From: Cytobacillus oceanisediminis
GTDB lineage: Bacteria; Bacillota; Bacilli; Bacillales; Cytobacillaceae
Reading direction: 5' to 3'
NCBI RefSeq assembly: GCF_022811925.1
Contig: NZ_CP065511.1
Coordinates: forward strand, 1,295,501 to 1,359,500
Length of the DNA stretch: 64,000 nucleotides
In this document: piece after piece, positions 1 through 64,000 of the stretch
How the letters are laid out: the number at the start of each line of letters is the position of its first letter
How positions within the stretch are numbered: the stretch's first letter is position 1
Position numbers and translations under genes: made by a program
Notes under the pieces: model-generated
Database searches by the model: none
Told to the model about the DNA's origin: nothing
Seen by the model: the letters and a program-made list of their open reading frames with translations, nothing else

Positions 1-176
1 TTGAATACACCATTGATTCTTTCTTCGATTTGCTGAAGATTGCATTTATTTTCATGTTCCACCCATGGCATAGAAATTTCAAAGCGAATGCCATATTTCC
101 ATAAATAGAACAGGGGTGGTTTTAGCGTTAGATTGTTAAAATGCTCTTTCATAAATTGAGACAAAAGGTTTTTCAT
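1..176 (-). CDS. DUF3885-like protein, N-terminal part (runs off the window edge)
   Basis: The reverse strand gives an open frame starting with ATG at 176, preceded by a good GGAGGG ribosome binding site about 180-187. The 58 visible residues contain the pattern PPLFYLWKYGIRFE, which resembles the N-terminal signature of DUF3885 proteins (a proline-leucine-phenylalanine segment followed by GIRFE). The family has no known biochemical function. The rest of the gene lies outside the window, so completeness cannot be judged. The family assignment rests on memory of the motif only. Confidence 0.55.
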   Translation of the reverse strand, partial: MKNLLSQFMKEHFNNLTLKPPLFYLWKYGIRFEISMPWVEHENKCNLQQIEERINGVF

Positions 177-259
177 ACTCCCTCCAGATAACCATGGTTA
201 ATACTTTTGTATTATGTAAAAATTGATTTAAAGTTCTTTAGATTAAGGAGATATTTAAA

Positions 260-953
260 ATGTCAAAGACAAGATTATTTACAGCTATATATATTCCAGA
301 GACACCATTTGTAAATGAAGTATTAAAGCCGAAAAATCAAAGAAATACAACTATGAATTGGTAGAAAGTAAAAAATCGCTGATACTCTTTATCATTTTAT
401 TTATAAAAAGGATGAAAAACAACTTCATAGCTACTATTTTATAGGGGATTTAGAAGATGCGTTGGAAAAATATTTATTTGTGGAAAACAATGATTTATAT
501 GATGACTTTGTTTCGCAGTTTTGGGGTGGAGGACAAAGATATTGGGAAAGTGGCATGGACACCCATTTAGATGTTTATAATTCAGAAGATGTACTCAAAC
601 AACTAAACCAAGCGTATAACAATCATTTTTATGAAGAGGATGAACCTACACCTTTGTGCCATATATTTGGACAACAGATGTGGCATAGTAGCGCCTGCCT
701 GATTGCTAATCGAACAGCTTTAATCGAACTAAGAGAAGCGATTGATGTCGCTTTAAAGCATAAAGAATCAAGGTTAGGATTATCTCCTTCTGATGGTGAG
801 GGATATGATTTATTTATCAAATGTGCTGAAGATGACTTTGAATGGGAAGAGTTAGAAATGCCATACCACGATAGAAAGTGTTATGTACCTGATGAAGCAG
901 CTGAACTTTCTCCATATAAAGTTTTCAAAAAATATAAACGTCATTTTCGTTAA
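260..953 (+). pseudogene. Unrecognised protein gene broken by two frameshifts
   Basis: An ATG at 260 follows AAGGAG at 245-250 and opens a frame that stops at 364. The coding sense continues in a second frame (about 328-380, reading AEKSKKYNYELVESKKS) and then a third (about 381-953, reading DTLYHFIYKKDEKQLHSYYF and onward). The three pieces join into a single plausible protein of about 230 residues, so one gene has probably suffered two indels. The 3' part alone, read from TTG at 462, would be 163 residues but has no ribosome binding site. The acidic C-terminal half is rich in Trp and Tyr. I do not recognise the family. Sequencing error at both sites is the alternative to real decay. Confidence 0.6.
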
Positions 954-1021
954 TTCTTCTGTATGAATGTCTTTACAAAACAAAAGGTAAGTCAGTTCAA
1001 GTAATTTCTGCCAAATAAAAG

Positions 1022-1213
1022 TAGAAAAAATTTAATGAAAGCCAGCAGCACGGCAATCAGCACGAAGTTCACCGCTCCAGGAGACCATTCAAATAAATAG
1101 AAGGTACAATCGTAATCCCCGAAATGTCTCCCTCGGAAAGCCCGTTCGGAATCGTAAAGAAATTGACCCCATTCGCAAAAACAAAGGCATCGGTTAAAAG
1201 CAGGAGAATATCT
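1022..1213 (-). pseudogene. Remnant of a YitT-family (DUF161) membrane protein
   Basis: Read on the reverse strand, one frame gives FANGVNFFTIPNGLSEGDIS followed by GITI, the hallmark N-terminal region of YitT-family multi-spanning membrane proteins. The match then jumps to another frame (WSPGAVNFVLIAVLLAF, about 1083-1022), which is the next part of the same family. There is no start codon at the right place and the remaining roughly 200 residues of a YitT protein are missing, so this is a truncated and frameshifted remnant. Confidence 0.65.
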
Positions 1214-1217
1214 TTTA

Positions 1218-1379
1218 TTATTTTTTTACTTGTCCGCCACCCTTATAGGATAAAACCAGATGGTGCTCGCCTGTTTCCATAGCCGCTAATTTATCATTGA
1301 ACCCGGTCGGTAAGAATTCAAGCAGGCTTCATCCGCTGTCAATAAACAGGTTCTCTCCCGGAAAGGAAAAAAGCTTTTT
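1218..1379 (-). pseudogene. Unrecognised gene remnant with an in-frame stop
   Basis: Reverse-strand frame reading KLFSFPGENLFIDSG, an in-frame TGA at 1329-1331, then SLLEFLPTGFNDKLAAMETG and HHLVLSYKGGGQVKK before a TAA at 1218-1220. The composition looks protein-coding, but there is no start codon and a stop sits where Trp or Arg would fit. It lies directly upstream (in reverse-strand sense) of the YitT remnant. I cannot name the family. It fits the general decay of this edge of the window. Confidence 0.35.
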
Positions 1380-1425
1380 AATTGGGTCTGGGTCAGACTG
1401 ACCCCTTTGAAGCATTCCCGCCTGA

Positions 1426-1626
1426 GCAAACCAATACCATAGAGTCTACAAAGAATACTTACAAAATGATATACATAGCTTCTCTTTTTTCAGTCAACTG
1501 ATGAATGGTTTCATGCCTGGTGTCGATTTTTTAGTAATAGGTCTTTTTGTTTCATCAGAAGAGCTGTTTGAGCAGGGAGCTGCTCCACGCCGTTCAAAGA
1601 GTAAGCCGGTGGCATTATCGCAATGA
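1426..1626 (+). pseudogene. Possible 3' remnant of an unrecognised gene
   Basis: A forward frame opens after a TGA near 1423 and runs to TGA at 1624-1626, reading YHRVYKEYLQNDIHSFSFF, then NGFMPGVDFLVIGLFVSSEE and a basic tail. The residue mix looks protein-like, but no start codon with a ribosome binding site precedes it. The first ATG (1501) lies inside the apparent domain. A G/C-rich inverted repeat (GGTCAG/CTGACC, about 1391-1403) lies just upstream. I cannot assign a family, and chance openness is possible at 67 codons. Confidence 0.25.
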
Positions 1627-1752
1627 AAGCTGATGAATTGCATCAGGTTGTTTTGTATCAGCCTAGATTTTACCAGAAAATTTTAAAAATTTCAATTCAC
1701 CCTGTCCTTTTTGCTGTTTTGTTTGTATATAGAGGGTGAGGGAGCTGAAACA

Positions 1753-1992
1753 ATGGATGGTGTCATTGATTATCATTATGAGATTTGGCGAACCATTTTT
1801 GAAGATAGGCTGGAGGGAGAGGCTGTGAGAAAGGTGCTTGAAAATCCTTTTCCGCCGAAGGTTCCGGTTAAGGAGATGCGACCTCGCGTGCCATCCCAGA
1901 TTGTAAAGAGACAAAGTGTCACATTCCAGTCATTGTATGAAATTTTAAACTTCTGCGGGCAGTTTGATAAAAAGTGCCTAAGCATGGTATAA
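1753..1992 (+). CDS. Small hypothetical protein (79 aa)
   Basis: The ATG at 1753 is preceded by a GGTGAGGGAG stretch about 10 bases upstream, so I prefer it to the TTG-type start further up. The product is a small soluble, charged protein with a Pro/Val-rich middle (FPPKVPVKEMRPRVPSQIVK) and two cysteines near the C-terminus (NFCGQFDKKC). A terminator-like hairpin follows ten bases after the stop, which supports a real transcription unit. I do not recognise a family and infer no function. Confidence 0.55.
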   Translation: MDGVIDYHYEIWRTIFEDRLEGEAVRKVLENPFPPKVPVKEMRPRVPSQIVKRQSVTFQSLYEILNFCGQFDKKCLSMV

Positions 1993-2001
1993 GTGTAAAA
2001 G

Positions 2002-2029
2002 AAGCAGGGATACGCTGCTTTTTAATTTT
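2002..2029 (+). terminator. Rho-independent terminator
   Basis: AAGCAG / CTGCTT hairpin with a short loop followed by TTTAATTTT, directly after the 79-residue gene. Confidence 0.6.
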
Positions 2030-2080
2030 GGGATATGGAGTTAGTATGGTATCCCTTAATGAGAGGATTGGAATGAAAAG

Positions 2081-3049
2081 ATGAAAGAAAATTTTTGGCG
2101 TGAGTTACCGCGGCCATTTTTTATACTGGCACCAATGGAAGAGGTGACGGATGTTGTTTTTCGCCATGTGGTGAGTGAAGCAGCCAGACCTGATGTTTTT
2201 TTTACTGAGTTTACAAACTCAGATAGTTATTGTCACCCTGAGGGGATCAATAGTGTGCGTGGGCGTTTGACTTTTACAGAGGATGAACAGCCAATTGTAG
2301 CCCATATATGGGGGGATAAGCCTGAATATTTCCGGCAAATGAGTATTGGTATGGCGGAGATGGGCTTTAAGGGATTGGATATCAATATGGGCTGTCCTGT
2401 CCCCAATGTGGCACAGCACGGGAAGGGAAGCGGCTTGATCCGTCGCCCGGAAGTTGCAGCTGAATTGATCCAGGCAGCCAAAGCGGGAGGTTTGCCGGTA
2501 AGTGTAAAGACAAGGCTTGGCTTCACGGAAGTAGACGAATGGAAGGTCTGGCTGAAACACATTTTGGAACAAGACATTGCTAATCTTTCCATTCATCTGC
2601 GTACAAGGGACGAAATGAGCAAAGTGCCTGCGCATTGGGAGCTGATCCCGGAGATTAAGAAACTTCGCGATCAGGTAGCACCGGATACCTTTTTGACGAT
2701 CAATGGAGATATTCCTGACCGTCAGACGGGCTTGGAGCTGGCCCAGAAATACGGTATTGATGGAGTTATGATTGGGCGCGGCATATTCCATAATCCATTT
2801 GCCTTTGAAAAGGAGAAGAAAGATCATAGCAGTGAGGAATTGCTGGACCTCTTAAGATTGCATATGGATCTCCATGATCAATATTCGCATTTAGAGCTGC
2901 GGCCGTTCACGGCACTTCATCGTTTTTTCAAGATCTATGTCAAAGGATTTCCAGGGGCAAGTGCACTAAGAAATCAATTGATGAACACAAGGTCTACAGA
3001 TGAAGTGCGTGAATTGCTTGATGCCTTTGCGTCAAAGAAACTTGATTGA
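2081..3049 (+). CDS. dus: tRNA-dihydrouridine synthase (Dus family)
   Basis: Flavoenzyme that reduces uridine to dihydrouridine in the D-loop of tRNA using NADPH and FMN. The 322-residue product has the N-terminal FMN-barrel motif APMEEVTD (17-24), the catalytic cysteine in NMGCPVPNV (Cys105), the SVKTRLG strand (141-147) and the FMN-phosphate motif [10 protein letters not shown] near 229-238. Length and motif order fit a complete Dus protein. Bacillus genomes usually carry more than one Dus, and sequence alone does not say which uridine is modified. It is monocistronic: the 79-residue gene upstream has its own terminator, and a strong terminator follows. The AGAGGAT ribosome binding site sits rather far (about 12 bases) from the ATG. 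Confidence 0.93.
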
Positions 3050-3070
3050 AACAATAACTGAATTCTAAAG

Positions 3071-3104
3071 GGAGGATGGGAAAGCGGCCCATCCTCTTTT
3101 TTTT
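3071..3104 (+). terminator. Rho-independent terminator after dus
   Basis: Perfect stem GAGGATGGG / CCCATCCTC with a loop of about seven bases and a T8 tail. Confidence 0.9.
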
Positions 3105-3251
3105 CCTAACTTCTCCGGAAATGAAGAAAAATTAAGAAGACTAAATTTCTCCAGCCAAAAGCCATTTTCTCATTGGTGGAATTAAATTCCATATGGTTAA
3201 TTCACTTGAAAAAGGGGTATTGATCAGTAAACCAAAAGGAGGTGGCCAAGA

Positions 3252-3410
3252 ATGGAAGTAGAAGTTTTATGTAACGTTGAGAACTGCAAGTATTGGGCTG
3301 AAGGCGATAAATGTGTAGCCGATTCTATTTATGTAATTGGCCAGAATGGCCGGGAAGCTGATGATGTTGAGGAAACAGCCTGTAAAACGTTTGAGCATAG
3401 TGAACAATAG
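3252..3410 (+). CDS. DUF1540 small cysteine protein (52 aa)
   Basis: A short gene with a strong AGGAGGTG ribosome binding site eight bases before its ATG. The 52-residue product has four cysteines (7, 12, 21 and 44) in the pattern typical of DUF1540 proteins of Bacilli: CxxxxCxYW, then a CVAD segment and a late CKTF. The spacing suggests a small metal-binding fold, but the function is unknown. Members are often linked with sporulating Bacilli. It is a single-gene unit closed by its own hairpin terminator. Confidence 0.8.
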   Translation: MEVEVLCNVENCKYWAEGDKCVADSIYVIGQNGREADDVEETACKTFEHSEQ

Positions 3411-3416
3411 TGAGAA

Positions 3417-3465
3417 GGCCTGGCTGCTCGCGGATTTAAACGATCCCGGCCGTCAGGTTTTTTTT
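3417..3465 (+). terminator. Rho-independent terminator after the DUF1540 gene
   Basis: Imperfect stem starting CCTGGC and closing GTCAGG, followed by T8. Confidence 0.7.
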
Positions 3466-3565
3466 ACATACAAAAAGAGAAGATTATAAAGCCCGCTAGG
3501 TTTCTCCGGAAAGGGTATAATAAATGAAAATGACATTAAATCCATGCAGACAGGAAGGAGATAGA

Positions 3566-5032
3566 ATGACGACTAGTAATGAAACCGGATGGAATTTTGA
3601 TAATAGCTATGCACGGCTGCCGCAGACATTCTTTTCAAAAGTAAAGCCAAACCCTGTACCATCCCCTGAAGTGGTGATCCTTAACGAGCCACTGGCGAAA
3701 ACATTGGGATTAAACATTGATGCATTAACAAGCGAAACAGGCATTGAGGTACTTTCAGGCTGTCGGGTCCCAGAAGAAGCTGAACCACTTGCTCAAGCTT
3801 ATGCAGGGCATCAGTTTGGACATTTTAATATGCTTGGAGATGGCCGGGCGATGCTGATCGGCGAGCAGATAACCCCTGAGGATAAACGGGTTGATATTCA
3901 GCTTAAGGGCTCCGGCAGAACGCCGTTTTCACGCGGTGGAGATGGGCGGGCGGCTCTTGGTCCAATGCTCCGTGAGTTCATAATCAGTGAAGCCATGTAT
4001 GCACTGGGAATTCCCACTACCCGCAGTCTGGCTGTCGTAACAACAGGTGAAGCCATTATCCGTGAAACCATGCTTCCAGGTGCTATCCTGACAAGAGTGG
4101 CTGATAGCCATTTACGGGTGGGCACTTTTCAATATGCGGCAAATTGGAGGCCGGTTGAGGAGCTTAAAACTCTGGCAGATTACACCATTCAGCGCCATTA
4201 TCCTGAAATTATAGATGATGAAAATCCTTACCGGGCTCTCTTGCAGACAGTGATCCAGCGCCAGGCTGCACTCATTGCCAAATGGCAGCTAACAGGTTTT
4301 ATCCATGGAGTCATGAACACCGACAACATGGCAATAAGCGGAGAAACCATCGATTATGGTCCGTGCGCCTTTATGGATAAGTATGATTTAGCAACCGTGT
4401 TCAGCTCTATTGACAGAGAAGGCCGCTATGCCTATGGAAATCAGCCTTATATTGGCGGATGGAATCTGGCAAGGTTTGCTGAATCCATCTTGCCCCTGCT
4501 GCATGAAAATGAGGAAGAAGCTGTAAATATAGCCCAGGCTGCAATTTCCGAATACAATAAAATATATCAAAATCATTGGCTTGCAGGGATGAGGGCAAAG
4601 CTGGGATTTTTTAATGAAGAAGCACAGGATGAAGCCCTTTTTACCGGCCTTCTAAAGATGATGCAGAAGTCTGGAGCAGATTATACAAACACCTTCCGTT
4701 CATTAACTTTGGGCAAGTTAGAGGAAACTTCAGTATTTAAAGATCAGGAATTTGCGGACTGGCATGGACAATGGCAGGCAAGGCTGAACAGGCAGAAGGA
4801 ATCGAAAGAAGCAGTGAATGAATTAATGAGGAAGAGCAACCCATCCGTCATCCCCCGAAATCACAGAGTGGAAGAAGCTCTTGAAGCAGCTGTTAACAAT
4901 GGGGATTACAGCGTGATGAAAAAGCTTCTTGCAGCAGTGAGGGAACCTTATGCCTATACAATAGAACAGGAAGAATACTGCAAACTACCAGAGCCATCAG
5001 GCATGCCATATCGAACATTTTGCGGAACTTAA
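3566..5032 (+). CDS. selO: Protein adenylyltransferase SelO (YdiU/UPF0061)
   Basis: SelO is a pseudokinase-fold enzyme that transfers AMP from ATP to protein Ser, Thr or Tyr residues, linked to redox stress. The product has the family core: [30 protein letters not shown] near residue 112, and the metal-binding region [20 protein letters not shown] from about residue 246, where the Asn and Asp coordinate Mg. The C-terminus ends in FCGT and keeps a cysteine. Length of 488 residues is normal. I start at the ATG at 3566 because AAGGAGAT lies just before it. A longer frame begins at 3524, but that codon sits only a few bases after a possible -10 (TATAAT at 3516-3521). Confidence 0.93.
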
Positions 5033-5061
5033 TATAAAGAAATGAACAATAAATAGGCAAA

Positions 5062-5094
5062 GCCTGGCCCCGTTTTCGGGTCAGGCATTTTTTA
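5062..5094 (+). terminator. Rho-independent terminator after selO
   Basis: GCCTGgCCCCG / CGGGtCAGGC hairpin with TTTT loop, then a T-rich tail. Confidence 0.85.
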
Positions 5095-5157
5095 TTAAGC
5101 AGGAATTTTAACTTTAGAAAAGAATACTTTCTATGATTAAAAAAGGAGGAAATTTCC

Positions 5158-5511
5158 ATGTTGAATCAAATATGTGTAATCACTATCAAAGTAAGGGATT
5201 TGAAAAGTGCGGTGAATTTTTACACTGAGGTTTTAGACTTCAAAGTATCGAAACATTATGGAGATAAAATTGTCAGTCTCGTACATAATGATGTACCGGT
5301 TGTTCTGGAAGAATGCGCAGATGAAAAAATGGGCTCCACTGTATTGCCTGGGATACTTTCAAAGAATATCGAAAGTGATTTTAGCAGAATGAGAGAAGCT
5401 GGTGTGAAAATGCTTTTTGAAGAACCTCAGCCATGTCCTCCAGGCCGTTACTTCATTATTGAGGATCCTTCAGGAAATCAGATTGAAATAGTTGAGTTCT
5501 CTAATTTATAG
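5158..5511 (+). CDS. VOC family protein (glyoxalase/dioxygenase fold)
   Basis: A 117-residue protein with a single vicinal-oxygen-chelate unit. The N-terminal beta strand and helix read ITIKVRDLKSAVNFYTEVL, and the C-terminal metal-binding strand reads YFIIEDPSGNQIEIVEF, with the conserved Glu near the end. Many VOC proteins detoxify electrophiles or bind antibiotics, but sequence alone does not give the substrate. A strong AAAGGAGG ribosome binding site precedes the ATG. The radical SAM gene follows 32 bases later on the same strand, so the two may be cotranscribed. Confidence 0.85.
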   Translation: MLNQICVITIKVRDLKSAVNFYTEVLDFKVSKHYGDKIVSLVHNDVPVVLEECADEKMGSTVLPGILSKNIESDFSRMREAGVKMLFEEPQPCPPGRYFIIEDPSGNQIEIVEFSNL

Positions 5512-5543
5512 AAGAGTCTAATGGCAGGAGAAGTTAGTGCTTA

Positions 5544-6443
5544 TTGTTGACATCAGTAGATCAGAGTGTTACTTTTAAGACAGAACATACATTCGATTTG
5601 GTGGTTAACTTGAACATACAACTTAAAGAAATCATATCAAAAAGTATCTTAACACCTGCCAAAGGTGCAATAGACAACTTTACTCATTCATTGAACCCCT
5701 ATGCGGGCTGTGCTTTTGGCTGTAAATATTGCTACGTAAGGGAGCTCCCTGTTTCCATTTTCCGTGAAGAGGAATGGGGTGCGTGGATTGATATAAAATC
5801 AAATGCGGCCGAGCTTTTGGAAAAAGAATTGGCTAAAGCTAAAAAAAGAGGAAAAGTTGCTTTATTTATGTCCTCTTCCACTGATCCTTACCAGCCGATT
5901 GAATATAAATCAAAACTGACAAGAAGTTTATTGGAAGTTATTCTTGAAAATCAGCCTGACTTTTTACATGTGCAAACCCGTTCGCCGTTGGTGAAGAGGG
6001 ATATCGATTTATTCCAGCAATATGGAGATAGAATCAGGATTTCCATGACAATCGAGACTGATAAAGAGGAAGTCAGAAAGGCATTTGCACCAGCGGCCCC
6101 TCCCATCCCGGCAAGAATGGCTGCACTAAAAGACATCAAAGATGCAGGAATTATAACTCAAGCAACATTAGCCCCGTTACTGCCATGTTCAAGGGAATTT
6201 CCTGCAAAACTTAAATCTATTGCAAACCGTGTTACGATTGACGATTTTTGGATGGGGGATGGAAGCGGCGGACGAAGGACAGAGAGACTTGGAATCCGCA
6301 AGATTTTTGAAGAGCTTGGTTTGGAGAAATGGTATAATCCATCTGCATATAAAGTGGTTCTTAAAATGCTGGACCGTGAATTTCAAGATGCACCCATTCA
6401 ATTAGGTGTATCCAAGGCTGGTTTCAGCCCTGATGGCAAATAG
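5544..6443 (+). CDS. SPL-family radical SAM protein
   Basis: Radical S-adenosylmethionine enzyme of the group related to spore photoproduct lyase. The CxxxCxxC cluster motif is GCAFGCKYCY (Cys56, 60, 63), binding a [4Fe-4S] cluster. Further conserved features are FMSSSTDPYQPIE, the TRSPLVKRDID strand and a MTIETD segment. The substrate is unknown: this subgroup lacks the extra domain of true spore photoproduct lyase. The start is uncertain. TTG at 5544 has GGAG about 15 bases upstream, which is far, and the conserved region begins only around residue 30. It lies between a VOC gene and an AAA ATPase gene, both on the same strand. Confidence 0.85.
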   Translation: MLTSVDQSVTFKTEHTFDLVVNLNIQLKEIISKSILTPAKGAIDNFTHSLNPYAGCAFGCKYCYVRELPVSIFREEEWGAWIDIKSNAAELLEKELAKAKKRGKVALFMSSSTDPYQPIEYKSKLTRSLLEVILENQPDFLHVQTRSPLVKRDIDLFQQYGDRIRISMTIETDKEEVRKAFAPAAPPIPARMAALKDIKDAGIITQATLAPLLPCSREFPAKLKSIANRVTIDDFWMGDGSGGRRTERLGIRKIFEELGLEKWYNPSAYKVVLKMLDREFQDAPIQLGVSKAGFSPDGK

Positions 6444-6472
6444 CTGATTATAAAATATATGAGGTATTTTTT

Positions 6473-7225
6473 ATGGATTTATTAAGTTCACAATATGTAA
6501 GAGGCATTCGCCTTAAAAGAGAAGATATTCCATCCTTCAATCAGTATCCCTTCAGCCTTCCCAGCTTGAAAACCATGGATGAGATGCCTTTCCACCCGAA
6601 AGTAACCTTTCTGATCGGCGAGAATGGAATGGGAAAGTCGACCCTGCTGGAGGCAGTAGCGGTTGCACTAGGATTTAATGCAGAAGGCGGATCTTTTAAT
6701 TTTAACTTTTCAACCTTCGATTCGCATTCTGTGCTGGGAGATTATCTCAAGGTGATAAAAGGCATAGATAGGCCATCTGATGGCTTCTTCCTAAGAGCAG
6801 AGAGTTTCTATAATGTCGCGTCCAATATTGAGGAAATGGACCGGGAAGGCAGCGCACCAAAAGTAATCGACTCCTTTGGAGGCCGTTCTTTACATGAGCA
6901 ATCTCATGGAGAAGCGTTTTTCTCCACGTTTCTTCACCGGTTTCGCGGCAATGGGATCTATATCCTGGACGAGCCGGAGGCGGCACTTTCTCCTTTGAGG
7001 CAAATGTCCATGCTGACAAGAATTCATGATTTGGTCAGGGAACACTCACAATTTATTATCGCCACACATTCTCCGATCATTATGGCCTATCCGGATGCAG
7101 CGATATATGAATTGAGCGAGGAAGGCATTTCAGAAAAGAAGGTGGAGGAAACGAATCATTACCGCATCATGAAACAGTTCTTTGATGATAAGAATAGAAT
7201 GCTTCACCATTTGCTGGATGAATAA
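6473..7225 (+). CDS. AAA family ATPase, ABC/SMC-like
   Basis: A compact 250-residue P-loop ATPase of the ABC/SMC-like AAA family. Walker A is GENGMGKS (49-56), the signature-like segment is QSHGE (143-147), Walker B is IYILDEPEAALS (162-173) and the switch histidine is in IIATHSP (His199). There is no transmembrane or coiled-coil arm, so it is neither a transporter subunit nor a long SMC protein. Such stand-alone proteins occur widely in Bacilli with unknown roles and sometimes act as predicted excision-nuclease-like ATPases. The gene starts 29 bases after the radical SAM gene, and a terminator follows. Confidence 0.88.
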   Translation: MDLLSSQYVRGIRLKREDIPSFNQYPFSLPSLKTMDEMPFHPKVTFLIGENGMGKSTLLEAVAVALGFNAEGGSFNFNFSTFDSHSVLGDYLKVIKGIDRPSDGFFLRAESFYNVASNIEEMDREGSAPKVIDSFGGRSLHEQSHGEAFFSTFLHRFRGNGIYILDEPEAALSPLRQMSMLTRIHDLVREHSQFIIATHSPIIMAYPDAAIYELSEEGISEKKVEETNHYRIMKQFFDDKNRMLHHLLDE

Positions 7226-7230
7226 TAAAA

Positions 7231-7251
7231 ATGGAGGCCGCATGCCTCCAT
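7231..7251. terminator. Shared hairpin terminator between convergent genes
   Basis: Perfect ATGGAGGC / GCCTCCAT stem. The A-run on its left becomes a T-run on the reverse strand, so it chiefly serves the reverse-strand VOC gene. Confidence 0.75.
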
Positions 7252-7263
7252 TGTCTATGTATC

Positions 7264-7680
7264 TTATTCACTTTCGTGGCTGAACATCCAGTTTATACCG
7301 AATTTATCTGTTAACTGGCCAAAGCTCTTGCTCCAGAATGTTTCCTGCAGCTCCATGGTTACTGTGCCGCCTTCCTGCAGATTGTTAAAATACTTTCTCA
7401 GGTTATCCAGGTCATTAGTGACAACTGCGAGATTAATGTTATTTCCTACTGTAAATGGCATACCGGGAAAAGTATCTGAAAACATAACATTACTCCCGCA
7501 AATAGTCAGGCTTGAATGCATGACCAAATTCTTTGCTTCCTCCGGAAGTGGATATTCAGGACTTTGCGGAGCATCACCAAAAGTTGTAATCTCAGGCATT
7601 TCCAGTTCAAAAGCCTTTACATAAAATTCAATAGCTTCGCGTGTATTTCCCTCAAAATTAAGATAGGCATTAACAGCCAT
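7264..7680 (-). CDS. VOC family protein, PhnB/YjdN-like
   Basis: A 138-residue protein of the PhnB-like branch of the VOC superfamily. It begins MAVNAYLNFEGNTREAIEFY, followed by AFELEMPEITTFGDAPQ. It continues with LVMHSSLTICGSNVMFSDTF and ends with the segments ETFWSKSFGQLTDKFG and INWMF. These PhnB-like homologues are common in Bacilli and their substrates are mostly unknown. I use the ATG at 7680, because the GGAAGGAG ribosome binding site would sit almost on top of the GTG nine bases further upstream. It forms its own reverse-strand unit. Confidence 0.88.
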   Translation of the reverse strand: MAVNAYLNFEGNTREAIEFYVKAFELEMPEITTFGDAPQSPEYPLPEEAKNLVMHSSLTICGSNVMFSDTFPGMPFTVGNNINLAVVTNDLDNLRKYFNNLQEGGTVTMELQETFWSKSFGQLTDKFGINWMFSHESE

Positions 7681-7773
7681 TCCTTTCACTCCTTCCTAAT
7701 ACAATACCATTATAGACAAAATATTCTAAATTTAATATAGTTCAAAAGTCAAAAAGTCAAAATCAGAACATCT

Positions 7774-8076
7774 TTATAATTCCTGAAGTGCTTGTTCTAT
7801 ATTACTGAAGCCTCTTCGGTCAATGCTATCAGGTTCATCCGATTCAATTGTCCACTCAGTTTTTGCAGGAGTTAATCCTCCATTATTATCTTTAATGAAT
7901 GGACTATGTACGTGATAAGTTTTCCCGGCCTTTTTCACCGTGTATCCTATATAGCAGTGATGGTCCTGGCCTTCTTCCTCGAAAATACCAATATCGTCGA
8001 TTCCATATTTGTCTAAATATGAATGAAATGGCTCCTGCAATGCACTGATAATTTGCTCTCTTGGTAAAAATTCCAT
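7774..8076 (-). CDS. DUF5634-like small protein (100 aa)
   Basis: A 100-residue acidic soluble protein starting MEFLPREQIISALQ, with a central segment HHCYIGYTVKKAGKTYHVHS and a C-terminal EWTIESDEPDS. I associate this pattern with DUF5634 proteins of Bacillaceae, which have no known function. GGAAGGGAGC stands upstream of the ATG. There is no signal peptide or membrane segment. It is flanked by short non-coding gaps on the reverse strand and looks monocistronic. Confidence 0.7.
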   Translation of the reverse strand: MEFLPREQIISALQEPFHSYLDKYGIDDIGIFEEEGQDHHCYIGYTVKKAGKTYHVHSPFIKDNNGGLTPAKTEWTIESDEPDSIDRRGFSNIEQALQEL

Positions 8077-8163
8077 GACGAATGCTCCCTTCCGATTATC
8101 TATCCCTTAATATGGCTTTTTTTGCAGGGATTAAACACGGAACTGTGAAAAGAGTACCCCGCA

Positions 8164-8604
8164 TCAGCGAAGTACTCTGCTCCTTAACTTAAATCTAAGT
8201 TTTCCGAGAAGCTCCATAAGTTCTTCATATTCTTCCAGCTCAATGCTGCAAGCCTGAATGGCCTCTCCGACATTTTGGGTGATAACCTCTTTTTCCTTGC
8301 GTGCTTTTTCCTCAAGGAAGATATACACCTTGCGTTCATCAGCTTTGGAACGCTCTTTTCGAAGCCATCCATTAGAAATCATTCTAGAAATCATAGGGGT
8401 GAGTGTCCCCGTGCCAAGATTTAGTCTTTCTCCAAGCTCCTTTGCTGTCACGCCATCCTTTTCCCAAAGTGCCAGAAGAACCAGATACTGCGGATAGGTT
8501 AAGCCGAATGGCTGAAGGGCACTTGTATACAGTTTTGTAAATTCGCCTGCTGTTTCATAAACAGCAAAGCATAGCTGTTTGTCCAGTGTAAAAAAGTCTT
8601 TCAC
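8164..8604 (-). CDS. ohrR: MarR-family organic peroxide sensor OhrR
   Basis: A 146-residue winged-helix repressor of the OhrR branch of MarR. The redox-sensing cysteine lies in LDKQLCFAVYE (Cys12), the position of the reactive cysteine in Bacillus OhrR, and the typical TYPQYLVLLALWE follows. The recognition region is LNLGTGTLTPMISRM and the wing SKADERKVYI. Oxidation of the cysteine by organic hydroperoxides is expected to release DNA. The GTG start follows AGGTGAT. The gene lies 25 bases downstream of the glutathione peroxidase gene on the same strand, so the two probably form an operon controlled by OhrR itself. No ohr gene is present here, and the peroxidase seems to take that place. Confidence 0.88.
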   Translation of the reverse strand: MKDFFTLDKQLCFAVYETAGEFTKLYTSALQPFGLTYPQYLVLLALWEKDGVTAKELGERLNLGTGTLTPMISRMISNGWLRKERSKADERKVYIFLEEKARKEKEVITQNVGEAIQACSIELEEYEELMELLGKLRFKLRSRVLR

Positions 8605-8629
8605 ATGATCACCTGATTCTAATCTAGCA

Positions 8630-9106
8630 TTACAATAATTTCGTCAAATCATCCTCGATTTTTCCTGGTTCAGTTGTAGGTGCATACCGTTCTACAACCT
8701 GGCCATTCCGGTCCACGAGGAATTTAGTAAAGTTCCACTTAATGTTTTTAGAAAGAATTCCCTTTTTCTGTTCTTTTAGGTAAGCAAATAATGGGTCAGT
8801 ATTGTCACCATTTACATCAATTTTAGCGAAGATCGGAAAGGATACACCATAATTAAGCTGGCAGAACTCAGTGGTTTCCTCAATATTATCAAATTCCTGG
8901 TTATTGAACTGATCACAAGGAAACCCAAGAATTTCAACTCCGCTGTCTTTATACTTTTCATAAAGCTCCTGCAGTCCTTTGAATTGTGGCGTTAATCCGC
9001 ATTTGCTTGCTGTGTTTACAATAATCAGAGGTTTGCCTTCATATTCTTTCAGAGATTTCAATTCACCATTTGTTTTTTTGACTTCAAAATCATAAACCGT
9101 TGTCAT
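8630..9106 (-). CDS. Glutathione peroxidase family thiol peroxidase
   Basis: A 158-residue thioredoxin-fold peroxidase of the Gpx/BsaA type. The peroxidatic cysteine is in [11 protein letters not shown] (Cys36), with the second conserved motif [11 protein letters not shown] near 86-96 and the catalytic Trp-Asn in KWNFTKFL near 123-130. Bacilli make bacillithiol rather than glutathione, so electrons most likely come from thioredoxin, with the cysteine in PCDQF as resolving residue. It is the first gene of the reverse-strand pair with ohrR. A palindromic operator candidate lies 20 bases upstream of its start, and TAGGAGGT precedes the ATG. Confidence 0.92.
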
Positions 9107-9125
9107 AAGGATACCTCCTATTTTT

Positions 9126-9139
9126 AATCGTGTACGATT
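9126..9139. promoter_or_regulatory. Candidate OhrR/MarR operator upstream of gpx-ohrR
   Basis: AATCG-TGTA-CGATT inverted repeat, followed by a second ATCGTTT-like half about 10 bases away, in the AT-rich gap just upstream of the peroxidase start. Location and symmetry suit autoregulation by OhrR. The arms differ from the TACAATT core reported for Bacillus subtilis OhrR, so the assignment is inferred. Confidence 0.45.
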
Positions 9140-9251
9140 TAATTTTAAACGATCTAAATTCCATTTGCAAACAAATCAGCTTTTTGTGAAACTAACATTA
9201 AAGTTCATTCGTAGGAATGATAGATTTCCAATTCATTTACAAAGGGTGATC

Positions 9252-10317
9252 ATGATGTTGGACGAAATGCGGGAAGCAATTGAGAAACTCCCGGAGAGGG
9301 GAGCGAAGAGCTATTTATTCCACATATTGCTTCGGGTCCACTTATTGAAAAATAGCACTGATTCTCAGGAAGAGATACTTGAACTGCTTAATGATATTCA
9401 AAAAAGGATACTCTTTTATTCTCAAAAAAAGAAAATTGGAGTGGGAATATGAAACATACCACATCGTGTGCGGAGAATCACCGGCAGGAGCTTTAAAGGT
9501 AGGGCTGAGTAAAGAAAATAAGGTGATTGGCTTTCCTGATTTCTTTAGCAATGGGCCTCTCTGCAAGCCGCATGAAGAAGTGGGCAGAAAAAAGCGATTA
9601 GAATGGCTGATGGATCACATTAATATGCATGAAGATTACCTGGAAATGAGATATGAAAGAAAAATAGCCAAAGCACTTGAAGAGATAGATGCAATTCCTG
9701 CGGGAAAACCGATCGTTATTTGGACAGCTGACAACGCAGACGAACAAACGGGTTTGCGGTATTTCCTTCACTTATTAAGAAACAAAGAAAATAATGTGCA
9801 TGTTATTAATACTGCTCAGTCATATAAGGAGCTTTTCCCTGCGAAAAAGCATCAATCCATTTTAAGGCACTCAGGTGAAGCAGATCCAGAGAAGCTGAAG
9901 GTGATATTAGAAAAAAACATAGGAAGTCCTTTATCACCTGAAGAAAGAAACAGTTTTGTATCTGATTGGCAGGCACTCTCAAAGACAAAGGAAGTATTGC
10001 GTATATGGGAAGATAATGAAATACATAGTGTACCAGAGAGTTATTTTGATGAATATATCATCGAGTCAGCCAAAAAGCTTCATAAAAGCAATAAAGGTTT
10101 TATAAAATCAGCCAGATTAATTGGTGAAGTGATTGGGCATCTGGATGAGCCAATTGGTGATGGCTTTGCCGAGTATAGAGTAAGATCCTTAATTTATAAC
10201 GGAATTTTTGCCATAAAGGGAATTCCGAAAAGTATGAGGTATTATAGCATTAAGCTAAAAGGATTAAAAACCAAAAACGGAGACCGTCCGTCATCAGATT
10301 ATTTGCTGAAACTTTAG
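9252..10317 (+). pseudogene. DUF1835 + DUF3658 protein, frameshifted at an A7 tract
   Basis: The N-terminal part (MLDEMREAIEKLPERGAKSY onward) starts at ATG 9252 after AAAGGGTGA and runs to a stop at 9452. The main body, YHIVCGESPAGALKVGLSK with the DUF1835 strand KPIVIWTADNADEQTGLRYF and a C-terminal DUF3658-like region, is in the next frame and ends at 10317. In Bacillus homologues the two parts are one protein, and the frames overlap at a run of seven A at about 9423-9430. A one-base slip there would restore about 355 residues. Read alone, the body has no convincing start. DUF1835 proteins are of unknown function. Sequencing error, real mutation or slippage at the homopolymer are all possible. 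Confidence 0.75.
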
Positions 10318-10471
10318 TATATGATTTATGCTGAAGCCTAATGTACGCAGGAAGGAGCAGGAAGGATAGCCTCCTCCTTATTTTATGGATTAACCGCTTA
10401 CAAATTAGCGTTTGTCTCACCGCACATATTACTATAAAATCATAGGTAGATACATAATGGGGTGAACATGA

Positions 10472-11191
10472 TTGAATTATAGACGTATTAAACCGCGCAA
10501 AATATATGAAGAATTGGCTGAAGCCATTATGGATATGATAAAAGCTGGTGATCTGAAGCCGGGTGATAAGCTCGATTCTGTCCAACAGCTGGCTGAGAAC
10601 TTTCAGGTTGGCCGTTCGGCGGTACGGGAGGCCCTAAGTGCATTGCGGGCTATGGGCCTGGTTGAAATGCATCAGGGGGAAGGTACCTATGTCCGTGAAT
10701 TCAATTCAAATATGCTTAAGTTTCCTGTGCAAATAGCTGTCTTAATGAAAAAAGACGATGTGAAAAATTTGCTTGAGGTTCGCAGAATTCTTGAAGTAGG
10801 AGCAGTTGAAGCCGCTGCGTCAAGGCGGACGGAAGAGCATCTTGCCGAAATCAAAGAAGCATTGGAGCAAATGAAAAATGCTAATGATGAAGAACTGGGT
10901 GAAGAAGCTGACTTTCGTTTTCATATGGCCATCGCAAGAGCATCCCAAAATGATTTGCTGATCAGCCTCATGAACAATGTTTCGGAAATGATGGTCACAA
11001 CCATGCGTGAAACCCGCAGGCTATGGCTTTATTCGGAAAAATCCACACTTGGCCGGCTGACCCTTGAGCATGCCAGCATTTATGAGGCAATTGAGCAAAG
11101 GAATGGTGCAAGAGCACAAAAACTATTGCTTCAGCATCTTCAAAGTGTGGAAGAAGTATTAATGGAATACTTTCAGGAAATTGAAATGTAA
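10472..11191 (+). CDS. lutR: Lactate utilisation regulator LutR (FadR-subfamily GntR)
   Basis: GntR-type repressor of lactate utilisation genes. The 239-residue product has an N-terminal winged helix (KIYEELAEAIMDMIKAGDLK, with the recognition helix in VGRSAVREALSALRAMGLVE and the wing QGEGTYV) and a C-terminal all-helical FCD effector domain with its metal-binding residues. The TTG start at 10472 follows GGGGTGA; an ATG three bases upstream runs straight into a stop. It precedes lutP and lutABC on the same strand. Two near-identical GTCATC-W-GATGAC sites in front of lutP and lutA are its expected targets. A terminator follows, so it is transcribed on its own. Confidence 0.92.
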   Translation: MNYRRIKPRKIYEELAEAIMDMIKAGDLKPGDKLDSVQQLAENFQVGRSAVREALSALRAMGLVEMHQGEGTYVREFNSNMLKFPVQIAVLMKKDDVKNLLEVRRILEVGAVEAAASRRTEEHLAEIKEALEQMKNANDEELGEEADFRFHMAIARASQNDLLISLMNNVSEMMVTTMRETRRLWLYSEKSTLGRLTLEHASIYEAIEQRNGARAQKLLLQHLQSVEEVLMEYFQEIEM

Positions 11192-11199
11192 TGGAAGTG

Positions 11200-11227
11200 C
11201 CCAATCGTAATTCTTACGATTGGGTTT
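11200..11227 (+). terminator. Rho-independent terminator after lutR
   Basis: Perfect CCCAATCGTAA / TTACGATTGGG stem with a three-base loop, then TTTAATT. Confidence 0.85.
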
Positions 11228-11255
11228 AATTCTGCAAATTATTCGAAATATTCTA

Positions 11256-11284
11256 TTGAGATATGAAAACGTTTTATTTATACT
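11256..11284 (+). promoter_or_regulatory. SigA-type promoter of lutP with embedded cre-like site
   Basis: TTGAGA (11256-11261), a 17-base spacer and TATACT (11279-11284). The spacer contains TGAAAACGTTTTAT (11264-11277), which closely matches the CcpA cre consensus, so glucose repression by CcpA is likely. Confidence 0.65.
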
Positions 11285-11299
11285 GTTTAATATACTAAA

Positions 11300-11312
11300 G
11301 TCATCAGATGAC
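11300..11312. promoter_or_regulatory. LutR operator in front of lutP
   Basis: Perfect palindrome GTCATC-A-GATGAC. It contains the TCATC-N-GATGA inverted repeat reported for Bacillus LutR, lies just downstream of the lutP promoter, and is duplicated in front of lutA. Confidence 0.85.
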
Positions 11313-11373
11313 CTGTTAATAGGATTAATTTCACAAGTGAAGTAATCCTTCATCATGAAAGGGGAAATGAAAT

Positions 11374-13158
11374 TTGAGTATTGGTTCATTAGCTATAATT
11401 GCTACATTGCCTATTGTTTCAGTCTTTCTATTTTTAGTTATATTACGTTGGCCAGCTAAGAGGGCTATGCCGGTTTCTCTAATTCTGACCATCCTTATGG
11501 CCATGTTCATTTGGAAAGTTCCGGGAAATCAAATAGCTGCAGCCATTGTAAAAGGGGTTGTCACGGCGCTTGAAGTGGGAGTGATTGTATTTGGTGCGAT
11601 CCTGCTGCTGAACACACTGAAAGCAAGCGGTGTTATTTTTACCATTCGTAAAGGTTTTATGAGCATTTCCCCTGACCGCCGTGTCCAAACGATTATCGTT
11701 TGCTGGTTATTCGGATCTTTCCTGGAAGGGGCAGCTGGCTGGGGTGCTCCAGCCACTATAGTTGGCCCTCTTTTAGTTGCGATTGGCTTTCCGGCAATGG
11801 GTGCAGTTATGGTCGCGCTTATTCTGCAATCCACACCCGTTTCCTATGGGGCTGTAGGAACACCGATATTAATCGGGGTCCATTCAGGGCTGAAGGATTC
11901 GCCTCTTGTTCAAAGCTATATTGCTGAGCAAGGCACGACATTTGATGCCTACATAAATGCAATCGGAGGACAGGTTGCCCTGATTCATGGTGTCATCGGC
12001 ATATTTATTCCATTATTTATGGTAACAATGCTGACTTACTTCTTCGGAAAAAATAAATCAATTGCAGAAGGGCTGGCCATTTGGAAGTTTGCCGTTTTTG
12101 CAGGTTTGGCCTTTACAGTCCCATATGCTTTAGTTGCCAATTTACTGGGTCCTGAATTTCCATCTTTGATTGGCGGTTTAATCGGCCTGGCGATTGTGGT
12201 GCCAGCCGCTAAAAAAGGTTTATTTACCCCTGCAAAAGCATGGGACTTCGAAGAAAAAAGCCATTGGAATCCTTCATGGACGGGCTCACTTGATGTGGAC
12301 GTGGCAGACAAACCAAAGAAACAAGTATCATTTCTGGCTGCCTGGCTGCCATACCTGCTGGTTGCTGTTCTATTAGTTTTAACACGTGTGCAATACTTGC
12401 CGTTCTCGGCCTGGCTTCAAGCCTTTGTCCTGAAATTTGAGAGCGTTTTCGGGACGGCTATAACAATTGAATCCAAGCCGCTAAATCTTCCTGGTGTCAT
12501 TTTTATTGTTGTATCCTTGCTTTCAATCTTTATTTTTAAAATGAATGTGAGAGATTACGGACGGGCAGTAAAAGACTCTTTTAAAACGATTGTCAGTGCA
12601 ATGGCTGCTCTGGTATTTGCGGTCCCAATGGTCCAGGTATTTATCAACTCAGGAATCAATGCAGCCGATTTTACTAGCATGCCACTGGCATTGGCAGAGG
12701 GAATCTCCAATATATTCGGGAGCTATTGGCCACTTGCGGCGCCAACAATCGGTGCGATTGGAGCATTTGCTGCAGGAAGCAATACAGTAAGCAACATGAT
12801 GTTCTCTTTGTTTCAATTCGGAGTAGCTGATAATATCCTTGCTTCTCCCGCCACCATTGTTGCCTTGCAGGCTGTCGGCGGGGCAGCGGGTAACATGATT
12901 TGTGTCCATAATGTTGTTGCCGCTTCATCTTCTGCCGGGTTAATAGGAAGGGAAGGAAGCTTAATACGAAAAACGCTTATCCCAATGACTTTCTATGTTA
13001 TTTTTGCAGGCGGAATCGGGTATGTGGCCATCAATGGAATTGGCATGAATATTGGAACGCTTATCCTGGCCGCAGTGGCAGTATTCATTGCAGTTTTTAT
13101 TGCCAAAGGCCAGAAACAGAACAGAATGGAAGATAAAAGGCTGAAAAAGTCAGCATAA
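11374..13158 (+). CDS. lutP: L-lactate permease (LctP family)
   Basis: A 594-residue, roughly 12-14-segment membrane transporter of the lactate permease family, which imports L-lactate and related hydroxy acids with protons. Family motifs include [58 protein letters not shown] and the late [20 protein letters not shown]. Length is slightly above the 541-563 residues of the Bacillus subtilis homologues. A stretch around 300-325 looks like a cytoplasmic loop. The gene starts at TTG 11374 after GAAAGGGGAAA. It has a SigA promoter with a cre-like site and a LutR operator, so it should respond to lactate and be repressed by glucose. Confidence 0.95.
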
Positions 13159-13199
13159 TGGTGCAAGCTCCATTGAGGGGCTTGCTATATTACACTAAA

Positions 13200-13212
13200 G
13201 TCATCTGATGAC
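13200..13212. promoter_or_regulatory. LutR operator in front of lutABC
   Basis: Palindrome GTCATC-T-GATGAC. The surrounding 24 bases match the site before lutP except for the central base. A SigA-like promoter follows at once: TTGACT (13216-13221), 17 bases, TAAACT (13239-13244), so bound LutR would hinder RNA polymerase. Confidence 0.85.
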
Positions 13213-13297
13213 CTGTTGACTGTGCGGAAATCTGGGCTTAAACTTAGTTAAGACCAAGAATGAATATATTTACTTGAAGAAAGTAAAGGTGAGATCT

Positions 13298-14014
13298 ATG
13301 AAAGTATCATTATTTGTAACCTGTTTAATAGATATTTTTCAGACGGATGTAGGAATGGATACATTAGAATTACTGGAAAAGCTGGGCTGCGAAGTAGATT
13401 TTCCAGAAAAGCAGACATGCTGCGGGCAGCCTGCCTATAATAGCGGATATGTGGATAAGGCGAAAGAATCCATGAAGCATATGATTACTGTTTTCGAACC
13501 TTCAGATTATGTTGTAACTCCTTCGGGATCATGCGGAACTATGTTCAGAGAGTATCCGCACGTTTTTAAAGGAGACCCAGTGTGGGAGCCGCGCGCCAAA
13601 AAATTAGCTGAAAAAACGTATGAACTGACACAGTTTATCGTGGATGTTTTAGGAGTGGAGGACGTAGGGGCAAAGCTGAATGGCATAGCGACCTACCACA
13701 CTTCATGTCATATGACGAGATTATTTGGTGTAAAGGAAGCTCCAATGAAGCTGCTGAGTAATGTAGAAGGGCTTGAGATGAAGCCGCTCGCACATAACTA
13801 TAATTGCTGCGGCTTTGGAGGAACCTTCTCGGTGAAGATGACGGAAATCTCTGAGCAGATGGTAGATGAAAAGGTTCAGAGTGCTGAAGATTGCGGAGCA
13901 GAAATTCTAATAGGAGCCGACTGTGGCTGCTTGATGAACATTGGCGGAAGAATTGACAGAAAAGGGAAGCCGATTAAGGTGATGCATATTGCCTCTGTAT
14001 TAAATAGCAGATAG
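13298..14014 (+). CDS. lutA: Lactate utilisation protein A (CCG-domain Fe-S protein)
   Basis: First subunit of the LutABC complex, which oxidises L-lactate to pyruvate on the cytoplasmic side of the membrane. The 238-residue product has two CCG (cysteine-rich) domains: [12 protein letters not shown] near residue 35 and [12 protein letters not shown] near 168, plus a HTSCHMTRL segment. These cysteines are expected to hold an Fe-S or related redox centre. I start at ATG 13298 (AAAGGTGAG upstream), which reproduces the MKVSLFVTC start of the Bacillus subtilis protein. The longer frame from 13274 lacks a ribosome binding site. lutB follows 18 bases later. Confidence 0.95.
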
Positions 14015-14032
14015 GAAAAGGGGGAACCACAA

Positions 14033-15460
14033 ATGGCTATGAAAATAGGGGAAAAACCTTTTAAAGAGCGTGTTACTGACGGTATAGGTGATATGTTCAT
14101 GCGCGGTGCTGTTTCCTCTGCACAGGGGCGTTTTCGCAGCGGAAGGCTAAATGCAGCTGAAGAATTAGGGAATTGGGAGGAATGGCGCAAGCTGGGTGAA
14201 GAAATTCGGACCCATACGATTGAGAACCTGGATTATTATCTGGAACTCCTGAGCGAAAATGTTTCAAAGCGCGGAGGGAATGTTTTTTTCGCTGAAACAG
14301 CTGAAGAGGCAAATGAGTATATTACCAATGTTGTAAAAAAGAAAAATGGTAAAAAGGTTGTCAAATCCAAGTCAATGGTGACCGAAGAAATTAATATGAA
14401 CGAAGCACTTGAAAAAGCTGGCTGTGAAGTCATTGAAAGCGACCTTGGCGAGTGGATTCTGCAAGTGGATGATCATGATCCCCCGTCCCATATCGTTACA
14501 CCGGCCCTTCATAAAAATAAAGAACAAATCCGCGATGTTTTCAGGGATAAATTAGGCTATGAGAAAACTGAGAATCCAGAAGAGCTTGCATTATTCGCCC
14601 GGGAAAAACTGCGGGAAGAGTTTCTTCAGGCGGATATTGGCATTACGGGATGCAATTTTGCCATTGCCGAATCCGGAACGATTTCCCTGGTGACAAATGA
14701 AGGAAATGCGCGGATGGTGACAACCATTCCAAAAACGCAAATTACTGTAATGGGAATGGAGCGGATTGTACCCACATGGGAAGAGATGGAGGTTTTGGTA
14801 AGCCTGCTGACCCGTGCGGCAGTCGGGCAGAAACTGACAAGTTATATAACTGCATTAACTGGACCTAAGCAAGAGGGAGAAATAGATGGCCCTGAAGAAT
14901 TCCATCTGGTTATTGTCGATAATGGCCGATCAAAAATTTTAGGAACAGCTTTCCAGTCTATCCTTCACTGTATCCGCTGTGCAGCCTGCATTAATGTCTG
15001 TCCGGTCTATCGCCATGTCGGCGGTCATTCCTATGGATCCATCTATCCGGGCCCGGTTGGAGCGGTATTGACTCCGCTTCTTGGCGGATATGATGACTAT
15101 AAAGAGCTGCCATATGCTTCAACGCTGTGTGCAGCATGTACGGAAGCCTGTCCGGTGAAAATCCCATTGCACGAGCATTTGCTCCGCCACCGCCAGGAGA
15201 TTGTTGAAAAAGAAGGCAGAGCACCGGTATTTGAAAATTTATCAATGAAGGCATTCAGTCTCGGCACAGCTTCACCTTCCATGTACAATATCGGATCAAA
15301 GCTCGCACCGAAAGCGCTGGGAGCATTTACAAAGGATGAAAAAATTTCTGATGGCCCCGGTCCACTGAAAAATTGGACAGAAATCCGCGACTTCCCTGCT
15401 CCTAAGAAAGACAGGTTCAGAGATTTATATAAAAAAAGAAAGAAAGAGAGGGGAGAATGA
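14033..15460 (+). CDS. lutB: Lactate utilisation protein B (iron-sulfur subunit)
   Basis: A 475-residue subunit of the lactate oxidation complex, combining an N-terminal LUD-type domain (with [20 protein letters not shown] near 203-222) and a C-terminal ferredoxin-like region. Two [4Fe-4S] motifs are visible: [17 protein letters not shown] near 311-327 and [14 protein letters not shown] near 363-376. It transfers electrons from lactate towards the quinone pool. The ribosome binding site AAAGGGGGAA precedes the ATG. The stop overlaps the lutC start (ATGA), so translation is coupled. Confidence 0.95.
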
Positions 15461-16176
15461 TGGCAGCTGGACAAGTGCATAATCGCAATTCTTTCCTTGA
15501 CAATCTGGCAAAAAATCTGGGGAGAAGACGTCTTTCTGAGGTAGAGAAACCTGCATGGAATCATAATCCTCAGTGGGACGTTTTAAAGTGCGCCTCACAG
15601 GACGAGCTTGTAGAGGTTCTGAAGAAGCAATGTTTGCTAATTCATACGGATGTATATGAAACAGCTTTTGCAGAGCTACCTGAACAAATCGGCCGCTTGA
15701 TTAAGGAATATGGCGGCAAATCGGTCGTTACATGGGATGACCCGCGTTTTGAAGAATATGGATTATCTTCCCTCCCTATTGATTTGAATGGCGATGGAAT
15801 AGCAGTCCATGTCTGGGATCAAGAAGGAGGAGAAGAGAATCTTGCTTTCTCCGCACATGCAGACATCGGAATTACCTTTAGTGATGCTGCGCTTGCAGAG
15901 TCAGGAACTGTTGTTTTGTTCAGTGATAAAGGGAAGGGACGAGCAGTAAGCCTTCTTCCAGTGATTTACTTTGCCATTATCCCAAAAAGCACAATTGTTC
16001 CAAGAATGACCCAGGTTGCAAAGCATATCCACACAATGGTGGAGAATGGCGAACCTGTCCCATCCTGTGTAAATTTCATTTCAGGCCCAAGCAACAGTGC
16101 CGATATTGAAATGAATTTAATTGTAGGTGTACATGGTCCTGTGCAGGCTGTATATATCATTGTTAACGATAAATAA
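15457..16176 (+). CDS. lutC: Lactate utilisation protein C (LUD domain)
   Basis: Third subunit of LutABC, a 239-residue LUD-domain protein. The core motif is [20 protein letters not shown] (about 140-159) followed by [20 protein letters not shown], similar to the LUD part of LutB. The ATG at 15457 overlaps the lutB stop by four bases; a second ATG immediately follows. Bacillus lutC proteins are about this length. A hairpin terminator lies just after the stop, closing the lutABC operon. Confidence 0.95.
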
Positions 16177-16180
16177 AGGA

Positions 16181-16220
16181 GGCTGATCTGCATGCAAAAA
16201 GATGCGGATCAGTCTTTTTA
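16181..16220 (+). terminator. Rho-independent terminator after lutABC
   Basis: Long stem GGCTGATCTGCAT / ATGCGGATCAGTC with one wobble pair and a TTTTTA tail. Confidence 0.85.
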
Positions 16221-16300
16221 AATTGATAAGCCATCTGCTGGAATTTCATGCAGGCTTCATTTATTCTTAATAAAAGAAACGAATAGAAGAGGGATTTATC

Positions 16301-17365
16301 TTGAAAAAGATTTACAGTGATATTATTCAATTCCGCGGAACCCACTTTGATTTTGGTTTCATGCAGGGAGAACTTATAAAGGATTCACTTTCTGTTAAAA
16401 ATCGGGAGGATCAATGGAAGGTAAGAAAGCCGCGTTTTTCAATAAGTGAAGCTGAAGTGAAAGAAGCGATTACGAGGTTTGCACCAGGAATTTGGGATGA
16501 GCTGCTTGGAATACAGGAAGCATTGCAATGGCCGATGGAGCGGGTTTTGAAGGAGTTTGGCGGGTATCGCCTCGATTATGTCCGTTCGGGCTGTTCCATC
16601 CTTACAGGGGCTGACTACCTGATCCGCAATTATGATTACCACCCGAAAACCTATGAAGGACGCTATACCTTTTTTCAGCCATCAGACCAGGGCTATGCGA
16701 TTATGGGCCCCAGCCAGAGGGTGACCGGCCGGATGGATGGCATGAACGAAAAAGGACTGGTGATTGGCTATAATTTTATGAACCGTAAAAAGCCTGCTGA
16801 TGGCTTTATCTGCTGTATGATCGGCCGCCTGATTTTGGAAGCATGTGCAAAAGTGGAAGAAGCGGTTGAGATGCTGAAGGAAATACCGCACCGCCATTCT
16901 TTTACCTATGTGGTGTATGACACAAGCGGAGAGACTTATGCAGTGGAAACATCTCCGAGAGGTGTACAGGTCCGTCAGACAACTGCCTGTACAAACCATT
17001 TTGAAATCATGAAGGATGAAAATCGCAACCATCTAGCTGACAGCATGCGCAGGCTGGATGTCATGAAAAGCCGTCAGGGTGAACGATTAGATGTACATGG
17101 TGCTTTTCGCCTCCTGAATGATAGCGATAAAGGCGTTTTTTCAGATCTTTATGGTAGCTGGGCCGGGACGATTCATACATCAGCCTATCTGCCAGGGGAG
17201 ATGAAAGTCTGGTTTGCGCTCGGCGGCGACAGAGAGCCTGTTATCTTTGACTTCGGGCATTGGCTCGATGGCCAGGATATTGAAATTAATAGAATCACTG
17301 GTGAAGTTGATACGGACATTCCTTTTTTGCATATGGATGAACAGGCGAATTGGTTCAGGAAATGA
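16301..17365 (+). CDS. C45 family peptidase / acyltransferase-like Ntn hydrolase
   Basis: A 354-residue protein related to acyl-CoA:6-aminopenicillanic acid acyltransferase (peptidase family C45), an Ntn-hydrolase fold. The catalytic cysteine is expected to be Cys98 in SGCSILTGADYLIRNYDYHP, exposed by self-cleavage between Gly and Cys. Other features are GRMDGMNEKGLVIGYNFMNR and TACTNHFEI. Bacterial members probably hydrolyse or transfer acyl groups on amides, but the substrate is unknown. The TTG start follows AGAGGGA. The gene is monocistronic, with terminators on both sides. Confidence 0.85.
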   Translation: MKKIYSDIIQFRGTHFDFGFMQGELIKDSLSVKNREDQWKVRKPRFSISEAEVKEAITRFAPGIWDELLGIQEALQWPMERVLKEFGGYRLDYVRSGCSILTGADYLIRNYDYHPKTYEGRYTFFQPSDQGYAIMGPSQRVTGRMDGMNEKGLVIGYNFMNRKKPADGFICCMIGRLILEACAKVEEAVEMLKEIPHRHSFTYVVYDTSGETYAVETSPRGVQVRQTTACTNHFEIMKDENRNHLADSMRRLDVMKSRQGERLDVHGAFRLLNDSDKGVFSDLYGSWAGTIHTSAYLPGEMKVWFALGGDREPVIFDFGHWLDGQDIEINRITGEVDTDIPFLHMDEQANWFRK

Positions 17366-17368
17366 TGA

Positions 17369-17395
17369 AACGGAGAGTTGTGCTCTCCGTTTTTA
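17369..17395 (+). terminator. Rho-independent terminator
   Basis: AACGGAGAG / CTCTCCGTT stem with a five-base loop and T-rich tail after the C45 peptidase gene. Confidence 0.9.
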
Positions 17396-17503
17396 CATTT
17401 TGAAAAATATATTCATCATTTGGACAAACCATCACATTCTTTCATCTCTTTATGTTGTGGTACACTTTATATATGAATTGGATGTAAACTGAGGTGCATA
17501 CAC

Positions 17504-18889
17504 GTGAAAACAGTATTGGTCATAGGCGGCGGTGTAACAGGATTGTCCGCTATGTATGAACTGAATAAGTGGAAAAAAGAAAATGATCAGGATATAAGGC
17601 TTGTGCTGGCAGAATCAGCGGAACAGCTTGGCGGGAAAATCCGCACTGTCAGAGAAGGCGGATTTGTAATCGAAGCGGGAGCTGATTCGATTGTTGCCCG
17701 CAAAGCGAATGGGATGAATTTTATCCAGGAGCTGGGGCTGGAAGAAGAGGTTGTGTACAATGCTGCGGGGCGATCTTATATATATAGTGATGGAGAGCTG
17801 AACCTGATCCCGGCAGATTCTGTATTTGGGATTCCGGCGAGCGTTGAATCTCTTGCCAAGTCAACGCTTGTTTCTGCTGAAGGAAAGGTTGAAGCCCTAA
17901 AAGATTTTTATACGAAAAATGATAGCTTTACAAAGAACGATTCCATCGGCGATTTCCTGGAGCATTTCTTCGGAAAAGAGCTAGTGGAAAAACAAATTGC
18001 GCCTGTTCTTTCGGGAGTATATTCCGGGAATCTCAGTGACTTAACTATTGCTTCGACACTGCCGCAGGTGTTCGAATATAAAGAAAAATACGGCAGCATC
18101 ATAAGAGGTTTTGAGGAAAATAAAAAAGTGTTCCAGAGCGGTGGGGGAAAGAAGTTCCTTTCCTTTAAAAAAGGTCTGGATGCATTAATTGATGCTTATG
18201 AGGAAAAATTGGATGAAGCAGAAATATTAAAAAACACAGAGGCAGTTAAAATTAAGGAAACGAATCGCGGGTATCTGGTTGATTTTTCGAATGGAGAAAG
18301 CCTTGAGGCAGACCATGTAGTGCTGAGCATTCCGCATAATGCCGCTGTAGCCCTGTTTGATCATGAGGAGCTGAAAGCGGAATTCGAACTTTTGAAGAAC
18401 AGTTCCCTGATTTCTATCTATCTTGCTTATGATATTCCAGACAGCGAGCTGCCTGAAGACGGGACAGGGTTCATTACTTCAAATACGGATGAATTAACCT
18501 GCAATGCCTGTACATGGACAAGCCGCAAGTGGAAGCATACCTCAGAAAACGGTAATTTGCTTGTTAGATTATTTTATAAAAGCAGCCATCCGGCCTTTGC
18601 ATCTCTAAAGGAAATGAATGAAGAAGATCTGCTGCAGACGGCTTTGGCTGATATTGAAAAAAGCCTTGGCATTACGGCTGTTCCCGCTGCAAGTGAAGTG
18701 ACGAACTGGACTGAAAAAATGCCAAACTATCTGATATCTCATCCGAAGACAGTAGCATCAATTGAAAACAGGCTGGGCCAGGAATACCCGGGAATATGGC
18801 TTGCAGGATGCTCCTATTATGGTGTAGGAATACCAGATTGCATCGAAAATGGGGCAGAAACTGCCAGAAAAATTATTGAACGTATATAA
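17504..18889 (+). CDS. hemY: Coproporphyrinogen/protoporphyrinogen oxidase (HemY/CgoX family)
   Basis: A 461-residue FAD-dependent oxidase of heme synthesis. In Firmicutes this enzyme oxidises coproporphyrinogen III to coproporphyrin III with oxygen. The N-terminal dinucleotide motif is VIGGGVTGLSAMYEL (5-19), followed by QLGGKIRT and the GADSIVARK segment. The C-terminal FAD motif is WLAGCSYYGVGIPDCIENG. GTG start after GAGGTG. The usual partners hemE and hemH are absent here, so it may be a second, stand-alone copy. An insert (TKNDSFTKNDSIGDF) shows a short internal duplication. Confidence 0.9.
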   Translation: MKTVLVIGGGVTGLSAMYELNKWKKENDQDIRLVLAESAEQLGGKIRTVREGGFVIEAGADSIVARKANGMNFIQELGLEEEVVYNAAGRSYIYSDGELNLIPADSVFGIPASVESLAKSTLVSAEGKVEALKDFYTKNDSFTKNDSIGDFLEHFFGKELVEKQIAPVLSGVYSGNLSDLTIASTLPQVFEYKEKYGSIIRGFEENKKVFQSGGGKKFLSFKKGLDALIDAYEEKLDEAEILKNTEAVKIKETNRGYLVDFSNGESLEADHVVLSIPHNAAVALFDHEELKAEFELLKNSSLISIYLAYDIPDSELPEDGTGFITSNTDELTCNACTWTSRKWKHTSENGNLLVRLFYKSSHPAFASLKEMNEEDLLQTALADIEKSLGITAVPAASEVTNWTEKMPNYLISHPKTVASIENRLGQEYPGIWLAGCSYYGVGIPDCIENGAETARKIIERI

Positions 18890-18891
18890 AA

Positions 18892-18926
18892 CAAAATCCC
18901 CTTCTGTTTAAAGATGGGGATTTTTT
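18892..18926. terminator. Bidirectional terminator between convergent genes
   Basis: AAAATCCCC / GGGGATTTTTT hairpin located between the hemY stop and the stop of the reverse-strand small gene. Confidence 0.85.
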
Positions 18927-18928
18927 GC

Positions 18929-19153
18929 TTATATGATTTTTGTATGATCCTTAGGACTTTCAATCCTCATTTGCTCCAGTTCGAGCTTCATTTTTTCTGT
19001 TTCAAGCAAATAGTTTTCCTGCCTCAGCTTTTCCAGGGTGATTTCATCTTTAATCATATTGTGTTTAATCTTTGCAAGTCTTTGTGTATGAAAAGTCAGG
19101 ATGGCGATGATGGGAATAGAGAAAGTCATCACAACAGCAATAGTACCTGTCAA
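18929..19153 (-). CDS. Small membrane-anchored coiled-coil protein (74 aa)
   Basis: A 74-residue protein with one N-terminal transmembrane segment (IAVVMTFSIPIIAILTF) and a charged helical tail rich in Lys, Glu and Leu (EITLEKLRQENYLLETEKMK), probably a short coiled coil facing the cytoplasm. It begins at TTG 19153 with AAGGAA upstream. This size and layout are common among Bacillus membrane proteins of unknown function. I do not recognise a named family. Confidence 0.65.
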   Translation of the reverse strand: MTGTIAVVMTFSIPIIAILTFHTQRLAKIKHNMIKDEITLEKLRQENYLLETEKMKLELEQMRIESPKDHTKII

Positions 19154-19268
19154 ATTCCTTGCACCTCACATTTAATTGAATTAGGAAAATTTGTATAATT
19201 TGTATTTGTATAGATTATAGCAAATGACAAGTGAGATAGAAACGCGAAAATAATCTGGTGGTGAAGAA

Positions 19269-19634
19269 ATGGCTGAAATTACTATAAAAAGAGTATACGA
19301 TCCGTATGAAGAGGATGATGGATACCGAGTATTAGTGGATAGGCTATGGCCGAGAGGAATTAAAAAAGAAGCTGCACATCTATCAGCCTGGGAGAAAGAA
19401 GTTGCACCAAGCAGCGAGCTTAGAAAATCTTTTAATCATAAACCTGAACTTTTCGGTATGTTTCGGGAAAAGTATCTCATTGAGCTGCGCACACAGACAG
19501 ACATGATTCGCAAGATGGAAGAACTGTACGAGATATCTAAGAAGCAAAAACTTACACTAATATATGCTGCAAAAGATACAGTAAATAACCATGCAATTAT
19601 ATTATTGGAAGAATTATTAAGGAAGCAGAAATAG
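19269..19634 (+). CDS. DUF488 family protein
   Basis: A 121-residue DUF488 protein. It shows the family start ITIKRVYD, the highly conserved VLVDRLWPRGIKKE (27-40), and LSAWEKEVAPSSELRKSFNH, and near the C-terminus LTLIYAAKDTVNNHAIILLE. The function of the family is not established. GGTGGTGAAG precedes the ATG. The gene is alone between hemY and the ureide island, with its own AT-rich promoter region upstream. Confidence 0.88.
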   Translation: MAEITIKRVYDPYEEDDGYRVLVDRLWPRGIKKEAAHLSAWEKEVAPSSELRKSFNHKPELFGMFREKYLIELRTQTDMIRKMEELYEISKKQKLTLIYAAKDTVNNHAIILLEELLRKQK

Positions 19635-19672
19635 AAGCTTAATTTTATAGGAAGGAAAAAAATAAAAAATAG

Positions 19673-19735
19673 GTAGAAATACTTTAAATTTATGTAACGA
19701 TTCTGAAAGTTTTGCGTTTTCTTTTTTCCTATACT
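19673..19735 (+). promoter_or_regulatory. Promoter A of the ureide island: two 21-bp-spaced boxes plus -10
   Basis: GTAGAAATAC starts at 19673 and GTAACGATTC at 19694, exactly 21 bases apart. TATACT (19730-19735) starts 36 bases after the second box. There is no good -35, as expected for an activated promoter. The same layout recurs before 22876, 25930 and 36967. It drives the two amidohydrolase genes at 19765 and 21270. Confidence 0.55.
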
Positions 19736-19764
19736 TAAAGTTAAAAGAAGTGAGGGAGAAGGAA

Positions 19765-21273
19765 ATGATTGATTTACTCCTGATTCATGGAACTGTCATT
19801 ACTATGGATCAAAACAGGCGCATCATCACCGATGGAGCTGTTGCCATAAATGGAAGCAGGATCCTGGATGTGGATATGAGTGAAAAACTATTGGAAAAAT
19901 ATGAGGCGAAAGAAGTGATAGATTGCAGCCATCATTGTATCCTGCCTGGATTAATAGATGTACATGGACATGGCGGACATTCGATGTTTAAGACAATTGC
20001 AATGGAAAGCATTGATTTTTGGATGCCTATTATGACGAATACGTATAAGCACTTTGTAACAGATGAATTCTGGTATTTTGAAGGAAAGCTTTCTGCACTT
20101 GAGCGTCTGAAGGCGGGCATAACAACAGGTGTATCTGTTCTTGGCTCAATGCCAAGGTCGGATGATCCGGTTTTTGCCATCAATCATGCAAAAGCCTATG
20201 CAGAAACTGGTGTCAGGGAGGTTGTTTGCACCGGTCCCTGCAACCCGCCATGGCCTCATTCATTCAGCAGGTGGATAGACGGTCAAAGAATTACTAAAGA
20301 AGTCACCTACGAGGAAGTGTTAAATGGTGCAGAAGCAGTGATTGAAGCTTTAAATCATGCCAACCAAGATCGGACAAGAGCATTTATTACCCCATTCGTA
20401 ATCGTTACATCAGTTGAACCATCTGGCCCAACTTCACCTGCCAAACTTCATCATTTAACAGAACATGATTTATACCAAGCAAAGAAAGTCAGAGAAATTG
20501 CCAGAAAATATAATACAAGAATCCACTCTGATGCTTTTGGAGGCATGATTCACTTAGCAGTAAAGGATTGGGAGAATGCTCTTTTAGGTCCTGATGTTCA
20601 TCTTCAGCATTGCCGGGGGATATCCTTTGATGAAGCGAAAATATTAGCTGAAACCGGAACAAATGTCAGTGCCTCCCCTGGATTCTCTCAAATTCATGCC
20701 CGCACACCGATGATAGAATTGATCGAGCTGGGAACAACAGTTGCTATATCAACAGATGGCACTTCACCATCAACAAGCTTTGACATGTTTCAAGCGATGA
20801 GAAAAACACAATTTATTCATCAGGCAGCACATAGAGATGAATATTGCTTACCTGCTGGTAAACTTCTGGAAATGGTTACGATTGATGCTGCAAAATGTAT
20901 TGGATGGGATGATGAATTGGGCTCTCTTGAAGCGGGGAAAAAGGCGGATGTTATAACTGTCAACATGCATCAGCCGCACTTAACACCTGAGTTTATGCAT
21001 ATTCATCGGCTTGTCCATCAAGCTTATGCAACTGATGTGGGGCATGTTATCGTAGATGGCAGGGTCCTTATGAAAGACAGAGCAGTCTGCTCCGTTGATG
21101 AAAGGTCAGTTTTGGCAGAAGCAAATGAAGAAGCTAACTCAACAATTAAGCGTGCTGGTCTTGAAAGATACATGAAGCAAACGAAATATTTTTGGGGTCA
21201 CAAACGAACCTATGGAGATGGAATGGATCATAACGAAGAAGAAGCTGTTGGGGAGAAGGGGGACAATCAATGA
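19765..21273 (+). CDS. Amidohydrolase, ATZ/TRZ-like
   Basis: A 502-residue metal-dependent amidohydrolase, probably cytoplasmic, acting on a C-N bond of a nitrogen heterocycle or ureide. It has the N-terminal beta-sandwich start LLIHGTVITMD, the metal motif LPGLIDVHGHGGHSMF, a second histidine in RIHSDAFGG, a third in LQHCRGISFDEAK and the catalytic Asp in TVAISTDGTSPS, then a C-terminal LEAGKKADVITVN strand. These match the ATZ/TRZ-type amidohydrolase layout. I start at ATG 19765, preceded by GGAGAAGG; a GTG lies 15 bases upstream. It overlaps the next amidohydrolase by four bases (ATGA). The substrate is not evident. Confidence 0.85.
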   Translation: MIDLLLIHGTVITMDQNRRIITDGAVAINGSRILDVDMSEKLLEKYEAKEVIDCSHHCILPGLIDVHGHGGHSMFKTIAMESIDFWMPIMTNTYKHFVTDEFWYFEGKLSALERLKAGITTGVSVLGSMPRSDDPVFAINHAKAYAETGVREVVCTGPCNPPWPHSFSRWIDGQRITKEVTYEEVLNGAEAVIEALNHANQDRTRAFITPFVIVTSVEPSGPTSPAKLHHLTEHDLYQAKKVREIARKYNTRIHSDAFGGMIHLAVKDWENALLGPDVHLQHCRGISFDEAKILAETGTNVSASPGFSQIHARTPMIELIELGTTVAISTDGTSPSTSFDMFQAMRKTQFIHQAAHRDEYCLPAGKLLEMVTIDAAKCIGWDDELGSLEAGKKADVITVNMHQPHLTPEFMHIHRLVHQAYATDVGHVIVDGRVLMKDRAVCSVDERSVLAEANEEANSTIKRAGLERYMKQTKYFWGHKRTYGDGMDHNEEEAVGEKGDNQ

Positions 21274-22748
21274 AGACCAGGATAAAGGGAAAATATGTAA
21301 TTGGATACGATGGAGAAGATCATGTCCTGATAGAAAATGCTGAAGTTGTATTTGAAAATGAAACAATCATTTATGTTGGAAAAAGCTATTCGGGCCAAAC
21401 TGATAAAGTTATAGATGCCGGCAGCGCTTTAATCAGTCCGGGATTCATTGACTTGAATGCACTAGGCGATATTGATCATGATATCTTGCATTTGGAGGCC
21501 AGTTCAGCAAGACAGAAAAATCTGCTTTGGTCAGAGAGGTATGTTAAGCAAGGACACCATGAAATTATGACGGCTGAAGAAGAGGCCTTTAAATCTTTAT
21601 ATGCCTATTCACAGCTGATCCTTCATGGAATTACAACTGCTATGCCAATCACTTCTGTGCATTATAAAAAATGGGCAGAAACATATGAGGAGCTTGCTTC
21701 AGCAGCGAGGCATGCTGCTGACCTGGGACTGCGTATATACCTGGGTCCAAGCTATCAATCGGGGATAAGAGTCGTTCAGGCTGATGGCAATATAAAGATT
21801 TATTGGGATGAAGAAGCTGGAAGGCAAGGATTAGAAAGAGCTGTGCGCTTTTTGGAAGAGTTTGATGGTTCATTTAATGGTTTGGTCAGGGGAATGCTTG
21901 CGCCTGAGCGGATTGAAAGTCAAACGGAAGAAAGCCTTCTCCGGACAAAGCAATATAGTGATCATTATAAAGTTCCGATAAAATTGCATGCAGCCCAAGG
22001 TGATTTTGAATATCATACAATGATTGAGAAATATGGCGTAACGCCAATTAGGCATTTATATAATCTTGGATTTTTAGGATCCAGAACGGCGATTCCTCAT
22101 GCCCATTTTATTGCTGGATACAGTGAGGCAAAAACAGGTGGTGGAGATGATTTGTCTTTGCTGAGGGAAACGTGCACAACTGTCATTCATTGCCCTTTAA
22201 TAATTGGAAGGCATGGGCAGGCAATGGAATCCTTTGCAAAATATAAGCAGTCAGGAATTAATTTAGCGTTAGGAACAGATACGTTTCCTCCGGATATGTT
22301 CCAGAATATCAGAACAGGGAGCATGCTTTCCCGGATCGTAAATAAAGAAGTTAAAGACTCAGCATACTCAGATCTTTACCGTGCTGCTACATTAGGTGCA
22401 GCGAAGTTTCTGGGAAGAGAAGACTTGGGCCGTCTTGCAGCAGGTGCAAAAGCAGATATTATTGCAATTGATTTAGACGGATTCCATATGGGAGTTTTAG
22501 ATGATCCCCTAAGAACAGTGATGGTAAGCGGAACGGGAAGAGATGTAAAGTTATCCATTATCAATGGGAAAGTAGTCATGAAAGACCGAAAATTACCCAA
22601 CCTTGATTTAGAGGAATTGAAAGGAAAAGCGCATGAATATTTTATGAAAATGAAAAAAGGTTATTTAAAAAGAGATTATCAAGAGCTTCCTGAGAATGAA
22701 TTGCTGCCGCCTTCTTTTAGATTTGTTGATTCTATTGATCAGCAATGA
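21270..22748 (+). CDS. Atypical amidohydrolase lacking the usual HxH metal motif
   Basis: A 492-residue amidohydrolase-superfamily protein. The position that normally reads GFIDLHTH here reads PGFIDLNALGDIDHD, so the first metal-binding histidine pair is missing. Later landmarks are kept: IKLHAAQGDFEY, TAIPHAHFIAGYSE, VIHCPLIIGRHG and the Asp in NLALGTDTFPPDM, and the LAAGAKADIIAIDLD strand. I recall proteobacterial 'chlorohydrolase family' proteins with a similar DxLxDxD motif, so this looks like a subfamily rather than a damaged gene. It is translationally coupled to the preceding amidohydrolase. A T12 run follows its stop without a clear stem. Confidence 0.8.
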   Translation: MKTRIKGKYVIGYDGEDHVLIENAEVVFENETIIYVGKSYSGQTDKVIDAGSALISPGFIDLNALGDIDHDILHLEASSARQKNLLWSERYVKQGHHEIMTAEEEAFKSLYAYSQLILHGITTAMPITSVHYKKWAETYEELASAARHAADLGLRIYLGPSYQSGIRVVQADGNIKIYWDEEAGRQGLERAVRFLEEFDGSFNGLVRGMLAPERIESQTEESLLRTKQYSDHYKVPIKLHAAQGDFEYHTMIEKYGVTPIRHLYNLGFLGSRTAIPHAHFIAGYSEAKTGGGDDLSLLRETCTTVIHCPLIIGRHGQAMESFAKYKQSGINLALGTDTFPPDMFQNIRTGSMLSRIVNKEVKDSAYSDLYRAATLGAAKFLGREDLGRLAAGAKADIIAIDLDGFHMGVLDDPLRTVMVSGTGRDVKLSIINGKVVMKDRKLPNLDLEELKGKAHEYFMKMKKGYLKRDYQELPENELLPPSFRFVDSIDQQ

Positions 22749-22771
22749 CGTTTTTTTTTTTTGAATAAGTA

Positions 22772-22835
22772 GTAGAAAAAGTTTAAAAACATGTAAAGAA
22801 AGTAGAAAAAAATTAATCAGAATATTTTATATAAT
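22772..22835 (+). promoter_or_regulatory. Promoter B of the ureide island
   Basis: GTAGAAAAAG at 22772 and GTAAAGAAAG at 22793, 21 bases apart, then TATAAT (22830-22835) 37 bases after the second box. It precedes the solute-binding protein gene at 22876. Confidence 0.55.
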
Positions 22836-22875
22836 TAGACAAAGGCTTTAGGGCTGAAAAAAGGGGGGATTGTAT

Positions 22876-24441
22876 TTGAAAGTGAAAAAAAGAATGGGGT
22901 TAGTGATCTTAGCTCTGCTGATCGCAATTCTTATTTCAGGATGTTCGACTAAAAATGAGGTTAACAGCAGTCAGGACTCCAAGGGAATAGCATCCGAAAA
23001 CGGCGGAACTTTAGTTATAGCCCGTTTATCTGACGCAGAAAATTTAGATCATCATTTTATGTCGACGATCAATGCTGCCAGCGTTACACATAATAAAATT
23101 TATGAGGGGCTTGTTGGTCGGGATAAAAATGCCGAAATCAAGCCGGTGCTGGCTGAAAAGTGGGAACAGTTAGATGAAACAACTTGGGAGTTCAAGCTTA
23201 GAGAGGATGTAACATTCCATGACGGGACTGCATTTAATGCCGATGCCGTGAAAGCAACATTTGACCGGTTATTAGATCCGGATGTTGCCTCCCCAAGAGC
23301 TGTTGTATTCAAAATGGTAGAAGAAGTAAAGGCAGTTGATGAATTTACTGTCCAATTTAAATTATCAGAACCGTTTTCACCCTTACTATCCATATTGGCC
23401 AATCATGAAGGCGGCATTATCTCACCAAAAACAATCGAGAAATATGGAAATAAAGTGATTCAAGAACCTGTTGGGACAGGTCCATTTGTATTTGAGTCCT
23501 GGACACCAGGCAAAGAAATTGTTTTTAACAGAAATGAAACGTATTGGGGGACTCAATCTAAGCTGGATAAAGTAATATTTAAGATCGTCCCTGAAGAAAC
23601 AACAAGGATATCCATGCTTGAAACAGGCGAAGCCCACATAGCCGAACCGCTCTCGGTCACAATGATGGAAACGGTGGAAAACTCCAAAAATGCAGAAATT
23701 TACCGCAGTGAAGGATTTGGCACAGAATATATTGGGTTCAACGTTGAAAAGGAGCCATTCGATGATGCCAGAGTCCGAAAAGCGGTTGGACATGCAATTG
23801 AAATGGATTCTATCCTGGAAGGGGTATTTGAGAATGTCGGGAAAAAGTCCAACTCACTGCTGGGGCCAAAGGTATTTGGATATCATGAAAGCTTAGAAGC
23901 ATATGAATATAATCTCAATGAGGCAAAAAGGCTTCTGGCCGAAGCAGGCTACCCAAATGGTTTTGAAACAACATTGAAAACAATGGATAAGAAAGAATGG
24001 ATCAATATGGCAGAAGTTCTTCAGTCTCAGCTGAAAGGGATAGGAATCAAACTGGACATTCAGGTATATGAATATGGGACATTTGTTGAACAAGTAAACC
24101 GCGGTGACTCTGAAATGTTTATTTTAAGCTGGAGAAATGCCACGGGAGATGCTGATTATAATCAATATAACCTTTTCCATAGCAGTTCACACGGAGCTGC
24201 TGGCAATACCTTCTTTTACAGCAATAAAGAGGTGGACAGCTTAATAGAAGCTGCACGGGCTGAAAAAGATTCGGATAAGCGGATTGAATTCTATGCAAAA
24301 GCTCAGGAAATCGAAATGAAAGAATCCGTATATATACCTGTTCGTGTAATTGAGAATATGGCAGCCGTTTCTAAAGATGTAAAAGGCTTCTCTATTACTC
24401 CTTCTGGATATTTGGATATCAATGACATTTCAATTAAATAA
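22876..24441 (+). CDS. ABC transporter solute-binding lipoprotein (family 5, DppE/OppA-like)
   Basis: Extracellular solute-binding protein of the peptide/nickel/opine family 5. It has an N-terminal signal with lipobox LISGC, then family motifs TTWEFKLREDVTFHDGTAFN and VKATFDRLLDP, and the late QYNLFHSSSHGAAGN. It should deliver its ligand to the Opp-type permease encoded on the opposite strand at 32802-36681, because no permease lies next to it. It is clearly paralogous to the product of 36967-38544. I prefer TTG 22876 (GGGGGG seven bases upstream); TTG 22870 in the same frame is possible. A hairpin follows before the downstream amidohydrolase gene. Confidence 0.88.
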   Translation: MKVKKRMGLVILALLIAILISGCSTKNEVNSSQDSKGIASENGGTLVIARLSDAENLDHHFMSTINAASVTHNKIYEGLVGRDKNAEIKPVLAEKWEQLDETTWEFKLREDVTFHDGTAFNADAVKATFDRLLDPDVASPRAVVFKMVEEVKAVDEFTVQFKLSEPFSPLLSILANHEGGIISPKTIEKYGNKVIQEPVGTGPFVFESWTPGKEIVFNRNETYWGTQSKLDKVIFKIVPEETTRISMLETGEAHIAEPLSVTMMETVENSKNAEIYRSEGFGTEYIGFNVEKEPFDDARVRKAVGHAIEMDSILEGVFENVGKKSNSLLGPKVFGYHESLEAYEYNLNEAKRLLAEAGYPNGFETTLKTMDKKEWINMAEVLQSQLKGIGIKLDIQVYEYGTFVEQVNRGDSEMFILSWRNATGDADYNQYNLFHSSSHGAAGNTFFYSNKEVDSLIEAARAEKDSDKRIEFYAKAQEIEMKESVYIPVRVIENMAAVSKDVKGFSITPSGYLDINDISIK

Positions 24442-24448
24442 ACGCTCT

Positions 24449-24490
24449 AAGATAAGAGGGATATCCATTCTGGGTACCCTTTTATCTTGT
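24449..24490 (+). terminator. Intercistronic hairpin between binding protein and amidohydrolase
   Basis: AAGATAAGAGGG / CCCTTTTATCTT stem with one mismatch and no strong T-tail. It probably reduces read-through or stabilises the upstream mRNA, giving more binding protein than enzyme. Confidence 0.6.
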
Positions 24491-24514
24491 CTGGGGCCGG
24501 AAAGGTGAATGAAA

Positions 24515-25747
24515 ATGAATAATAGCTATTGGCTAAAGAATGTGCGTTTGGAATGCGGATACAAGAATGAGAATAATAGAGTGTCAGGTACTATAACAGA
24601 TCGATTTCATTTATTAATAGAAGACGGCTGCATTGCAAAGATCACGAAGGACTTAGAGGCTTCCACTGATGATCTGCCCATAAAAGATGCAAAGGGACTG
24701 CTGTTGTTGCCATCCTTTGTCGAAAAGCATGTCCATCTTGATAAAACTTATATGGGGGATAAATGGAGAGCCTGCATCCCTGCATTGGGTGTCATAGAAC
24801 GGTGTGAAATTGAAAAAAATGCATTATTATCCATGCCTTCAAGTACTTATCAGCGATCAAAAGCATTGCTTAAGCAGTTAATATCATATGGTTCAACCCA
24901 TATTAGAACTCATGTGGATATCTACCCTGAAGTCCAATTACAGAATCTAGCTGAAGTTCAGCAGACATTGGAGGAGTTTTCAAACTATGCCAGCTCAGAA
25001 ATCGTTGCCTTTGCCCAGCATGGCTTGCTGCGCTCAGGGACACCTCAGCTTATTAGAGAAGCTATTAGAAATGGTGCAGGAATTGTAGGTGCGGTCGATC
25101 CTGCTACCGTTGACAACAATATTGAAGCCTCGCTTGTTCAATTGATGGATTTAGCTGTAGAAGGGGATGCAGATATTGATTTGCATTTACATGATCCTGG
25201 CCACCTTGGTACTTTTACAATGAAAAGGCTGGCCTTTCTGACTAAAGAAGCTGGCTGGGAAGGAAGAGTTGCAATTAGCCATGCATTTTGCCTTGGTGAT
25301 GTTTCAAGGGAAGAAGTCTCTGAAATGGCAGAGATTTTAAAAGACGCACGTATTTCGATCGTTACTAGCCTCCCGACAGGCCGTGCGACACCACCTGTTA
25401 ATCTGTTAAGTGAGTGTGGAGTAGAGGTTGCAGTTGGAAACGATAATATTTTTGATTCATGGTGGCCAACAGGTAATGGCGATATCCTGGAAAGAGCAGG
25501 CCGCTTAATTGAACGATATCGATGGACGGATGAAAAGTCTCTTTCCCAAACATTTAAATATATTACAGGGGGTAAGACGCCACTGGATCAAGAGGGAAAT
25601 CAGATCTGGCCTATCGCTGGAGATGAAGCCAGCATGATCCTTGTCGATGCAAGCTGTTCAGCAGAGGCCATGGCAAGAAGAGCGGAGCGCTGTGCAGTGT
25701 TCTACAAGGGGAAATTAGTTTACGAAAAAAAGCATGAATCAGTGTGA
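24515..25747 (+). CDS. Cytosine deaminase-like amidohydrolase, paralogue 1
   Basis: A 410-residue amidohydrolase of the CodA/cytosine deaminase-like branch. Motifs: metal pair in FVEKHVHLDKTY, STHIRTHVDIYPE, EIVAFAQHGLLRSG, metal ligand in DIDLHLHDPGHLG, AISHAFCLGD and the catalytic Asp in VAVGNDNIFDSWWPTGNGD. In Escherichia coli CodA the segment HCDE holds His214 and Glu217; here it reads HLHD, so the general-acid Glu is replaced by Asp. A different ring amide or imine substrate is likely. I start at ATG 24515, as AAAGGTGA is ideally spaced there rather than for ATG 24509. Two paralogues lie at 38627 and 39892. Confidence 0.85.
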   Translation: MNNSYWLKNVRLECGYKNENNRVSGTITDRFHLLIEDGCIAKITKDLEASTDDLPIKDAKGLLLLPSFVEKHVHLDKTYMGDKWRACIPALGVIERCEIEKNALLSMPSSTYQRSKALLKQLISYGSTHIRTHVDIYPEVQLQNLAEVQQTLEEFSNYASSEIVAFAQHGLLRSGTPQLIREAIRNGAGIVGAVDPATVDNNIEASLVQLMDLAVEGDADIDLHLHDPGHLGTFTMKRLAFLTKEAGWEGRVAISHAFCLGDVSREEVSEMAEILKDARISIVTSLPTGRATPPVNLLSECGVEVAVGNDNIFDSWWPTGNGDILERAGRLIERYRWTDEKSLSQTFKYITGGKTPLDQEGNQIWPIAGDEASMILVDASCSAEAMARRAERCAVFYKGKLVYEKKHESV

Positions 25748-25788
25748 TTTGATCAGTCTCTGGTTTATTTTTTCTAAAAAATTAAGAA

Positions 25789-25851
25789 GTAAAGAAAACT
25801 AAAAAATTGGTAAAGGAATCCGAAAAAAATAGTTAGATTTTTTTATACAAT
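25789..25851 (+). promoter_or_regulatory. Promoter C of the ureide island
   Basis: GTAAAGAAAA at 25789 and GTAAAGGAAT at 25810, 21 bases apart, then TACAAT (25846-25851) 36 bases after the second box. It drives allB, allC, allE and the cupin gene. Confidence 0.55.
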
Positions 25852-25929
25852 TTAATAAATCAGTTATGAGGTTCCTCAAAATACAGGATAAGGATTACAT
25901 GGATGATTAAAAGTAGAGGGAGAAATGCG

Positions 25930-27321
25930 ATGATATATGATTTGATTATAAAGGGCGGCAATGTGGTTCTTAAAGACGAGGTAATAAAGAATGATATCGC
26001 AATTATAAATGGAAAAATTGCAGCGATTGAGGAAACTATTGACCATGAAGCTGAGCAGATCATCGATGCATCTTCGCAATATGTTATGCCTGGAATGATT
26101 GATACTCATGTGCATATTTGTGAGCCAGGCCGAACAGAGTGGGAAGGGTTTATAACTGGAACTAAAGCACTGGCAGCAGGAGGAACTACATGTTATGTGG
26201 ATATGCCCTTGAACGCCCTTCCGGCTACGATAGACAAGAACACACTGCAATTAAAGGCAGAAGCAGCCAAGGGGAAGAATTATATCGATTATGCATTTTA
26301 TGGCGGACTTGTTCCAGGCAATATTGAAAGGCTTGAAGAGCTATCAGATGAAGGAGTTATCGCATATAAATGCTTTATGTCCACTTGTGGAACGGATAAC
26401 CCCGATGATTTTTCTAATGTGGATGATTATACCCTTTATGCGGGGATGAAAAGGATTGCTAAACTAGGCCAAATTTTATCGATTCATGCGGAAAATGCCC
26501 AAATTACTGATCGTTTAGGCGAAGAGTTAATGGCACAGGGCAGGACAGCTGCCGCAGATTATGTCCTTTCACGGCCAGTATTTACAGAGGTTGAAGCAGT
26601 GAAACGCGCTCTTTATCTTGGAAAAGAAACGAAATGCCCTATTCATTTTGTGCACATTAGCAGCGCAGAAGCAGTAGAAGAAATTATTAATGCCCGAATC
26701 CAGGGTCAGGATGTGTCCCTTGAATCATGTCCCCATTATTTTATGCTTACATCTGAACAGATTGAGAAGATTGGGCCGGCTGCCAAATGTTCTCCTCCAC
26801 TGCGAACTATTGAAGAACAAGAAAAGCTTTGGGACAAGTTAATAGAAGGCAAGATTGATATGTTAACGTCAGATCACTCACCATGCCCGCCTGAAATGAA
26901 GCATAGTTCTTCAAATAATTTTTTCGAAGTGTGGGGAGGAATCACAGGGTGTCAAAATAACGTTGATTTAATGTTTGATGAAGCGGTTTTGAAAAGAAAT
27001 CTGCCAATAGCTCATTTTGCAAGGATGATTTCTTCTAATCCGGCTAAGCGATTTAATATTCCTAATAAAGGAGAATTAGCTGTTTCATTGGATGCAGATA
27101 TCATCTTAGTTGATGCCAATCGTTCTTATGTTGTTGAGGAGGAAGGACTATATTATCGGCATAAGCATAGCCCATACATTGGGAGGGTGATTAATTGCCG
27201 GGTAACCAAAACCCTCGTTCGCGGCAAGGTTGTATATGATTTGGATCAGGGGATTGTTGGGAAACCTCTCGGAAAAGCCTTAAAGTTAAAAAATGGAACC
27301 GAAACTTTGAATTTGATCTGA
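25930..27321 (+). CDS. allB: Allantoinase
   Basis: Cyclic amidohydrolase opening the hydantoin ring of allantoin to allantoate. The product of 463 residues has the metal motif PGMIDTHVHICEPGRTEWEG, the carboxylated-lysine strand VIAYKCFMSTCG, a histidine in LSIHAEN, HFVHISSAEAVE, the SLESCPHYFMLT strand and the catalytic Asp in MLTSDHSPCPPEMK. This last motif (DHSPCPPEMK) is typical for allantoinases rather than dihydropyrimidinases. I start at ATG 25930, with GAGGGAGA upstream. It heads a unit followed by allC, allE and a cupin gene. Confidence 0.92.
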   Translation: MIYDLIIKGGNVVLKDEVIKNDIAIINGKIAAIEETIDHEAEQIIDASSQYVMPGMIDTHVHICEPGRTEWEGFITGTKALAAGGTTCYVDMPLNALPATIDKNTLQLKAEAAKGKNYIDYAFYGGLVPGNIERLEELSDEGVIAYKCFMSTCGTDNPDDFSNVDDYTLYAGMKRIAKLGQILSIHAENAQITDRLGEELMAQGRTAAADYVLSRPVFTEVEAVKRALYLGKETKCPIHFVHISSAEAVEEIINARIQGQDVSLESCPHYFMLTSEQIEKIGPAAKCSPPLRTIEEQEKLWDKLIEGKIDMLTSDHSPCPPEMKHSSSNNFFEVWGGITGCQNNVDLMFDEAVLKRNLPIAHFARMISSNPAKRFNIPNKGELAVSLDADIILVDANRSYVVEEEGLYYRHKHSPYIGRVINCRVTKTLVRGKVVYDLDQGIVGKPLGKALKLKNGTETLNLI

Positions 27322-27375
27322 AATCAAAAAGAAGGAATTCAATGTCCGCAGAAAGTTTAGATAGGGGAATTCGGG

Positions 27376-28638
27376 ATGACAGACTTAATCAATTTGCAGG
27401 GGAAACTTGAATATGAAAATTTAGCAAAAAATATTGTGAAAAGGCTTGAATGGCTGGGTTCATTTGCAAAGGACCCAGAAGGAGGAATTACCCGTCTTCT
27501 TTATTCCCAACAATGGAGGGATACTCAGCAAGCTTTGAAGAGATGGATGGAAACTGAGGGTTTGGAAGTAAAGTTTGATGAAGTTGGAAATCTTAGCGGA
27601 ATACTGAAGGGAGTAAATCAGGCAGAAACCGTTTTAACAGGATCCCATATAGATACTGTGAAAAATGGCGGGTTGTATGACGGCCAATATGGTATTGTGG
27701 CTGGGATTCTGGCATTAATTTATTTGAAAGAACGTTATGGAACTCCAAAACGTAATCTCGAGGTTGTTTCACTGGCAGAAGAAGAAGGAAGCAGATTTCC
27801 TTATTGCTTTTGGGGTTCAAAGAATATTGCAGGAAGCACATATAAAAAGGATGTTGAAAATCTTGCTGATTCAAATGGAGTAATTTTTTCAGAAGCTATA
27901 TGTGAGGCGGGATTTAACTATAGGGATGAAACAAAATCTCCGCGCCAGGATTTGAAGGTATTCGTTGAAGTCCACGTCGAACAAGGAAATATCCTTGAAA
28001 CTGAGAAAAAGTCTGTTGGTATCGTGAAATGCATCGTTGGCCAAAGGCGCTTTACAATTGAAGTAAACGGTGAAGCAAATCATGCTGGAACGACACCAAT
28101 GGGATATCGCAAAGATGCTTCATTTGCTGCCAGCCATATGATATATGAAGCACTTAATATGGCAAAGCGATATGGTGATCCGCTGGTAGCAACAGTTGGC
28201 AGGATTGATATTTCACCCAATATTGCGAATGTGGTACCAGGAAAAGCTACATTTACTTTAGACCTGCGCCATATTGATAAAAATATGATTTCCCATTTTA
28301 CTGATAGATTCATAAAAAAAATAAATGAGATTTCACTGGAGCATGGGGTTGAAACGACCGTTGAAAAATGGCTCGATACGGATCCAGTCCCAATGGATCC
28401 GGAAATTATAGAATTGATTGAAAATAAGTGCAAGGAAAAAAACTTGAGCTATAAAGTAATGCATAGTGGTGCAGGCCATGATGCACAAATTTTTGCACCC
28501 TTCATTCCAACGGCTATGCTATTCGTACCTAGTGAAAAAGGCATTAGTCATAACCCTGATGAATATACTCATCCGGATGATTTAGCTGAGGGAGTTAAAG
28601 CACTGATCGGCACTTTATATGAACTAGCTTATAAATAA
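27376..28638 (+). CDS. allC: Allantoate amidohydrolase (M20 family)
   Basis: A 420-residue Zn/Mn-dependent M20 hydrolase of the allantoate amidohydrolase / N-carbamoyl-amino acid hydrolase group. Metal ligands are visible in LTGSHIDTVKNGGLYDGQYG, LAEEEGSRF and VEVHVEQGNILE, followed by the dimerisation-domain motif NHAGTTPMGYRKDA and a C-terminal histidine in GISHNPDEY. The family cannot be separated from carbamoylases by motif alone, but the position between allantoinase and ureidoglycine aminohydrolase makes allantoate the most likely substrate. It begins 54 bases after allB. Confidence 0.88.
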   Translation: MTDLINLQGKLEYENLAKNIVKRLEWLGSFAKDPEGGITRLLYSQQWRDTQQALKRWMETEGLEVKFDEVGNLSGILKGVNQAETVLTGSHIDTVKNGGLYDGQYGIVAGILALIYLKERYGTPKRNLEVVSLAEEEGSRFPYCFWGSKNIAGSTYKKDVENLADSNGVIFSEAICEAGFNYRDETKSPRQDLKVFVEVHVEQGNILETEKKSVGIVKCIVGQRRFTIEVNGEANHAGTTPMGYRKDASFAASHMIYEALNMAKRYGDPLVATVGRIDISPNIANVVPGKATFTLDLRHIDKNMISHFTDRFIKKINEISLEHGVETTVEKWLDTDPVPMDPEIIELIENKCKEKNLSYKVMHSGAGHDAQIFAPFIPTAMLFVPSEKGISHNPDEYTHPDDLAEGVKALIGTLYELAYK

Positions 28639-28663
28639 TAGCAATGAAAAGGGGAGTTTATGA

Positions 28664-29428
28664 ATGGGCTATCCAAAAGATTTATTATCAAGCAGGTCTG
28701 TAATAGAACATGGGAAGTATGCCTTAATCGCACCTGAAGGATTAGTGAACAATGTTATTCCTGGGTTTCATAATTGCATTATTTCTATCTTAGGTTCTCC
28801 TAAGCTTGGGGCAAGCTTTGTCGACTATTATGTGACAGTGAAAAAAGGAGGAGGAAATTTAGAAGGTTTTTGCGGCCAGCAGGATATACAGACTTTTGTT
28901 TACATACTAGAGGGAAAAATAAAGGCTTCTGCAGACGAGAAAGAATTTATCTTGGAGGAAAGCGGATACCTTTATTGTCCGCCGGGAATGAAATTGTATC
29001 TGGAAAATATGGGTGATGGGGACTCTAAGCTCTTTTTATACAAGCAGAAATATCGCCCTCTTGAAGGGCGAAAACCCTGGGTTATATCAGGACATGCAAA
29101 TAGAATTGAATTTAGAAACTACGATGATATGCACAATGTAAACATTAAAGATCTATTGCCTGCTGATTTGGATTTTGATATGAATTTCCATATCCTTTCA
29201 TTCGATCCTGCTGCGAGCCACCCGTTTATTGAAACACATGTTCAAGAACACGGAGCATATATCCTTTCCGGGGAAGGAATGTATAATCTCGATAATAAGT
29301 GGATTCCAGTCAAAAAAGGGGATTATATATTTATGGGCCCTTATGTACACCAGGCTGCGTATGCTGTGGGGAGAGAGAATTTAACATATGTCTACTCCAA
29401 GGATTGCAATAGGGATGCGGAATTATAA
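28664..29428 (+). CDS. allE: (S)-ureidoglycine aminohydrolase (bicupin)
   Basis: A 254-residue bicupin like YlbA/AllE, which releases ammonia from ureidoglycine to give ureidoglycolate. The N-terminal cupin (about 40-120) includes QQDIQTFVYILEGKIKA and YLYCPPGMKLYLEN. The C-terminal cupin holds the Mn ligands in HPFIETHVQEHGAYIL (Glu, His, His/Gln pattern) and GPYVHQAAYA. GGGGAG precedes the start; an overlapping ATG four bases upstream is out of frame. It continues the allB-allC pathway. No ureidoglycolate dehydrogenase or lyase follows. Confidence 0.9.
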   Translation: MGYPKDLLSSRSVIEHGKYALIAPEGLVNNVIPGFHNCIISILGSPKLGASFVDYYVTVKKGGGNLEGFCGQQDIQTFVYILEGKIKASADEKEFILEESGYLYCPPGMKLYLENMGDGDSKLFLYKQKYRPLEGRKPWVISGHANRIEFRNYDDMHNVNIKDLLPADLDFDMNFHILSFDPAASHPFIETHVQEHGAYILSGEGMYNLDNKWIPVKKGDYIFMGPYVHQAAYAVGRENLTYVYSKDCNRDAEL

Positions 29429-29454
29429 AAAATAAAATTTTTAGGAGAGGAGAA

Positions 29455-29829
29455 ATGACAGTGTCAAACATTCAGCAGATTATGGAGGAAAGAATCTTTG
29501 AAATCGATAAAATTGCAAAGTTTGATCCTGATAAGCCGCAAAAGAATTACTTTTATGAAACAGATAAAACGGTAGGAGCTGTTTGGTGTCTGGAACCAGG
29601 ACAGGAGGTATACTTGCATTCTCACTCAAATGTAGATGATATGTGGGTTTGTATTGAGGGAACAGGAACCTACTTTCCTGACTTGGAGAATGAAATTCAA
29701 ATAGGAAAAGGCATGGTGATCCTTGCTAAGCCTAACCAAATTCATGGAATGCGGAATACAGGGAAGGATAGGTTTTTATTTGTTGGTTTTGCTGCAGGTT
29801 CTTTGCCAATGGATATAACAAGATATTAA
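29455..29829 (+). CDS. Single-domain cupin protein
   Basis: A 124-residue cupin with the metal-binding pattern YLHSHSNVDDMWVCIEGTG and the second histidine in KPNQIHGMRNTG. The N-terminal 35 residues precede the barrel. It has an excellent AGGAGAGGAG ribosome binding site. As the last gene of the allB-allC-allE unit it may act on a ureide intermediate, for example as an isomerase or auxiliary hydrolase, but this is inference from position only. Confidence 0.8.
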   Translation: MTVSNIQQIMEERIFEIDKIAKFDPDKPQKNYFYETDKTVGAVWCLEPGQEVYLHSHSNVDDMWVCIEGTGTYFPDLENEIQIGKGMVILAKPNQIHGMRNTGKDRFLFVGFAAGSLPMDITRY

Positions 29830-29855
29830 CTTGCAGGCTGCAGACTTATAAAAAG

Positions 29856-29895
29856 CATATCGCTCTCTGCCAGATTTCGGGAAGAGAGCGATATG
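29856..29895. terminator. Bidirectional hairpin between convergent units
   Basis: CATATCGCTCTCT / AGAGAGCGATATG stem of 13 pairs between the cupin gene and the reverse-strand transporter gene. Confidence 0.8.
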
Positions 29896-29938
29896 TAAAT
29901 TTTAAACACAATTATATACACAATAAAGCAGCACCCGG

Positions 29939-31252
29939 CTAAACTTTCACAGTAAGCTTCGTTCTTAATAGATTATAAATGAAATAACCTAAGCAAAGAA
30001 AGCTAGATAGGGAAAAGCTGATCCAAATCGTAAGAAGATTTTCCATAATAGGCAAAGCTGCAAAGCCCCCGGCAGTCCCAATAACAGATGCAAGGGGAAT
30101 AAGAGCAGGCAAGGTTTTACTGCCGAGTATAATATACAGCATTGGAACGATCATGGAAGCATAAATATTACCGAAAAAAAACAGCAGTTCAATAGGGGAT
30201 GGAGGCAAAATACTTACGATAAAAAGCAATAATAAACATATAGCTCCGGAAAAAAGATATGTGAATCTCCATTTTTCTTTATTGTTAAGGGGGCGGAGCA
30301 TACCGACAATATTTTTAATTATTAATGAGACAATTGCATGTAATTCTGCACTAATTGCAGATGAAATGGCACTAAAGCAAAACAAGACAAATAAGACAAT
30401 AAGCAAAGTTGAATTGATTTTTCCAATAAGCTCAAATAACAAGGAATAAATGGAATCATAGCTTCTTCCAAAAATAATAATCATGATCAAAGACGATAAT
30501 GCAAGAGGAATAGTCGCCCATATTAAACCTGCTAACGTAAAAGTCATGCGCAGTTTTTCTTTTTTTATAATAAAAACTCTTTGCCATGTGGCGCGATCAA
30601 TGATCACTTGTCCAAATCCAATTAAAATTGCTGTTAAAATAAACCAAATAGCTTCCATATTTTTAACATAAAGTATGTATGGATGATATAATTTAATTCC
30701 TTCATAAACAGGATATACACCTTCCTGGATATAAAAGTAAACAGGGATAATGATGACTGCACTGAATATAAGCACGACGTTGATGCCTGCGAGCTGATGG
30801 ATTCTATGTATGCCCCCTGCTCCCCCAATAAAAAAACAAAACAATAAAAAGAAAACCATTCCAGAAAAAACAGGCAGAGGAAAAATCATGTGCAGAAGGA
30901 TTCCTGCACCCATAGCCTGAACAAATATAGAATGGAAACTTATCACGAGAAGAATAGAAATCATGAACCAGTAACCAAGTGGAGTCAATCTTTGGCGCAA
31001 GACATCACCTATTGTTTGCTGGTCATGAAACCGATCTCGAATCTTTTTTGCTAATATTCCAAATAAAATTAGTGCAAGAGCACCCATAAGGGAATAGCCG
31101 ATCCCTCCGGTTAGCCCATACTTAATTATTGTTTCTGGCGATGAGAGAATGGTATTGCCTGTTACCCATCTGGACAAAAGGCTAACAACACCAAAACCGA
31201 TTCCCAGCTGAAAAGCTCCGCCAATATAGTATTGAAAATCGGTTTTCTTCAT
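29939..31252 (-). CDS. SSS-like (sodium:solute symporter) membrane protein
   Basis: A 437-residue integral membrane protein with about 12-13 hydrophobic segments. It resembles sodium:solute symporters: GGAFQLGIGFGVVSLLSRWV at the start, and the mid-protein segment IDRATWQRVFIIKKEKLRMT followed by WATIPLAL, a layout typical of the family. It is shorter than most SSS members (about 500 residues). Its start overlaps the response-regulator stop (ATGA), so it is made with the two-component system. It could import a ureide or act as the input sensor for the kinase, which lacks its own sensor domain. Substrate unknown. Confidence 0.7.
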   Translation of the reverse strand: MKKTDFQYYIGGAFQLGIGFGVVSLLSRWVTGNTILSSPETIIKYGLTGGIGYSLMGALALILFGILAKKIRDRFHDQQTIGDVLRQRLTPLGYWFMISILLVISFHSIFVQAMGAGILLHMIFPLPVFSGMVFFLLFCFFIGGAGGIHRIHQLAGINVVLIFSAVIIIPVYFYIQEGVYPVYEGIKLYHPYILYVKNMEAIWFILTAILIGFGQVIIDRATWQRVFIIKKEKLRMTFTLAGLIWATIPLALSSLIMIIIFGRSYDSIYSLLFELIGKINSTLLIVLFVLFCFSAISSAISAELHAIVSLIIKNIVGMLRPLNNKEKWRFTYLFSGAICLLLLFIVSILPPSPIELLFFFGNIYASMIVPMLYIILGSKTLPALIPLASVIGTAGGFAALPIMENLLTIWISFSLSSFLCLGYFIYNLLRTKLTVKV

Positions 31253-31941
31253 TGTGAAGTCTCCTTCAAGCGGTAATCCCTGGGTGATTGGCCTGTCATT
31301 TTCCGGAATATTTGGCTGAAATAGTGCTGGCTGTTAAAACCGCACTTCTCCGAAATCGTACTAATGCTTAAATCAGGATTCTCAATCAGCATTTTTTGTG
31401 CCTGCTTTAACCGAAAGTCGTTTAAGTATTCCGAAAAGCCCATTCCTACTTCTTCGTGAAATTTCCTGCTCAGATAGGCTGAATTAATATGAATTTTTGA
31501 TGCTAAATAACTTAAAGTAAGTTTTTCATTGTATTCCTTTTGAATAATTTGCAAAGCCTTTACAATTTGCTCAGAGTAACTGCTAATTCGTTCATACCTT
31601 CCCAAAACGCTCATTAACTCTTCTTCAATAACGGGCTTTGTAATGTAATCTATCACTCCAAGCCGGAGTGACGTTTGGATATAATCAAAGTTTTGATAAG
31701 CTGTAACCATGATTAAATCAATATCACCAGCAGAGGAAAGCTCCATAGCTAAATCTAATCCCGATTTGCCTGGGAGCTGAATATCAAGGAAAGCGAGAAA
31801 GATGTCATGCTTCTTAATAATTTGAAGAGCCTGAGAGGCATCCTGAGCCTTAAAAAGAATCCAATTAGGGAATTTCTTTTTAATGAGATATTCCAATTGT
31901 TCCAATTCTATAAGTTCATCATCTACAAGCAAGATATTCAT
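31249..31941 (-). CDS. AraC-type response regulator (YesN-like)
   Basis: A 230-residue regulator with an N-terminal receiver domain and a C-terminal AraC HTH. The receiver has acidic residues in LLVDDELIELEQL, the phospho-acceptor Asp in LAFLDIQLPGKSGLD (about residue 53), a Thr in MVTAYQNFDYI and the Lys in YITKPV. The DNA-binding part shows YLASKIHINSAYLSRKFHEE and ISEKCGFNSQHYFSQIFRKM. AraC-type activators usually contact two major grooves two helical turns apart. That matches the 21-bp direct repeats found at four promoters in this island, and this protein is the best candidate to bind them. It overlaps both neighbours by ATGA. Confidence 0.9.
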   Translation of the reverse strand: MNILLVDDELIELEQLEYLIKKKFPNWILFKAQDASQALQIIKKHDIFLAFLDIQLPGKSGLDLAMELSSAGDIDLIMVTAYQNFDYIQTSLRLGVIDYITKPVIEEELMSVLGRYERISSYSEQIVKALQIIQKEYNEKLTLSYLASKIHINSAYLSRKFHEEVGMGFSEYLNDFRLKQAQKMLIENPDLSISTISEKCGFNSQHYFSQIFRKMTGQSPRDYRLKETSQ

Positions 31942-32708
31942 TGCATACTTTCTCCTTCCAATTTTTCTGACATAATAACGTGGGGAAATATAGCCAAAAC
32001 AGCTGTTCCATCCTCCTGATCTGTTAATTGAACTGAAGTTTCATCATCGGGGAATAATAGTTCAAGTCTTCGTTTTATATTCTCAAGCCCCAGCCCTCCA
32101 TCCGGGGGACTTGTTTCATAGTTCTCTAAAGAATTGTTCCACACAGAAACATGAATCGCTGATTCGATCTTTATTATTTTTATTTTTAATAAGGCCTCGC
32201 CAATATGTCTTTCAAAGGCATGCTTGAAAGCATTTTCAACAAGAGTTTGTATTAAAAAGGGAATAATAATGGCTTTATTCACACAGTTGTCCAAATGGAT
32301 TTCGTAATGAAGACGGTCTCTAAATCTGGTTTTTTGTATCTCCAAATAATAATTTACATAAGTAAGCTCATCTTCAATCGAAATAAAATTATTTATGGTT
32401 CGATATTTAAATTTTAGCAGCTTTGAAAGGGTTTCAATGGAACGTATTAATTCGGTTTTACGGTCCAGCCTGGCTAGAGCCAGGATTGAATTTAAGGTAT
32501 TAAAAAAGAAATGAGGCTGAATCTCCTGGTTTAATTGATTGTATAAAGCTGTTTGAAGTTCCCTTTCTAACGCTATTTCACGTTTTTGCTTCTCAAGTAA
32601 ATCAATTCTTTTTTCAAAAACAAATAAAAATAGCAAGGTAAAGGCTCCCGCCAGCGGAACCAGAACGCAAAACATAATATAAATGGAGAATGATTCAATA
32701 GGCAGCAT
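31938..32708 (-). CDS. Sensor histidine kinase, LytS/YesM type, without an extracellular domain
   Basis: A 256-residue kinase with one N-terminal membrane segment (IMFCVLVPLAGAFTLLFLFV), a short coiled coil and the His-kinase domain NQEIQPHFFFNTLNSILALA, where His in IQPHF is the phosphorylated residue. The ATPase part has LIQTLVENAFKHAF (N box) and PPDGGLGLENIKRRL (G box). No periplasmic loop or PAS/GAF module is seen, so the input must come from the membrane or a partner such as the coupled SSS transporter. The AAGGAGA ribosome binding site precedes the ATG. A terminator separates it from the opp genes upstream. Confidence 0.88.
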   Translation of the reverse strand: MLPIESFSIYIMFCVLVPLAGAFTLLFLFVFEKRIDLLEKQKREIALERELQTALYNQLNQEIQPHFFFNTLNSILALARLDRKTELIRSIETLSKLLKFKYRTINNFISIEDELTYVNYYLEIQKTRFRDRLHYEIHLDNCVNKAIIIPFLIQTLVENAFKHAFERHIGEALLKIKIIKIESAIHVSVWNNSLENYETSPPDGGLGLENIKRRLELLFPDDETSVQLTDQEDGTAVLAIFPHVIMSEKLEGESMQ

Positions 32709-32730
32709 GGGATTCGTTTCTCCTTAAGTA

Positions 32731-32768
32731 TTAAAAAAGGGAGGTATAAGAACCTATCCCTTTTTTAA
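32731..32768 (-). terminator. Terminator between the opp-like operon and the kinase gene
   Basis: TTAAAAAAGGGA / TCCCTTTTTTAA 12-base arms. On the reverse strand it follows the last ATPase gene and lies before the kinase ribosome binding site, so it separates the two units or lets only part of transcription through. Confidence 0.8.
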
Positions 32769-32801
32769 TATAACATTTTATACAAAATAGAGGTATTTGT
32801 A

Positions 32802-33797
32802 TTAAACTGGCAGAGTATCAGCAATATGGCAGCTTACAAAATGATTATTAACTAGCTCCCTTAGGGGGGGTTCTTCTTGTTTGCATTTTTCTACAGCAAA
32901 AGGACAGCGTGTATGGAACCTGCAGCCTCCAGGAGGATCAATCGGTGATGGAACATCTCCTTTTAATATGACGCGGTCTCTTTTTAAAGTTGGATCCGGA
33001 ACTGGAATAGAAGATAGCAGCGCTTTTGTATACGGGTGGAGCGGAGAATCAAACATTTTTTTTTTCTCAGCGATTTCGACTACTTTCCCTAGATACATCA
33101 CCATAACCCGATCTGAAATATGCCTGACGACACTAAGGTCATGAGAGATAAAAAGAAAGGTCAGTTTAAACTGTTTTTGCAGCTTCTTTAATAGATTGAG
33201 AATTTGCGCCTGGATTGATACATCCAGAGCAGATACAGCTTCATCGCAAATGATTAATTTGGGATTAACGGCCAATGCTCTGGCAATCCCAATACGCTGG
33301 CGCTGGCCGCCGCTAAATTCATGCGGGTATCTTTCAAGCGCTTCTGGAGGAAGTCCAACATAACCAAGCAGTTCGAGCATTCTTTCCTTTCGTTTTGATT
33401 TTTCAACCACATTCTGAATGGCCATTGCTTCATTCAAAATTTGCTTCACCGTTTGCCTGGGGTTAAGAGAGGCAAAAGGATCCTGAAAAATAACCTGCAA
33501 ATCACCCCTAAGTTTTCTCATATCCTTTTTATTTAACGTTAAAATATCTTTCCCCATATAAAGAACCTTTCCATCAGTAGGTTCATCAAGCCTTAAAATT
33601 GCACGTCCGGTAGTTGATTTGCCGCATCCGGACTCTCCAACTATACTTAATGTCTCCCCTTCAAAAAGCTGAAATGAAATATCGTCTACCGCTTTTACAT
33701 ATGCCTTTGGCTTGAAAATAGAATCTTTTTTAACCGGGAAGTATTGTTTTAAATTGTCTACTTGTAAGATGATATTTTTTTCTGCTGTCGTTTCCAT
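32802..33797 (-). CDS. Oligopeptide-type ABC transporter ATPase (OppF/DppF-like)
   Basis: A 331-residue ATPase of the peptide/nickel uptake family. Walker A is [10 protein letters not shown]-loop VIFQDPFASLNPRQT, signature FSGGQRQRIGIARALA, Walker B IICDEAVSALD and switch His in FLFISHDLSVV. The C-terminal oligopeptide domain holds the Fe-S-type cysteine pattern PPGGCRFHTRCPFAVEKC. I start at ATG 33797; a TTG nine bases upstream lacks spacing for the ribosome binding site. It overlaps the OppD-like stop. Partner of the OppD-like ATPase and two permeases, it energises uptake of the ligand bound by the two lipoproteins of this island. Confidence 0.93.
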   Translation of the reverse strand: METTAEKNIILQVDNLKQYFPVKKDSIFKPKAYVKAVDDISFQLFEGETLSIVGESGCGKSTTGRAILRLDEPTDGKVLYMGKDILTLNKKDMRKLRGDLQVIFQDPFASLNPRQTVKQILNEAMAIQNVVEKSKRKERMLELLGYVGLPPEALERYPHEFSGGQRQRIGIARALAVNPKLIICDEAVSALDVSIQAQILNLLKKLQKQFKLTFLFISHDLSVVRHISDRVMVMYLGKVVEIAEKKKMFDSPLHPYTKALLSSIPVPDPTLKRDRVILKGDVPSPIDPPGGCRFHTRCPFAVEKCKQEEPPLRELVNNHFVSCHIADTLPV

Positions 33798-33798
33798 G

Positions 33799-34815
33799 CT
33801 AGACAACCCCTTCTTTATCTCTTTTGCCAGTCCACTTGTCTGTATATTTCCAGCATCTTACCTTAACATCGTCAGAATGGGAAAAAAGGTCAGGCTGATG
33901 TGTGGCGCATATATCTTCCGCGTAAGGGCATCTAGAGGCAAACCGGCATCCAGCAGGCATATTGTAAGGGCTGGGGACACTGCCATCTATCGTAATTAAC
34001 TCATCCTGATCTTCATGGATTTTAGGTAATGAGTTCAAAAGCCCTTGGGTATAAGGATGCTTGGGTTCGGCAAAGATTTGCTCTGTAGAAGCATGCTCGA
34101 CTATATTTCCGGCATACATAACAGCAACCTTATCACATGTTTCTGCCACAACTCCCAAATCGTGGGTAATCATGATAACACCCATTCCTATCTTTGTTTG
34201 CAGGTCTTTAATCAGCTCCAGTATTTGCGCTTGAATTGTAACATCCAGGGCGGTCGTTGGTTCATCTGCAATTAATACCTCTGGTGTACATGCAAGAGCC
34301 ATAGCAATCATGACACGCTGGCGCATCCCGCCGCTCAACTGGAATGGCTCTTGCTTCGCTCTTTTTTCAGGAGACGGGATACCTACAAGCTTAAGCATTT
34401 CAACTGACTTATCCCACGCAGCTTTCTTTCCCATCTTTTGGTGTAGCCTTAAAGCTTCTGCAATTTGCTCTCCAACTGGGATTACAGGATTTAAGGAAGT
34501 CATAGGCTCCTGAAAAATCATTGATATTTCATTCCCGCGAATTTTCCTCATTTCATCCTCTGACATTGTTACTAAATCTTTTCCTTTAAAATAAACGGAA
34601 CCCCCAGCAATTTTTCCAGGAGGAGAAGGAATAAGACGGAGAATGGAGAGGGAAGTCATACTTTTCCCGCATCCGGATTCCCCTACAATTCCCAGCGTTT
34701 CCCCTTTATGCACAGTAAAATCGATGCCATCAACCGCTTTACTGACTCCCCGCTTTGTTGTGAAATGTGTTTTTAAACCTTTTACTTCCAGTATTGGTTT
34801 GTTTCTTTCTTTCAC
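33799..34815 (-). CDS. Oligopeptide-type ABC transporter ATPase (OppD/DppD-like)
   Basis: A 338-residue ATPase with Walker [11 protein letters not shown]-loop [15 protein letters not shown], signature [16 protein letters not shown], Walker [13 protein letters not shown] and His in [11 protein letters not shown]. The C-terminal domain has the cysteine cluster [17 protein letters not shown]. It pairs with the OppF-like ATPase. GTG start at 34815 after GGTGGTGA. It lies 20 bases after the OppB-like permease and is part of the same reverse-strand operon. Confidence 0.93.
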
Positions 34816-34835
34816 AGCCAGTCACCACCCTTAAC

Positions 34836-35756
34836 TTAATTTAGCTCAATGCGTTTATTGAAGAACCGATAAAAGACATCTACGAATAAATTCACAACTA
34901 CGAAAATAAGTGAGGCAAATAATACTCCTCCCTGGACCATTGGCAAATCACGCATTCTTATCGCATCAACAATCATTCTTCCGAGGCCATTAATAGCAAA
35001 GATGGATTCAACCAATACTGTACCGCCAAGGAGTGCGCCAAACTGAAGTCCCACAACCGTAATCACTGGGATCAGTGCATTTCTTAATGCATGTTTAGAA
35101 ATTATGATTCGTTCGCGAAGCCCTTTTGCACGTGCTGTTCGAATATAATCCTGGCGAATAACTTCCAGCATACTCGACCTGGTCATCCTTGCGACAATTG
35201 CTGCACCGCCTGCTCCAAGAGTAACAGCTGGCAAGATGACATGGAGCAGACTGTCCCATCCGGCAACTGGTAAAATTTGAAGCTTAACAGAGAAGAAATA
35301 CATAAGCATGAGGCCAAACCAGAAGCTTGGCAGTGAAATTCCTAAGAGCGCGACAAGCATGACGCTGACATCGGTCAATGAATAAGGTTTAACAGCTGAA
35401 ATAATTCCTGCTGCCATCCCCAGCACGATTGTAATAATGATGCTAAAGAAGGCAAGTTCAATGGTAATTGGCAGTCTTACCAATATTTCATCAAGAACAG
35501 GCTGGCTGTTTTTTAAGGAAACACCTAAATCACCCTTAAACACATTTGTTAAATATTCAAAGTACTGGATATATAAAGGCTGGTTTAATCCAAGCTGTTC
35601 ACGAATAGCTTCAATTGTTTCTTTTGAGGCGCCTTCACCTGCAAGAAGTACTGCAGGATCCCCTGGAACGAGCTGCATAATGAAGAAGACAACAAAAGTA
35701 ACTCCAATAATAACCGGGATTGTTTGTAAAATCCGGCGTAATATAAACATCAGCAT
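34836..35756 (-). CDS. Peptide-type ABC transporter permease (OppB/DppB-like)
   Basis: A 306-residue inner-membrane permease with about six transmembrane segments. It starts MLMFILRRILQTIPVIIGVT, the common OppB/DppB/GsiC beginning, and has the N-terminal QLVPGDPAVLLAGEGAS segment and the cytoplasmic ATPase-contact loop ARTARAKGL-like (YIRTARAKGLRERIIISKHA). It pairs with the OppC-like permease to form the channel. GAGGAGG precedes the ATG, 23 bases after the OppC-like gene. Confidence 0.93.
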   Translation of the reverse strand: MLMFILRRILQTIPVIIGVTFVVFFIMQLVPGDPAVLLAGEGASKETIEAIREQLGLNQPLYIQYFEYLTNVFKGDLGVSLKNSQPVLDEILVRLPITIELAFFSIIITIVLGMAAGIISAVKPYSLTDVSVMLVALLGISLPSFWFGLMLMYFFSVKLQILPVAGWDSLLHVILPAVTLGAGGAAIVARMTRSSMLEVIRQDYIRTARAKGLRERIIISKHALRNALIPVITVVGLQFGALLGGTVLVESIFAINGLGRMIVDAIRMRDLPMVQGGVLFASLIFVVVNLFVDVFYRFFNKRIELN

Positions 35757-35778
35757 AGATGTAACCTCCTCAAAGCTT

Positions 35779-36681
35779 TTATTTTTTCATCCTAGGGTCA
35801 AAAGCATCACGCAAACCATCCCCAAAAATATTAAACCCAAGGACGAGAATGGAAATAGCGAGACCAGGAAATAGGGCAATATACGGTGCTGAGAATAAGA
35901 AATCTCGTCCGCTGCTAAGCATAGTCCCCCATTCAGGTGAAGGGGGCTGTGCACCAAGGCCAAGGAATGATAATCCTGCAGCTGATAGAATGGCAGTAGC
36001 CAATCGCAAAGTCCCTTGAACAATAATGGGTGAAAGTATGTTTGGAAAAATATGCTTGAAAATAATGACTAAATCATTGGCGCCAAGCGAGCGTATTGCA
36101 TCAATATATTCAAGGCGCTTTACTTCTAAAGTAGATCCGCGGACAATTCTGGCAAATAAAGGTACAGAAAAAGCTCCTACTGCTATGGTCACATTAATCA
36201 GACTTGGACCCAGTGCTGCAATAATGGCTAGGGCAAGAAGAATCCCTGGGAATGCAAGCATAACATCCATCATCCTCATGATAATGGTGTCAACCCATTT
36301 GCCATAATACCCAGCTGCAAGACCAAAAATAATTCCGAAAAATGCTCCGAATAACACAGCGGCAAATCCAACCCCCATTGATAGCCTTGAACCATAAAGA
36401 ATCCGGCTTAAAATATCTCTTCCTTTATCATCTGTTCCCATCCAATGGTCTGCAGATGGAGGAGTCAGCTTATTTTCCAAATCAATTTCGTATGGGCTAT
36501 ATGGAGCCAGCAGCGGTGCAAATACCGCCATTAATAGATAAACAATAATAATGATGGCCCCAACTAAAGCAGCTTTATTTTGTATCAATATAGAAAGAAA
36601 ATCTTTTATTCTAGATTCCTCTGGGCCAATAAATGTCCTCTGAGCAATTTTAGGCTGCTCCGTTTTTACTTGAACTGTCAT
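35779..36681 (-). CDS. Peptide-type ABC transporter permease (OppC/DppC-like)
   Basis: A 300-residue permease, first gene of the reverse-strand transporter operon. It has the N-terminal membrane segment AALVGAIIIIVYLLMAVFAP, the OppC motif HWMGTDDKGRDILSRILYGS, and the ATPase-contact loop EYIDAIRSLGANDLVIIFKH. About six transmembrane segments. GGGGGG precedes the ATG. No solute-binding protein gene is in this operon; the two candidates are on the other strand at 22876 and 36967, the latter divergent from this gene across a 285-base intergenic region. Confidence 0.93.
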   Translation of the reverse strand: MTVQVKTEQPKIAQRTFIGPEESRIKDFLSILIQNKAALVGAIIIIVYLLMAVFAPLLAPYSPYEIDLENKLTPPSADHWMGTDDKGRDILSRILYGSRLSMGVGFAAVLFGAFFGIIFGLAAGYYGKWVDTIIMRMMDVMLAFPGILLALAIIAALGPSLINVTIAVGAFSVPLFARIVRGSTLEVKRLEYIDAIRSLGANDLVIIFKHIFPNILSPIIVQGTLRLATAILSAAGLSFLGLGAQPPSPEWGTMLSSGRDFLFSAPYIALFPGLAISILVLGFNIFGDGLRDAFDPRMKK

Positions 36682-36827
36682 CTTATTTCCCCCCTAAAGA
36701 TTTTGTAGTAGTACCTGAAATTAAAAGTCAGTCTTCCTCCTTTCAAAAGAAGAATGGTATAAAAACGAATGATGTTTAGTTAAAACTATCAAAATTACCT
36801 GTAAAGTAAATATTTTTTAAAACAGTT

Positions 36828-36890
36828 GTCAAAATATTTAAAAATCAAGTAAATATTCTGTAAATATCTAAATGCATCATCTTCTATAAT
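36828..36890 (+). promoter_or_regulatory. Promoter D of the ureide island
   Basis: GTCAAAATAT at 36828 and GTAAATATTC at 36849, 21 bases apart, then a perfect TATAAT (36885-36890) 36 bases after the second box. It lies between the divergent OppC-like gene and the second binding-protein gene and reads toward the latter. I do not see an equally clear pair toward the opp side. Confidence 0.55.
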
Positions 36891-36966
36891 GCAGATAAGC
36901 ATTTATGGAGGGATGGTGAACATTGATTTACTATCGGAATTTTTTATAAAAAAAGGGGAGAGAAAA

Positions 36967-38544
36967 ATGGAGAAAGATAGAAAGCACTTTCCGAAGGGAT
37001 TACTGATGATTTGCTTAAGCTTAATGATGCTGTTTGTATCAGCTTGTTCTACACAAACAAAAACAGAACAGGACGCCGGTACTGAATCCGAAGGGAAAAA
37101 GGATGGGGGCACCTTGTCAGTTGTCCGTCTATCAGATGCAACAAAATTAGACCCTCACTTTATTACAGACATTCCTTCTGCAAATATTATTTATCAAAAA
37201 GTATACGAAACTTTAGTAGAGCCAGATAAAGATATGAACATTCAGCCGCTGCTGGCAACAGAATGGAATGTCATTGATGATACGACCTGGGAGTTTAAGC
37301 TAAAAGAAGGAGTAACCTTTCATGACGGTACTCCGTTTAATGCAGAAGCAGTAAAGGCCACCTTTGACCGTTTGCTGGATCCAAACACTGGATCACCTCA
37401 GCGTGAGAAATTCGCGATGATTAATGAAGTAAAAGTAATTGATGAATACACAGTACAATTATTGCTTGATTACCCATATGCTCCACTGCTTTCAATTCTT
37501 GCAAGCAGCGAAGGCAGCATCATAAGTCCAAAGGCGTTAACTGAAAACCAAGAGACACTTGCAGAGAAACCTGTTGGTACAGGCCCATTTGTTTTTGAAG
37601 ATTGGAAAACTGGCCAGGAAATTTCCTTGAAGAAAAATGAAAACTATTGGGGAAAACAGCCAAGTATTGACCGGGTTGTTTTTAAAGTGGTCCCAGAAGA
37701 TGCGACTCGGCTGGCTATGATTGAAACTGGAGAAGCACATATTAATGATCAGGTGCCTGTTACGGAAATCGAACGAATTGAAGCTTCTGATTCGATGGGG
37801 CTTTTCCGGGCAGAGGGGCTTGCAGTTGAATATATCGGGTTTAATACCAAAAAGACACCATTGAATGATGTTAAAGTCCGAAAAGCAATCAGCCATGCCA
37901 TCGAGAGAGAAGCAATTATAAAAGGGGTTTATAACAATGTAGGGACACTTGCTAATGCAGCAATGAGTCCAAAGGTTTTTGGCCACAGTGAAAATGTTAA
38001 GCCTTATAATTATGATTTAAATGAAGCGAAAAAATTGTTAAAAGAAGCAGGATATGAAAACGGGCTTAAGCTTAAATTACTGACAAGCGATAGAAAAGAA
38101 CGGATCAATATGGCTGAAGTTATTCAATCCCAATTAAAGGGAATCGGCGTTGAGGTAGATATTCAAGTGATGGAATATGGAGCATATATCGATACGATTG
38201 ATAAATCTGAGCATGATTTATTCATTGGCGGATGGGGAAATGCCACAGGCGATGGAGATTATAATCAGTATAACCTATTCCATACTGCCTCACAGGGACC
38301 TCCTGGAAACCATTTCTATTACAGCAATCCTGAGGTAGACAAAATCATCGAAGAAGCACGAAGAGAAACTGACGAAGCAAAGCGCAAGGATCTTTATGAA
38401 CAAGTGATGCAAATGGAATTAGAGGATGCGGTTTATATTCCGATTCGAAACTATGAACATATGGCTGCCCATAGTCAAAATGTAAGCGGCTTTTGGCTGA
38501 ATGCTGCCAATTATCTTATGATTGATGATGCAGTAATTAAGTAA
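36967..38544 (+). CDS. ABC transporter solute-binding lipoprotein, second paralogue
   Basis: A 525-residue family-5 solute-binding lipoprotein, closely similar to the product of 22876-24441: both share DTTWEFKL/ETTWEFKL, VTFHDGT, VKATFDRLLDP and QYNLFH. The signal peptide ends in the lipobox LFVSAC. I start at ATG 36967, preceded by GGGGAGAG; a longer frame begins at 36889 but has no ribosome binding site and would begin on the -10. Divergent from the permease operon, it is the natural partner of that transporter. A hairpin and two amidohydrolase genes follow. Confidence 0.92.
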   Translation: MEKDRKHFPKGLLMICLSLMMLFVSACSTQTKTEQDAGTESEGKKDGGTLSVVRLSDATKLDPHFITDIPSANIIYQKVYETLVEPDKDMNIQPLLATEWNVIDDTTWEFKLKEGVTFHDGTPFNAEAVKATFDRLLDPNTGSPQREKFAMINEVKVIDEYTVQLLLDYPYAPLLSILASSEGSIISPKALTENQETLAEKPVGTGPFVFEDWKTGQEISLKKNENYWGKQPSIDRVVFKVVPEDATRLAMIETGEAHINDQVPVTEIERIEASDSMGLFRAEGLAVEYIGFNTKKTPLNDVKVRKAISHAIEREAIIKGVYNNVGTLANAAMSPKVFGHSENVKPYNYDLNEAKKLLKEAGYENGLKLKLLTSDRKERINMAEVIQSQLKGIGVEVDIQVMEYGAYIDTIDKSEHDLFIGGWGNATGDGDYNQYNLFHTASQGPPGNHFYYSNPEVDKIIEEARRETDEAKRKDLYEQVMQMELEDAVYIPIRNYEHMAAHSQNVSGFWLNAANYLMIDDAVIK

Positions 38545-38565
38545 ATAGAAATTAAAAAGTGAAAC

Positions 38566-38600
38566 GGAAAAGTACTTTTGAAGCAAAAGTGCTTTTCCTT
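38566..38600 (+). terminator. Intercistronic hairpin after the second binding protein
   Basis: GGAAAAGtaCTTTT / AAAAGtgCTTTTCC stem then TTCATTTTC. It sits in the same place as the hairpin after the first binding-protein gene, suggesting partial termination to keep binding protein in excess. Confidence 0.65.
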
Positions 38601-38626
38601 CATTTTCAATTTTAGGAGGAATCAGA

Positions 38627-39865
38627 ATGACAGCTCTATGGATTACAAATGTTCGGCTAGAAAAAGGATTCATCTACGAAAATGAACAAATTACAGGCAC
38701 TAGCACTGAAATTTGCCACTTGAAAATCGATGATGGGAAAATTGCAGAAATCACACAACTTGCCCCAGGTTCTAATGAAAACCAATTCGATGCAAAACAG
38801 AAACTTGTACTTCCTTCTTTAAGAGATATGCACATTCATATTGACAAAACCTATTACGGTGGCCCATGGAAAGCCTGCACACCAATCACAAACGGCATTT
38901 TCACCAGATTAGAAGAGGAAAAAGAACTTTTGCCGAAGCTTCTCCCAACCGCACAAGAACGCGCTGAAAAAATGATAGAGCTGTATTTAAAAAATGGCCA
39001 TACTCATATTCGCACACATTGTAATGTTGACCCTGTAATTGGCCTGAAAAACTTAGAAGCTACTGTCAATGCACTAAAAAAATATGAAGATGTCCTTACA
39101 TATGACATTGTTGCGTTTCCGCAGCATGGGCTGCTGAGAAGCGGTTCTGTGCAGTTAATTCGGGATGCTATGAAAAATGGAGCCACCCTAGTTGGCGGTG
39201 TGGATCCAGCTACAGTGGACAGGAACATTGAAAAGTCATTAAATACAATATTTGAAATTGCAGCAGAACATAATAAGGGAGTCGATATCCATCTTCATGA
39301 TCCTAACTCATTGGGGGCTTTTACATTCGAGAGAATGGCAGATTATACAAGAGAATCAGGAATGGCAGGAAGAGCAACGATTAGCCATGGAATTGCTTTA
39401 GCCGACCTGTCCGAAGAAGCATTGGCTGAGGTGGCGGCAATATTGAAAGAGCAAGAAATTGACGTGACCACTACCATTCCAATTAATCGTACAACTATTC
39501 CTGTTCTTGCACTTGATCGTTATGGTATTCCCGTTTCAGTAGGGCATGACAGCATCACTGATCATTGGTCTCCGTTTGGAACAGGAAACACCATACAGAA
39601 ACTGGGAACTCTTGCGGAAAGGTTCCGAATGATTGATGAATATTCTTTATCATCTGTCTTGAAGTTTGCAACTGGCGGGGTTACTCCCCTAAATAAAGCT
39701 GGTGAACGGGTTTGGCCAAAAGTCGGGGACGATGCGACAATGATGCTTGTTGATGCGACATGTTCAGCAGAAGCAATTGCGAGAAGAGCAACGGCTGAAA
39801 CATTATTTTTCAAAGGCAAGAAGGTTGAAAGCAAACGAACTGAACTAAACATAATAAATTCATAA
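38627..39865 (+). CDS. Cytosine deaminase-like amidohydrolase, paralogue 2
   Basis: A 412-residue protein of the same group as the products of 24515 and 39892. Metal pair in RDMHIHIDKTYYGG, HTHIRTHCNVDPVIG, EDVLTYDIVAFPQHGLLRSG, HLHDPNSLGAF, ATISHGIALADLS and the catalytic Asp in VSVGHDSITDHWSPFGTGN. As in its paralogues, Asp stands where CodA has Glu217. It starts MTALWITNVRLE, aligned with the other two. AGGAGGA ribosome binding site. Substrate unknown; a ring deaminase or amidase role is inferred. Confidence 0.85.
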   Translation: MTALWITNVRLEKGFIYENEQITGTSTEICHLKIDDGKIAEITQLAPGSNENQFDAKQKLVLPSLRDMHIHIDKTYYGGPWKACTPITNGIFTRLEEEKELLPKLLPTAQERAEKMIELYLKNGHTHIRTHCNVDPVIGLKNLEATVNALKKYEDVLTYDIVAFPQHGLLRSGSVQLIRDAMKNGATLVGGVDPATVDRNIEKSLNTIFEIAAEHNKGVDIHLHDPNSLGAFTFERMADYTRESGMAGRATISHGIALADLSEEALAEVAAILKEQEIDVTTTIPINRTTIPVLALDRYGIPVSVGHDSITDHWSPFGTGNTIQKLGTLAERFRMIDEYSLSSVLKFATGGVTPLNKAGERVWPKVGDDATMMLVDATCSAEAIARRATAETLFFKGKKVESKRTELNIINS

Positions 39866-39891
39866 CTTAAGAGCAAAAAGGAGGAAATATA

Positions 39892-41115
39892 ATGTCAACT
39901 TCCTATTGGTTAACAAATATTAAGCTTGAAACAGGATATCTTCAGGATGACAATGGAGCTTATACAACAACAACGGAACTCTTTCATTTAAAAATTGAAG
40001 ATGGAAAAATAATAGAAAAACAGAGCAGCAGTTATAAAATTTCCGAGAATGAAAAAAAGTTGGACGGAAGAGGATTTCTGGCTGTGCCATCTTTTAAAGA
40101 GATGCACAACCATCTTGATAAGACCTATCTTTCTCTTGATTGGAAGGCTTGCAGGCCGGTCAAAAATTTAGAAGAACGTTTACAGTATGAAGCAATGGAG
40201 CTTGAGGAATTGGCGCCTACAGCCAAACAGCGGGCAAGCAAAATGATTGAGCTTCTCCTTTCTAAGGGGTCAACTCATATTCGTACCCATGTAAATATTG
40301 ATCCCTATATAGGCTTGAAGAACCTGGAAGGCGTAAGAGAAGCTTTAGAAGACTATTCCGACAAACTGACATTCGAAATTGTAGCTTTCCCTCAACACGG
40401 TCTATTAAGGGAACATGTAATTCCTCTCATGAAAGAAGCGATGAGATCTGGAGCCAACATTGTAGGAGGTCTTGATCCTGCAGGAATTGACCGCAACATT
40501 GAAAAGTCACTCTATGAAGTCATGAATCTGAGTACAGAATTTGATGCAGATATAGATATCCATTTACATGATGGCGGACATGCAGGATTATATACCATTG
40601 ATAAATTTGCTGAAATGATAGAAGAAGTAAAGTGGCACAATCGTGCTGCTGTAAGCCATGCATTTTGTTTAGGGGAAGTACCAGTTCCGCAAGCAGAAGA
40701 AATGGCGGAAAGATTGAGTGAGCTTGGAATTTCGATCATGTCCACTATTCCTATAACAAAATCTCTTCCACCAATTGAACTCTTAGACAGGAAAGGTGTA
40801 AATGTTTATCTGGGCTGCGATGGATTCTATGATTCCTGGGGTCCTTTCGGGAATGGAGATCTGCTGGAAAAAGTCACAAGATATGGTGAGCTTTATCGTA
40901 AGAGCGATGAAATATCTCTGGCACAATCCTTAAAATGGGCCACTGGGGGTCCTGTTCCATTAAACAAGGATGGAGAGATGAGTTGGCCGCTTGAGGGAGA
41001 AGAGGCAAACTTGGTACTTGTCAATGCTTCGTGTTCGGCAGAAGCAGTTGCGAGAACACCTAAGAGAGAAGCGGTAATTTTTAGAGGGAAAGTTGTCGCG
41101 GGGCAGCTAACATAG
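39892..41115 (+). CDS. Cytosine deaminase-like amidohydrolase, paralogue 3
   Basis: A 407-residue tandem neighbour of paralogue 2, 26 bases downstream with AAGGAGG before its ATG. Motifs: KEMHNHLDKTYLS, STHIRTHVNIDPYIG, EIVAFPQHGLL, DIDIHLHDGGHAGLY, AVSHAFCLGEV and the Asp in VYLGCDGFYDSWGPFGNGD. Small differences near the active site (HNH rather than HVH/HIH; GCDGF rather than GNDNI/GHDSI) suggest a different substrate preference from the other two copies. It ends the plus-strand part of the island. Confidence 0.85.
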   Translation: MSTSYWLTNIKLETGYLQDDNGAYTTTTELFHLKIEDGKIIEKQSSSYKISENEKKLDGRGFLAVPSFKEMHNHLDKTYLSLDWKACRPVKNLEERLQYEAMELEELAPTAKQRASKMIELLLSKGSTHIRTHVNIDPYIGLKNLEGVREALEDYSDKLTFEIVAFPQHGLLREHVIPLMKEAMRSGANIVGGLDPAGIDRNIEKSLYEVMNLSTEFDADIDIHLHDGGHAGLYTIDKFAEMIEEVKWHNRAAVSHAFCLGEVPVPQAEEMAERLSELGISIMSTIPITKSLPPIELLDRKGVNVYLGCDGFYDSWGPFGNGDLLEKVTRYGELYRKSDEISLAQSLKWATGGPVPLNKDGEMSWPLEGEEANLVLVNASCSAEAVARTPKREAVIFRGKVVAGQLT

Positions 41116-41173
41116 GAGTGTTAAAGGGTTTCCTGAATTAAATGATATATCTAAAGAAGATATGGAGGATCAG

Positions 41174-41782
41174 ATGCTAAAAATTGATGATGGCCTAATG
41201 TTCTTTGAAGCAGCCGGGAAAGGTGACCTTGAATGTTTGAAAGCATGTGTAGAGAGTGGCATTAATATCAATCTGCAGGATAAGAAAAAACGAACTGCCA
41301 TACTGATTGCTTCGATAAATAAGCATTATGATATGGTTCATTATCTGGCGGAGTCAGGGGCAGACATTAATCTTCAAGATCAAACCAGCTTAAACCCATT
41401 TTTATATGGATGCATTCATGGTGATTTGAAGTTAGTAAAAATGATGATAAGCGCAGGTGCTGATATTAATCTCTTAACTAGATTTGGCGGGGTGGGTATT
41501 ACTCCAGCCTGTGAAAAGGGACATATAGAAGTAGTTCGGGAGCTTTTAATGTCTACAGATATAAACGTAAACCATACAAATTATTGCGGATGGACACCTT
41601 TGATTGAAGCAATTGTTTTGAATGATGGAGGAGAAAACCAGCAGGCCATCATAAAGTTATTGCTTGAACACGGAGCCGATACAAACCTTACAGACCAATA
41701 TGGTGTGAAACCGATTGAGCTTGCCAGAAGAAAAGGATACAGAGAAATAGAGGATATTTTATTTACCGCTGGTATAGAGTAA
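41174..41782 (+). CDS. Ankyrin-repeat protein
   Basis: A 202-residue protein built of about five ankyrin repeats, for example GDLECLKACVESGININLQD, then KKRTAILIASINKHYDMVHY, AESGADINLQDQTS, and a late LLEHGADTNLTDQYG. No signal peptide or enzymatic domain. Such proteins mediate protein binding; the partner is unknown. I start at ATG 41174, preceded by GGAGGAT; ATG 41162 overlaps that ribosome binding site. It lies 58 bases after the last amidohydrolase and could be transcribed with it, as no terminator separates them. Confidence 0.9.
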   Translation: MLKIDDGLMFFEAAGKGDLECLKACVESGININLQDKKKRTAILIASINKHYDMVHYLAESGADINLQDQTSLNPFLYGCIHGDLKLVKMMISAGADINLLTRFGGVGITPACEKGHIEVVRELLMSTDINVNHTNYCGWTPLIEAIVLNDGGENQQAIIKLLLEHGADTNLTDQYGVKPIELARRKGYREIEDILFTAGIE

Positions 41783-42093
41783 TTGCATAGTAAGGTCTGA
41801 AGTATTTTATAATACAATTATATTAATAAAGTCCGATAACATTTAAGGTAAAGAAATCCCTTTCTGTTTGATAGCAGAAAGGGATTTCTTTTGATTCATA
41901 AAGATGTCCTTGAAAGTTGATTCCCTCAGCAGCAATAGCGGCCAATGTAAAAGCATATTAAGTACCCGCAAGAAAACTAAAGTTTAAAAGTTTTATTAAG
42001 CAGGGAAGATATAGGAAAGGATATTCAAATAATTCTGAAGACAGTATGTTAACATCAAGTATAAGGACATATTTAAATAAAGGAGGAAATGCG
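41783..42093. other. Intergenic region with a terminator only
   Basis: Contains the strong hairpin at 41851-41892. The remaining 200 bases are AT-rich. I see no open frame with a ribosome binding site and no known RNA element. Confidence 0.5.
41851..41892 (+). terminator. Rho-independent terminator after the ankyrin gene
   Basis: Perfect 16-base arms AAGAAATCCCTTTCTG / CAGAAAGGGATTTCTT, followed by TTG. Confidence 0.9.
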
Positions 42094-42375
42094 ATGAATA
42101 CAGATATACAAAAAGAAGAAAACCGTTTTTTTATAAATGATGAGAAAGGGGACATGATTGCCGAAATCACCTATATTCCAAGCGGCGATTCGGTCATAAC
42201 CATAGACCATACATATGTAAGCGAATCCCTGCGCGGTAAGGGAGTTGCAGGAAAACTGCTGGAAAGTGTCGTTCAGGAGGCGCGCAGCAAAGGATATAAG
42301 ATTGTGCCTGCCTGCTCATATGCAAAAGCTGTTTTTGACCGGAAGAGCGAATATCAGGATTTACTCGCGAAATAA
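42094..42375 (+). CDS. GNAT-family N-acetyltransferase (YidJ/YjdJ-like)
   Basis: A 93-residue minimal GNAT domain of the GCN5-related 'YjdJ-like' type. It contains the acetyl-CoA-binding strand-loop HTYVSESLRGKGVAGKLLES and a C-terminal VPACSYAKAVFDRKSEYQDL, both typical of this short subfamily. The substrate is unknown. The ATG at 42094 follows AAAGGAGG; the frame is open upstream to 42046 without a better start. The alpha/beta hydrolase gene follows 15 bases later, so the two are probably cotranscribed. Confidence 0.9.
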   Translation: MNTDIQKEENRFFINDEKGDMIAEITYIPSGDSVITIDHTYVSESLRGKGVAGKLLESVVQEARSKGYKIVPACSYAKAVFDRKSEYQDLLAK

Positions 42376-42390
42376 AGGAGGTTTTTCTGA

Positions 42391-43173
42391 ATGCACGCAA
42401 AAATAAAAGAAGTAAATGGAACAGCCATCTCATATTATGATGAAGGCACAGGTGAGCCGCTGGTATTGCTGCATGGTTTTTGCGGCAGCAAAGATTACTG
42501 GGCAGGGGTGATTCCCGTTTTGGCGGAGAACTTTCGAGTCATTGCGGTGGATCTTCCAGGACATGGGGGTTCAGGTTTGCCAGCCGGTGACCCATCAATT
42601 GAGAAGATGGCTGAAGTAATCAAAGAGGCTATAGATGAGATGGAGCTGGATAAAATATCTCTTATCGGCCACTCATTGGGCGGCTATGTAACTCTTGCAT
42701 TTGCTGAAGCATACGAAGACAAGCTGAAATCCTTTTCTCTTGTCCATTCAACAGCCAGCCCTGATTCAGAAGAAGGAAAGAAAGGAAGAGACGCAGCTTC
42801 CGGCAAAATTGATAAAGAGGGAATTGAATCCTTTATTGATGGACTTGTGCCCAAGCTCTTTGCACCCGGTGAGAAACATCCAGAAGAAATTCAAATGGCG
42901 AAAGAGATTGGCTATTGTACAAGACCTGAAGGTGCAAAGGCTGCCTTGAAAGCGATGAAACTGCGTGAGGACCGCAGCCATGTCTTGAAGAGCACTGAGC
43001 TCCCGGTATTACTTGTCGCTGGAGACAAAGATCAGATTGTCCCGCCTGAAAAGTCATTTGCAGTTGAAGGACCTAATATTAAGCAAATGACCATTAAAGC
43101 TGCCGGACATATGAGCATGTACGAAGCACCACAGGAACTCGCCGAAATTATTCGCAGGTTTTTGAAAGAGTAA
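42391..43173 (+). CDS. Alpha/beta hydrolase
   Basis: A 260-residue alpha/beta-hydrolase-fold protein. The oxyanion region is LLHGFCGSKDYW, the nucleophile elbow IGHSLGGYVTLAF carries the catalytic Ser (about residue 93), the acid lies in LLVAGDKDQIVPPE and the catalytic His in KAAGHMSMYEAPQE. It resembles esterases and carboxylesterase-like BioH/RsbQ relatives. The substrate is not evident. AAAGGAGG precedes the ATG. Just past its stop lie five CGCACATAAA repeats. Confidence 0.92.
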   Translation: MHAKIKEVNGTAISYYDEGTGEPLVLLHGFCGSKDYWAGVIPVLAENFRVIAVDLPGHGGSGLPAGDPSIEKMAEVIKEAIDEMELDKISLIGHSLGGYVTLAFAEAYEDKLKSFSLVHSTASPDSEEGKKGRDAASGKIDKEGIESFIDGLVPKLFAPGEKHPEEIQMAKEIGYCTRPEGAKAALKAMKLREDRSHVLKSTELPVLLVAGDKDQIVPPEKSFAVEGPNIKQMTIKAAGHMSMYEAPQELAEIIRRFLKE

Positions 43174-43192
43174 GCAGTTTCTGATTTTTGAG

Positions 43193-43285
43193 CGCACATA
43201 AATATTTCTATCCGCACATAAATTTGTGTTATACGCACATAAAAAATCTTATCCGCACATAAATTGGCGTTATGCGCACATAAAG
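43193..43285. repeat. Five-copy CGCACATAAA tandem array (20-21 bp period)
   Basis: CGCACATAAA starts at 43193, 43213, 43234, 43254 and 43275, so the period alternates 20-21 bases. Spacers between the units vary in sequence but share a TAT/ATC ending. The array lies between convergent genes and does not encode an RNA I recognise. Confidence 0.85.
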
Positions 43286-43332
43286 GTTCCTGTGACCCCA
43301 AATTAATCATTTTTGCGATTGAAATACAGAAA

Positions 43333-43366
43333 AAAAGCTCCTTTTCACCCGAAAAGGAGCTTTTCT
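43333..43366. terminator. Bidirectional terminator
   Basis: Perfect AAAAGCTCCTTTTC / GAAAAGGAGCTTTT stem between the hydrolase gene and the reverse-strand MltG-like gene. Confidence 0.9.
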
Positions 43367-43869
43367 TACTTAAAAATAACCGAAATGATCTCGTCTGTCG
43401 TCATTCCGCTTTCTATTTCAAACGTACCGGGACGCAAATCGTTCTCAAGGCCCCGTTTTTCTACATCTTTATAGAATTGGACTCCGCTTTCAATAATATG
43501 GGCTTTTTCAAGCGCGTTCCCCACGTCAATGCTGGTCATTCCCATTGATACGGTTAAAATAGTCCTGTAAACAACTTTTTCGCCAGTTTTGTCCTCAGTT
43601 TTCTCTTCTGCTTTTTCATCTTTTTTCTCGCTGGACTTTGCTGCGGCAGCGAGCTGTTTGCTCCATTCAGCTTCAGTGTTGACGACGTAGCCTTTAGATG
43701 CGAGCAATTCAATCATTTCTTTATCTGACAGCTTTTCTGCTTTCTCTGTCTTCTCAGAAGGCTTTTCTGTACTCTTTGCTTCAGAAGGTCCAAAAAGGTA
43801 GACGCTTCCTGTCAAGATGGCCGCCGCTAAAAGGCCTGCTGCAAAACTGCGCAAGGTATTGGGTGTCAT
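43366..43869 (-). CDS. Short MltG/YceG-like membrane protein
   Basis: A 167-residue protein with an N-terminal membrane segment (SFAAGLLAAAILTGSVYLFG), a Lys/Glu/Ala-rich linker (about 30-100) and a C-terminal domain reading TVSMGMTSIDVGNALEKAHI, ESGVQFYKDVEKRGLENDLR and PGTFEIESGMTTDEIISVIF. The last part matches the LysM-like substrate-binding region of endolytic transglycosylase MltG/YceG but the catalytic domain is absent, so it is probably a cell-wall binding or regulatory protein, not an enzyme. It is translationally coupled to the gene upstream (ATGA overlap). Confidence 0.75.
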   Translation of the reverse strand: MTPNTLRSFAAGLLAAAILTGSVYLFGPSEAKSTEKPSEKTEKAEKLSDKEMIELLASKGYVVNTEAEWSKQLAAAAKSSEKKDEKAEEKTEDKTGEKVVYRTILTVSMGMTSIDVGNALEKAHIIESGVQFYKDVEKRGLENDLRPGTFEIESGMTTDEIISVIFK

Positions 43870-44243
43870 TGGGCAACCATGCTCCTTTCACCTTTGTTTG
43901 CTGAATAAGGCAGGAGCATCAGGTCGACCTCGTTAGGTGTAAGCTGTTTTTTTAATGCAATGCTTTCATTCGAATATCCGCGTTTATGCATATCCAGTAC
44001 TTCGCGAAGCAATAGTCTTTCTTCTGATGGCCCGCTCATTGCCCCGGATTGCTTTGCTGTAATCTCAGCATCCAATTCAATATTTCTGATTTGCTGCTGC
44101 AGTTCATGAATTTCATTTTTTAATGTAAAAGTAACCTGATCGATTTGCTGCTCAATATTTGATTTGGATTGCGCCGTTTTTAAAAACGATAAAATGAGCA
44201 GCACGACTGCTGAACCAAATAATATGGCGATTACCCATCCCAT
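43866..44243 (-). CDS. Membrane-anchored coiled-coil protein (125 aa)
   Basis: A 125-residue protein with one N-terminal membrane segment (WVIAILFGSAVVLLILSFL), a coiled-coil stretch (IEQQIDQVTFTLKNEIHELQ and on) and a C-terminal helix-turn-helix-like piece, DMHKRGYSNESIALKKQLTP followed by NEVDLMLL, which resembles the recognition part of sigma-like or DUF6115-type proteins. TTAAGGGAGG precedes the ATG. It precedes the MltG-like gene, with which it overlaps by four bases, so the two probably act together at the membrane. Confidence 0.7.
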   Translation of the reverse strand: MGWVIAILFGSAVVLLILSFLKTAQSKSNIEQQIDQVTFTLKNEIHELQQQIRNIELDAEITAKQSGAMSGPSEERLLLREVLDMHKRGYSNESIALKKQLTPNEVDLMLLPYSANKGERSMVAQ

Positions 44244-44430
44244 CCTAAAATCCTCCCTTATGTAAACACATTTTTTCTAGGTATCTATTTTTTTACCAAA
44301 CTAAATTATACCTTTATTGCCGGGGGATTTCGAATGATAACCTCAAAATAACACGATAGTCCCGTTTTTATGTAAGAAAAAGGAGCGGATGGTAAATCTT
44401 TTTGCTTATTAGCTAAAGAAATAAGAGGGC

Positions 44431-44457
44431 AAAAAACCCGGTCCATACGGGACCAGG
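44431..44457 (-). terminator. Terminator of the YerD-like gene
   Basis: On the reverse strand CTGGTCC / GGACCGG stem with T6 tail, just past the glutamate-synthase-like gene. Confidence 0.85.
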
Positions 44458-44467
44458 CATCAGTTTG

Positions 44468-46075
44468 TCAGCTTTCTTTCTGCAGCTGTGCGCGTTTGGC
44501 TGCATGCAGTATATCTTCAATAGGAGAGACTCTGCCGAATTTATCTTTATGAACAATGTGTTTTCTTTCGAATTGAGTCGGATTATCGATTCCTGCAGCT
44601 GCCGCAAGATTAAATAGTCCTTCTCTTAGAGAGATGACATAGTTGCAGACACGGTAATGCTTTTCATCAACAATCAATCCATCCTGCAGCTTTTTGTCGG
44701 TTGTCGCAACCCCTGCAGGACAGTGATTTGTATGACAGACTTGGGCCATGATGCAGCCGACGCTGATCATAAAACCCCTGGCGATATTGACCAGATCCGC
44801 TCCCATCGCAAGAGCAATGGCAATTTTATCAGGAGTGATTAATTTACCGGAAGCGATAATTTTTACACGGTCCCTGACTCCGTACTCTCTCAGCATTTCA
44901 TCCACAACAGTCAGGGCGGATTGGATGGGGAGGCCCACACTGTCTGCAAGCTCTTGATAAGTAGCGCCTGTTCCGCCTTCACCGCCATCAACTGTAATAA
45001 AATCAGGGCCTTTGCCGCTCTCCTTCATATAGGAAATCATGTTCTCAAGGGCATCAAGATCGCCTACCACTATTTTCATTCCGACAGGTTTTCCGCCTAC
45101 ACTCCGGAGCTCCTCAATAAAGTCGAACATAGAAGGGGCATCATCAAATTCATAAAAACGGTTTGGACTGTTAATCGTTTTGCCAACCTCTACAAGCCGG
45201 ATACTGGCAATTTCTTCGGTTACTTTTTCACCTTCAACATGGCCGCCGCGGGTTTTCGCACCCTGCGCAAGCTTTAGTTCAAAGGCTTTTACCTCAGGCA
45301 GTTCACTTTTCTTTTTAAATTCTTCCCATGAAAATTCCCCGTTTGCCTTTCGGACGCCGAACATATCAGGGCCAATTTGCATAATAATATCCGGGCTTCC
45401 GGCCAAATGGTACTGAGACAGACCGCCTTCACCGGTATTCATCCAGGTGCCTCCGGCAAGGCCAAGACCTTTTGAAAGGGCAGTGATCGCCTTTTCGCCA
45501 AGAGAGCCATAGCTCATGGCCGATTGGCCGACAAGTCCCTTGACTCTGAATGGCTGCCGGCAGGTCTTTTCTCCAAGCACAACCGCATCTTCATCCCGCA
45601 GATAGTAAGGATTGGCCAATTTTTCTTCGCTGTGTTCCTTTCTTGAAAACAGGTTGTCTCCATCCACTTTATAAACTCGTGTTTTAACTTTCTGTGTATT
45701 ATCCACCTTCATTTCATCAACGAGTTTAGGGAACAAGGTATTGCGTATATAGAAGCCTTCTTCATTAAAATCTCTTATAGAGCCGAATCCTATTAACCTT
45801 TCTTTGTATTTGCCGGCTTTGACAACATCCTGGTATTCTTTTCTCGAAAAAGGCTTGCCTTCTGTATCATTATTGAATAGGTATTGTCTTAACTCTGGCC
45901 CTACTTTTTCTGTGATGTATCGCACCTTCCCAATTACAGGGAAGTTTCTGAGTATGGAGTGCTGTTTCTGCCTGTCATCTTTTACATACCAATAAATAAA
46001 TAGAATAACTGGTACAAAAATAACGAATGCAATAAATAGAAATAATGCAATAACAAGGTAATCTATTAAACTCAT
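44468..46075 (-). CDS. yerD: FMN-binding glutamate synthase family protein (YerD-like)
   Basis: A 535-residue membrane-anchored protein with the FMN/Fe-S catalytic barrel of glutamate synthase. An N-terminal hydrophobic segment (LVIALFLFIAFVIFVPVILF) anchors it. The barrel includes GLVGQSAMSYGSLGEKAITA, the EGGLSQYHL loop, DFITVDGGEGGTGATYQEL and the 3Fe-4S cysteines in VGCIMAQVCHTNHCPAGVAT. Glutaminase and reductase domains are missing, so it is not a normal glutamate synthase; archaeal-type or YerD function is unknown. AAGGAGG precedes its ATG, 15 bases after the NAD-binding protein gene, with which it forms a reverse-strand operon. Confidence 0.9.
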   Translation of the reverse strand: MSLIDYLVIALFLFIAFVIFVPVILFIYWYVKDDRQKQHSILRNFPVIGKVRYITEKVGPELRQYLFNNDTEGKPFSRKEYQDVVKAGKYKERLIGFGSIRDFNEEGFYIRNTLFPKLVDEMKVDNTQKVKTRVYKVDGDNLFSRKEHSEEKLANPYYLRDEDAVVLGEKTCRQPFRVKGLVGQSAMSYGSLGEKAITALSKGLGLAGGTWMNTGEGGLSQYHLAGSPDIIMQIGPDMFGVRKANGEFSWEEFKKKSELPEVKAFELKLAQGAKTRGGHVEGEKVTEEIASIRLVEVGKTINSPNRFYEFDDAPSMFDFIEELRSVGGKPVGMKIVVGDLDALENMISYMKESGKGPDFITVDGGEGGTGATYQELADSVGLPIQSALTVVDEMLREYGVRDRVKIIASGKLITPDKIAIALAMGADLVNIARGFMISVGCIMAQVCHTNHCPAGVATTDKKLQDGLIVDEKHYRVCNYVISLREGLFNLAAAAGIDNPTQFERKHIVHKDKFGRVSPIEDILHAAKRAQLQKES

Positions 46076-46090
46076 TTTATCCTCCTTCTA

Positions 46091-46720
46091 TTAAAACTGG
46101 CTTAGGGCTTCACGGATAGCGGTGTCGCCAGAGGCTGCCTCTATGGTTGAATTAAAGATAGCTTCTTTATCAATAGACTCTACCAGAACTTCGGCTGCGT
46201 CCTCACGCGGAATCTCAGCATCCCGATCATGGATTTTCTCTGACAGGGTAATCTTTCCGCTTCCGGGCTTGTCAGTTAATTGGCCAATCCGGATAACCGT
46301 GTAGACCAGATCGGCAGCTTTAAGCATATCTTCTGGAAGATCCTTCGCCGCAATCTTGCGGGAAGGGTCCGTTTCACTTTCCTCCGCTTTGACTGCACTC
46401 ATCATCACAAATCGTCTGACATCGGATTTTTGTGCCAATTGGATGATATCTGAAATAGATTGGTGATCGACCATGACTGTTTTGCTCGTATGTTTTTTAG
46501 GATTGACGCCTGTTAAATAAATCACTGCATCTGATTCCTGGAGATGGGGGATTAGCTTTTGCTCGTCATAAACAATTGCATGGGCTGCACCAAGTTTTAC
46601 AAGATCTTCAATTTGGTTTTCATTTGCGGCAACGGCAAGAGCTTCAAGCTTCCTATCTGCGAGCTTCCTGATTACATGCTCACCCACATCTCCATTGGCA
46701 CCGATTACAATCACTTTCAT
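46091..46720 (-). CDS. NAD(P)-binding SDR-like oxidoreductase (YhfK/YwnB-like)
   Basis: A 209-residue atypical short-chain dehydrogenase of the NmrA/NAD(P)-binding-like group. The nucleotide-binding motif is VIVIGANGDVGEHVIRKLAD (3-22), followed by the Asp strand SDAVIYLTGVNPK, and the later VRRFVMMSAVKAE and YTVIRIGQLTD segments. No catalytic Tyr-x-x-x-Lys is apparent, as usual for this group. I use ATG 46720, preceded by AAGGAGGCG; the longer frame from 46753 has no ribosome binding site. yerD follows on the same strand. Confidence 0.88.
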   Translation of the reverse strand: MKVIVIGANGDVGEHVIRKLADRKLEALAVAANENQIEDLVKLGAAHAIVYDEQKLIPHLQESDAVIYLTGVNPKKHTSKTVMVDHQSISDIIQLAQKSDVRRFVMMSAVKAEESETDPSRKIAAKDLPEDMLKAADLVYTVIRIGQLTDKPGSGKITLSEKIHDRDAEIPREDAAEVLVESIDKEAIFNSTIEAASGDTAIREALSQF

Positions 46721-46783
46721 GCTAACGCCTCCTTTTCTACCCTTTTTCCACATAGGGTTTATTTAAAACCAAAATTAGGCAAA

Positions 46784-46808
46784 CAAAAAAGCGGCCCATT
46801 AGGACCGC
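46784..46808 (-). terminator. Orphan reverse-strand hairpin
   Basis: On the reverse strand GCGGTCC / GGGCCGC stem with a TTTTTTGTTT tail. No convincing gene lies directly upstream, so it may end a short transcript or act as a leader element of the SDR-yerD operon. Confidence 0.6.
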
Positions 46809-47045
46809 GCTGGTATAGGATGATTCCGCTTTCACTTGCACTATGAATGTACATTGCCCTGCATGCCCAAAGCAGAGATCGCCGCATATAAAATTTTGGC
46901 CAAGAATTTCTTTTATCTGATGTGAAGGCCCCAGTTGCAGTGTGGATGGCTGCACCTTTGCCCAGTTCATGAACGATATCTATTTTTGTTTATTTCTTAT
47001 ATAATAAGTTATGATTAGCACGACGCGAAAGGAAGTAATAAAATC

Positions 47046-47231
47046 TTGAAAAATAGGAAGCTTATTGTCATCCCCATTATGATTCTTGTAGCTGCAGCTG
47101 CAATGTGGATGCTTAATAAAGATTATCAGCAAATAGATATGCTGATCCGATTTATGATAGCAGCTGGTGCAGCACTATTATCAGGAGTCATCTCATATTT
47201 TTTATTCAAGCCGGAAAAAGAAGAACAATAA
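47046..47231 (+). CDS. Small two-segment membrane protein (61 aa)
   Basis: A 61-residue protein with two predicted membrane segments (LIVIPIMILVAAAAMWML and MIAAGAALLSGVISYFLF) and a short charged C-terminus, KPEKEEQ. TTG start with AAAGGAAG upstream, and a terminator follows at once, supporting a real single gene. I do not recognise a family. Confidence 0.7.
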   Translation: MKNRKLIVIPIMILVAAAAMWMLNKDYQQIDMLIRFMIAAGAALLSGVISYFLFKPEKEEQ

Positions 47232-47234
47232 AGA

Positions 47235-47272
47235 TGCCTGCTCCCTGGAAAGGGGACAGGCATTTCTTTTTG
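47235..47272 (+). terminator. Rho-independent terminator
   Basis: ATGCCTGcTCCC / GGGGACAGGCAT stem followed by TTCTTTTT, after the 61-residue gene. Confidence 0.85.
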
Positions 47273-47320
47273 GAACTTTTACCATTCGGTTTCGTATATA
47301 AGCTGAAGGAGTTGATAGAG

Positions 47321-47509
47321 GTGAATCATGTTAAGGAATGCCCAAGATGCAAAGGTACGGAATTTGCGGAAGGCACCGACTTCATGCCGGTTAAACCATT
47401 AAATAAAAAACTCTCCGCTGGATCTTTGAAAATCTATCGCTTTTGTTTAAGCTGCGGAGAAGTTGTTTCTATTAGAGTTGATAATCCAGGTAAGTTTAGA
47501 AGCCGGTGA
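47321..47509 (+). CDS. Small zinc-ribbon protein (62 aa)
   Basis: A 62-residue protein with two CxxC pairs, VKECPRCKGTEF and RFCLSCGEVVS, spaced about 30 residues apart, a typical zinc ribbon. GTG at 47321 is preceded by AAGGAG; the longer frame from 47234 lies inside the upstream terminator, so I reject that start. Function unknown. A direct repeat follows the stop. Confidence 0.7.
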   Translation: MNHVKECPRCKGTEFAEGTDFMPVKPLNKKLSAGSLKIYRFCLSCGEVVSIRVDNPGKFRSR

Positions 47510-47520
47510 TGGATGAGAAT

Positions 47521-47621
47521 GCTTCATGAAGCCGAAAACCAGGAAGCAAAGAGAAAAATGGTCGCCATGGGGGCTTCATGAAGCCGAAAATCAGGAAGCG
47601 AAGAGAAAAATGGTCGCCATG
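47521..47621. repeat. Two near-identical 49-bp direct repeats
   Basis: Copy 1 is 47521-47569 and copy 2 is 47573-47621, with two differences. Each starts with the perfect palindrome GCTTCATGAAGC and ends GGTCGCCATG. A partial third start, GCTTCATGAA, follows at 47623. No open frame accounts for them. Confidence 0.85.
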
Positions 47622-47654
47622 CGCTTCATGAATCGCTTCATCCACCCAGCACTC

Positions 47655-48884
47655 TTATTTCTTCCGCTTAAGCAGCTGTAAATCAATGTACAGCTGGCAT
47701 CTTGTGTTAAAGTCATCAAAGTCGATGGATGTTAAATCTGTAATTTGTTTCATTCGGTATTTTAATGTATTTGTATGGATGAAAAGCTGTTCCGCAGTCG
47801 GCTTAAGGCGGCAGTTGTTCAATAAATATACTTCAAGCGTCTTCAGCAGGCTGGTTTGGCTTTCCAGGTCTTTTTTCTGTAGCTTCATAAGGTCTTCATT
47901 TACATATTTAGTCAGGCTGTTATGCTGAGCAATAGGTTCTAAATACCGGAATACCCATAGCTTTTTATATTCATAAGGCAATTCTTCAGGTGATCCAATG
48001 AATTTGGCGGCTTTGATGACCTCCCGAGCCTCTGCATAGCTTTTGCGCAGTTTTAGGATGGAGGAATATTCTCCTCCGATCCCTGCATACACAGTCTGCG
48101 ATCTGAATTGGCTAAGAACGGTATTGGTTAATTCATGTGCGTCTTCTGATAGGCTGCCAGGTGCAGGGGAGCTGCTGCCGATCATGACGATAATTTCATG
48201 CTGGTTTGTAAATATGTGAGCTGGATGGCTGAGGGCATTCGCGAACAGCCGAACGGTTTCATTTAATTCCGCAAATATCTCTTCATCTGCCTGCACGACA
48301 GTAAATACATTGATTATATAGGCCTCCGGGAGGATGATCTTAACATTGGCGGCCTCCCATTTGATCTGATCTTCCGTCTGATAGGTACGATCAATAATCT
48401 TTTGGTAAAATTGATGTTTTTCTTCTTCTTTGCGAAGTTTTTTCAGGTTTTTCTGATATAATAGCTTTCCAATATGGAAGGAAACATCATGCAGAAAGTC
48501 CATTTCGCTTTCTGATAGAGAGCCTTCTAATTCCTGAACCCATATAAAACCCAGTATCTGCTCTTTATATTTTGCACTTACCACTATGCGCTGGTTAAGG
48601 CCGATTTCTTCCATTTTCTTAATTCTAAAAGGCTCAGGAATTGTCTTTAATTGATCAACAATGCCTTCATCCATGAATTTCTCCAAAATGGGAATGGGCC
48701 ATCTCTTCGAAAATATAGTCTGCTGATTCGCCAAATCAAAATGTTCAATATAATACGAGCTATAGGCCAGCAGCGAGAATTGTTCATCCTCGATGACAAC
48801 GGGCTTCTTTAAAAAAGTGCTGACCATTTCTGTGATCTCATCAATATCTGCCATATTAAGGATTTTCTCCAGCGGCTGGCTCAT
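47655..48884 (-). CDS. putR: PucR-family transcriptional regulator of proline use (PutR-like)
   Basis: A 409-residue PucR/CdaR-type regulator. It has an N-terminal sensing domain with LKKPVVIEDEQFSLLAYSSY, a middle GGDEF-related-like region (GIGGEYSSILKLRKSYAEAR), and a C-terminal helix-turn-helix LKPTAEQLFIHTNTLKYRMK. Proline-responsive activators of this family (PutR) control putBCP in Bacillus subtilis. It lies on the same strand just beyond putP, but a terminator separates them, so it has its own promoter. Regulation by proline is inferred from the neighbours. Confidence 0.88.
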   Translation of the reverse strand: MSQPLEKILNMADIDEITEMVSTFLKKPVVIEDEQFSLLAYSSYYIEHFDLANQQTIFSKRWPIPILEKFMDEGIVDQLKTIPEPFRIKKMEEIGLNQRIVVSAKYKEQILGFIWVQELEGSLSESEMDFLHDVSFHIGKLLYQKNLKKLRKEEEKHQFYQKIIDRTYQTEDQIKWEAANVKIILPEAYIINVFTVVQADEEIFAELNETVRLFANALSHPAHIFTNQHEIIVMIGSSSPAPGSLSEDAHELTNTVLSQFRSQTVYAGIGGEYSSILKLRKSYAEAREVIKAAKFIGSPEELPYEYKKLWVFRYLEPIAQHNSLTKYVNEDLMKLQKKDLESQTSLLKTLEVYLLNNCRLKPTAEQLFIHTNTLKYRMKQITDLTSIDFDDFNTRCQLYIDLQLLKRKK

Positions 48885-48961
48885 TAAGGCTCCCTCCTAA
48901 ACATTGCTGTTCTTATTATAGTGAAAAATAATGGGAGGCACCACTCGAATTTTGCAGAAAG

Positions 48962-48994
48962 AAAAAGGACCGGGCATTTTCTTGGCCCAGTCCT
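48962..48994 (-). terminator. Terminator of putP
   Basis: On the reverse strand GGACTGGGCC / GCCCGGTCC stem with TTTTTC tail, between putP and putR. Confidence 0.85.
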
Positions 48995-49006
48995 GATAAG
49001 TTTAGG

Positions 49007-50470
49007 TTATTTTAAGGATTTTTCAAAGTCAGCAAATTGTTTTTCGATTTCTGCAGATGGCTTTGCAGTTAGAAGGCTTACCACTATGATGGCAATTAAG
49101 CTGGCAGCAAAGCCTGGAATCATTTCATAAAGCACATCAGATAATCCGGCTTGAGACCAAATTATTACAGTGCTTGCCCCAACAATCATTCCTGCTAATG
49201 CTCCCCATCTTGTCATGCGCTTCCAATATAAGCTAAGAATGATAAGAGGTCCGAAAGCGGATCCGAAACCAGCCCATGCATACCCCACAAGGTCTAGAAT
49301 CGTTTCATTTTTCTCCCATGAAATAATCAATGCAATGATAGAAACCAGCAATACAGATAATCTTCCTATTGTAACTAGTTCTTTATCTGTCGCTGAGCGG
49401 CGGAAGAATGTTTTATATAAATCTTCCGTTAATGAACTTGATGTTACAAGCAGCTGGGATGAGATGGTACTCATGATAGCTGCGAGAATTGCCGAGATTA
49501 AAAAGCCGGTAATGATCGGGTGAAATAAGACTTCGCCAAGTAGGATGAAAATGGTTTCAGGGTCGTCTATTGAAATGCCTGTATCAGCAACATATGCGAT
49601 ACCGACGAAACCTGTCAGCATAGCTCCAATACTCGAGAAAATCATCCAGCCCATCCCAATGCGGGTGGCTTTCTTGATTTCTTTAACAGAACTGATAGCC
49701 ATAAAACGGACGATAATATGAGGCTGGCCAAAGTAGCCAAGGCCCCATGCAAAAAGGGAAATGATGCCTAATAGACTTGTCCCTTTAAAGACATCAAGGA
49801 AAGCTGGATTGATTGTTCTTGCAGTATCAATTGCCGGCCCAAATCCGCCAACATGGAAAAGTGTTACTAGTGGTACAAGAATGAGGGCGATAAACATAAT
49901 CAAACCTTGAACAAAGTCTGTCCAGCTAACCGCAAGAAATCCTCCAAATAGCGTATATGCTACTACAACACCTGTAATGATCCATAAACCTGTATGGTAA
50001 TCCAGCCCGAAAGTGCTTTGGAATAATACTCCACCGGATACCATGCCTGATGATACATAAAAGGTAAAGAAAATTAAGATAACTAATCCTGAAATCAGGC
50101 GCAGGATTTTGGAAGCATCCCCGAAGCGGTTTTCTAGATAACCGGGAATCGTAATAGAATCATTGGCTACCTCAGTATATGTGCGAAGCCTTGGCGCAAC
50201 ATAGATCCAGTTCGCCCATGCCCCGAGAGTTAAGCCAAGGACAATCCAGGAAGCGCTTAAGCCAGTGGCATACATGGCTCCTGGGAGTCCCATCAGCAGC
50301 CAGCCGCTCATATCGGATGCACCCGCACTTAAAGCAGTTACTGCAGGACCCAGTGTTCGTCCGCCGAGCATGTAATCTGATAGATTGGAAGTCCGTTTAT
50401 AGGCATAATAGCCAATCCAAAGCATCCCAATCATATACACGGTAATGGATATAATTAATGCATAATCCAT
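49007..50470 (-). CDS. putP: Sodium/proline symporter PutP
   Basis: A 487-residue, roughly 13-segment Na+/proline symporter. The N-terminal substrate/Na+ motif is AGASDMSGWLLMGLPGAMYA (about 50-69), the segment IISLFAWGLGYFGQPHIIVR and the Na+-site SSQLLVTSSSLTEDLYK are typical. It transports proline for use as carbon and nitrogen source. The ribosome binding site AAAGGAGG precedes the ATG. It lies downstream of the putB gene, with a possible attenuator hairpin in the 156-base gap. Confidence 0.95.
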   Translation of the reverse strand: MDYALIISITVYMIGMLWIGYYAYKRTSNLSDYMLGGRTLGPAVTALSAGASDMSGWLLMGLPGAMYATGLSASWIVLGLTLGAWANWIYVAPRLRTYTEVANDSITIPGYLENRFGDASKILRLISGLVILIFFTFYVSSGMVSGGVLFQSTFGLDYHTGLWIITGVVVAYTLFGGFLAVSWTDFVQGLIMFIALILVPLVTLFHVGGFGPAIDTARTINPAFLDVFKGTSLLGIISLFAWGLGYFGQPHIIVRFMAISSVKEIKKATRIGMGWMIFSSIGAMLTGFVGIAYVADTGISIDDPETIFILLGEVLFHPIITGFLISAILAAIMSTISSQLLVTSSSLTEDLYKTFFRRSATDKELVTIGRLSVLLVSIIALIISWEKNETILDLVGYAWAGFGSAFGPLIILSLYWKRMTRWGALAGMIVGASTVIIWSQAGLSDVLYEMIPGFAASLIAIIVVSLLTAKPSAEIEKQFADFEKSLK

Positions 50471-50521
50471 TTGTAAGCCTCCTTTTTGTTAGTTTAACAA
50501 AATATTTAGATAAAATAAGCG

Positions 50522-50551
50522 ATGAGAAAGCAGTGGATTTGCTTTCTCATT
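50522..50551. terminator. Hairpin between putB and putP
   Basis: TGAGAAAGCA / TGCTTTCTCA stem. The tail is only weakly T-rich, so it may be a partial terminator or mRNA-processing signal rather than a full stop. Confidence 0.5.
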
Positions 50552-50626
50552 ACTTAGAAATCATGAATGGTTGTTTATTATTATAGCCATATTTTATTGT
50601 TTTGGAAGAAAAATAATTTTAAAGTT

Positions 50627-51562
50627 TTACTTTTTGAAAATGCCCTTAAATGCAAAAGCAATATTAGCCGGGCGTTCAGCGAGCCTTCTCATGAAATATC
50701 CATACCAGTCCATTCCATAAGGTACATAGACACGCATCTTATAGCCTTGCTTTGCCAGTTCCAGCTGTGTTTTATTCCTCATGCCATAGAGCATTTGGAA
50801 TTCAAAGCGATCGTTTGGAATGTTATGCTTCTTTGCCAATTTTTTTGTGTACTTGATGATCTGATCATCGTGAGAAGCTATTGCTGTATAATTTCCATTT
50901 AACAGACTTTGCTCAATTAATTTCTTATAGTTTTCATCTACATCTGTCTTTTCAGGAAATGCATGCTCCGGTGATTCTTTATAAGCACCTTTTACCATTC
51001 TTAAGAAAGGCTGGTATTTTCCCAGATCCTCGAGGTCCTTTTCAGTCCGGTACAGGTAAGCCTGCAGAACTGTGCTTACACAGCTGTACTTCTCTTTAAA
51101 CTGTTTAAACAAATCGATAGTGGCCTGGCAGCGCGGTACATCCTCCATATCAATTGTCACCATTATCTTATGCTTCTCGGCAGTATCAAGAATTCTGGTC
51201 ATGTTTTTCACAACAAGATTATGATCGATATCCAGACCAAGGGAAGTCATTTTTAGGGATACTTGTGAATCAAGTCCTTCTTTGCTGATCATTTCAATGG
51301 TTGAAATACATTCCTCTGTACGTTCATTCGCGACTTCAACAGAATCAACAAATTCTCCCAAATGGTCAACTGTTACAGAAAGTCCTTGATTATTCAGATC
51401 TCTGATAAAACGGACGCTGCTCTTGAAATCAACCCCGCCAATTAATTTACCTGCGGCAAAACTTCCGCCTCTGTTCTGGGCAATTTTATTTAGCAAGCTA
51501 TTTTTTGATAAATATAGAAAAAAGTCTCTTGTAATCGCTTCCATTTTTTCAGGCACCTCCAA
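50627..51562 (-). CDS. putB: Proline dehydrogenase PutB
   Basis: A 311-residue FAD-dependent proline dehydrogenase, giving delta-1-pyrroline-5-carboxylate and passing electrons to the quinone pool. It shows FAD barrel segments such as FIRDLNNQGLSVTVDHLGE, KIMVTIDMEDVPRCQATIDL, LRMVKGAYKE (with catalytic Lys), FEFQMLYGMRNKTQLELAKQ and the C-terminal substrate motif VYVPYGMDWYGYFMRRLAER. This is the normal length for the monofunctional enzyme. The pyrroline-5-carboxylate dehydrogenase gene that usually follows in Bacillus is not present. Confidence 0.95.
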   Translation of the reverse strand: MEVPEKMEAITRDFFLYLSKNSLLNKIAQNRGGSFAAGKLIGGVDFKSSVRFIRDLNNQGLSVTVDHLGEFVDSVEVANERTEECISTIEMISKEGLDSQVSLKMTSLGLDIDHNLVVKNMTRILDTAEKHKIMVTIDMEDVPRCQATIDLFKQFKEKYSCVSTVLQAYLYRTEKDLEDLGKYQPFLRMVKGAYKESPEHAFPEKTDVDENYKKLIEQSLLNGNYTAIASHDDQIIKYTKKLAKKHNIPNDRFEFQMLYGMRNKTQLELAKQGYKMRVYVPYGMDWYGYFMRRLAERPANIAFAFKGIFKK

Positions 51563-51864
51563 TGGTTATATCTTTAGATTAATCTTACAATTCTGTGACA
51601 AGTTACGACAATGTTCATAAAAAACAAAGATTCTATATTTCTATTGTTGACTGAAGACAATGAAAGGCTGCATTTTCCAGACAATGAAACATCTGCATCA
51701 GTTTTAATTCTTTGATTACTGCTTCCCGGGAACTTCCGCTTTCTGTTGTCAATTAATATGTAAGAAAAGTTTCCATATTATTGTTTACATTGACAAGCAT
51801 TTGTATTTAAATAGTAATATAGTTTTGAATATTAACTTATTTCTGAAAACGGGGGTTAGAGAAA
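51563..51864. promoter_or_regulatory. Divergent putB-livJ intergenic region with a livJ promoter
   Basis: No gene seen. A SigA-like promoter lies at 51790-51820: TTGACA (51790-51795) and TAATAT (51815-51820), with a 19-base spacer; TAGTAA (51812-51817) gives a 16-base spacer. It points to livJ. I see no recognisable promoter for putB. Confidence 0.5.
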
Positions 51865-53019
51865 ATGAGAGAGCAGTTAAAGAAATTTGCGCAATTTACA
51901 GCATTGTCCAGTTTGCTTGTCCTCTCTGCATGCGGCGGCAATCAGGCTTCAGGGGATGAGGAAGGGGAGAGCAGCGGAGGAGCAGTTAAAGCGGATATTG
52001 GAGTTATTTCTTATATCAGCGGGCCAGGTGCAGCTTATGGCGAAGCTATTACAAATGGCTTAAAGCTCGCACAGGAAGAAATCAATGGCAAGGGTGAAGT
52101 CGAGATAAACCTTGTTATAGAAGATTCCGCCGGCAAGCAGGATCAGGCATTGACAGCAGCACAAAAGCTTATGAACTCAGAGAATGTAACAGGAATTATC
52201 GGGCCTACTTTAAGTACAGAAATGAATGTAGTTGGTCCAGAAGCCGATCTGAACGGGGTGCCGATCATGGGGACTTCAACAACTGCAGAAGGGATTCCGC
52301 AAATTGGGGCCTATGTTTTCCGCAACTCGCTGCCTGAAGCTTTGGCAATTCCGGCTTCAATAGATAAAGCCATTGAAAAATATGATGCTAAAAAAGTAGC
52401 AATTCTATATGGAAATGATGATGTTTTTACAAAATCGGGCTTTGACACGATGAAAAAAGCAGCAGAAGAGAAGGGCCTTGAAATCTTAACGATTGAAACG
52501 TTCCAAAAAGGACAATCAGACTATAATGCACAATTGACGAAAATTAAAGGTTTAAAGCCAGACCTTATTCTGGCGTCAGCTCTATACAATGAAGGTGCAG
52601 TCATAATGGATCAGGCAAGGAAAATGGGCATTGATGTCCCGTTTGTCGGAGGAAACGGCTTCAATTCTCCTGAGGTCATCAATATCGCAGGGGATGCAGC
52701 AAATGGCCTGATTGTGGCAACTCCTTGGTATGGTGAAAAAGAAGATGATAAGGTCAAGGAATTTGTCGGTAAGTATGAGGAAGAATACGGCAAAAAGCCT
52801 GACCAATTTGCAGCCCAGGCTTACGATGCACTATATATTATGGCTGAAGCATTAAAAAATGCGGGTGAAGCTGACCGTGATGCACTCCGTGACGCTTTGG
52901 CCGAAATCAAAGGCTTTAACGGAATCCTTGGAGAGTTCTCTTTTGATGAAGAAGGGGATGTCGTAATGGAGCCGACCGTTTTGGTTATCGAAGGCGGGGC
53001 ATTTAAGGAATTTAATTAA
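51865..53019 (+). CDS. livJ: Branched-chain amino acid ABC transporter substrate-binding lipoprotein
   Basis: A 384-residue extracellular binding protein with N-terminal lipobox LVLSAC (18-23), then a Periplas_BP_6-type fold with IGVISYISGPGAAYGEAITN, GIIGPTLSTEMNVVGPEADL, PIMGTSTTAEGIPQIGAYVF and the late FAAQAYDALYIMAEALKNAG. It binds leucine, isoleucine, valine or a related amide. A GGGGG ribosome binding site precedes the ATG. A hairpin separates it from the permease genes, probably giving more binding protein than permease. Confidence 0.93.
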   Translation: MREQLKKFAQFTALSSLLVLSACGGNQASGDEEGESSGGAVKADIGVISYISGPGAAYGEAITNGLKLAQEEINGKGEVEINLVIEDSAGKQDQALTAAQKLMNSENVTGIIGPTLSTEMNVVGPEADLNGVPIMGTSTTAEGIPQIGAYVFRNSLPEALAIPASIDKAIEKYDAKKVAILYGNDDVFTKSGFDTMKKAAEEKGLEILTIETFQKGQSDYNAQLTKIKGLKPDLILASALYNEGAVIMDQARKMGIDVPFVGGNGFNSPEVINIAGDAANGLIVATPWYGEKEDDKVKEFVGKYEEEYGKKPDQFAAQAYDALYIMAEALKNAGEADRDALRDALAEIKGFNGILGEFSFDEEGDVVMEPTVLVIEGGAFKEFN

Positions 53020-53035
53020 GAAAGCTGCAAAAGTG

Positions 53036-53070
53036 AAGCTCTGGCGCTTTCAGTGCCAGAGCTTACTTTT
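53036..53070 (+). terminator. Intercistronic hairpin after livJ
   Basis: AAGCTCTGGC / GCCAGAGCTT stem followed by ACTTTT. Genes downstream continue on the same strand, so termination is probably partial. Confidence 0.75.
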
Positions 53071-53111
53071 AAGAAAATGATTCATATAAATAAAGTTAGT
53101 AGGTGAATACC

Positions 53112-53987
53112 GTGTTAATTGAACAATTAATAAACGGAATTACCCTTGGCAGCATTTATGCCATCGTTGCACTTGGGTTTACATTGGTTTTCGGGGTGCT
53201 TGGCATTATCAATATGGCACACGGAGAAATCTTTATGTTCGGAGCCTTCATTGGTGTTGTTGTCACTTCCACATTTAAAGGGCCGCTTTGGATGGCCTTT
53301 ATGGCAGCAATTTTGATAACTGCCGCAATGGGATATCTGCTTGAGCGATTTGCCCTGAGACCGCTCAGGAATAAACAGGGGGTATCCCATCTGGCGCCAT
53401 TGATCAGTACCATTGGCGTTTCGATACTGCTGGAAAACCTGTCCCACCACATTTTTGGTCCAGGCAACCATCCTTTCCGTGCTTCTTTTGCGGAAATAAG
53501 TTTCCAGATCGGTTCGATCACCGTATATCTTGTGCAGATTGTCATCTTCGTCATTTCTGTCCTTCTCATGTACGCCCTTTCTTTTTGGCTAGGCAAGACA
53601 AAGGCAGGAAAAGCCTTAAGGGCAACTGCTGAAAACCTGGAAACTGCAAGCCTTCTTGGTGTTGATGTGAAAAGAACGATTACGATGACTGTTATCATCG
53701 CATCTGCGATGGGCGGGATTGCCGGGATCCTGGTCGGAATGGCATTTAACTCTGTTACGCCTCAGATGGGATTATCCATTGGTCTAAAAGGACTTGCCAT
53801 CATCATTCTTGGAGGCATGGGGAATGTCAAGGGAGCGATGGCCGGGGGCCTTATCCTTGGTCTGGCGGAAACCTTTGTCGTTGTTTACGGCAATTCGGGA
53901 TACAAGGATGCAATAGCTTTTGCGGCCATTATCGTCATACTTCTAATCAGGCCGCAGGGATTGTTTGGCCAAAAAATTTCAGCGTAA
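53112..53987 (+). CDS. livH: Branched-chain amino acid ABC permease (LivH)
   Basis: A 291-residue permease with about eight transmembrane segments. It contains the LivH pattern GITLGSIYAIVALGFTLVFG and GIINMAHGEIFMFGAFIGV near the start, and the ATPase-contact segment LGKTKAGKALRATAENLETA with LLGVDVKRTI. GTG 53112 follows AGGTGA by five bases; a GTG nine bases upstream (53103) lies inside that ribosome binding site. The livM gene starts 13 bases later. Confidence 0.93.
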   Translation: MLIEQLINGITLGSIYAIVALGFTLVFGVLGIINMAHGEIFMFGAFIGVVVTSTFKGPLWMAFMAAILITAAMGYLLERFALRPLRNKQGVSHLAPLISTIGVSILLENLSHHIFGPGNHPFRASFAEISFQIGSITVYLVQIVIFVISVLLMYALSFWLGKTKAGKALRATAENLETASLLGVDVKRTITMTVIIASAMGGIAGILVGMAFNSVTPQMGLSIGLKGLAIIILGGMGNVKGAMAGGLILGLAETFVVVYGNSGYKDAIAFAAIIVILLIRPQGLFGQKISA

Positions 53988-53999
53988 GAAGGTGAACTC

Positions 54000-54977
54000 A
54001 TGCTTGCAGAATTAATAAATCCATATTATTTACAGGTAGCTTCTTTTATATTAATCAACATTATTTTAGGGGTAAGTATATATATTACTCTATCAACTGG
54101 TCAGCTCTCGCTTGCCAATGCAGGATTTATGGGGATCGGTGCCTATACATCGGCCCTTCTGACGCTGAATTTTGACCTTCCGATTATTGTGGGGATACTG
54201 GCGGGCACTTTATTGGCGGGTTTATTCGGAATCCTTATCGGGATACCGACATTAAGGCTTCAGGGTGTTTACCTCGCCATTGTTACCCTCGGGTTTGGAG
54301 AGGTTATCCGGGTTATTTTTGTAAACTGGGAGTCTATGACAAAGGGAGCTGTGGGTTTATCAGGCATACCGCATATGGGCCGTGAACTGCTGAATACTTT
54401 AAAAGACTTTGGCTTTGATCCGAAAATACTTGGACTCCAAAATAACCAGTTTGTATTTCTAGCTATTTTCCTCATCTTATTGGGGGTTACAATCAGCATA
54501 ATCACGTTTTTCAGAAGGCAGAACCGTTCCAGAGTGGGACGGGCTTTCGCAGCGATTAAGCTGGATGAAAAAGCTGCTGAGTCAATGGGCATCAATATTA
54601 CTTATTATAAGGTCCTGGCATTTGCACAGGGGGCACTGGTAGCCGGATTTGCAGGCGCATTATTTGCACATGTTCTTGCGTACATAAGTCCTGCCGATTT
54701 TGCCTATCACCGTGCGGTTGAGATACTGATTTTCGCAGTTTTCGGGGGAAGCGAAGTAATTTGGGGACCGGTGTTTGGAGCGCTCTTTTTAACTGTAATG
54801 CCCGAAGTGCTCAGGTTTATCAGCGAATACCGCTACATGATTTATGGTCTGATCATTATTATTATGATGGCTGTCCGGCCGCAGGGATTAATTGATGTAA
54901 ATATTTTAAATTGGCTCAAGCTTAAAACATCAAAGAGGAGGCAAAAGCATGGTACTTCAAGTCAAAAAAGCATGTAA
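54000..54977 (+). CDS. livM: Branched-chain amino acid ABC permease (LivM)
   Basis: A 325-residue permease of the LivM type. It has the conserved TGQLSLANAGFMGIGAYTSA segment, the GIPTLRLQGVYLAIVTLGFG motif, the loop RVGRAFAAIKLDEKAAESMG and the closing GLIIIIMMAVRPQGL. It forms the channel with LivH. GAAGGTGA precedes the ATG. Its end overlaps the start of livG by 29 bases, in a different frame. Confidence 0.94.
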   Translation: MLAELINPYYLQVASFILINIILGVSIYITLSTGQLSLANAGFMGIGAYTSALLTLNFDLPIIVGILAGTLLAGLFGILIGIPTLRLQGVYLAIVTLGFGEVIRVIFVNWESMTKGAVGLSGIPHMGRELLNTLKDFGFDPKILGLQNNQFVFLAIFLILLGVTISIITFFRRQNRSRVGRAFAAIKLDEKAAESMGINITYYKVLAFAQGALVAGFAGALFAHVLAYISPADFAYHRAVEILIFAVFGGSEVIWGPVFGALFLTVMPEVLRFISEYRYMIYGLIIIIMMAVRPQGLIDVNILNWLKLKTSKRRQKHGTSSQKSM

Positions 54978-55722
54978 AAACTTTGGCGGGCTGAGTGCCC
55001 TGTCTGATGTCTCGTTCTCTATTAACCAGGGTGAGATCTTTGGGCTGATCGGTCCAAACGGAGCCGGGAAGACAACGATGTTCAATCTGATTACATCGAT
55101 GTTTACTCCCACCTCAGGCGAGATTATCTTTAATGAAGATAATATCAATGGCTTAAAACCGCACCTGATCACGAAAAAAGGCATTTGCAGAACATTCCAG
55201 AATATTCGCCTGTTTCCGCAGATGACAGCAGAAGAAAATGTGATGGTTGGTGAGCACTGCAGAAGTAAGTCCGGCGTATTAAGCAGTGTATTCAGGACAA
55301 AATCACAGAGAAAAGAAGAAGAAAGAATCCGCAGCAAAGCGAATGAACTATTAGAGTTTGTTGGGCTGGGAGGTTTTGCGGAGGTCGTTTCTGACAGCCT
55401 GGCATACGGCCAGCAAAGAAGGCTGGAAATTGCCCGGGCACTGGCCAGTTCTCCTCAGCTGCTGCTGCTGGATGAACCGGCAGCCGGAATGAATGAAACA
55501 GAAACAAGCGAATTATTTCATCTCATCAAAAAAATTCAGGAACAGGGCATCACTGTCCTGCTGATCGAGCATGACATGCCGCTTGTCATGAAATTATGCG
55601 ACCGTATTGCCGTGCTTAACTTCGGCAAGAAAATTGCTGAAGGCACACCTGCTGAAATCCAAAATAATCCTGATGTCATAGAAGCCTATCTCGGCAGTGA
55701 GGAGGAAGATTTGTATGCTTAA
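54949..55722 (+). CDS. livG: Branched-chain amino acid ABC ATPase (LivG)
   Basis: A 257-residue ATPase. Walker A is GPNGAGKTTMF, the LivG insert ICRTFQNIRLFPQMTAEENV, the signature LAYGQQRRLEIARALA, Walker B LLLLDEPAAGMNETE and His in LLIEHDMPLVM. The start overlaps livM, with a GAGGAGGC ribosome binding site inside it. It partners with LivF on the cytoplasmic side. Confidence 0.94.
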   Translation: MVLQVKKACKNFGGLSALSDVSFSINQGEIFGLIGPNGAGKTTMFNLITSMFTPTSGEIIFNEDNINGLKPHLITKKGICRTFQNIRLFPQMTAEENVMVGEHCRSKSGVLSSVFRTKSQRKEEERIRSKANELLEFVGLGGFAEVVSDSLAYGQQRRLEIARALASSPQLLLLDEPAAGMNETETSELFHLIKKIQEQGITVLLIEHDMPLVMKLCDRIAVLNFGKKIAEGTPAEIQNNPDVIEAYLGSEEEDLYA

Positions 55723-56425
55723 GGTAAACGGGATTAACGCTTTTTATGGGAAAATCCAGGTTCTTAAGAACATTAGCCTCGAAGTGGAAGAAGGCAGTAT
55801 TGTTACGATACTTGGCGCAAACGGAGCTGGGAAGACAACGACCATGAAGACCATTTCCGGGTTGCTTAAGCCTCAAGCCGGCAGCATTCAATTTCAGGGG
55901 CATGATGTAACGGGACTCCGGCCGGACCAGCTGCTTCGTAAAGGGATTGCCCTTGTTCCGGAAGGCCGCCAGATCCTTTCAGGAATGACAGTGCTCGAAA
56001 ATCTGGAAATGGGTGCGTATCACCGTAAGGACAATGAAATTGACCAGGATATTAAGAATGTAATGAAGCGTTTTCCAATCCTCGAAGAAAGACAGAAACA
56101 GCAAGGTGGAACCTTATCCGGCGGACAGCAGCAGATGCTGGCCATTGCCAGAGCGATCCTCAGCAAACCCAAGCTGCTTCTCCTTGACGAGCCGTCAATG
56201 GGGCTGGCTCCTCTGATAGTGGCTGATATCTTTAAGATTATTAAAGAAATTAACGAAGCGGGCACTACCGTTCTTTTGGTAGAGCAGAATGCCAGGCAGG
56301 CACTAAAAATATCCGATTATGGGTATGTCCTGGAAACCGGAAAAATGGTTGCTGAGGGCAGCTCACAGAAGCTGCTGAATGACCCTAGAATCATGGAAGC
56401 CTACCTGGGGCGGAAATCAAGCTAA
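55715..56425 (+). CDS. livF: Branched-chain amino acid ABC ATPase (LivF)
   Basis: A 236-residue ATPase. Walker A is GANGAGKTTTM, then RKGIALVPEGRQILSGMTVL, signature LSGGQQQMLAIARAIL, Walker B LLLLDEPSMGLAPL and the VEQNAR switch segment, where Gln-Asn replace the His-Asp of most ABC ATPases, as is usual in LivF. I start at ATG 55715, preceded by GAGGAGGAAG; the ATG overlaps the livG stop. The longer frame from 55697 lacks a ribosome binding site. It ends the livJHMGF operon, and a terminator follows. Confidence 0.94.
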   Translation: MLKVNGINAFYGKIQVLKNISLEVEEGSIVTILGANGAGKTTTMKTISGLLKPQAGSIQFQGHDVTGLRPDQLLRKGIALVPEGRQILSGMTVLENLEMGAYHRKDNEIDQDIKNVMKRFPILEERQKQQGGTLSGGQQQMLAIARAILSKPKLLLLDEPSMGLAPLIVADIFKIIKEINEAGTTVLLVEQNARQALKISDYGYVLETGKMVAEGSSQKLLNDPRIMEAYLGRKSS

Positions 56426-56429
56426 ATAT

Positions 56430-56461
56430 AAAAGGCCGAATCTTTAGATTTGGCCTTTTAT
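56430..56461 (+). terminator. Terminator of the liv operon
   Basis: AAAGGCCgAATCT / AGATTtGGCCTTT hairpin with a T-rich tail. Confidence 0.88.
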
Positions 56462-56530
56462 ATTTTTACCTATTGCATTATGGTAAAATCGGTTGATAAA
56501 GGAATTATTTGTGCAAAAACCGGAGGACAA

Positions 56531-57511
56531 ATGAAAAAAATAAAGAAGATCTTAAAACGGCTGATTATAATTTTATTAATTCTCGGCGTATTTATGTTTT
56601 TAAACAACAGCTCCCTGCTTACAAAAGAAAGAAATGCTGAGCCGCTGCTTCTCGCCCATAGAGGAATGGCACAGACCTTTCATATGGAAGGGATAACGGG
56701 GGAGACGTGTACGGCTGAAAGAATCTACGAGCCTGAGCATCCCTTTCTTGAAAATACGATTCCTTCCATGGAAGCAGCTTTTGAAGCAGGTGCAGATGCA
56801 GTTGAATTGGATATTCAGCTTACAAAGGATGGACAGTTTGCGGTGTTCCATGATTGGACGCTGGAATGCCGGACAAATGCAAAGGGAAGCACCAGAGATT
56901 ATACAATGGAGGAATTAAAAAAGCTGGACATTGGTTACGGCTATACAGCGGATAATGGAAAAACCTATCCGTTTCGCGGCAAAGTAATCGGAATGATGCC
57001 AAGCCTGGATGAAGTCATGAATGAGTTTCCGGAAGGCGATTTATTACTCCATATTAAAAGCAATGACCCCCAAGAAGGAGAAAAGCTTGCTGAATACCTG
57101 TCTTTGTTTTCAGAAGACAGATTGGAGAAAATATCTGTTTATGGAGGAGACGAACCTATTGCTGCACTGAAGGAAGAAATGCCTGCAATGAGGGTGATGT
57201 CAAAGGCAACATTGAAAGATTGCCTTCTGCCATATATAGGGGCGGGATGGACAGGGTATGTTCCAAACTCCTGCAAAAACACACAGCTTCATATTCCTGA
57301 ATCATATACGAAGCTGATGTGGGGCTGGCCGAATAAATTTTTAAATCGAATGGACGATGCAGGCACGAGAGTTATTGTGGTTGCAGGGGACGGAAGCTGG
57401 TCGGAAGGATTTGATAGACCTAAAGACCTGGAAAGGCTGCCTGATGATTATTCAGGAGGCATCTGGACAAACAGGATCGACCTGATTGCCCCCAGATATA
57501 AGAAAGAATAG
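56531..57511 (+). CDS. Glycerophosphodiester phosphodiesterase, membrane-anchored
   Basis: A 326-residue GDPD-family enzyme with an N-terminal membrane segment (LIIILLILGVFMFLN) and the catalytic domain facing outside. Motifs: LLAHRGMAQTF (His of the HRG pair), FLENTIPSMEAAFEAGADAV, ELDIQLTKDGQFAVFHDW and the C-terminal GPDP-like SGGIWTNRIDLIAPRYK. It hydrolyses glycerophosphodiesters to glycerol-3-phosphate and an alcohol, in lipid or teichoic-acid turnover. I use ATG 56531, after CGGAGGACAA; the longer frame from 56450 begins inside the liv terminator. Confidence 0.92.
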   Translation: MKKIKKILKRLIIILLILGVFMFLNNSSLLTKERNAEPLLLAHRGMAQTFHMEGITGETCTAERIYEPEHPFLENTIPSMEAAFEAGADAVELDIQLTKDGQFAVFHDWTLECRTNAKGSTRDYTMEELKKLDIGYGYTADNGKTYPFRGKVIGMMPSLDEVMNEFPEGDLLLHIKSNDPQEGEKLAEYLSLFSEDRLEKISVYGGDEPIAALKEEMPAMRVMSKATLKDCLLPYIGAGWTGYVPNSCKNTQLHIPESYTKLMWGWPNKFLNRMDDAGTRVIVVAGDGSWSEGFDRPKDLERLPDDYSGGIWTNRIDLIAPRYKKE

Positions 57512-57537
57512 GCGCTTGGTTTGATCCAGGCGTTTTT
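57512..57537 (+). terminator. Rho-independent terminator
   Basis: CGCTTGG / CCAGGCG stem with one wobble and a TTTTTA tail after the GDPD gene. Confidence 0.75.
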
Positions 57538-57675
57538 AATTTTTCAAATGGAATTATTTAAAAATTTTGTAAAAAGGATTATGATATTAAAAAGGATTAT
57601 TTAGTTTGCCGAAGGATTTCAGGTGTCTTATTATACATATATTATAAATTGCAATTACAGCTTGGGGGACTATAA

Positions 57676-59406
57676 ATGGCGAAAGTTTTAGCATTTCTTA
57701 AGCCTTACCGGATAGCAGTGGCAATAGCATTATCCTTAATGCTGACTGAGCTTGCTGTTGAGCTTATTCAGCCATTATTAATGGCAAAGATCATAGATCA
57801 AGGCATCCTTCAGAATAATCTTCAGGAGGTCGTGAAGTGGGGAGGGATTATGCTGGCTGCTTCTTTTGCCGCTTTTGCAGCTGGAGTCATTAATTCCTTT
57901 TATGCTGCCCACGTCAGCCAAAGCTTTGGTTTTGATGTAAGGAGAAGCTTATATGACAAAGTGCAGTCCTTCTCTTTTGCCAACTTTAATCTTTTCCCGA
58001 CATCTTCATTAATTACCCGAATGACTAATGATATTACGCAGCTTCAAAATACCGTTTTTATGAGCCTTCGAATCATGATGAGAGCTCCTTTATTAATAAT
58101 TGGCGGCCTTATAATGGCTTTTGTGGTAAATGTGAAGCTTGCTCTTATCTTGTCAGCTGTGGCCCCATTCCTTTTTCTATTTCTGTTCTGGGTAATGGGA
58201 AAAGGCGGCGCGCTCTTTAAAGCAGTCCAGGAAAAGCTGGACTCTGTAAACAGCGTCATGCAGGAGAATCTGACGGGGATTCGGCTAATTAAAGCGTTTG
58301 TCCGCAGAAATCATGAAGTGAAACGATTTACGCGCACAAATGAGGATCTTAGAGATGGAACGGTTAAAGCATTGCGTATGATGGAAGTGACCATGCCTGT
58401 TTTGCTTTTAATCATGAATCTGAGTATTCTTGGCGTGCTTTGGTTTGGCAGCATACAGGTAAATGAAGGGGATGTAAAGGTAGGAGAGATTGTTGCCATT
58501 GTTAACTATGCAACCAGAATAACGGCCGCTTTCTCCATTTTCTCCTGGATTATCATGGCATTCTCAAGGGCGCGGGCCTCTGCAAATCGTGTTGCAGAGG
58601 TACTGGAGACTGATGTGGATTTGACAGACAGCTCAGAATCCAAGAATGCCCTAACAGTAAATCAGGGAAAAATTCATTTTGAAAATGTATCTTTTATATA
58701 CCCAGGCACTTCAGAGAAGGTGCTGGACGGCATCAGCTTTACAATAAATCCTGGGGAAACAGTAGCGATATTAGGTGCAACAGGCTCAGGGAAAACCTCT
58801 TTATTCCAGCTCATTCCCCGGCTTTATGATGTGACCGGAGGAAAGGTTGAAATTGATGGGCATGATGTCCGGGAAATGAAAATGGAGAATCTTCGCAGGA
58901 AAATTGGCTTTGTGCCTCAGGAAGCCCTGCTTTTTACAGGCAGTGTGAAAGAGAACATTAAATGGGGCAAGGAAGATGCCGTGATGGAGGAAATCACTGA
59001 AGCAGCTGTCAATGCGCAAATACATGAAACGATTATGAAGCTGCCTCAAGGTTATGAAACAAAAGTGGGACAAAAGGGTGTTAATTTATCGGGCGGGCAA
59101 AAACAGCGGCTATCCATTGCCCGGGCGCTAGTAAGAATGCCGAAAATCCTTCTTCTTGATGACAGCACAAGTGCACTGGATATGAAAACAGAGGCAAAAC
59201 TTTTGAGTTCTTTAAAAAAATATACTTGTACAACACTGATTATCACACAGAAAATCAGTACAGCAATGGAAGCAGACAGAATCTTATTGCTTGAAGATGG
59301 AAGGCTTCTGGCTGAGGGAGACCACGAGACTCTCCTTCAAACATCGGGATTGTATAAGAGGATTTTTCAATCCCAATCTGGAGAGGAGAACAGAAATTAT
59401 GCTTAA
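57676..59406 (+). CDS. ABC exporter half-transporter, degenerate site subunit (YfiB-like)
   Basis: A 576-residue ABC exporter half with an N-terminal six-helix membrane domain and a C-terminal ATPase. Walker A is GATGSGKTSLF, signature LSGGQKQRLSIARAL and Walker B LLLDDSTSALD. The catalytic Glu after Walker B is replaced by Asp, and the switch segment reads LIITQKIST, with Gln instead of His. Together with the degenerate signature of the partner this makes one inactive ATP site, as in BmrCD/YfiBC heterodimers. It starts with GGGGGA before ATG and overlaps the next gene by eight bases. Confidence 0.9.
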   Translation: MAKVLAFLKPYRIAVAIALSLMLTELAVELIQPLLMAKIIDQGILQNNLQEVVKWGGIMLAASFAAFAAGVINSFYAAHVSQSFGFDVRRSLYDKVQSFSFANFNLFPTSSLITRMTNDITQLQNTVFMSLRIMMRAPLLIIGGLIMAFVVNVKLALILSAVAPFLFLFLFWVMGKGGALFKAVQEKLDSVNSVMQENLTGIRLIKAFVRRNHEVKRFTRTNEDLRDGTVKALRMMEVTMPVLLLIMNLSILGVLWFGSIQVNEGDVKVGEIVAIVNYATRITAAFSIFSWIIMAFSRARASANRVAEVLETDVDLTDSSESKNALTVNQGKIHFENVSFIYPGTSEKVLDGISFTINPGETVAILGATGSGKTSLFQLIPRLYDVTGGKVEIDGHDVREMKMENLRRKIGFVPQEALLFTGSVKENIKWGKEDAVMEEITEAAVNAQIHETIMKLPQGYETKVGQKGVNLSGGQKQRLSIARALVRMPKILLLDDSTSALDMKTEAKLLSSLKKYTCTTLIITQKISTAMEADRILLLEDGRLLAEGDHETLLQTSGLYKRIFQSQSGEENRNYA

Positions 59407-61228
59407 ACAGCTCAAAGAACCTTTCCAATATAAAAAGATTCCTCTCGACTTGAATGGTGAATTTACTAAAGGGAAAAAGCCGAAATCTGAGAACATTAAC
59501 TTCACATTAAAAAGAATCTGGACATACTTAGCCTACAATAAAGGATTGTTATCTCTTGTTCTATTAATGGTGGTTATCAGCTCAGCAATGGGGCTGCTAG
59601 GTCCATATTTAGTCGGGATGGCGATCGACGAGTATATTGTCACAAAGAACAGCAATGGATTTATAGCCTTACTGATCTGGCTCGGGGTCATTTATGTGCT
59701 GAACTCGCTTGCACTTTGGTTTCAGAATTATTGGATGATCGGCATCGCACAGGAAACTGTATTTACAATGAGAACGAAGCTTTTCAAACATTTGCATAAG
59801 CTCCCCATTCCGTTCTTTGACAAGCGGCAGCAGGGGGAACTGATGAGCAGGGTAACAAACGATATTGAAAATGTCAGCTCGACTCTGAACAGTTCAGTGA
59901 TCCAGGTCTTTTCCAGCTTGCTGACTTTAATTGGCACTGTTTCCGTAATGCTTTGGCTCAGTCCTTTGCTGACGCTCATTACACTGATCATTGTGCCGCT
60001 GATGTTTTTTGGAATGAAATGGATTACAGCACGGACAGGAAGGTTATTCAAAGAGCAGCAAAAGAATCTTGGAGAGCTAAACGGTTTTATTGAAGAGACC
60101 ATATCAGGACAGAGGATCATCAAGACCTTTTCACAGGAAAAGAAAGTTATGGCCGAGTTCCGGGAAAAAGGAGAAAAACTTAGGGGGGCAGGGTTCTGGG
60201 CTCAGACATATTCCGGATTTATCCCGAAGCTGATGAATGTTCTGAACAACTTGAGCTTTGCCATTATTGCCGGGGTTGGAGGCATTTTTGCCCTGAATGG
60301 AATGATTTCAATCGGTGTCATTGTCATATTCACGGAGTATTCCCGACAATTCACACGTCCGCTTAATGACCTGGCAAACCAATTTAACACACTTTTATCA
60401 GCGATTGCAGGAGCAGAGCGGGTATTTGACATTATGGATGAAGATGAAGAATTCAGAAATGAGGAGCAGCTAAAAGAACTTACCGAAGTGAAAGGAGAGG
60501 TTGAATTCCATAAAGTATCTTTTTCATATGAAGAAGATGGAAATACGGTCAGGGATGTAAGCCTTCATGTAAAAGCAGGACAGACTGCTGCTTTAGTTGG
60601 TCCAACAGGTGCAGGAAAGTCAACAATGATCAATTTGCTCTCCCGATTTTATGAACGGGAGTCAGGCCGTATTTTAATTGACGGCGAAGATATAGCCAAT
60701 GTGAAAAAAGAAAGCCTGAGGAAGCATATGGGATTTGTCCTGCAGGATTCATTTCTATTCCGTGGCACTGTGCGCGAAAATATCCGCTACGGCAGGCTGG
60801 AAGCCTCAGATGAAGAAGTGGTGGAAGCGGCTAAGCTTGCCAATGCCCATTCATTTATCATGAAACTTCCCCAGCAGTATGAGACACTGCTGAGTCAGGA
60901 CGGAAATGGCATTAGTCAGGGACAGAAGCAGCTTCTTTCCATTGCACGTGCATTTCTGGCAAACCCGGGCATTTTAATTCTGGATGAAGCAACAAGCAGC
61001 ATTGATACGGTGACAGAGCTTAAAATTCAGGATGCCCTTCAGGAACTGATGAAAGGCAGGACCAGCTTTGTCATTGCCCACCGTCTGAATACAATTAAGA
61101 ACGCAGATAAGATCTTTGTTCTTGAAGAGGGACGGATTATTGAAGAAGGTACACATGGAACCCTGCTAGAACAGGAGGGCTTTTATTATCGGCTTCATGG
61201 TAAAGCGGCTGTGGGGGCAAATGCCTGA
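59399..61228 (+). CDS. ABC exporter half-transporter, catalytic partner (YfiC-like)
   Basis: A 609-residue exporter half. An N-terminal extension is followed by six membrane helices and the ATPase. Walker A is GPTGAGKSTMI, Walker B ILILDEATSSID with intact catalytic Glu, and His in SFVIAHRLNTI. Its signature is GISQGQKQLLSIARAF, which is degenerate (SQGQ for SGGQ). With subunit 1 it forms one consensus and one degenerate site, typical of heterodimeric drug/lipid exporters such as BmrCD. I start at ATG 59399 (GGAGAGGAG upstream). Substrate unknown. Confidence 0.92.
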   Translation: MLKQLKEPFQYKKIPLDLNGEFTKGKKPKSENINFTLKRIWTYLAYNKGLLSLVLLMVVISSAMGLLGPYLVGMAIDEYIVTKNSNGFIALLIWLGVIYVLNSLALWFQNYWMIGIAQETVFTMRTKLFKHLHKLPIPFFDKRQQGELMSRVTNDIENVSSTLNSSVIQVFSSLLTLIGTVSVMLWLSPLLTLITLIIVPLMFFGMKWITARTGRLFKEQQKNLGELNGFIEETISGQRIIKTFSQEKKVMAEFREKGEKLRGAGFWAQTYSGFIPKLMNVLNNLSFAIIAGVGGIFALNGMISIGVIVIFTEYSRQFTRPLNDLANQFNTLLSAIAGAERVFDIMDEDEEFRNEEQLKELTEVKGEVEFHKVSFSYEEDGNTVRDVSLHVKAGQTAALVGPTGAGKSTMINLLSRFYERESGRILIDGEDIANVKKESLRKHMGFVLQDSFLFRGTVRENIRYGRLEASDEEVVEAAKLANAHSFIMKLPQQYETLLSQDGNGISQGQKQLLSIARAFLANPGILILDEATSSIDTVTELKIQDALQELMKGRTSFVIAHRLNTIKNADKIFVLEEGRIIEEGTHGTLLEQEGFYYRLHGKAAVGANA

Positions 61229-61287
61229 AATGGCAGTTTGATGCAAAAAAGGTGTATGCCCTTCAGCGATACAATGGATTTTCCAAA

Positions 61288-61325
61288 CAAAAGGCGGATT
61301 TGATTAATATCAAATCCGCCTTTTC
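61288..61325. terminator. Bidirectional terminator
   Basis: AAAAGGCGGATTTGA / TCAAATCCGCCTTTT perfect stem between the exporter genes and the reverse-strand VWA gene. Confidence 0.9.
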
Positions 61326-61334
61326 GCTTATCTA

Positions 61335-62000
61335 TTAAATAACATTCATTTCTTTTGCTTCTTTTAGCCAGTCCGGGAATTCATTCAGCAAGAGGTCATA
61401 TAGTTCGTTATCAGAAATGGTCTCGACATCTTTAATGTGGAAAAAGTTTGCGTTATCGATATAGCGGCCATCCATTTCATCCAGCTTTTCCAGTACTTCA
61501 AAGTTTGAATCGCCTATCCCGACAAACTGCCAAAATAATGGTTTATCGGATGATGCAACAACGGGTTTTTTGATCGTTCTTTTACAGCCTCCATCATTAA
61601 TGAAAACAATGAAGGCAGGGTCTTTACTTGTATCTTCTGAGGTGTATTTCTGAATGACATCCTCCATTACGGGCGGTTCATCATTTCTTCCGAATTTGTG
61701 AATCAGATCATTATTTAAGATATATTGATCCACATATCCTTCAAAGTCATGTTCTGTTACCGGCTTCAACCTGGAAAATTCATTATCATAGACCCAAATA
61801 TCAAGTGCGCCGTCATCATCAAATTGGCTGGCAACTGCTAAGATTCTCTCCACAACCCTTTGGACAGTCCCGTTTTTATATAACTTGCGCATGGAGCCTG
61901 AAATGTCCAGCACAAGTCCTACTCTGGCAGTAACATTTGTCAGTTTCTTTTTCTCCAGTACAATTCCCGCTGATTTTTTTAATAAACTAATAGAGCTCAT
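61335..62000 (-). CDS. VWA-domain protein (TerF/TerY-like)
   Basis: A 221-residue soluble protein consisting of one von Willebrand A domain. The metal-ion adhesion site begins VGLVLDISGSMRKLY (DxSGS), with a further Asp in FINDGGCKRT and the WQFVGIGDSNFEVLEKLDEM segment. This resembles TerF/TerY-type VWA proteins of tellurite-resistance gene clusters, but no ter genes are near. It is monocistronic on the reverse strand. The Gly-rich AAAGGGGGA ribosome binding site precedes ATG. Confidence 0.85.
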   Translation of the reverse strand: MSSISLLKKSAGIVLEKKKLTNVTARVGLVLDISGSMRKLYKNGTVQRVVERILAVASQFDDDGALDIWVYDNEFSRLKPVTEHDFEGYVDQYILNNDLIHKFGRNDEPPVMEDVIQKYTSEDTSKDPAFIVFINDGGCKRTIKKPVVASSDKPLFWQFVGIGDSNFEVLEKLDEMDGRYIDNANFFHIKDVETISDNELYDLLLNEFPDWLKEAKEMNVI

Positions 62001-62071
62001 TCTGTGAATCCCCCTTTAATCATCTATCCAAAAATTTACCATATTGGGAGACTATTAGCATTAATAAAGCT

Positions 62072-63133
62072 TTAATTTGAAAATTTCATGGCAAAGTCGA
62101 TAAGCATTTTTTTATATAAATGGATGGAATGCGGCAGCACATATTCATTATCACCGTGCCAGTTCATGCCGGTTGGACCAAACTCGATAGCTGGTATCCC
62201 GTAATTGGCAAAGAACACAGTATCAGCAGAACCATGCTGTCCAAAGAAAACAGCTTTATCTTCGGTGTGTTTTTCAACAATAGGTTCAAGCATTAATATG
62301 AAAGGATTATCTCTGTCTGTCACAAGCGGCTTGCTGAACATACTCATAATAATTTCCCCATCTGTGATAGTTTCGATTTGTTTGATGATCTCTTCATGAT
62401 CCTGTTCAGGCAAGTATCGGATATCATACGACATTATGCATTTTTCAGGCACCTTATTATAAACATCTCCTCCAGTTATTTTTGCCAGATTAATTGAAGG
62501 CTGCGGAAAGAAATCTGATGCTTCTTTTGCAAAAGGCAATTTTAATAGTTTTTGATGTACTTCAAAAGCCTTTTCAATGGCATTGACTCCTTCCCATGGA
62601 CGGCTGCCGTGGGCCGGATCTCCATCTATCTCGATGTCCAGCCTGATAACCCCTTTTGCTTCCAGCGCAATTCCAAGCTGAGTGGGTTCAGAACAAATGA
62701 CAAAATCCCCGCGATACCCTTGTTCTGCTAAATACCCTGAACAATTAAAACCGCCGATTTCTTCATCCGATACAATTTGAAGCTGTATTTTAACGCCAAT
62801 AGGCTTATTGCGGAGTTCTTTTACTGCACACATCATGGCGGCAACCCCGGCTTTCATATCCGCTGCCCCGCGTCCGTATATCTTATCGCGGAGTTCTACA
62901 GGAATGAACTGTTCATCCTTTCCTGAAACAACATCCACATGTCCGTTAAAAATAATGGTCTGATCACCGCTTCCAATTTCACAGACTGCCATTTTATAGC
63001 CATTATTTTCGATTATTGTAGAAGGAAGGTCGTGGCCCGACAGCCATTGATGGCAATATTCGATAGCCTGGTTTGCTCCTTCCTTTGAAGAGCTTTTAAT
63101 AGAAATGAGATCTTTCAGTAAGCTTTCAAGCAT
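62072..63133 (-). CDS. M20 family peptidase/deacylase (ArgE/DapE-like)
   Basis: A 353-residue co-catalytic zinc hydrolase of the ArgE/DapE/ACY1 family. Metal ligands: His in IIFNGHVDVVSG, Asp in GRGAADMKAGVAAMM, Glu pair in QIVSDEEIGGF, CSEPTQLG, and a C-terminal His in PTGMNWHGDNEYV. It has the dimerisation domain with GDPAHGSRPWEGVNAIEKAF. The natural substrate may be an N-acyl amino acid or dipeptide. It lies alone on the reverse strand with AAAGGAGG upstream. Confidence 0.9.
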   Translation of the reverse strand: MLESLLKDLISIKSSSKEGANQAIEYCHQWLSGHDLPSTIIENNGYKMAVCEIGSGDQTIIFNGHVDVVSGKDEQFIPVELRDKIYGRGAADMKAGVAAMMCAVKELRNKPIGVKIQLQIVSDEEIGGFNCSGYLAEQGYRGDFVICSEPTQLGIALEAKGVIRLDIEIDGDPAHGSRPWEGVNAIEKAFEVHQKLLKLPFAKEASDFFPQPSINLAKITGGDVYNKVPEKCIMSYDIRYLPEQDHEEIIKQIETITDGEIIMSMFSKPLVTDRDNPFILMLEPIVEKHTEDKAVFFGQHGSADTVFFANYGIPAIEFGPTGMNWHGDNEYVLPHSIHLYKKMLIDFAMKFSN

Positions 63134-63283
63134 GTGTCAAAGGTCCTCCTTTAATGCAGCAATAATTTTACACAGTACTAATCCTATTCCCGCTTTGGCA
63201 GGATGAAAACAGCCTGATCAATGATAGCCCGATATTTGTGAAGAATTAGTGAAGTATATTGCGAAAAGGGAAGGGAAGGAGTA

Positions 63284-63320
63284 TATTATAAGTGAGGAAA
63301 GTTAGTGAAGTATTTCACAA
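63284..63320 (+). promoter_or_regulatory. DoxX-gene promoter with Rex/Fnr-like palindrome 1
   Basis: A -10 TATTAT (63284-63289), with TTGCGA 18 bases upstream, is followed at 63302-63320 by TTAGTGAAGTATTTCACAA. That is one mismatch from the Rex consensus TTGTGAA-N4-TTCACAA. Its place just downstream of the -10 suits repression. Confidence 0.5.
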
Positions 63321-63403
63321 ACAACTTCACTGCAGCAATCTTTCTTCTCAAGAGCTGGCCGGCTTTTAAATCCCCAGATAGGGAAAAATTTTTTAAGTGT
63401 TTA

Positions 63404-63419
63404 TGTGAAATGATTCACA
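63404..63419 (+). promoter_or_regulatory. Rex/Fnr-like palindrome 2
   Basis: TGTGAAATGATTCACA: perfect TGTGA-N6-TCACA, matching both Fnr/CRP-type and Rex-type sites. It lies 23 bases before the DoxX start codon. Confidence 0.5.
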
Positions 63420-63442
63420 ATAATAACATGGAGATGATTATC

Positions 63443-63946
63443 ATGAAATGGTGGAAAACTCCTAAGGCAGCAGTCGTGTGGACAATATTAAGGGTTTGGC
63501 TTGGTATACAATGGCTGGAAGCAGGATGGCATAAGGTAGCAGACGGATTTAATGCAGGAGGATTCATGCAGGGGGCAATAGCCCAAGCCGCTGGCGACCA
63601 TCCGGCAGTGCAGGGCTGGTATGCGGGCTTCCTGGAAAATGTAGCATTGCCAAACGCAGATTTATTCAGTACTTTAGTTGTATGGGGCGAAGTTCTTGTT
63701 GGAATTGGACTAATACTTGGAGCAGCAACCATTCCGGCATTAATCGCAGGCGCATTCATGAATCTAAACTTCTTATTAGCAGGAACAACAAGCACTAACC
63801 CAATACTATATACAGCAGCAATCATCCTTCTATTTACAGGTGCAGGTGCTTACTACTGGGGAGTCGACAGATTCGCCATCCCATATATTAAGACAATGAT
63901 GAAAGGCGGTCACGGAATAGGAAAAAAAGAAGCACACAATCACTGA
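63443..63946 (+). CDS. DoxX family membrane protein
   Basis: A 167-residue protein with four transmembrane segments of the DoxX/DoxD-like family: VVWTILRVWLGIQWLEAGWH, WGEVLVGIGLILGAATIPAL, NLNFLLAGTTSTNPILYTAA, and the last hydrophobic stretch. It ends KKEAHNH. DoxX proteins in Bacilli are linked to redox or thiol stress; no exact role is shown. I start at ATG 63443, because GGAGATGA is well spaced there; the longer frame from 63305 begins in the regulatory region. Two palindromes upstream suggest redox-sensitive control by Rex or Fnr. Confidence 0.88.
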   Translation: MKWWKTPKAAVVWTILRVWLGIQWLEAGWHKVADGFNAGGFMQGAIAQAAGDHPAVQGWYAGFLENVALPNADLFSTLVVWGEVLVGIGLILGAATIPALIAGAFMNLNFLLAGTTSTNPILYTAAIILLFTGAGAYYWGVDRFAIPYIKTMMKGGHGIGKKEAHNH

Positions 63947-64000
63947 ATTGGAAGAAGCAGGGGCTGAATGTCCCTGCTTCTTTTTTGTGTAAATTGAAAC

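Follow-up and report, generated by a model that had tools for sequence, protein, structure and literature searches.

What turns on the four plus-strand transcription units of a catabolic island in Cytobacillus oceanisediminis, and are they turned on together? The island lies in a stretch of 64,000 nucleotides (here, the window) whose initial annotation had noticed that the four units begin alike, with two directly repeated boxes 21 bp apart and a -10 hexamer at a fixed distance, and had proposed a single regulon under an AraC-type response regulator encoded nearby. We consider it highly probable, as far as the sequence can tell, that the four promoters form one regulon, turned on by this regulator (31249-31941) binding as a tandem dimer. 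The features involved are collected in Table 1.

Table 1. Predicted regulatory elements, target units and signalling genes of the island (window coordinates; operator and target status predicted)
Feature	Position	Strand	Basis or remark
Operator box 1, amh1-amh2	19673..19689	+	GTAGAAATACTTTAAAT; coordinates, regex in islands, held-out models
Operator box 2, amh1-amh2	19694..19710	+	GTAACGATTCTGAAAGT; coordinates, regex in islands, held-out models
-10 TATACT, amh1-amh2 promoter	19730..19735	+	36 bp from box 2 start
amh1-amh2, target transcription unit	19750..22748	+	Amidohydrolases (domain matches)
Operator box 1, SBP1-amh3	22772..22788	+	Regex in islands, model R2
Operator box 2, SBP1-amh3	22793..22809	+	Regex in islands, model R2
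-10 TATAAT, SBP1-amh3 promoter	22830..22835	+	37 bp from box 2 start
SBP1-amh3, target transcription unit	22870..25747	+	SBP_bac_5 protein, amidohydrolase PRK06846
Operator box 1, allB-allC-uglA-cupin	25789..25805	+	Found with allB promoter class left out of model
Operator box 2, allB	25810..25826	+	Regex in islands, model R2
-10 TACAAT, allB promoter	25846..25851	+	36 bp from box 2 start
allB-allC-uglA-cupin, target unit	25903..29829	+	Allantoinase, allantoate deiminase, ureidoglycine aminohydrolase, cupin
SLC5/SSF-like membrane protein, third trio gene	29939..31252	-	Candidate signal input; alignments, structure model
AraC-type response regulator (REC + HTH_18)	31249..31941	-	Proposed box binder; PF00072, PF12833; alignment; orthologs
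Histidine kinase	31938..32708	-	Short hydrophobic N-terminus (by reading) + PF06580
Intrinsic-terminator-like hairpin, between oppF and kinase gene	32733..32766	-	Read from sequence alone
oppC-oppB-oppD-oppF transporter operon	32802..36681	-	Divergent from SBP2; possible further target
Candidate -10, divergent opp operon	36785..36790	-	GATAGT here, mostly GATAAT in relatives; -10 assignment inferred
Third box	36806..36822	+	GTAAATATTTTTTAAAA; opp/SBP2 intergenic; missed by initial annotation
Operator box 1, SBP2-amh4-amh5	36828..36844	+	Regex in islands, model R2
Operator box 2, SBP2	36849..36865	+	Regex in islands, model R2
-10 TATAAT, SBP2 promoter	36885..36890	+	36 bp from box 2 start
SBP2-amh4-amh5, target transcription unit	36967..41115	+	SBP2 start by reading

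The twelve start positions given in the initial annotation all agree with the window sequence, as do its box letters, and the distances from box 1 to box 2 and from box 2 to the -10 are indeed 21/36, 21/37, 21/36 and 21/36. The pattern GT[AC][AG]A[AG]-N15-GTAA has four matches on the two strands of the window, exactly these sites; 0.52 pairs are expected (sd 0.76), and four are reached in none of 100 shuffles. The pair is scarce in the window and not in the genome: 86 matches are found in 5.58 Mb, about one per window length, against 398 for the pattern read backwards, so that the box pair by itself is not rare. Since the regex was fitted to the sites afterwards, held-out tests weigh more.

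Model R2 comprises 24 sites from other genera, picked, as were all model sites, by a regex that presumes the boxes; the genus of the window, identified by record title or kinship, and all allB promoters were left out. It ranks the four sites 1 to 4 in the 5.58-Mb genome, with E-values of 8e-10 to 4e-4 and the next match at 0.03. A genome scan for the motif with full models yields the four sites, after which the E-values jump and nothing comparable follows; the same element stands at separate, related units and is all but absent from the rest of the genome, which is what a single regulon should look like. In leave-one-promoter-out matrices each omitted site comes at rank 3 or 4 of 127,918 positions, with scores of 26-38; 14.7-17.9 is reached at position 19652, which precedes site 1 by one box length, and besides it and the sites nothing exceeds 14.8 among the positions listed. 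Single promoter classes predict less well, as a matrix made from one class alone places the remaining three sites at ranks 2 to 83.

The anatomy of the element comes from 40 tabulated sites, a chosen subset of those found which, having been selected for the 21-bp box period, is no test of that period. Both boxes display a bipartite profile, GTAAAnAT...TgnAAAA. Box 2 is followed by the -10 at 36 bp in 34 of these chosen sites and at 37 bp in six, the SBP1-amh3 site being one of them. A sigma-70 -35 hexamer is missing: the best match to TTGACA is 3/6, and none of the 40 attains 4/6 or better, where about 17% would be expected to.

If the boxes matter, they ought to be kept in orthologous islands, and they are. 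Two islands were removed before the regex, leave-one-out and third-box counts: L041, several genes of which are in pieces, and L048, which overlaps L035. Before SBP2 a regex site is then present in 18 of the 19 islands of the main clade and in none of five from the distant clade; it stands upstream of SBP1 in 15 of 18 rows (one of the misses is without upstream sequence), upstream of allB in 9 of 10 rows, and upstream of amh1 in five of the six rows with upstream sequence, three further rows having none; the SBP2 site of L045 escapes the regex and scores weakly in the model (E 1.7e-4). The site goes with whichever gene heads the unit: the available stretch of L038 lacks amh1 and has the site before amh2, and L032, in which allB abuts amh3, has no site there. 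In ten SBP2 promoters the identity of the two boxes is 0.81 and 0.90, against 0.61 upstream and 0.49 from box 2 to the -10, and in seven SBP1 promoters 0.75 and 0.71 against 0.29 and 0.53; all these figures are from stacks aligned on box 1 without gaps, an anchoring that depresses identity at a distance from that box.

In the distant clade, where the regulator is 42-44% identical, the letters of box 2 have changed and the 21/36 geometry is kept in five of five loci, counted with a pattern written after three of the five sites, and model matches in others, had been seen. Model R1 has no match at these sites at E <= 1e-3 (best 0.0037, in L053), and it is by geometry that they are recognised, R1 matches being weak or absent. 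No box-type promoter was found by regex within 400 bases upstream of the kinase, regulator and SLC5 genes at 24 loci. Among the islands mapped, only the closer ones have allB-allC-uglA-cupin; in the others this operator is kept before genes for family-5 binding proteins and amidohydrolases. The idea of one regulon for all catabolic and binding-protein genes has kept its main part, the same operator standing at four units, and has to be amended in two respects: the core of the regulon does not look ureide-specific, and opp may join it.

This last possibility arises because the opp/SBP2 intergenic region has three boxes; opp may be a regulon member too, via the third one. This box sits 22 bp upstream of SBP2 box 1 and is kept in all of the 19 SBP2 promoters included in the count, which leaves out L045 and the five loci of the distant clade; none was seen by eye in the distant clade in the alignment, of which 14 of 24 rows are shown (L041, L048 and L050 removed). 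The candidate opp -10 belongs to a conserved TTATCAAAA block, and no convincing tandem pair of minus-strand boxes for opp was seen by eye in window and alignment. The SBP2 start was set, by reading, at about 36967 and not at the 36889 ATG, which overlaps the -10.

Who, then, reads the boxes? The AraC-type regulator is present as announced, with PF12833 over residues 146-224, the sole recognised DNA-binding domain among the 20 window proteins scanned; its helix-turn-helix region shows strong conservation among the main-clade sequences aligned (helices assigned by reading). Its family provides 21-95 first-look candidates per genome, any of them a possible binder in principle. The kinase matches PF06580, one sub-threshold Pfam family (ArlX) and two sub-threshold NCBIfam models, and domain searches found in it neither a separate sensor domain nor STAC. 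The third protein of the trio appears to belong to the SLC5/SSF transporter family by sequence or fold: PF00474 is matched in 5 of 19 aligned relatives and absent from the window copy, while a structure model (pLDDT 81.5) has DUR3 and SGLT2 as best PDB matches, with a TM of about 0.75-0.80 by query length. It is encoded separately from the kinase (29939-31252 and 31938-32708), which is not the make-up of an SLC5/STAC kinase.

Site and trio go together. In 397 genomes of the order, with cut-offs of E <= 1e-4 for an R1 site and E <= 1e-60 for an SLC5 ortholog, the latter is present in 31, and the site occurs in 31 of 31 of these against 1 of 366 without it, at least five of the 31 (G000, G010, G046, G058, G233) having supplied sites to R1. 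In 61 relatives, with sites at E <= 1e-3, the figures are 17 of 17 against 1 of 44, and close regulator orthologs are found in the same 17; linkage accounts for part of this co-occurrence, most sites being in the island itself, next to the trio, and the counts are not independent events, genomes and sites being related. As the element is found almost only in genomes with that regulator, it is very probably its docking site. Both sites in genomes without the ortholog were examined. In G256 (E 8.6e-5) the site adjoins a paralogous kinase-regulator-SLC5 trio; in G022, which has no regulator ortholog at E <= 1e-30, it is kept in a decayed island and is read as an island relic, though a site without its proposed reader. 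Twenty chosen R1 matches were annotated, including every one farther than some 15 kb from the island. There are four such remote sites, in island-bearing genomes, and three of them have island gene families downstream: an SBP paralog in G002, a decayed amidohydrolase and then amh1-amh2-SBP in G028, and an amh4-amh5-amh3 run in G058. The fourth, in G314, precedes an apparent symporter fragment (by reading).

Other readings of the boxes have to be weighed against these data. They might bind a transcription factor encoded outside the island, the trio regulating something else; the binding of the regulator is after all a prediction, and G022 has a site without it at the threshold used. Yet the site tracks the trio across the 397 genomes, the lone exception, G256, has a paralogous trio next to it, and no other window protein scanned offers a recognised DNA-binding domain, so that we find this reading unlikely. 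Mere AT-rich sequence upstream of an ordinary promoter, in the form of A-tracts or UP elements, would account for the AT-richness of the regions, for the A-tracts within the boxes and for a box pair that by itself is not rarer genome-wide than the backward-read pattern. It would leave unexplained that flanking columns diverge more than the boxes (in stacks anchored on box 1), that full models find nothing comparable in 5.58 Mb and that the element follows the trio from genome to genome; on the genome-wide models and the co-occurrence we reject it as highly implausible.

CodY, which is general in these bacteria, has the consensus AATTTTCWGAAAATT, and site 4 contains AATATTCTGTAAATA at 36852, with 3 mismatches, as if box 2 were a CodY site and the boxes a CodY operator. 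This is the only one of the four sites to match at up to 3 mismatches, however, and chance alone would give 11.55 such matches in the window, which has 10: the 15-bp CodY box is not beyond chance in the promoters. The element is not general as CodY is, and box 1 and the fixed 21-bp repeat would have no explanation; CodY as the binder is rejected, its chances being very slight. The response regulator might also bind the boxes as a repressor or a dual regulator, since a protein on box 2 covers the -35 position and could block polymerase, and since the third box in the divergent region could affect its two operons differently. But a usable -35 is found in none of the 40 tabulated sites, which suggests the need for an activator, and in the available text on Caldicellulosiruptor three of five AraC-domain two-component regulators, with tandem-repeat sites upstream of promoter elements, are read as activators (PMC8579813); repression or dual control seems to us quite improbable.

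A regulon of AraC type is strongly supported by comparison: by the conserved geometry, the co-occurrence with the trio, the sites elsewhere, which stand mostly before the same gene families, the missing -35 and half-sites like those of XylS and MekR (PMC4514859). We infer that the island regulator binds the boxes and activates, the SLC5-like protein giving the signal. Each 17-bp box would be the site of one monomer, with one helix-turn-helix on GTAAAnAT and the other on TgnAAAA, some ten base pairs further along, and two monomers would lie head to tail with the 21-bp spacing. The proximal monomer, on box 2 (roughly -48 to -32), would cover the place where the -35 hexamer is missing and, as a class II activator, recruit RNA polymerase to a good -10. 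On a cue received by the trio the regulator would be phosphorylated, and the phosphorylated form would turn on the binding-protein and amidohydrolase genes, possibly also opp via the third box. A two-component system for which the literature search gave no description would gain a predicted operator and a list of targets in relatives from 11 of 135 genera sampled. Binding proteins and amidohydrolases without assigned substrate would be tied to a single signal, and the inducer of one promoter would therefore point to the pathway substrate. If the SLC5-like protein is the input, this would be a case of a free-standing transporter that signals by way of a minimal kinase. The trio might go further and be an unfused transceptor, the state of the transporter-like protein driving a sensorless kinase, such trios sharing one promoter code inherited from an ancestor (tandem boxes at 21 bp, with the -10 at 36 bp) that persisted while substrates, targets and box letters changed, as the G256 trio and the distant clade would illustrate; this wider proposal is tentative, and we lean slightly against it.

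This kind of switch is known, and this regulon is apparently not in print: a literature search, thin on subscription papers, found no description of the regulon or its operator. In the available text, the half-sites of XylS and MekR are tandem and bipartite, TGCA-N6-GGNTA-N6 and CACC-N5-CTTCAA-N6, each repeated, and the sum of these formulas is a 21-bp period, so that Pm and PmekA resemble the island promoters (PMC4514859). Here too direct bipartite half-sites recur at about this period (21 bp at the four window sites), the proximal one at the position of a weak -35 (40 chosen sites), and the cognate regulator has an AraC-type DNA-binding domain (PF12833). The letters of the boxes differ, however, and XylS and MekR are one-component regulators, whereas that of the island joins its DNA-binding domain to a receiver domain. 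Closer in this respect are AraC-type response regulators near their targets, as in Caldicellulosiruptor, where the cognate sites upstream of promoters are described as widely spaced tandem repeats (PMC8579813), and in the XydS/R system of Clostridium cellulolyticum, where the effector domain of XydR binds upstream of two target genes (PMC3572039). Their targets concern sugars and polysaccharides, and the accessible parts of these reports describe neither a fixed 21/36 geometry nor an SLC5-like third gene. As for the signal, the portions available on CbrA, CrbS and RpuS connect an SLC5-family transporter module with the control of nutrient use by a histidine kinase and a response regulator (PMC7096432, PMC9100948). 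The SLC5 part of CbrA is reported there to be dispensable for signal transduction (PMC7096432), which calls for caution with an SLC5 sensor in the island. In SLC5/STAC kinases, as these sources present them, SLC5 is fused to the kinase through STAC, while the island has a separate SLC5-like protein, a short kinase and an AraC-type regulator.

One operator design precedes four plus-strand transcription units of the island (see table, where amh and SBP are our own short names). As the initial annotation had proposed, the spacing of the two boxes is exactly 21 bp, and 36-37 bp after the start of box 2 comes a -10 hexamer, coordinates and box letters being correct at all four sites; it also put forward an AraC-type response regulator as their binder. 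The pattern GT[AC][AG]A[AG]-N15-GTAA has four matches in the 64-kb window, exclusively at these sites, where shuffled sequences lead us to expect 0.52. Because this pattern was fitted to sites already seen, we give more weight to held-out tests. The box pair alone is not unusual in the 5.58-Mb genome, with 86 matches against 398 for the pattern read backward; what is rare is that four of them fall within a single island and that every one of the four has a -10 behind it.

Coordinates of the operator sites (starts of box 1 / box 2 / -10) and associated features
Feature	Position	Strand	Remark
Site 1	19673 / 19694 / 19730	+	upstream of amh1-amh2
Site 2	22772 / 22793 / 22830	+	upstream of SBP1-amh3
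Site 3	25789 / 25810 / 25846	+	upstream of allB-allC-uglA-cupin
Site 4	36828 / 36849 / 36885	+	upstream of SBP2-amh4-amh5
oppC-oppB-oppD-oppF		-	followed by kinase, regulator, membrane protein
Histidine kinase	31938-32708	-	reading frames of kinase, regulator and membrane protein overlap
AraC-type response regulator	31249-31941	-	
SLC5-like membrane protein	29939-31252	-	
Terminator-like hairpin	32733-32766		between oppF and kinase gene
Third box, GTAAAT	36806-36822		
Ankyrin-repeat protein gene	41162-41782		directly 3' of amh5

When a matrix is built from the remaining promoter classes, the omitted site ranks 3 or 4 of 127,918 positions; training on a single class discriminates less well, with ranks of 2 to 83 for the three sites outside it. 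A model of 27 sites, R1, the window's four among them, finds these in the genome at E 1.8e-12 to 3.1e-8, the next match being at 0.049. Model R2, of 24 sites, leaves out the window's genus, as judged by record title or kinship column, and every allB promoter. A whole-genome scan of the kind that had been suggested, made with R2, again puts the four sites first (E 8.3e-10, 1.6e-8, 2.8e-7 and 3.7e-4; next 0.032), the weakest being that of allB, the class absent from training.

In 40 chosen sites, the boxes read GTAAAnAT, then TgnAAAA about ten positions on. These may be two contact blocks, and their separation by one helical turn is what a DNA-binding domain with two helix-turn-helices would lead us to expect. 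The distance from box 2 to the -10 is 36 bp in 34 of them and 37 bp in 6; the -10 is TATAAT in 33, and the best -35 match reaches three of six positions, never more. The AraC-type response regulator, whose receiver aspartate and helix-turn-helix region read as conserved over the aligned main clade, very probably binds these boxes and activates transcription. The longest SBP2 reading frame opens at ATG 36889, overlapping the -10; the start is likely at about 36967, 3' of a ribosome-binding site.

In orthologous islands, too, a regular expression finds the site ahead of SBP2 in 18 of the 19 islands of the main clade, of SBP1 in 15 of 18 rows, of allB in 9 of 10 and of amh1 in 5 of the 6 rows that include upstream sequence. 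At some misses the gene follows directly on another (allB abutting amh3 in L032, one SBP copy in L035) or a row has no upstream sequence (L042); the SBP2 site of L045 escaped the expression, yet the model finds it (E 1.7e-4). A second SBP1 copy of L035 and amh1 of L047 were missed for no apparent reason. Where amh1 is absent from the stretch covered (L038), the site stands before amh2. Twenty further hits chosen for annotation precede SBP1-type genes (10), amh4 (6), amh2 (2) and other genes (2; L149, L160). Box columns are better conserved than their neighbours when the promoters are stacked without gaps and aligned at box 1. In the distant clade, where the regulator is 42-44% identical, the expression finds no SBP2 site (0 of 5 islands); a pattern written after reading the sequences shows the 21/36 geometry kept in 5 of 5 loci, box 2 starting with GACA, not GTAA. 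A relative of the ankyrin-repeat gene also lies beside amh5 in L048.

The SLC5-like gene is present in all these islands because it served as search query. Kinase and regulator adjoin it in every mapped locus that covers it (26 of 27; L043 falls short of it). In the island copy of L041, four genes seem to be fragmented: oppD, oppF, allC and the one for the SLC5-like protein.

Among 61 relatives, an R1 site (E <= 1e-3) occurs in all 17 genomes that carry a close SLC5 ortholog, the same 17 that have close regulator orthologs, against 1 of 44 others. Across 397 genomes of the order (E <= 1e-4), it occurs in 31 of 31 with an SLC5 ortholog (E <= 1e-60), at least five of which had contributed sites to R1, against 1 of 366 without; both scans used stricter search filters, which lose weak matches. 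One exception, G022, retains the operator and amh4-amh5, with SBP truncated near its start (L107 10733-13532), in a genome that has no regulator match at E <= 1e-30 and no SLC5 match at E <= 1e-3: this locus is a relic, a decayed island. The other, G256 (L160 1480-6633), has a site near the cut-off (E 8.6e-5) after paralogous kinase (34%), regulator (39%) and SLC5-like (20%) genes and before what, by reading, look like acetamidase/formamidase and amino-acid permease genes. Co-occurrence of site and trio (kinase, regulator, membrane protein) is partly due to linkage, and sites away from the island are its more telling part. In genomes that also have the island, such sites stand before an SBP paralog in G002, before a decayed amidohydrolase and then amh1-amh2-SBP in G028, and before amh4-amh5-amh3 in G058. 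In G314 the site is on another contig than the island (L149 2617-4032), ahead of a fragment of a symporter and then a deaminase-like gene, both named by reading and neither matching island proteins.

All 19 SBP2 promoters counted have the third box at a distance of exactly 22 bp upstream of box 1, with TTATCAAAA 41-42 bp upstream, which may be the -10 of opp, read on the opposite strand; no third box was noticed in the distant clade. The third box overlies the -35 of this candidate opp promoter, divergent from that of SBP2. The intrinsic-terminator-like hairpin has counterparts, by eye, in several of seven relatives compared; with some 24 nt between it and the start codon of the kinase gene, expression of the trio may depend on read-through from opp.

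PF06580 is the kinase's sole above-threshold domain, beside an N-terminus that reads as hydrophobic. The window's membrane protein is too divergent to match any model of Pfam or NCBIfam, but of 19 relatives aligned, 5 match PF00474, and some database relatives are named symporters. Its predicted model (pLDDT 81.5) best matches DUR3 urea transporters and SGLT2, the fold being closest to plant DUR3, so that we take it as an SLC5-type protein. Among the islands mapped (stretches of about 20 kb), ureide genes are confined to the closer ones, and the trio's signal thus need not be a ureide.

We found no paper on this regulon in the open-access literature searched; its kind is known, and it appears to be a new member. 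The half-sites of XylS (TGCA-N6-GGNTA-N6, repeated) and MekR (CACC-N5-CTTCAA-N6, repeated) resemble the window's boxes in bipartite design and in a period summing to 21 bp, whereas that of MtlR sums to 22 (PMC4514859). Five two-component regulators with AraC-type domains have been described in Caldicellulosiruptor; for three of them, tandem sites lay upstream of promoters, and these three were interpreted as activators (PMC8579813). The trio could, tentatively and with some doubt on our side, be a transceptor whose SLC5 protein is not fused to the kinase and which has a promoter code of its own. CbrA is the fused analogue, and the report that its SLC5 part is dispensable for signal transduction tempers this reading (PMC7096432).
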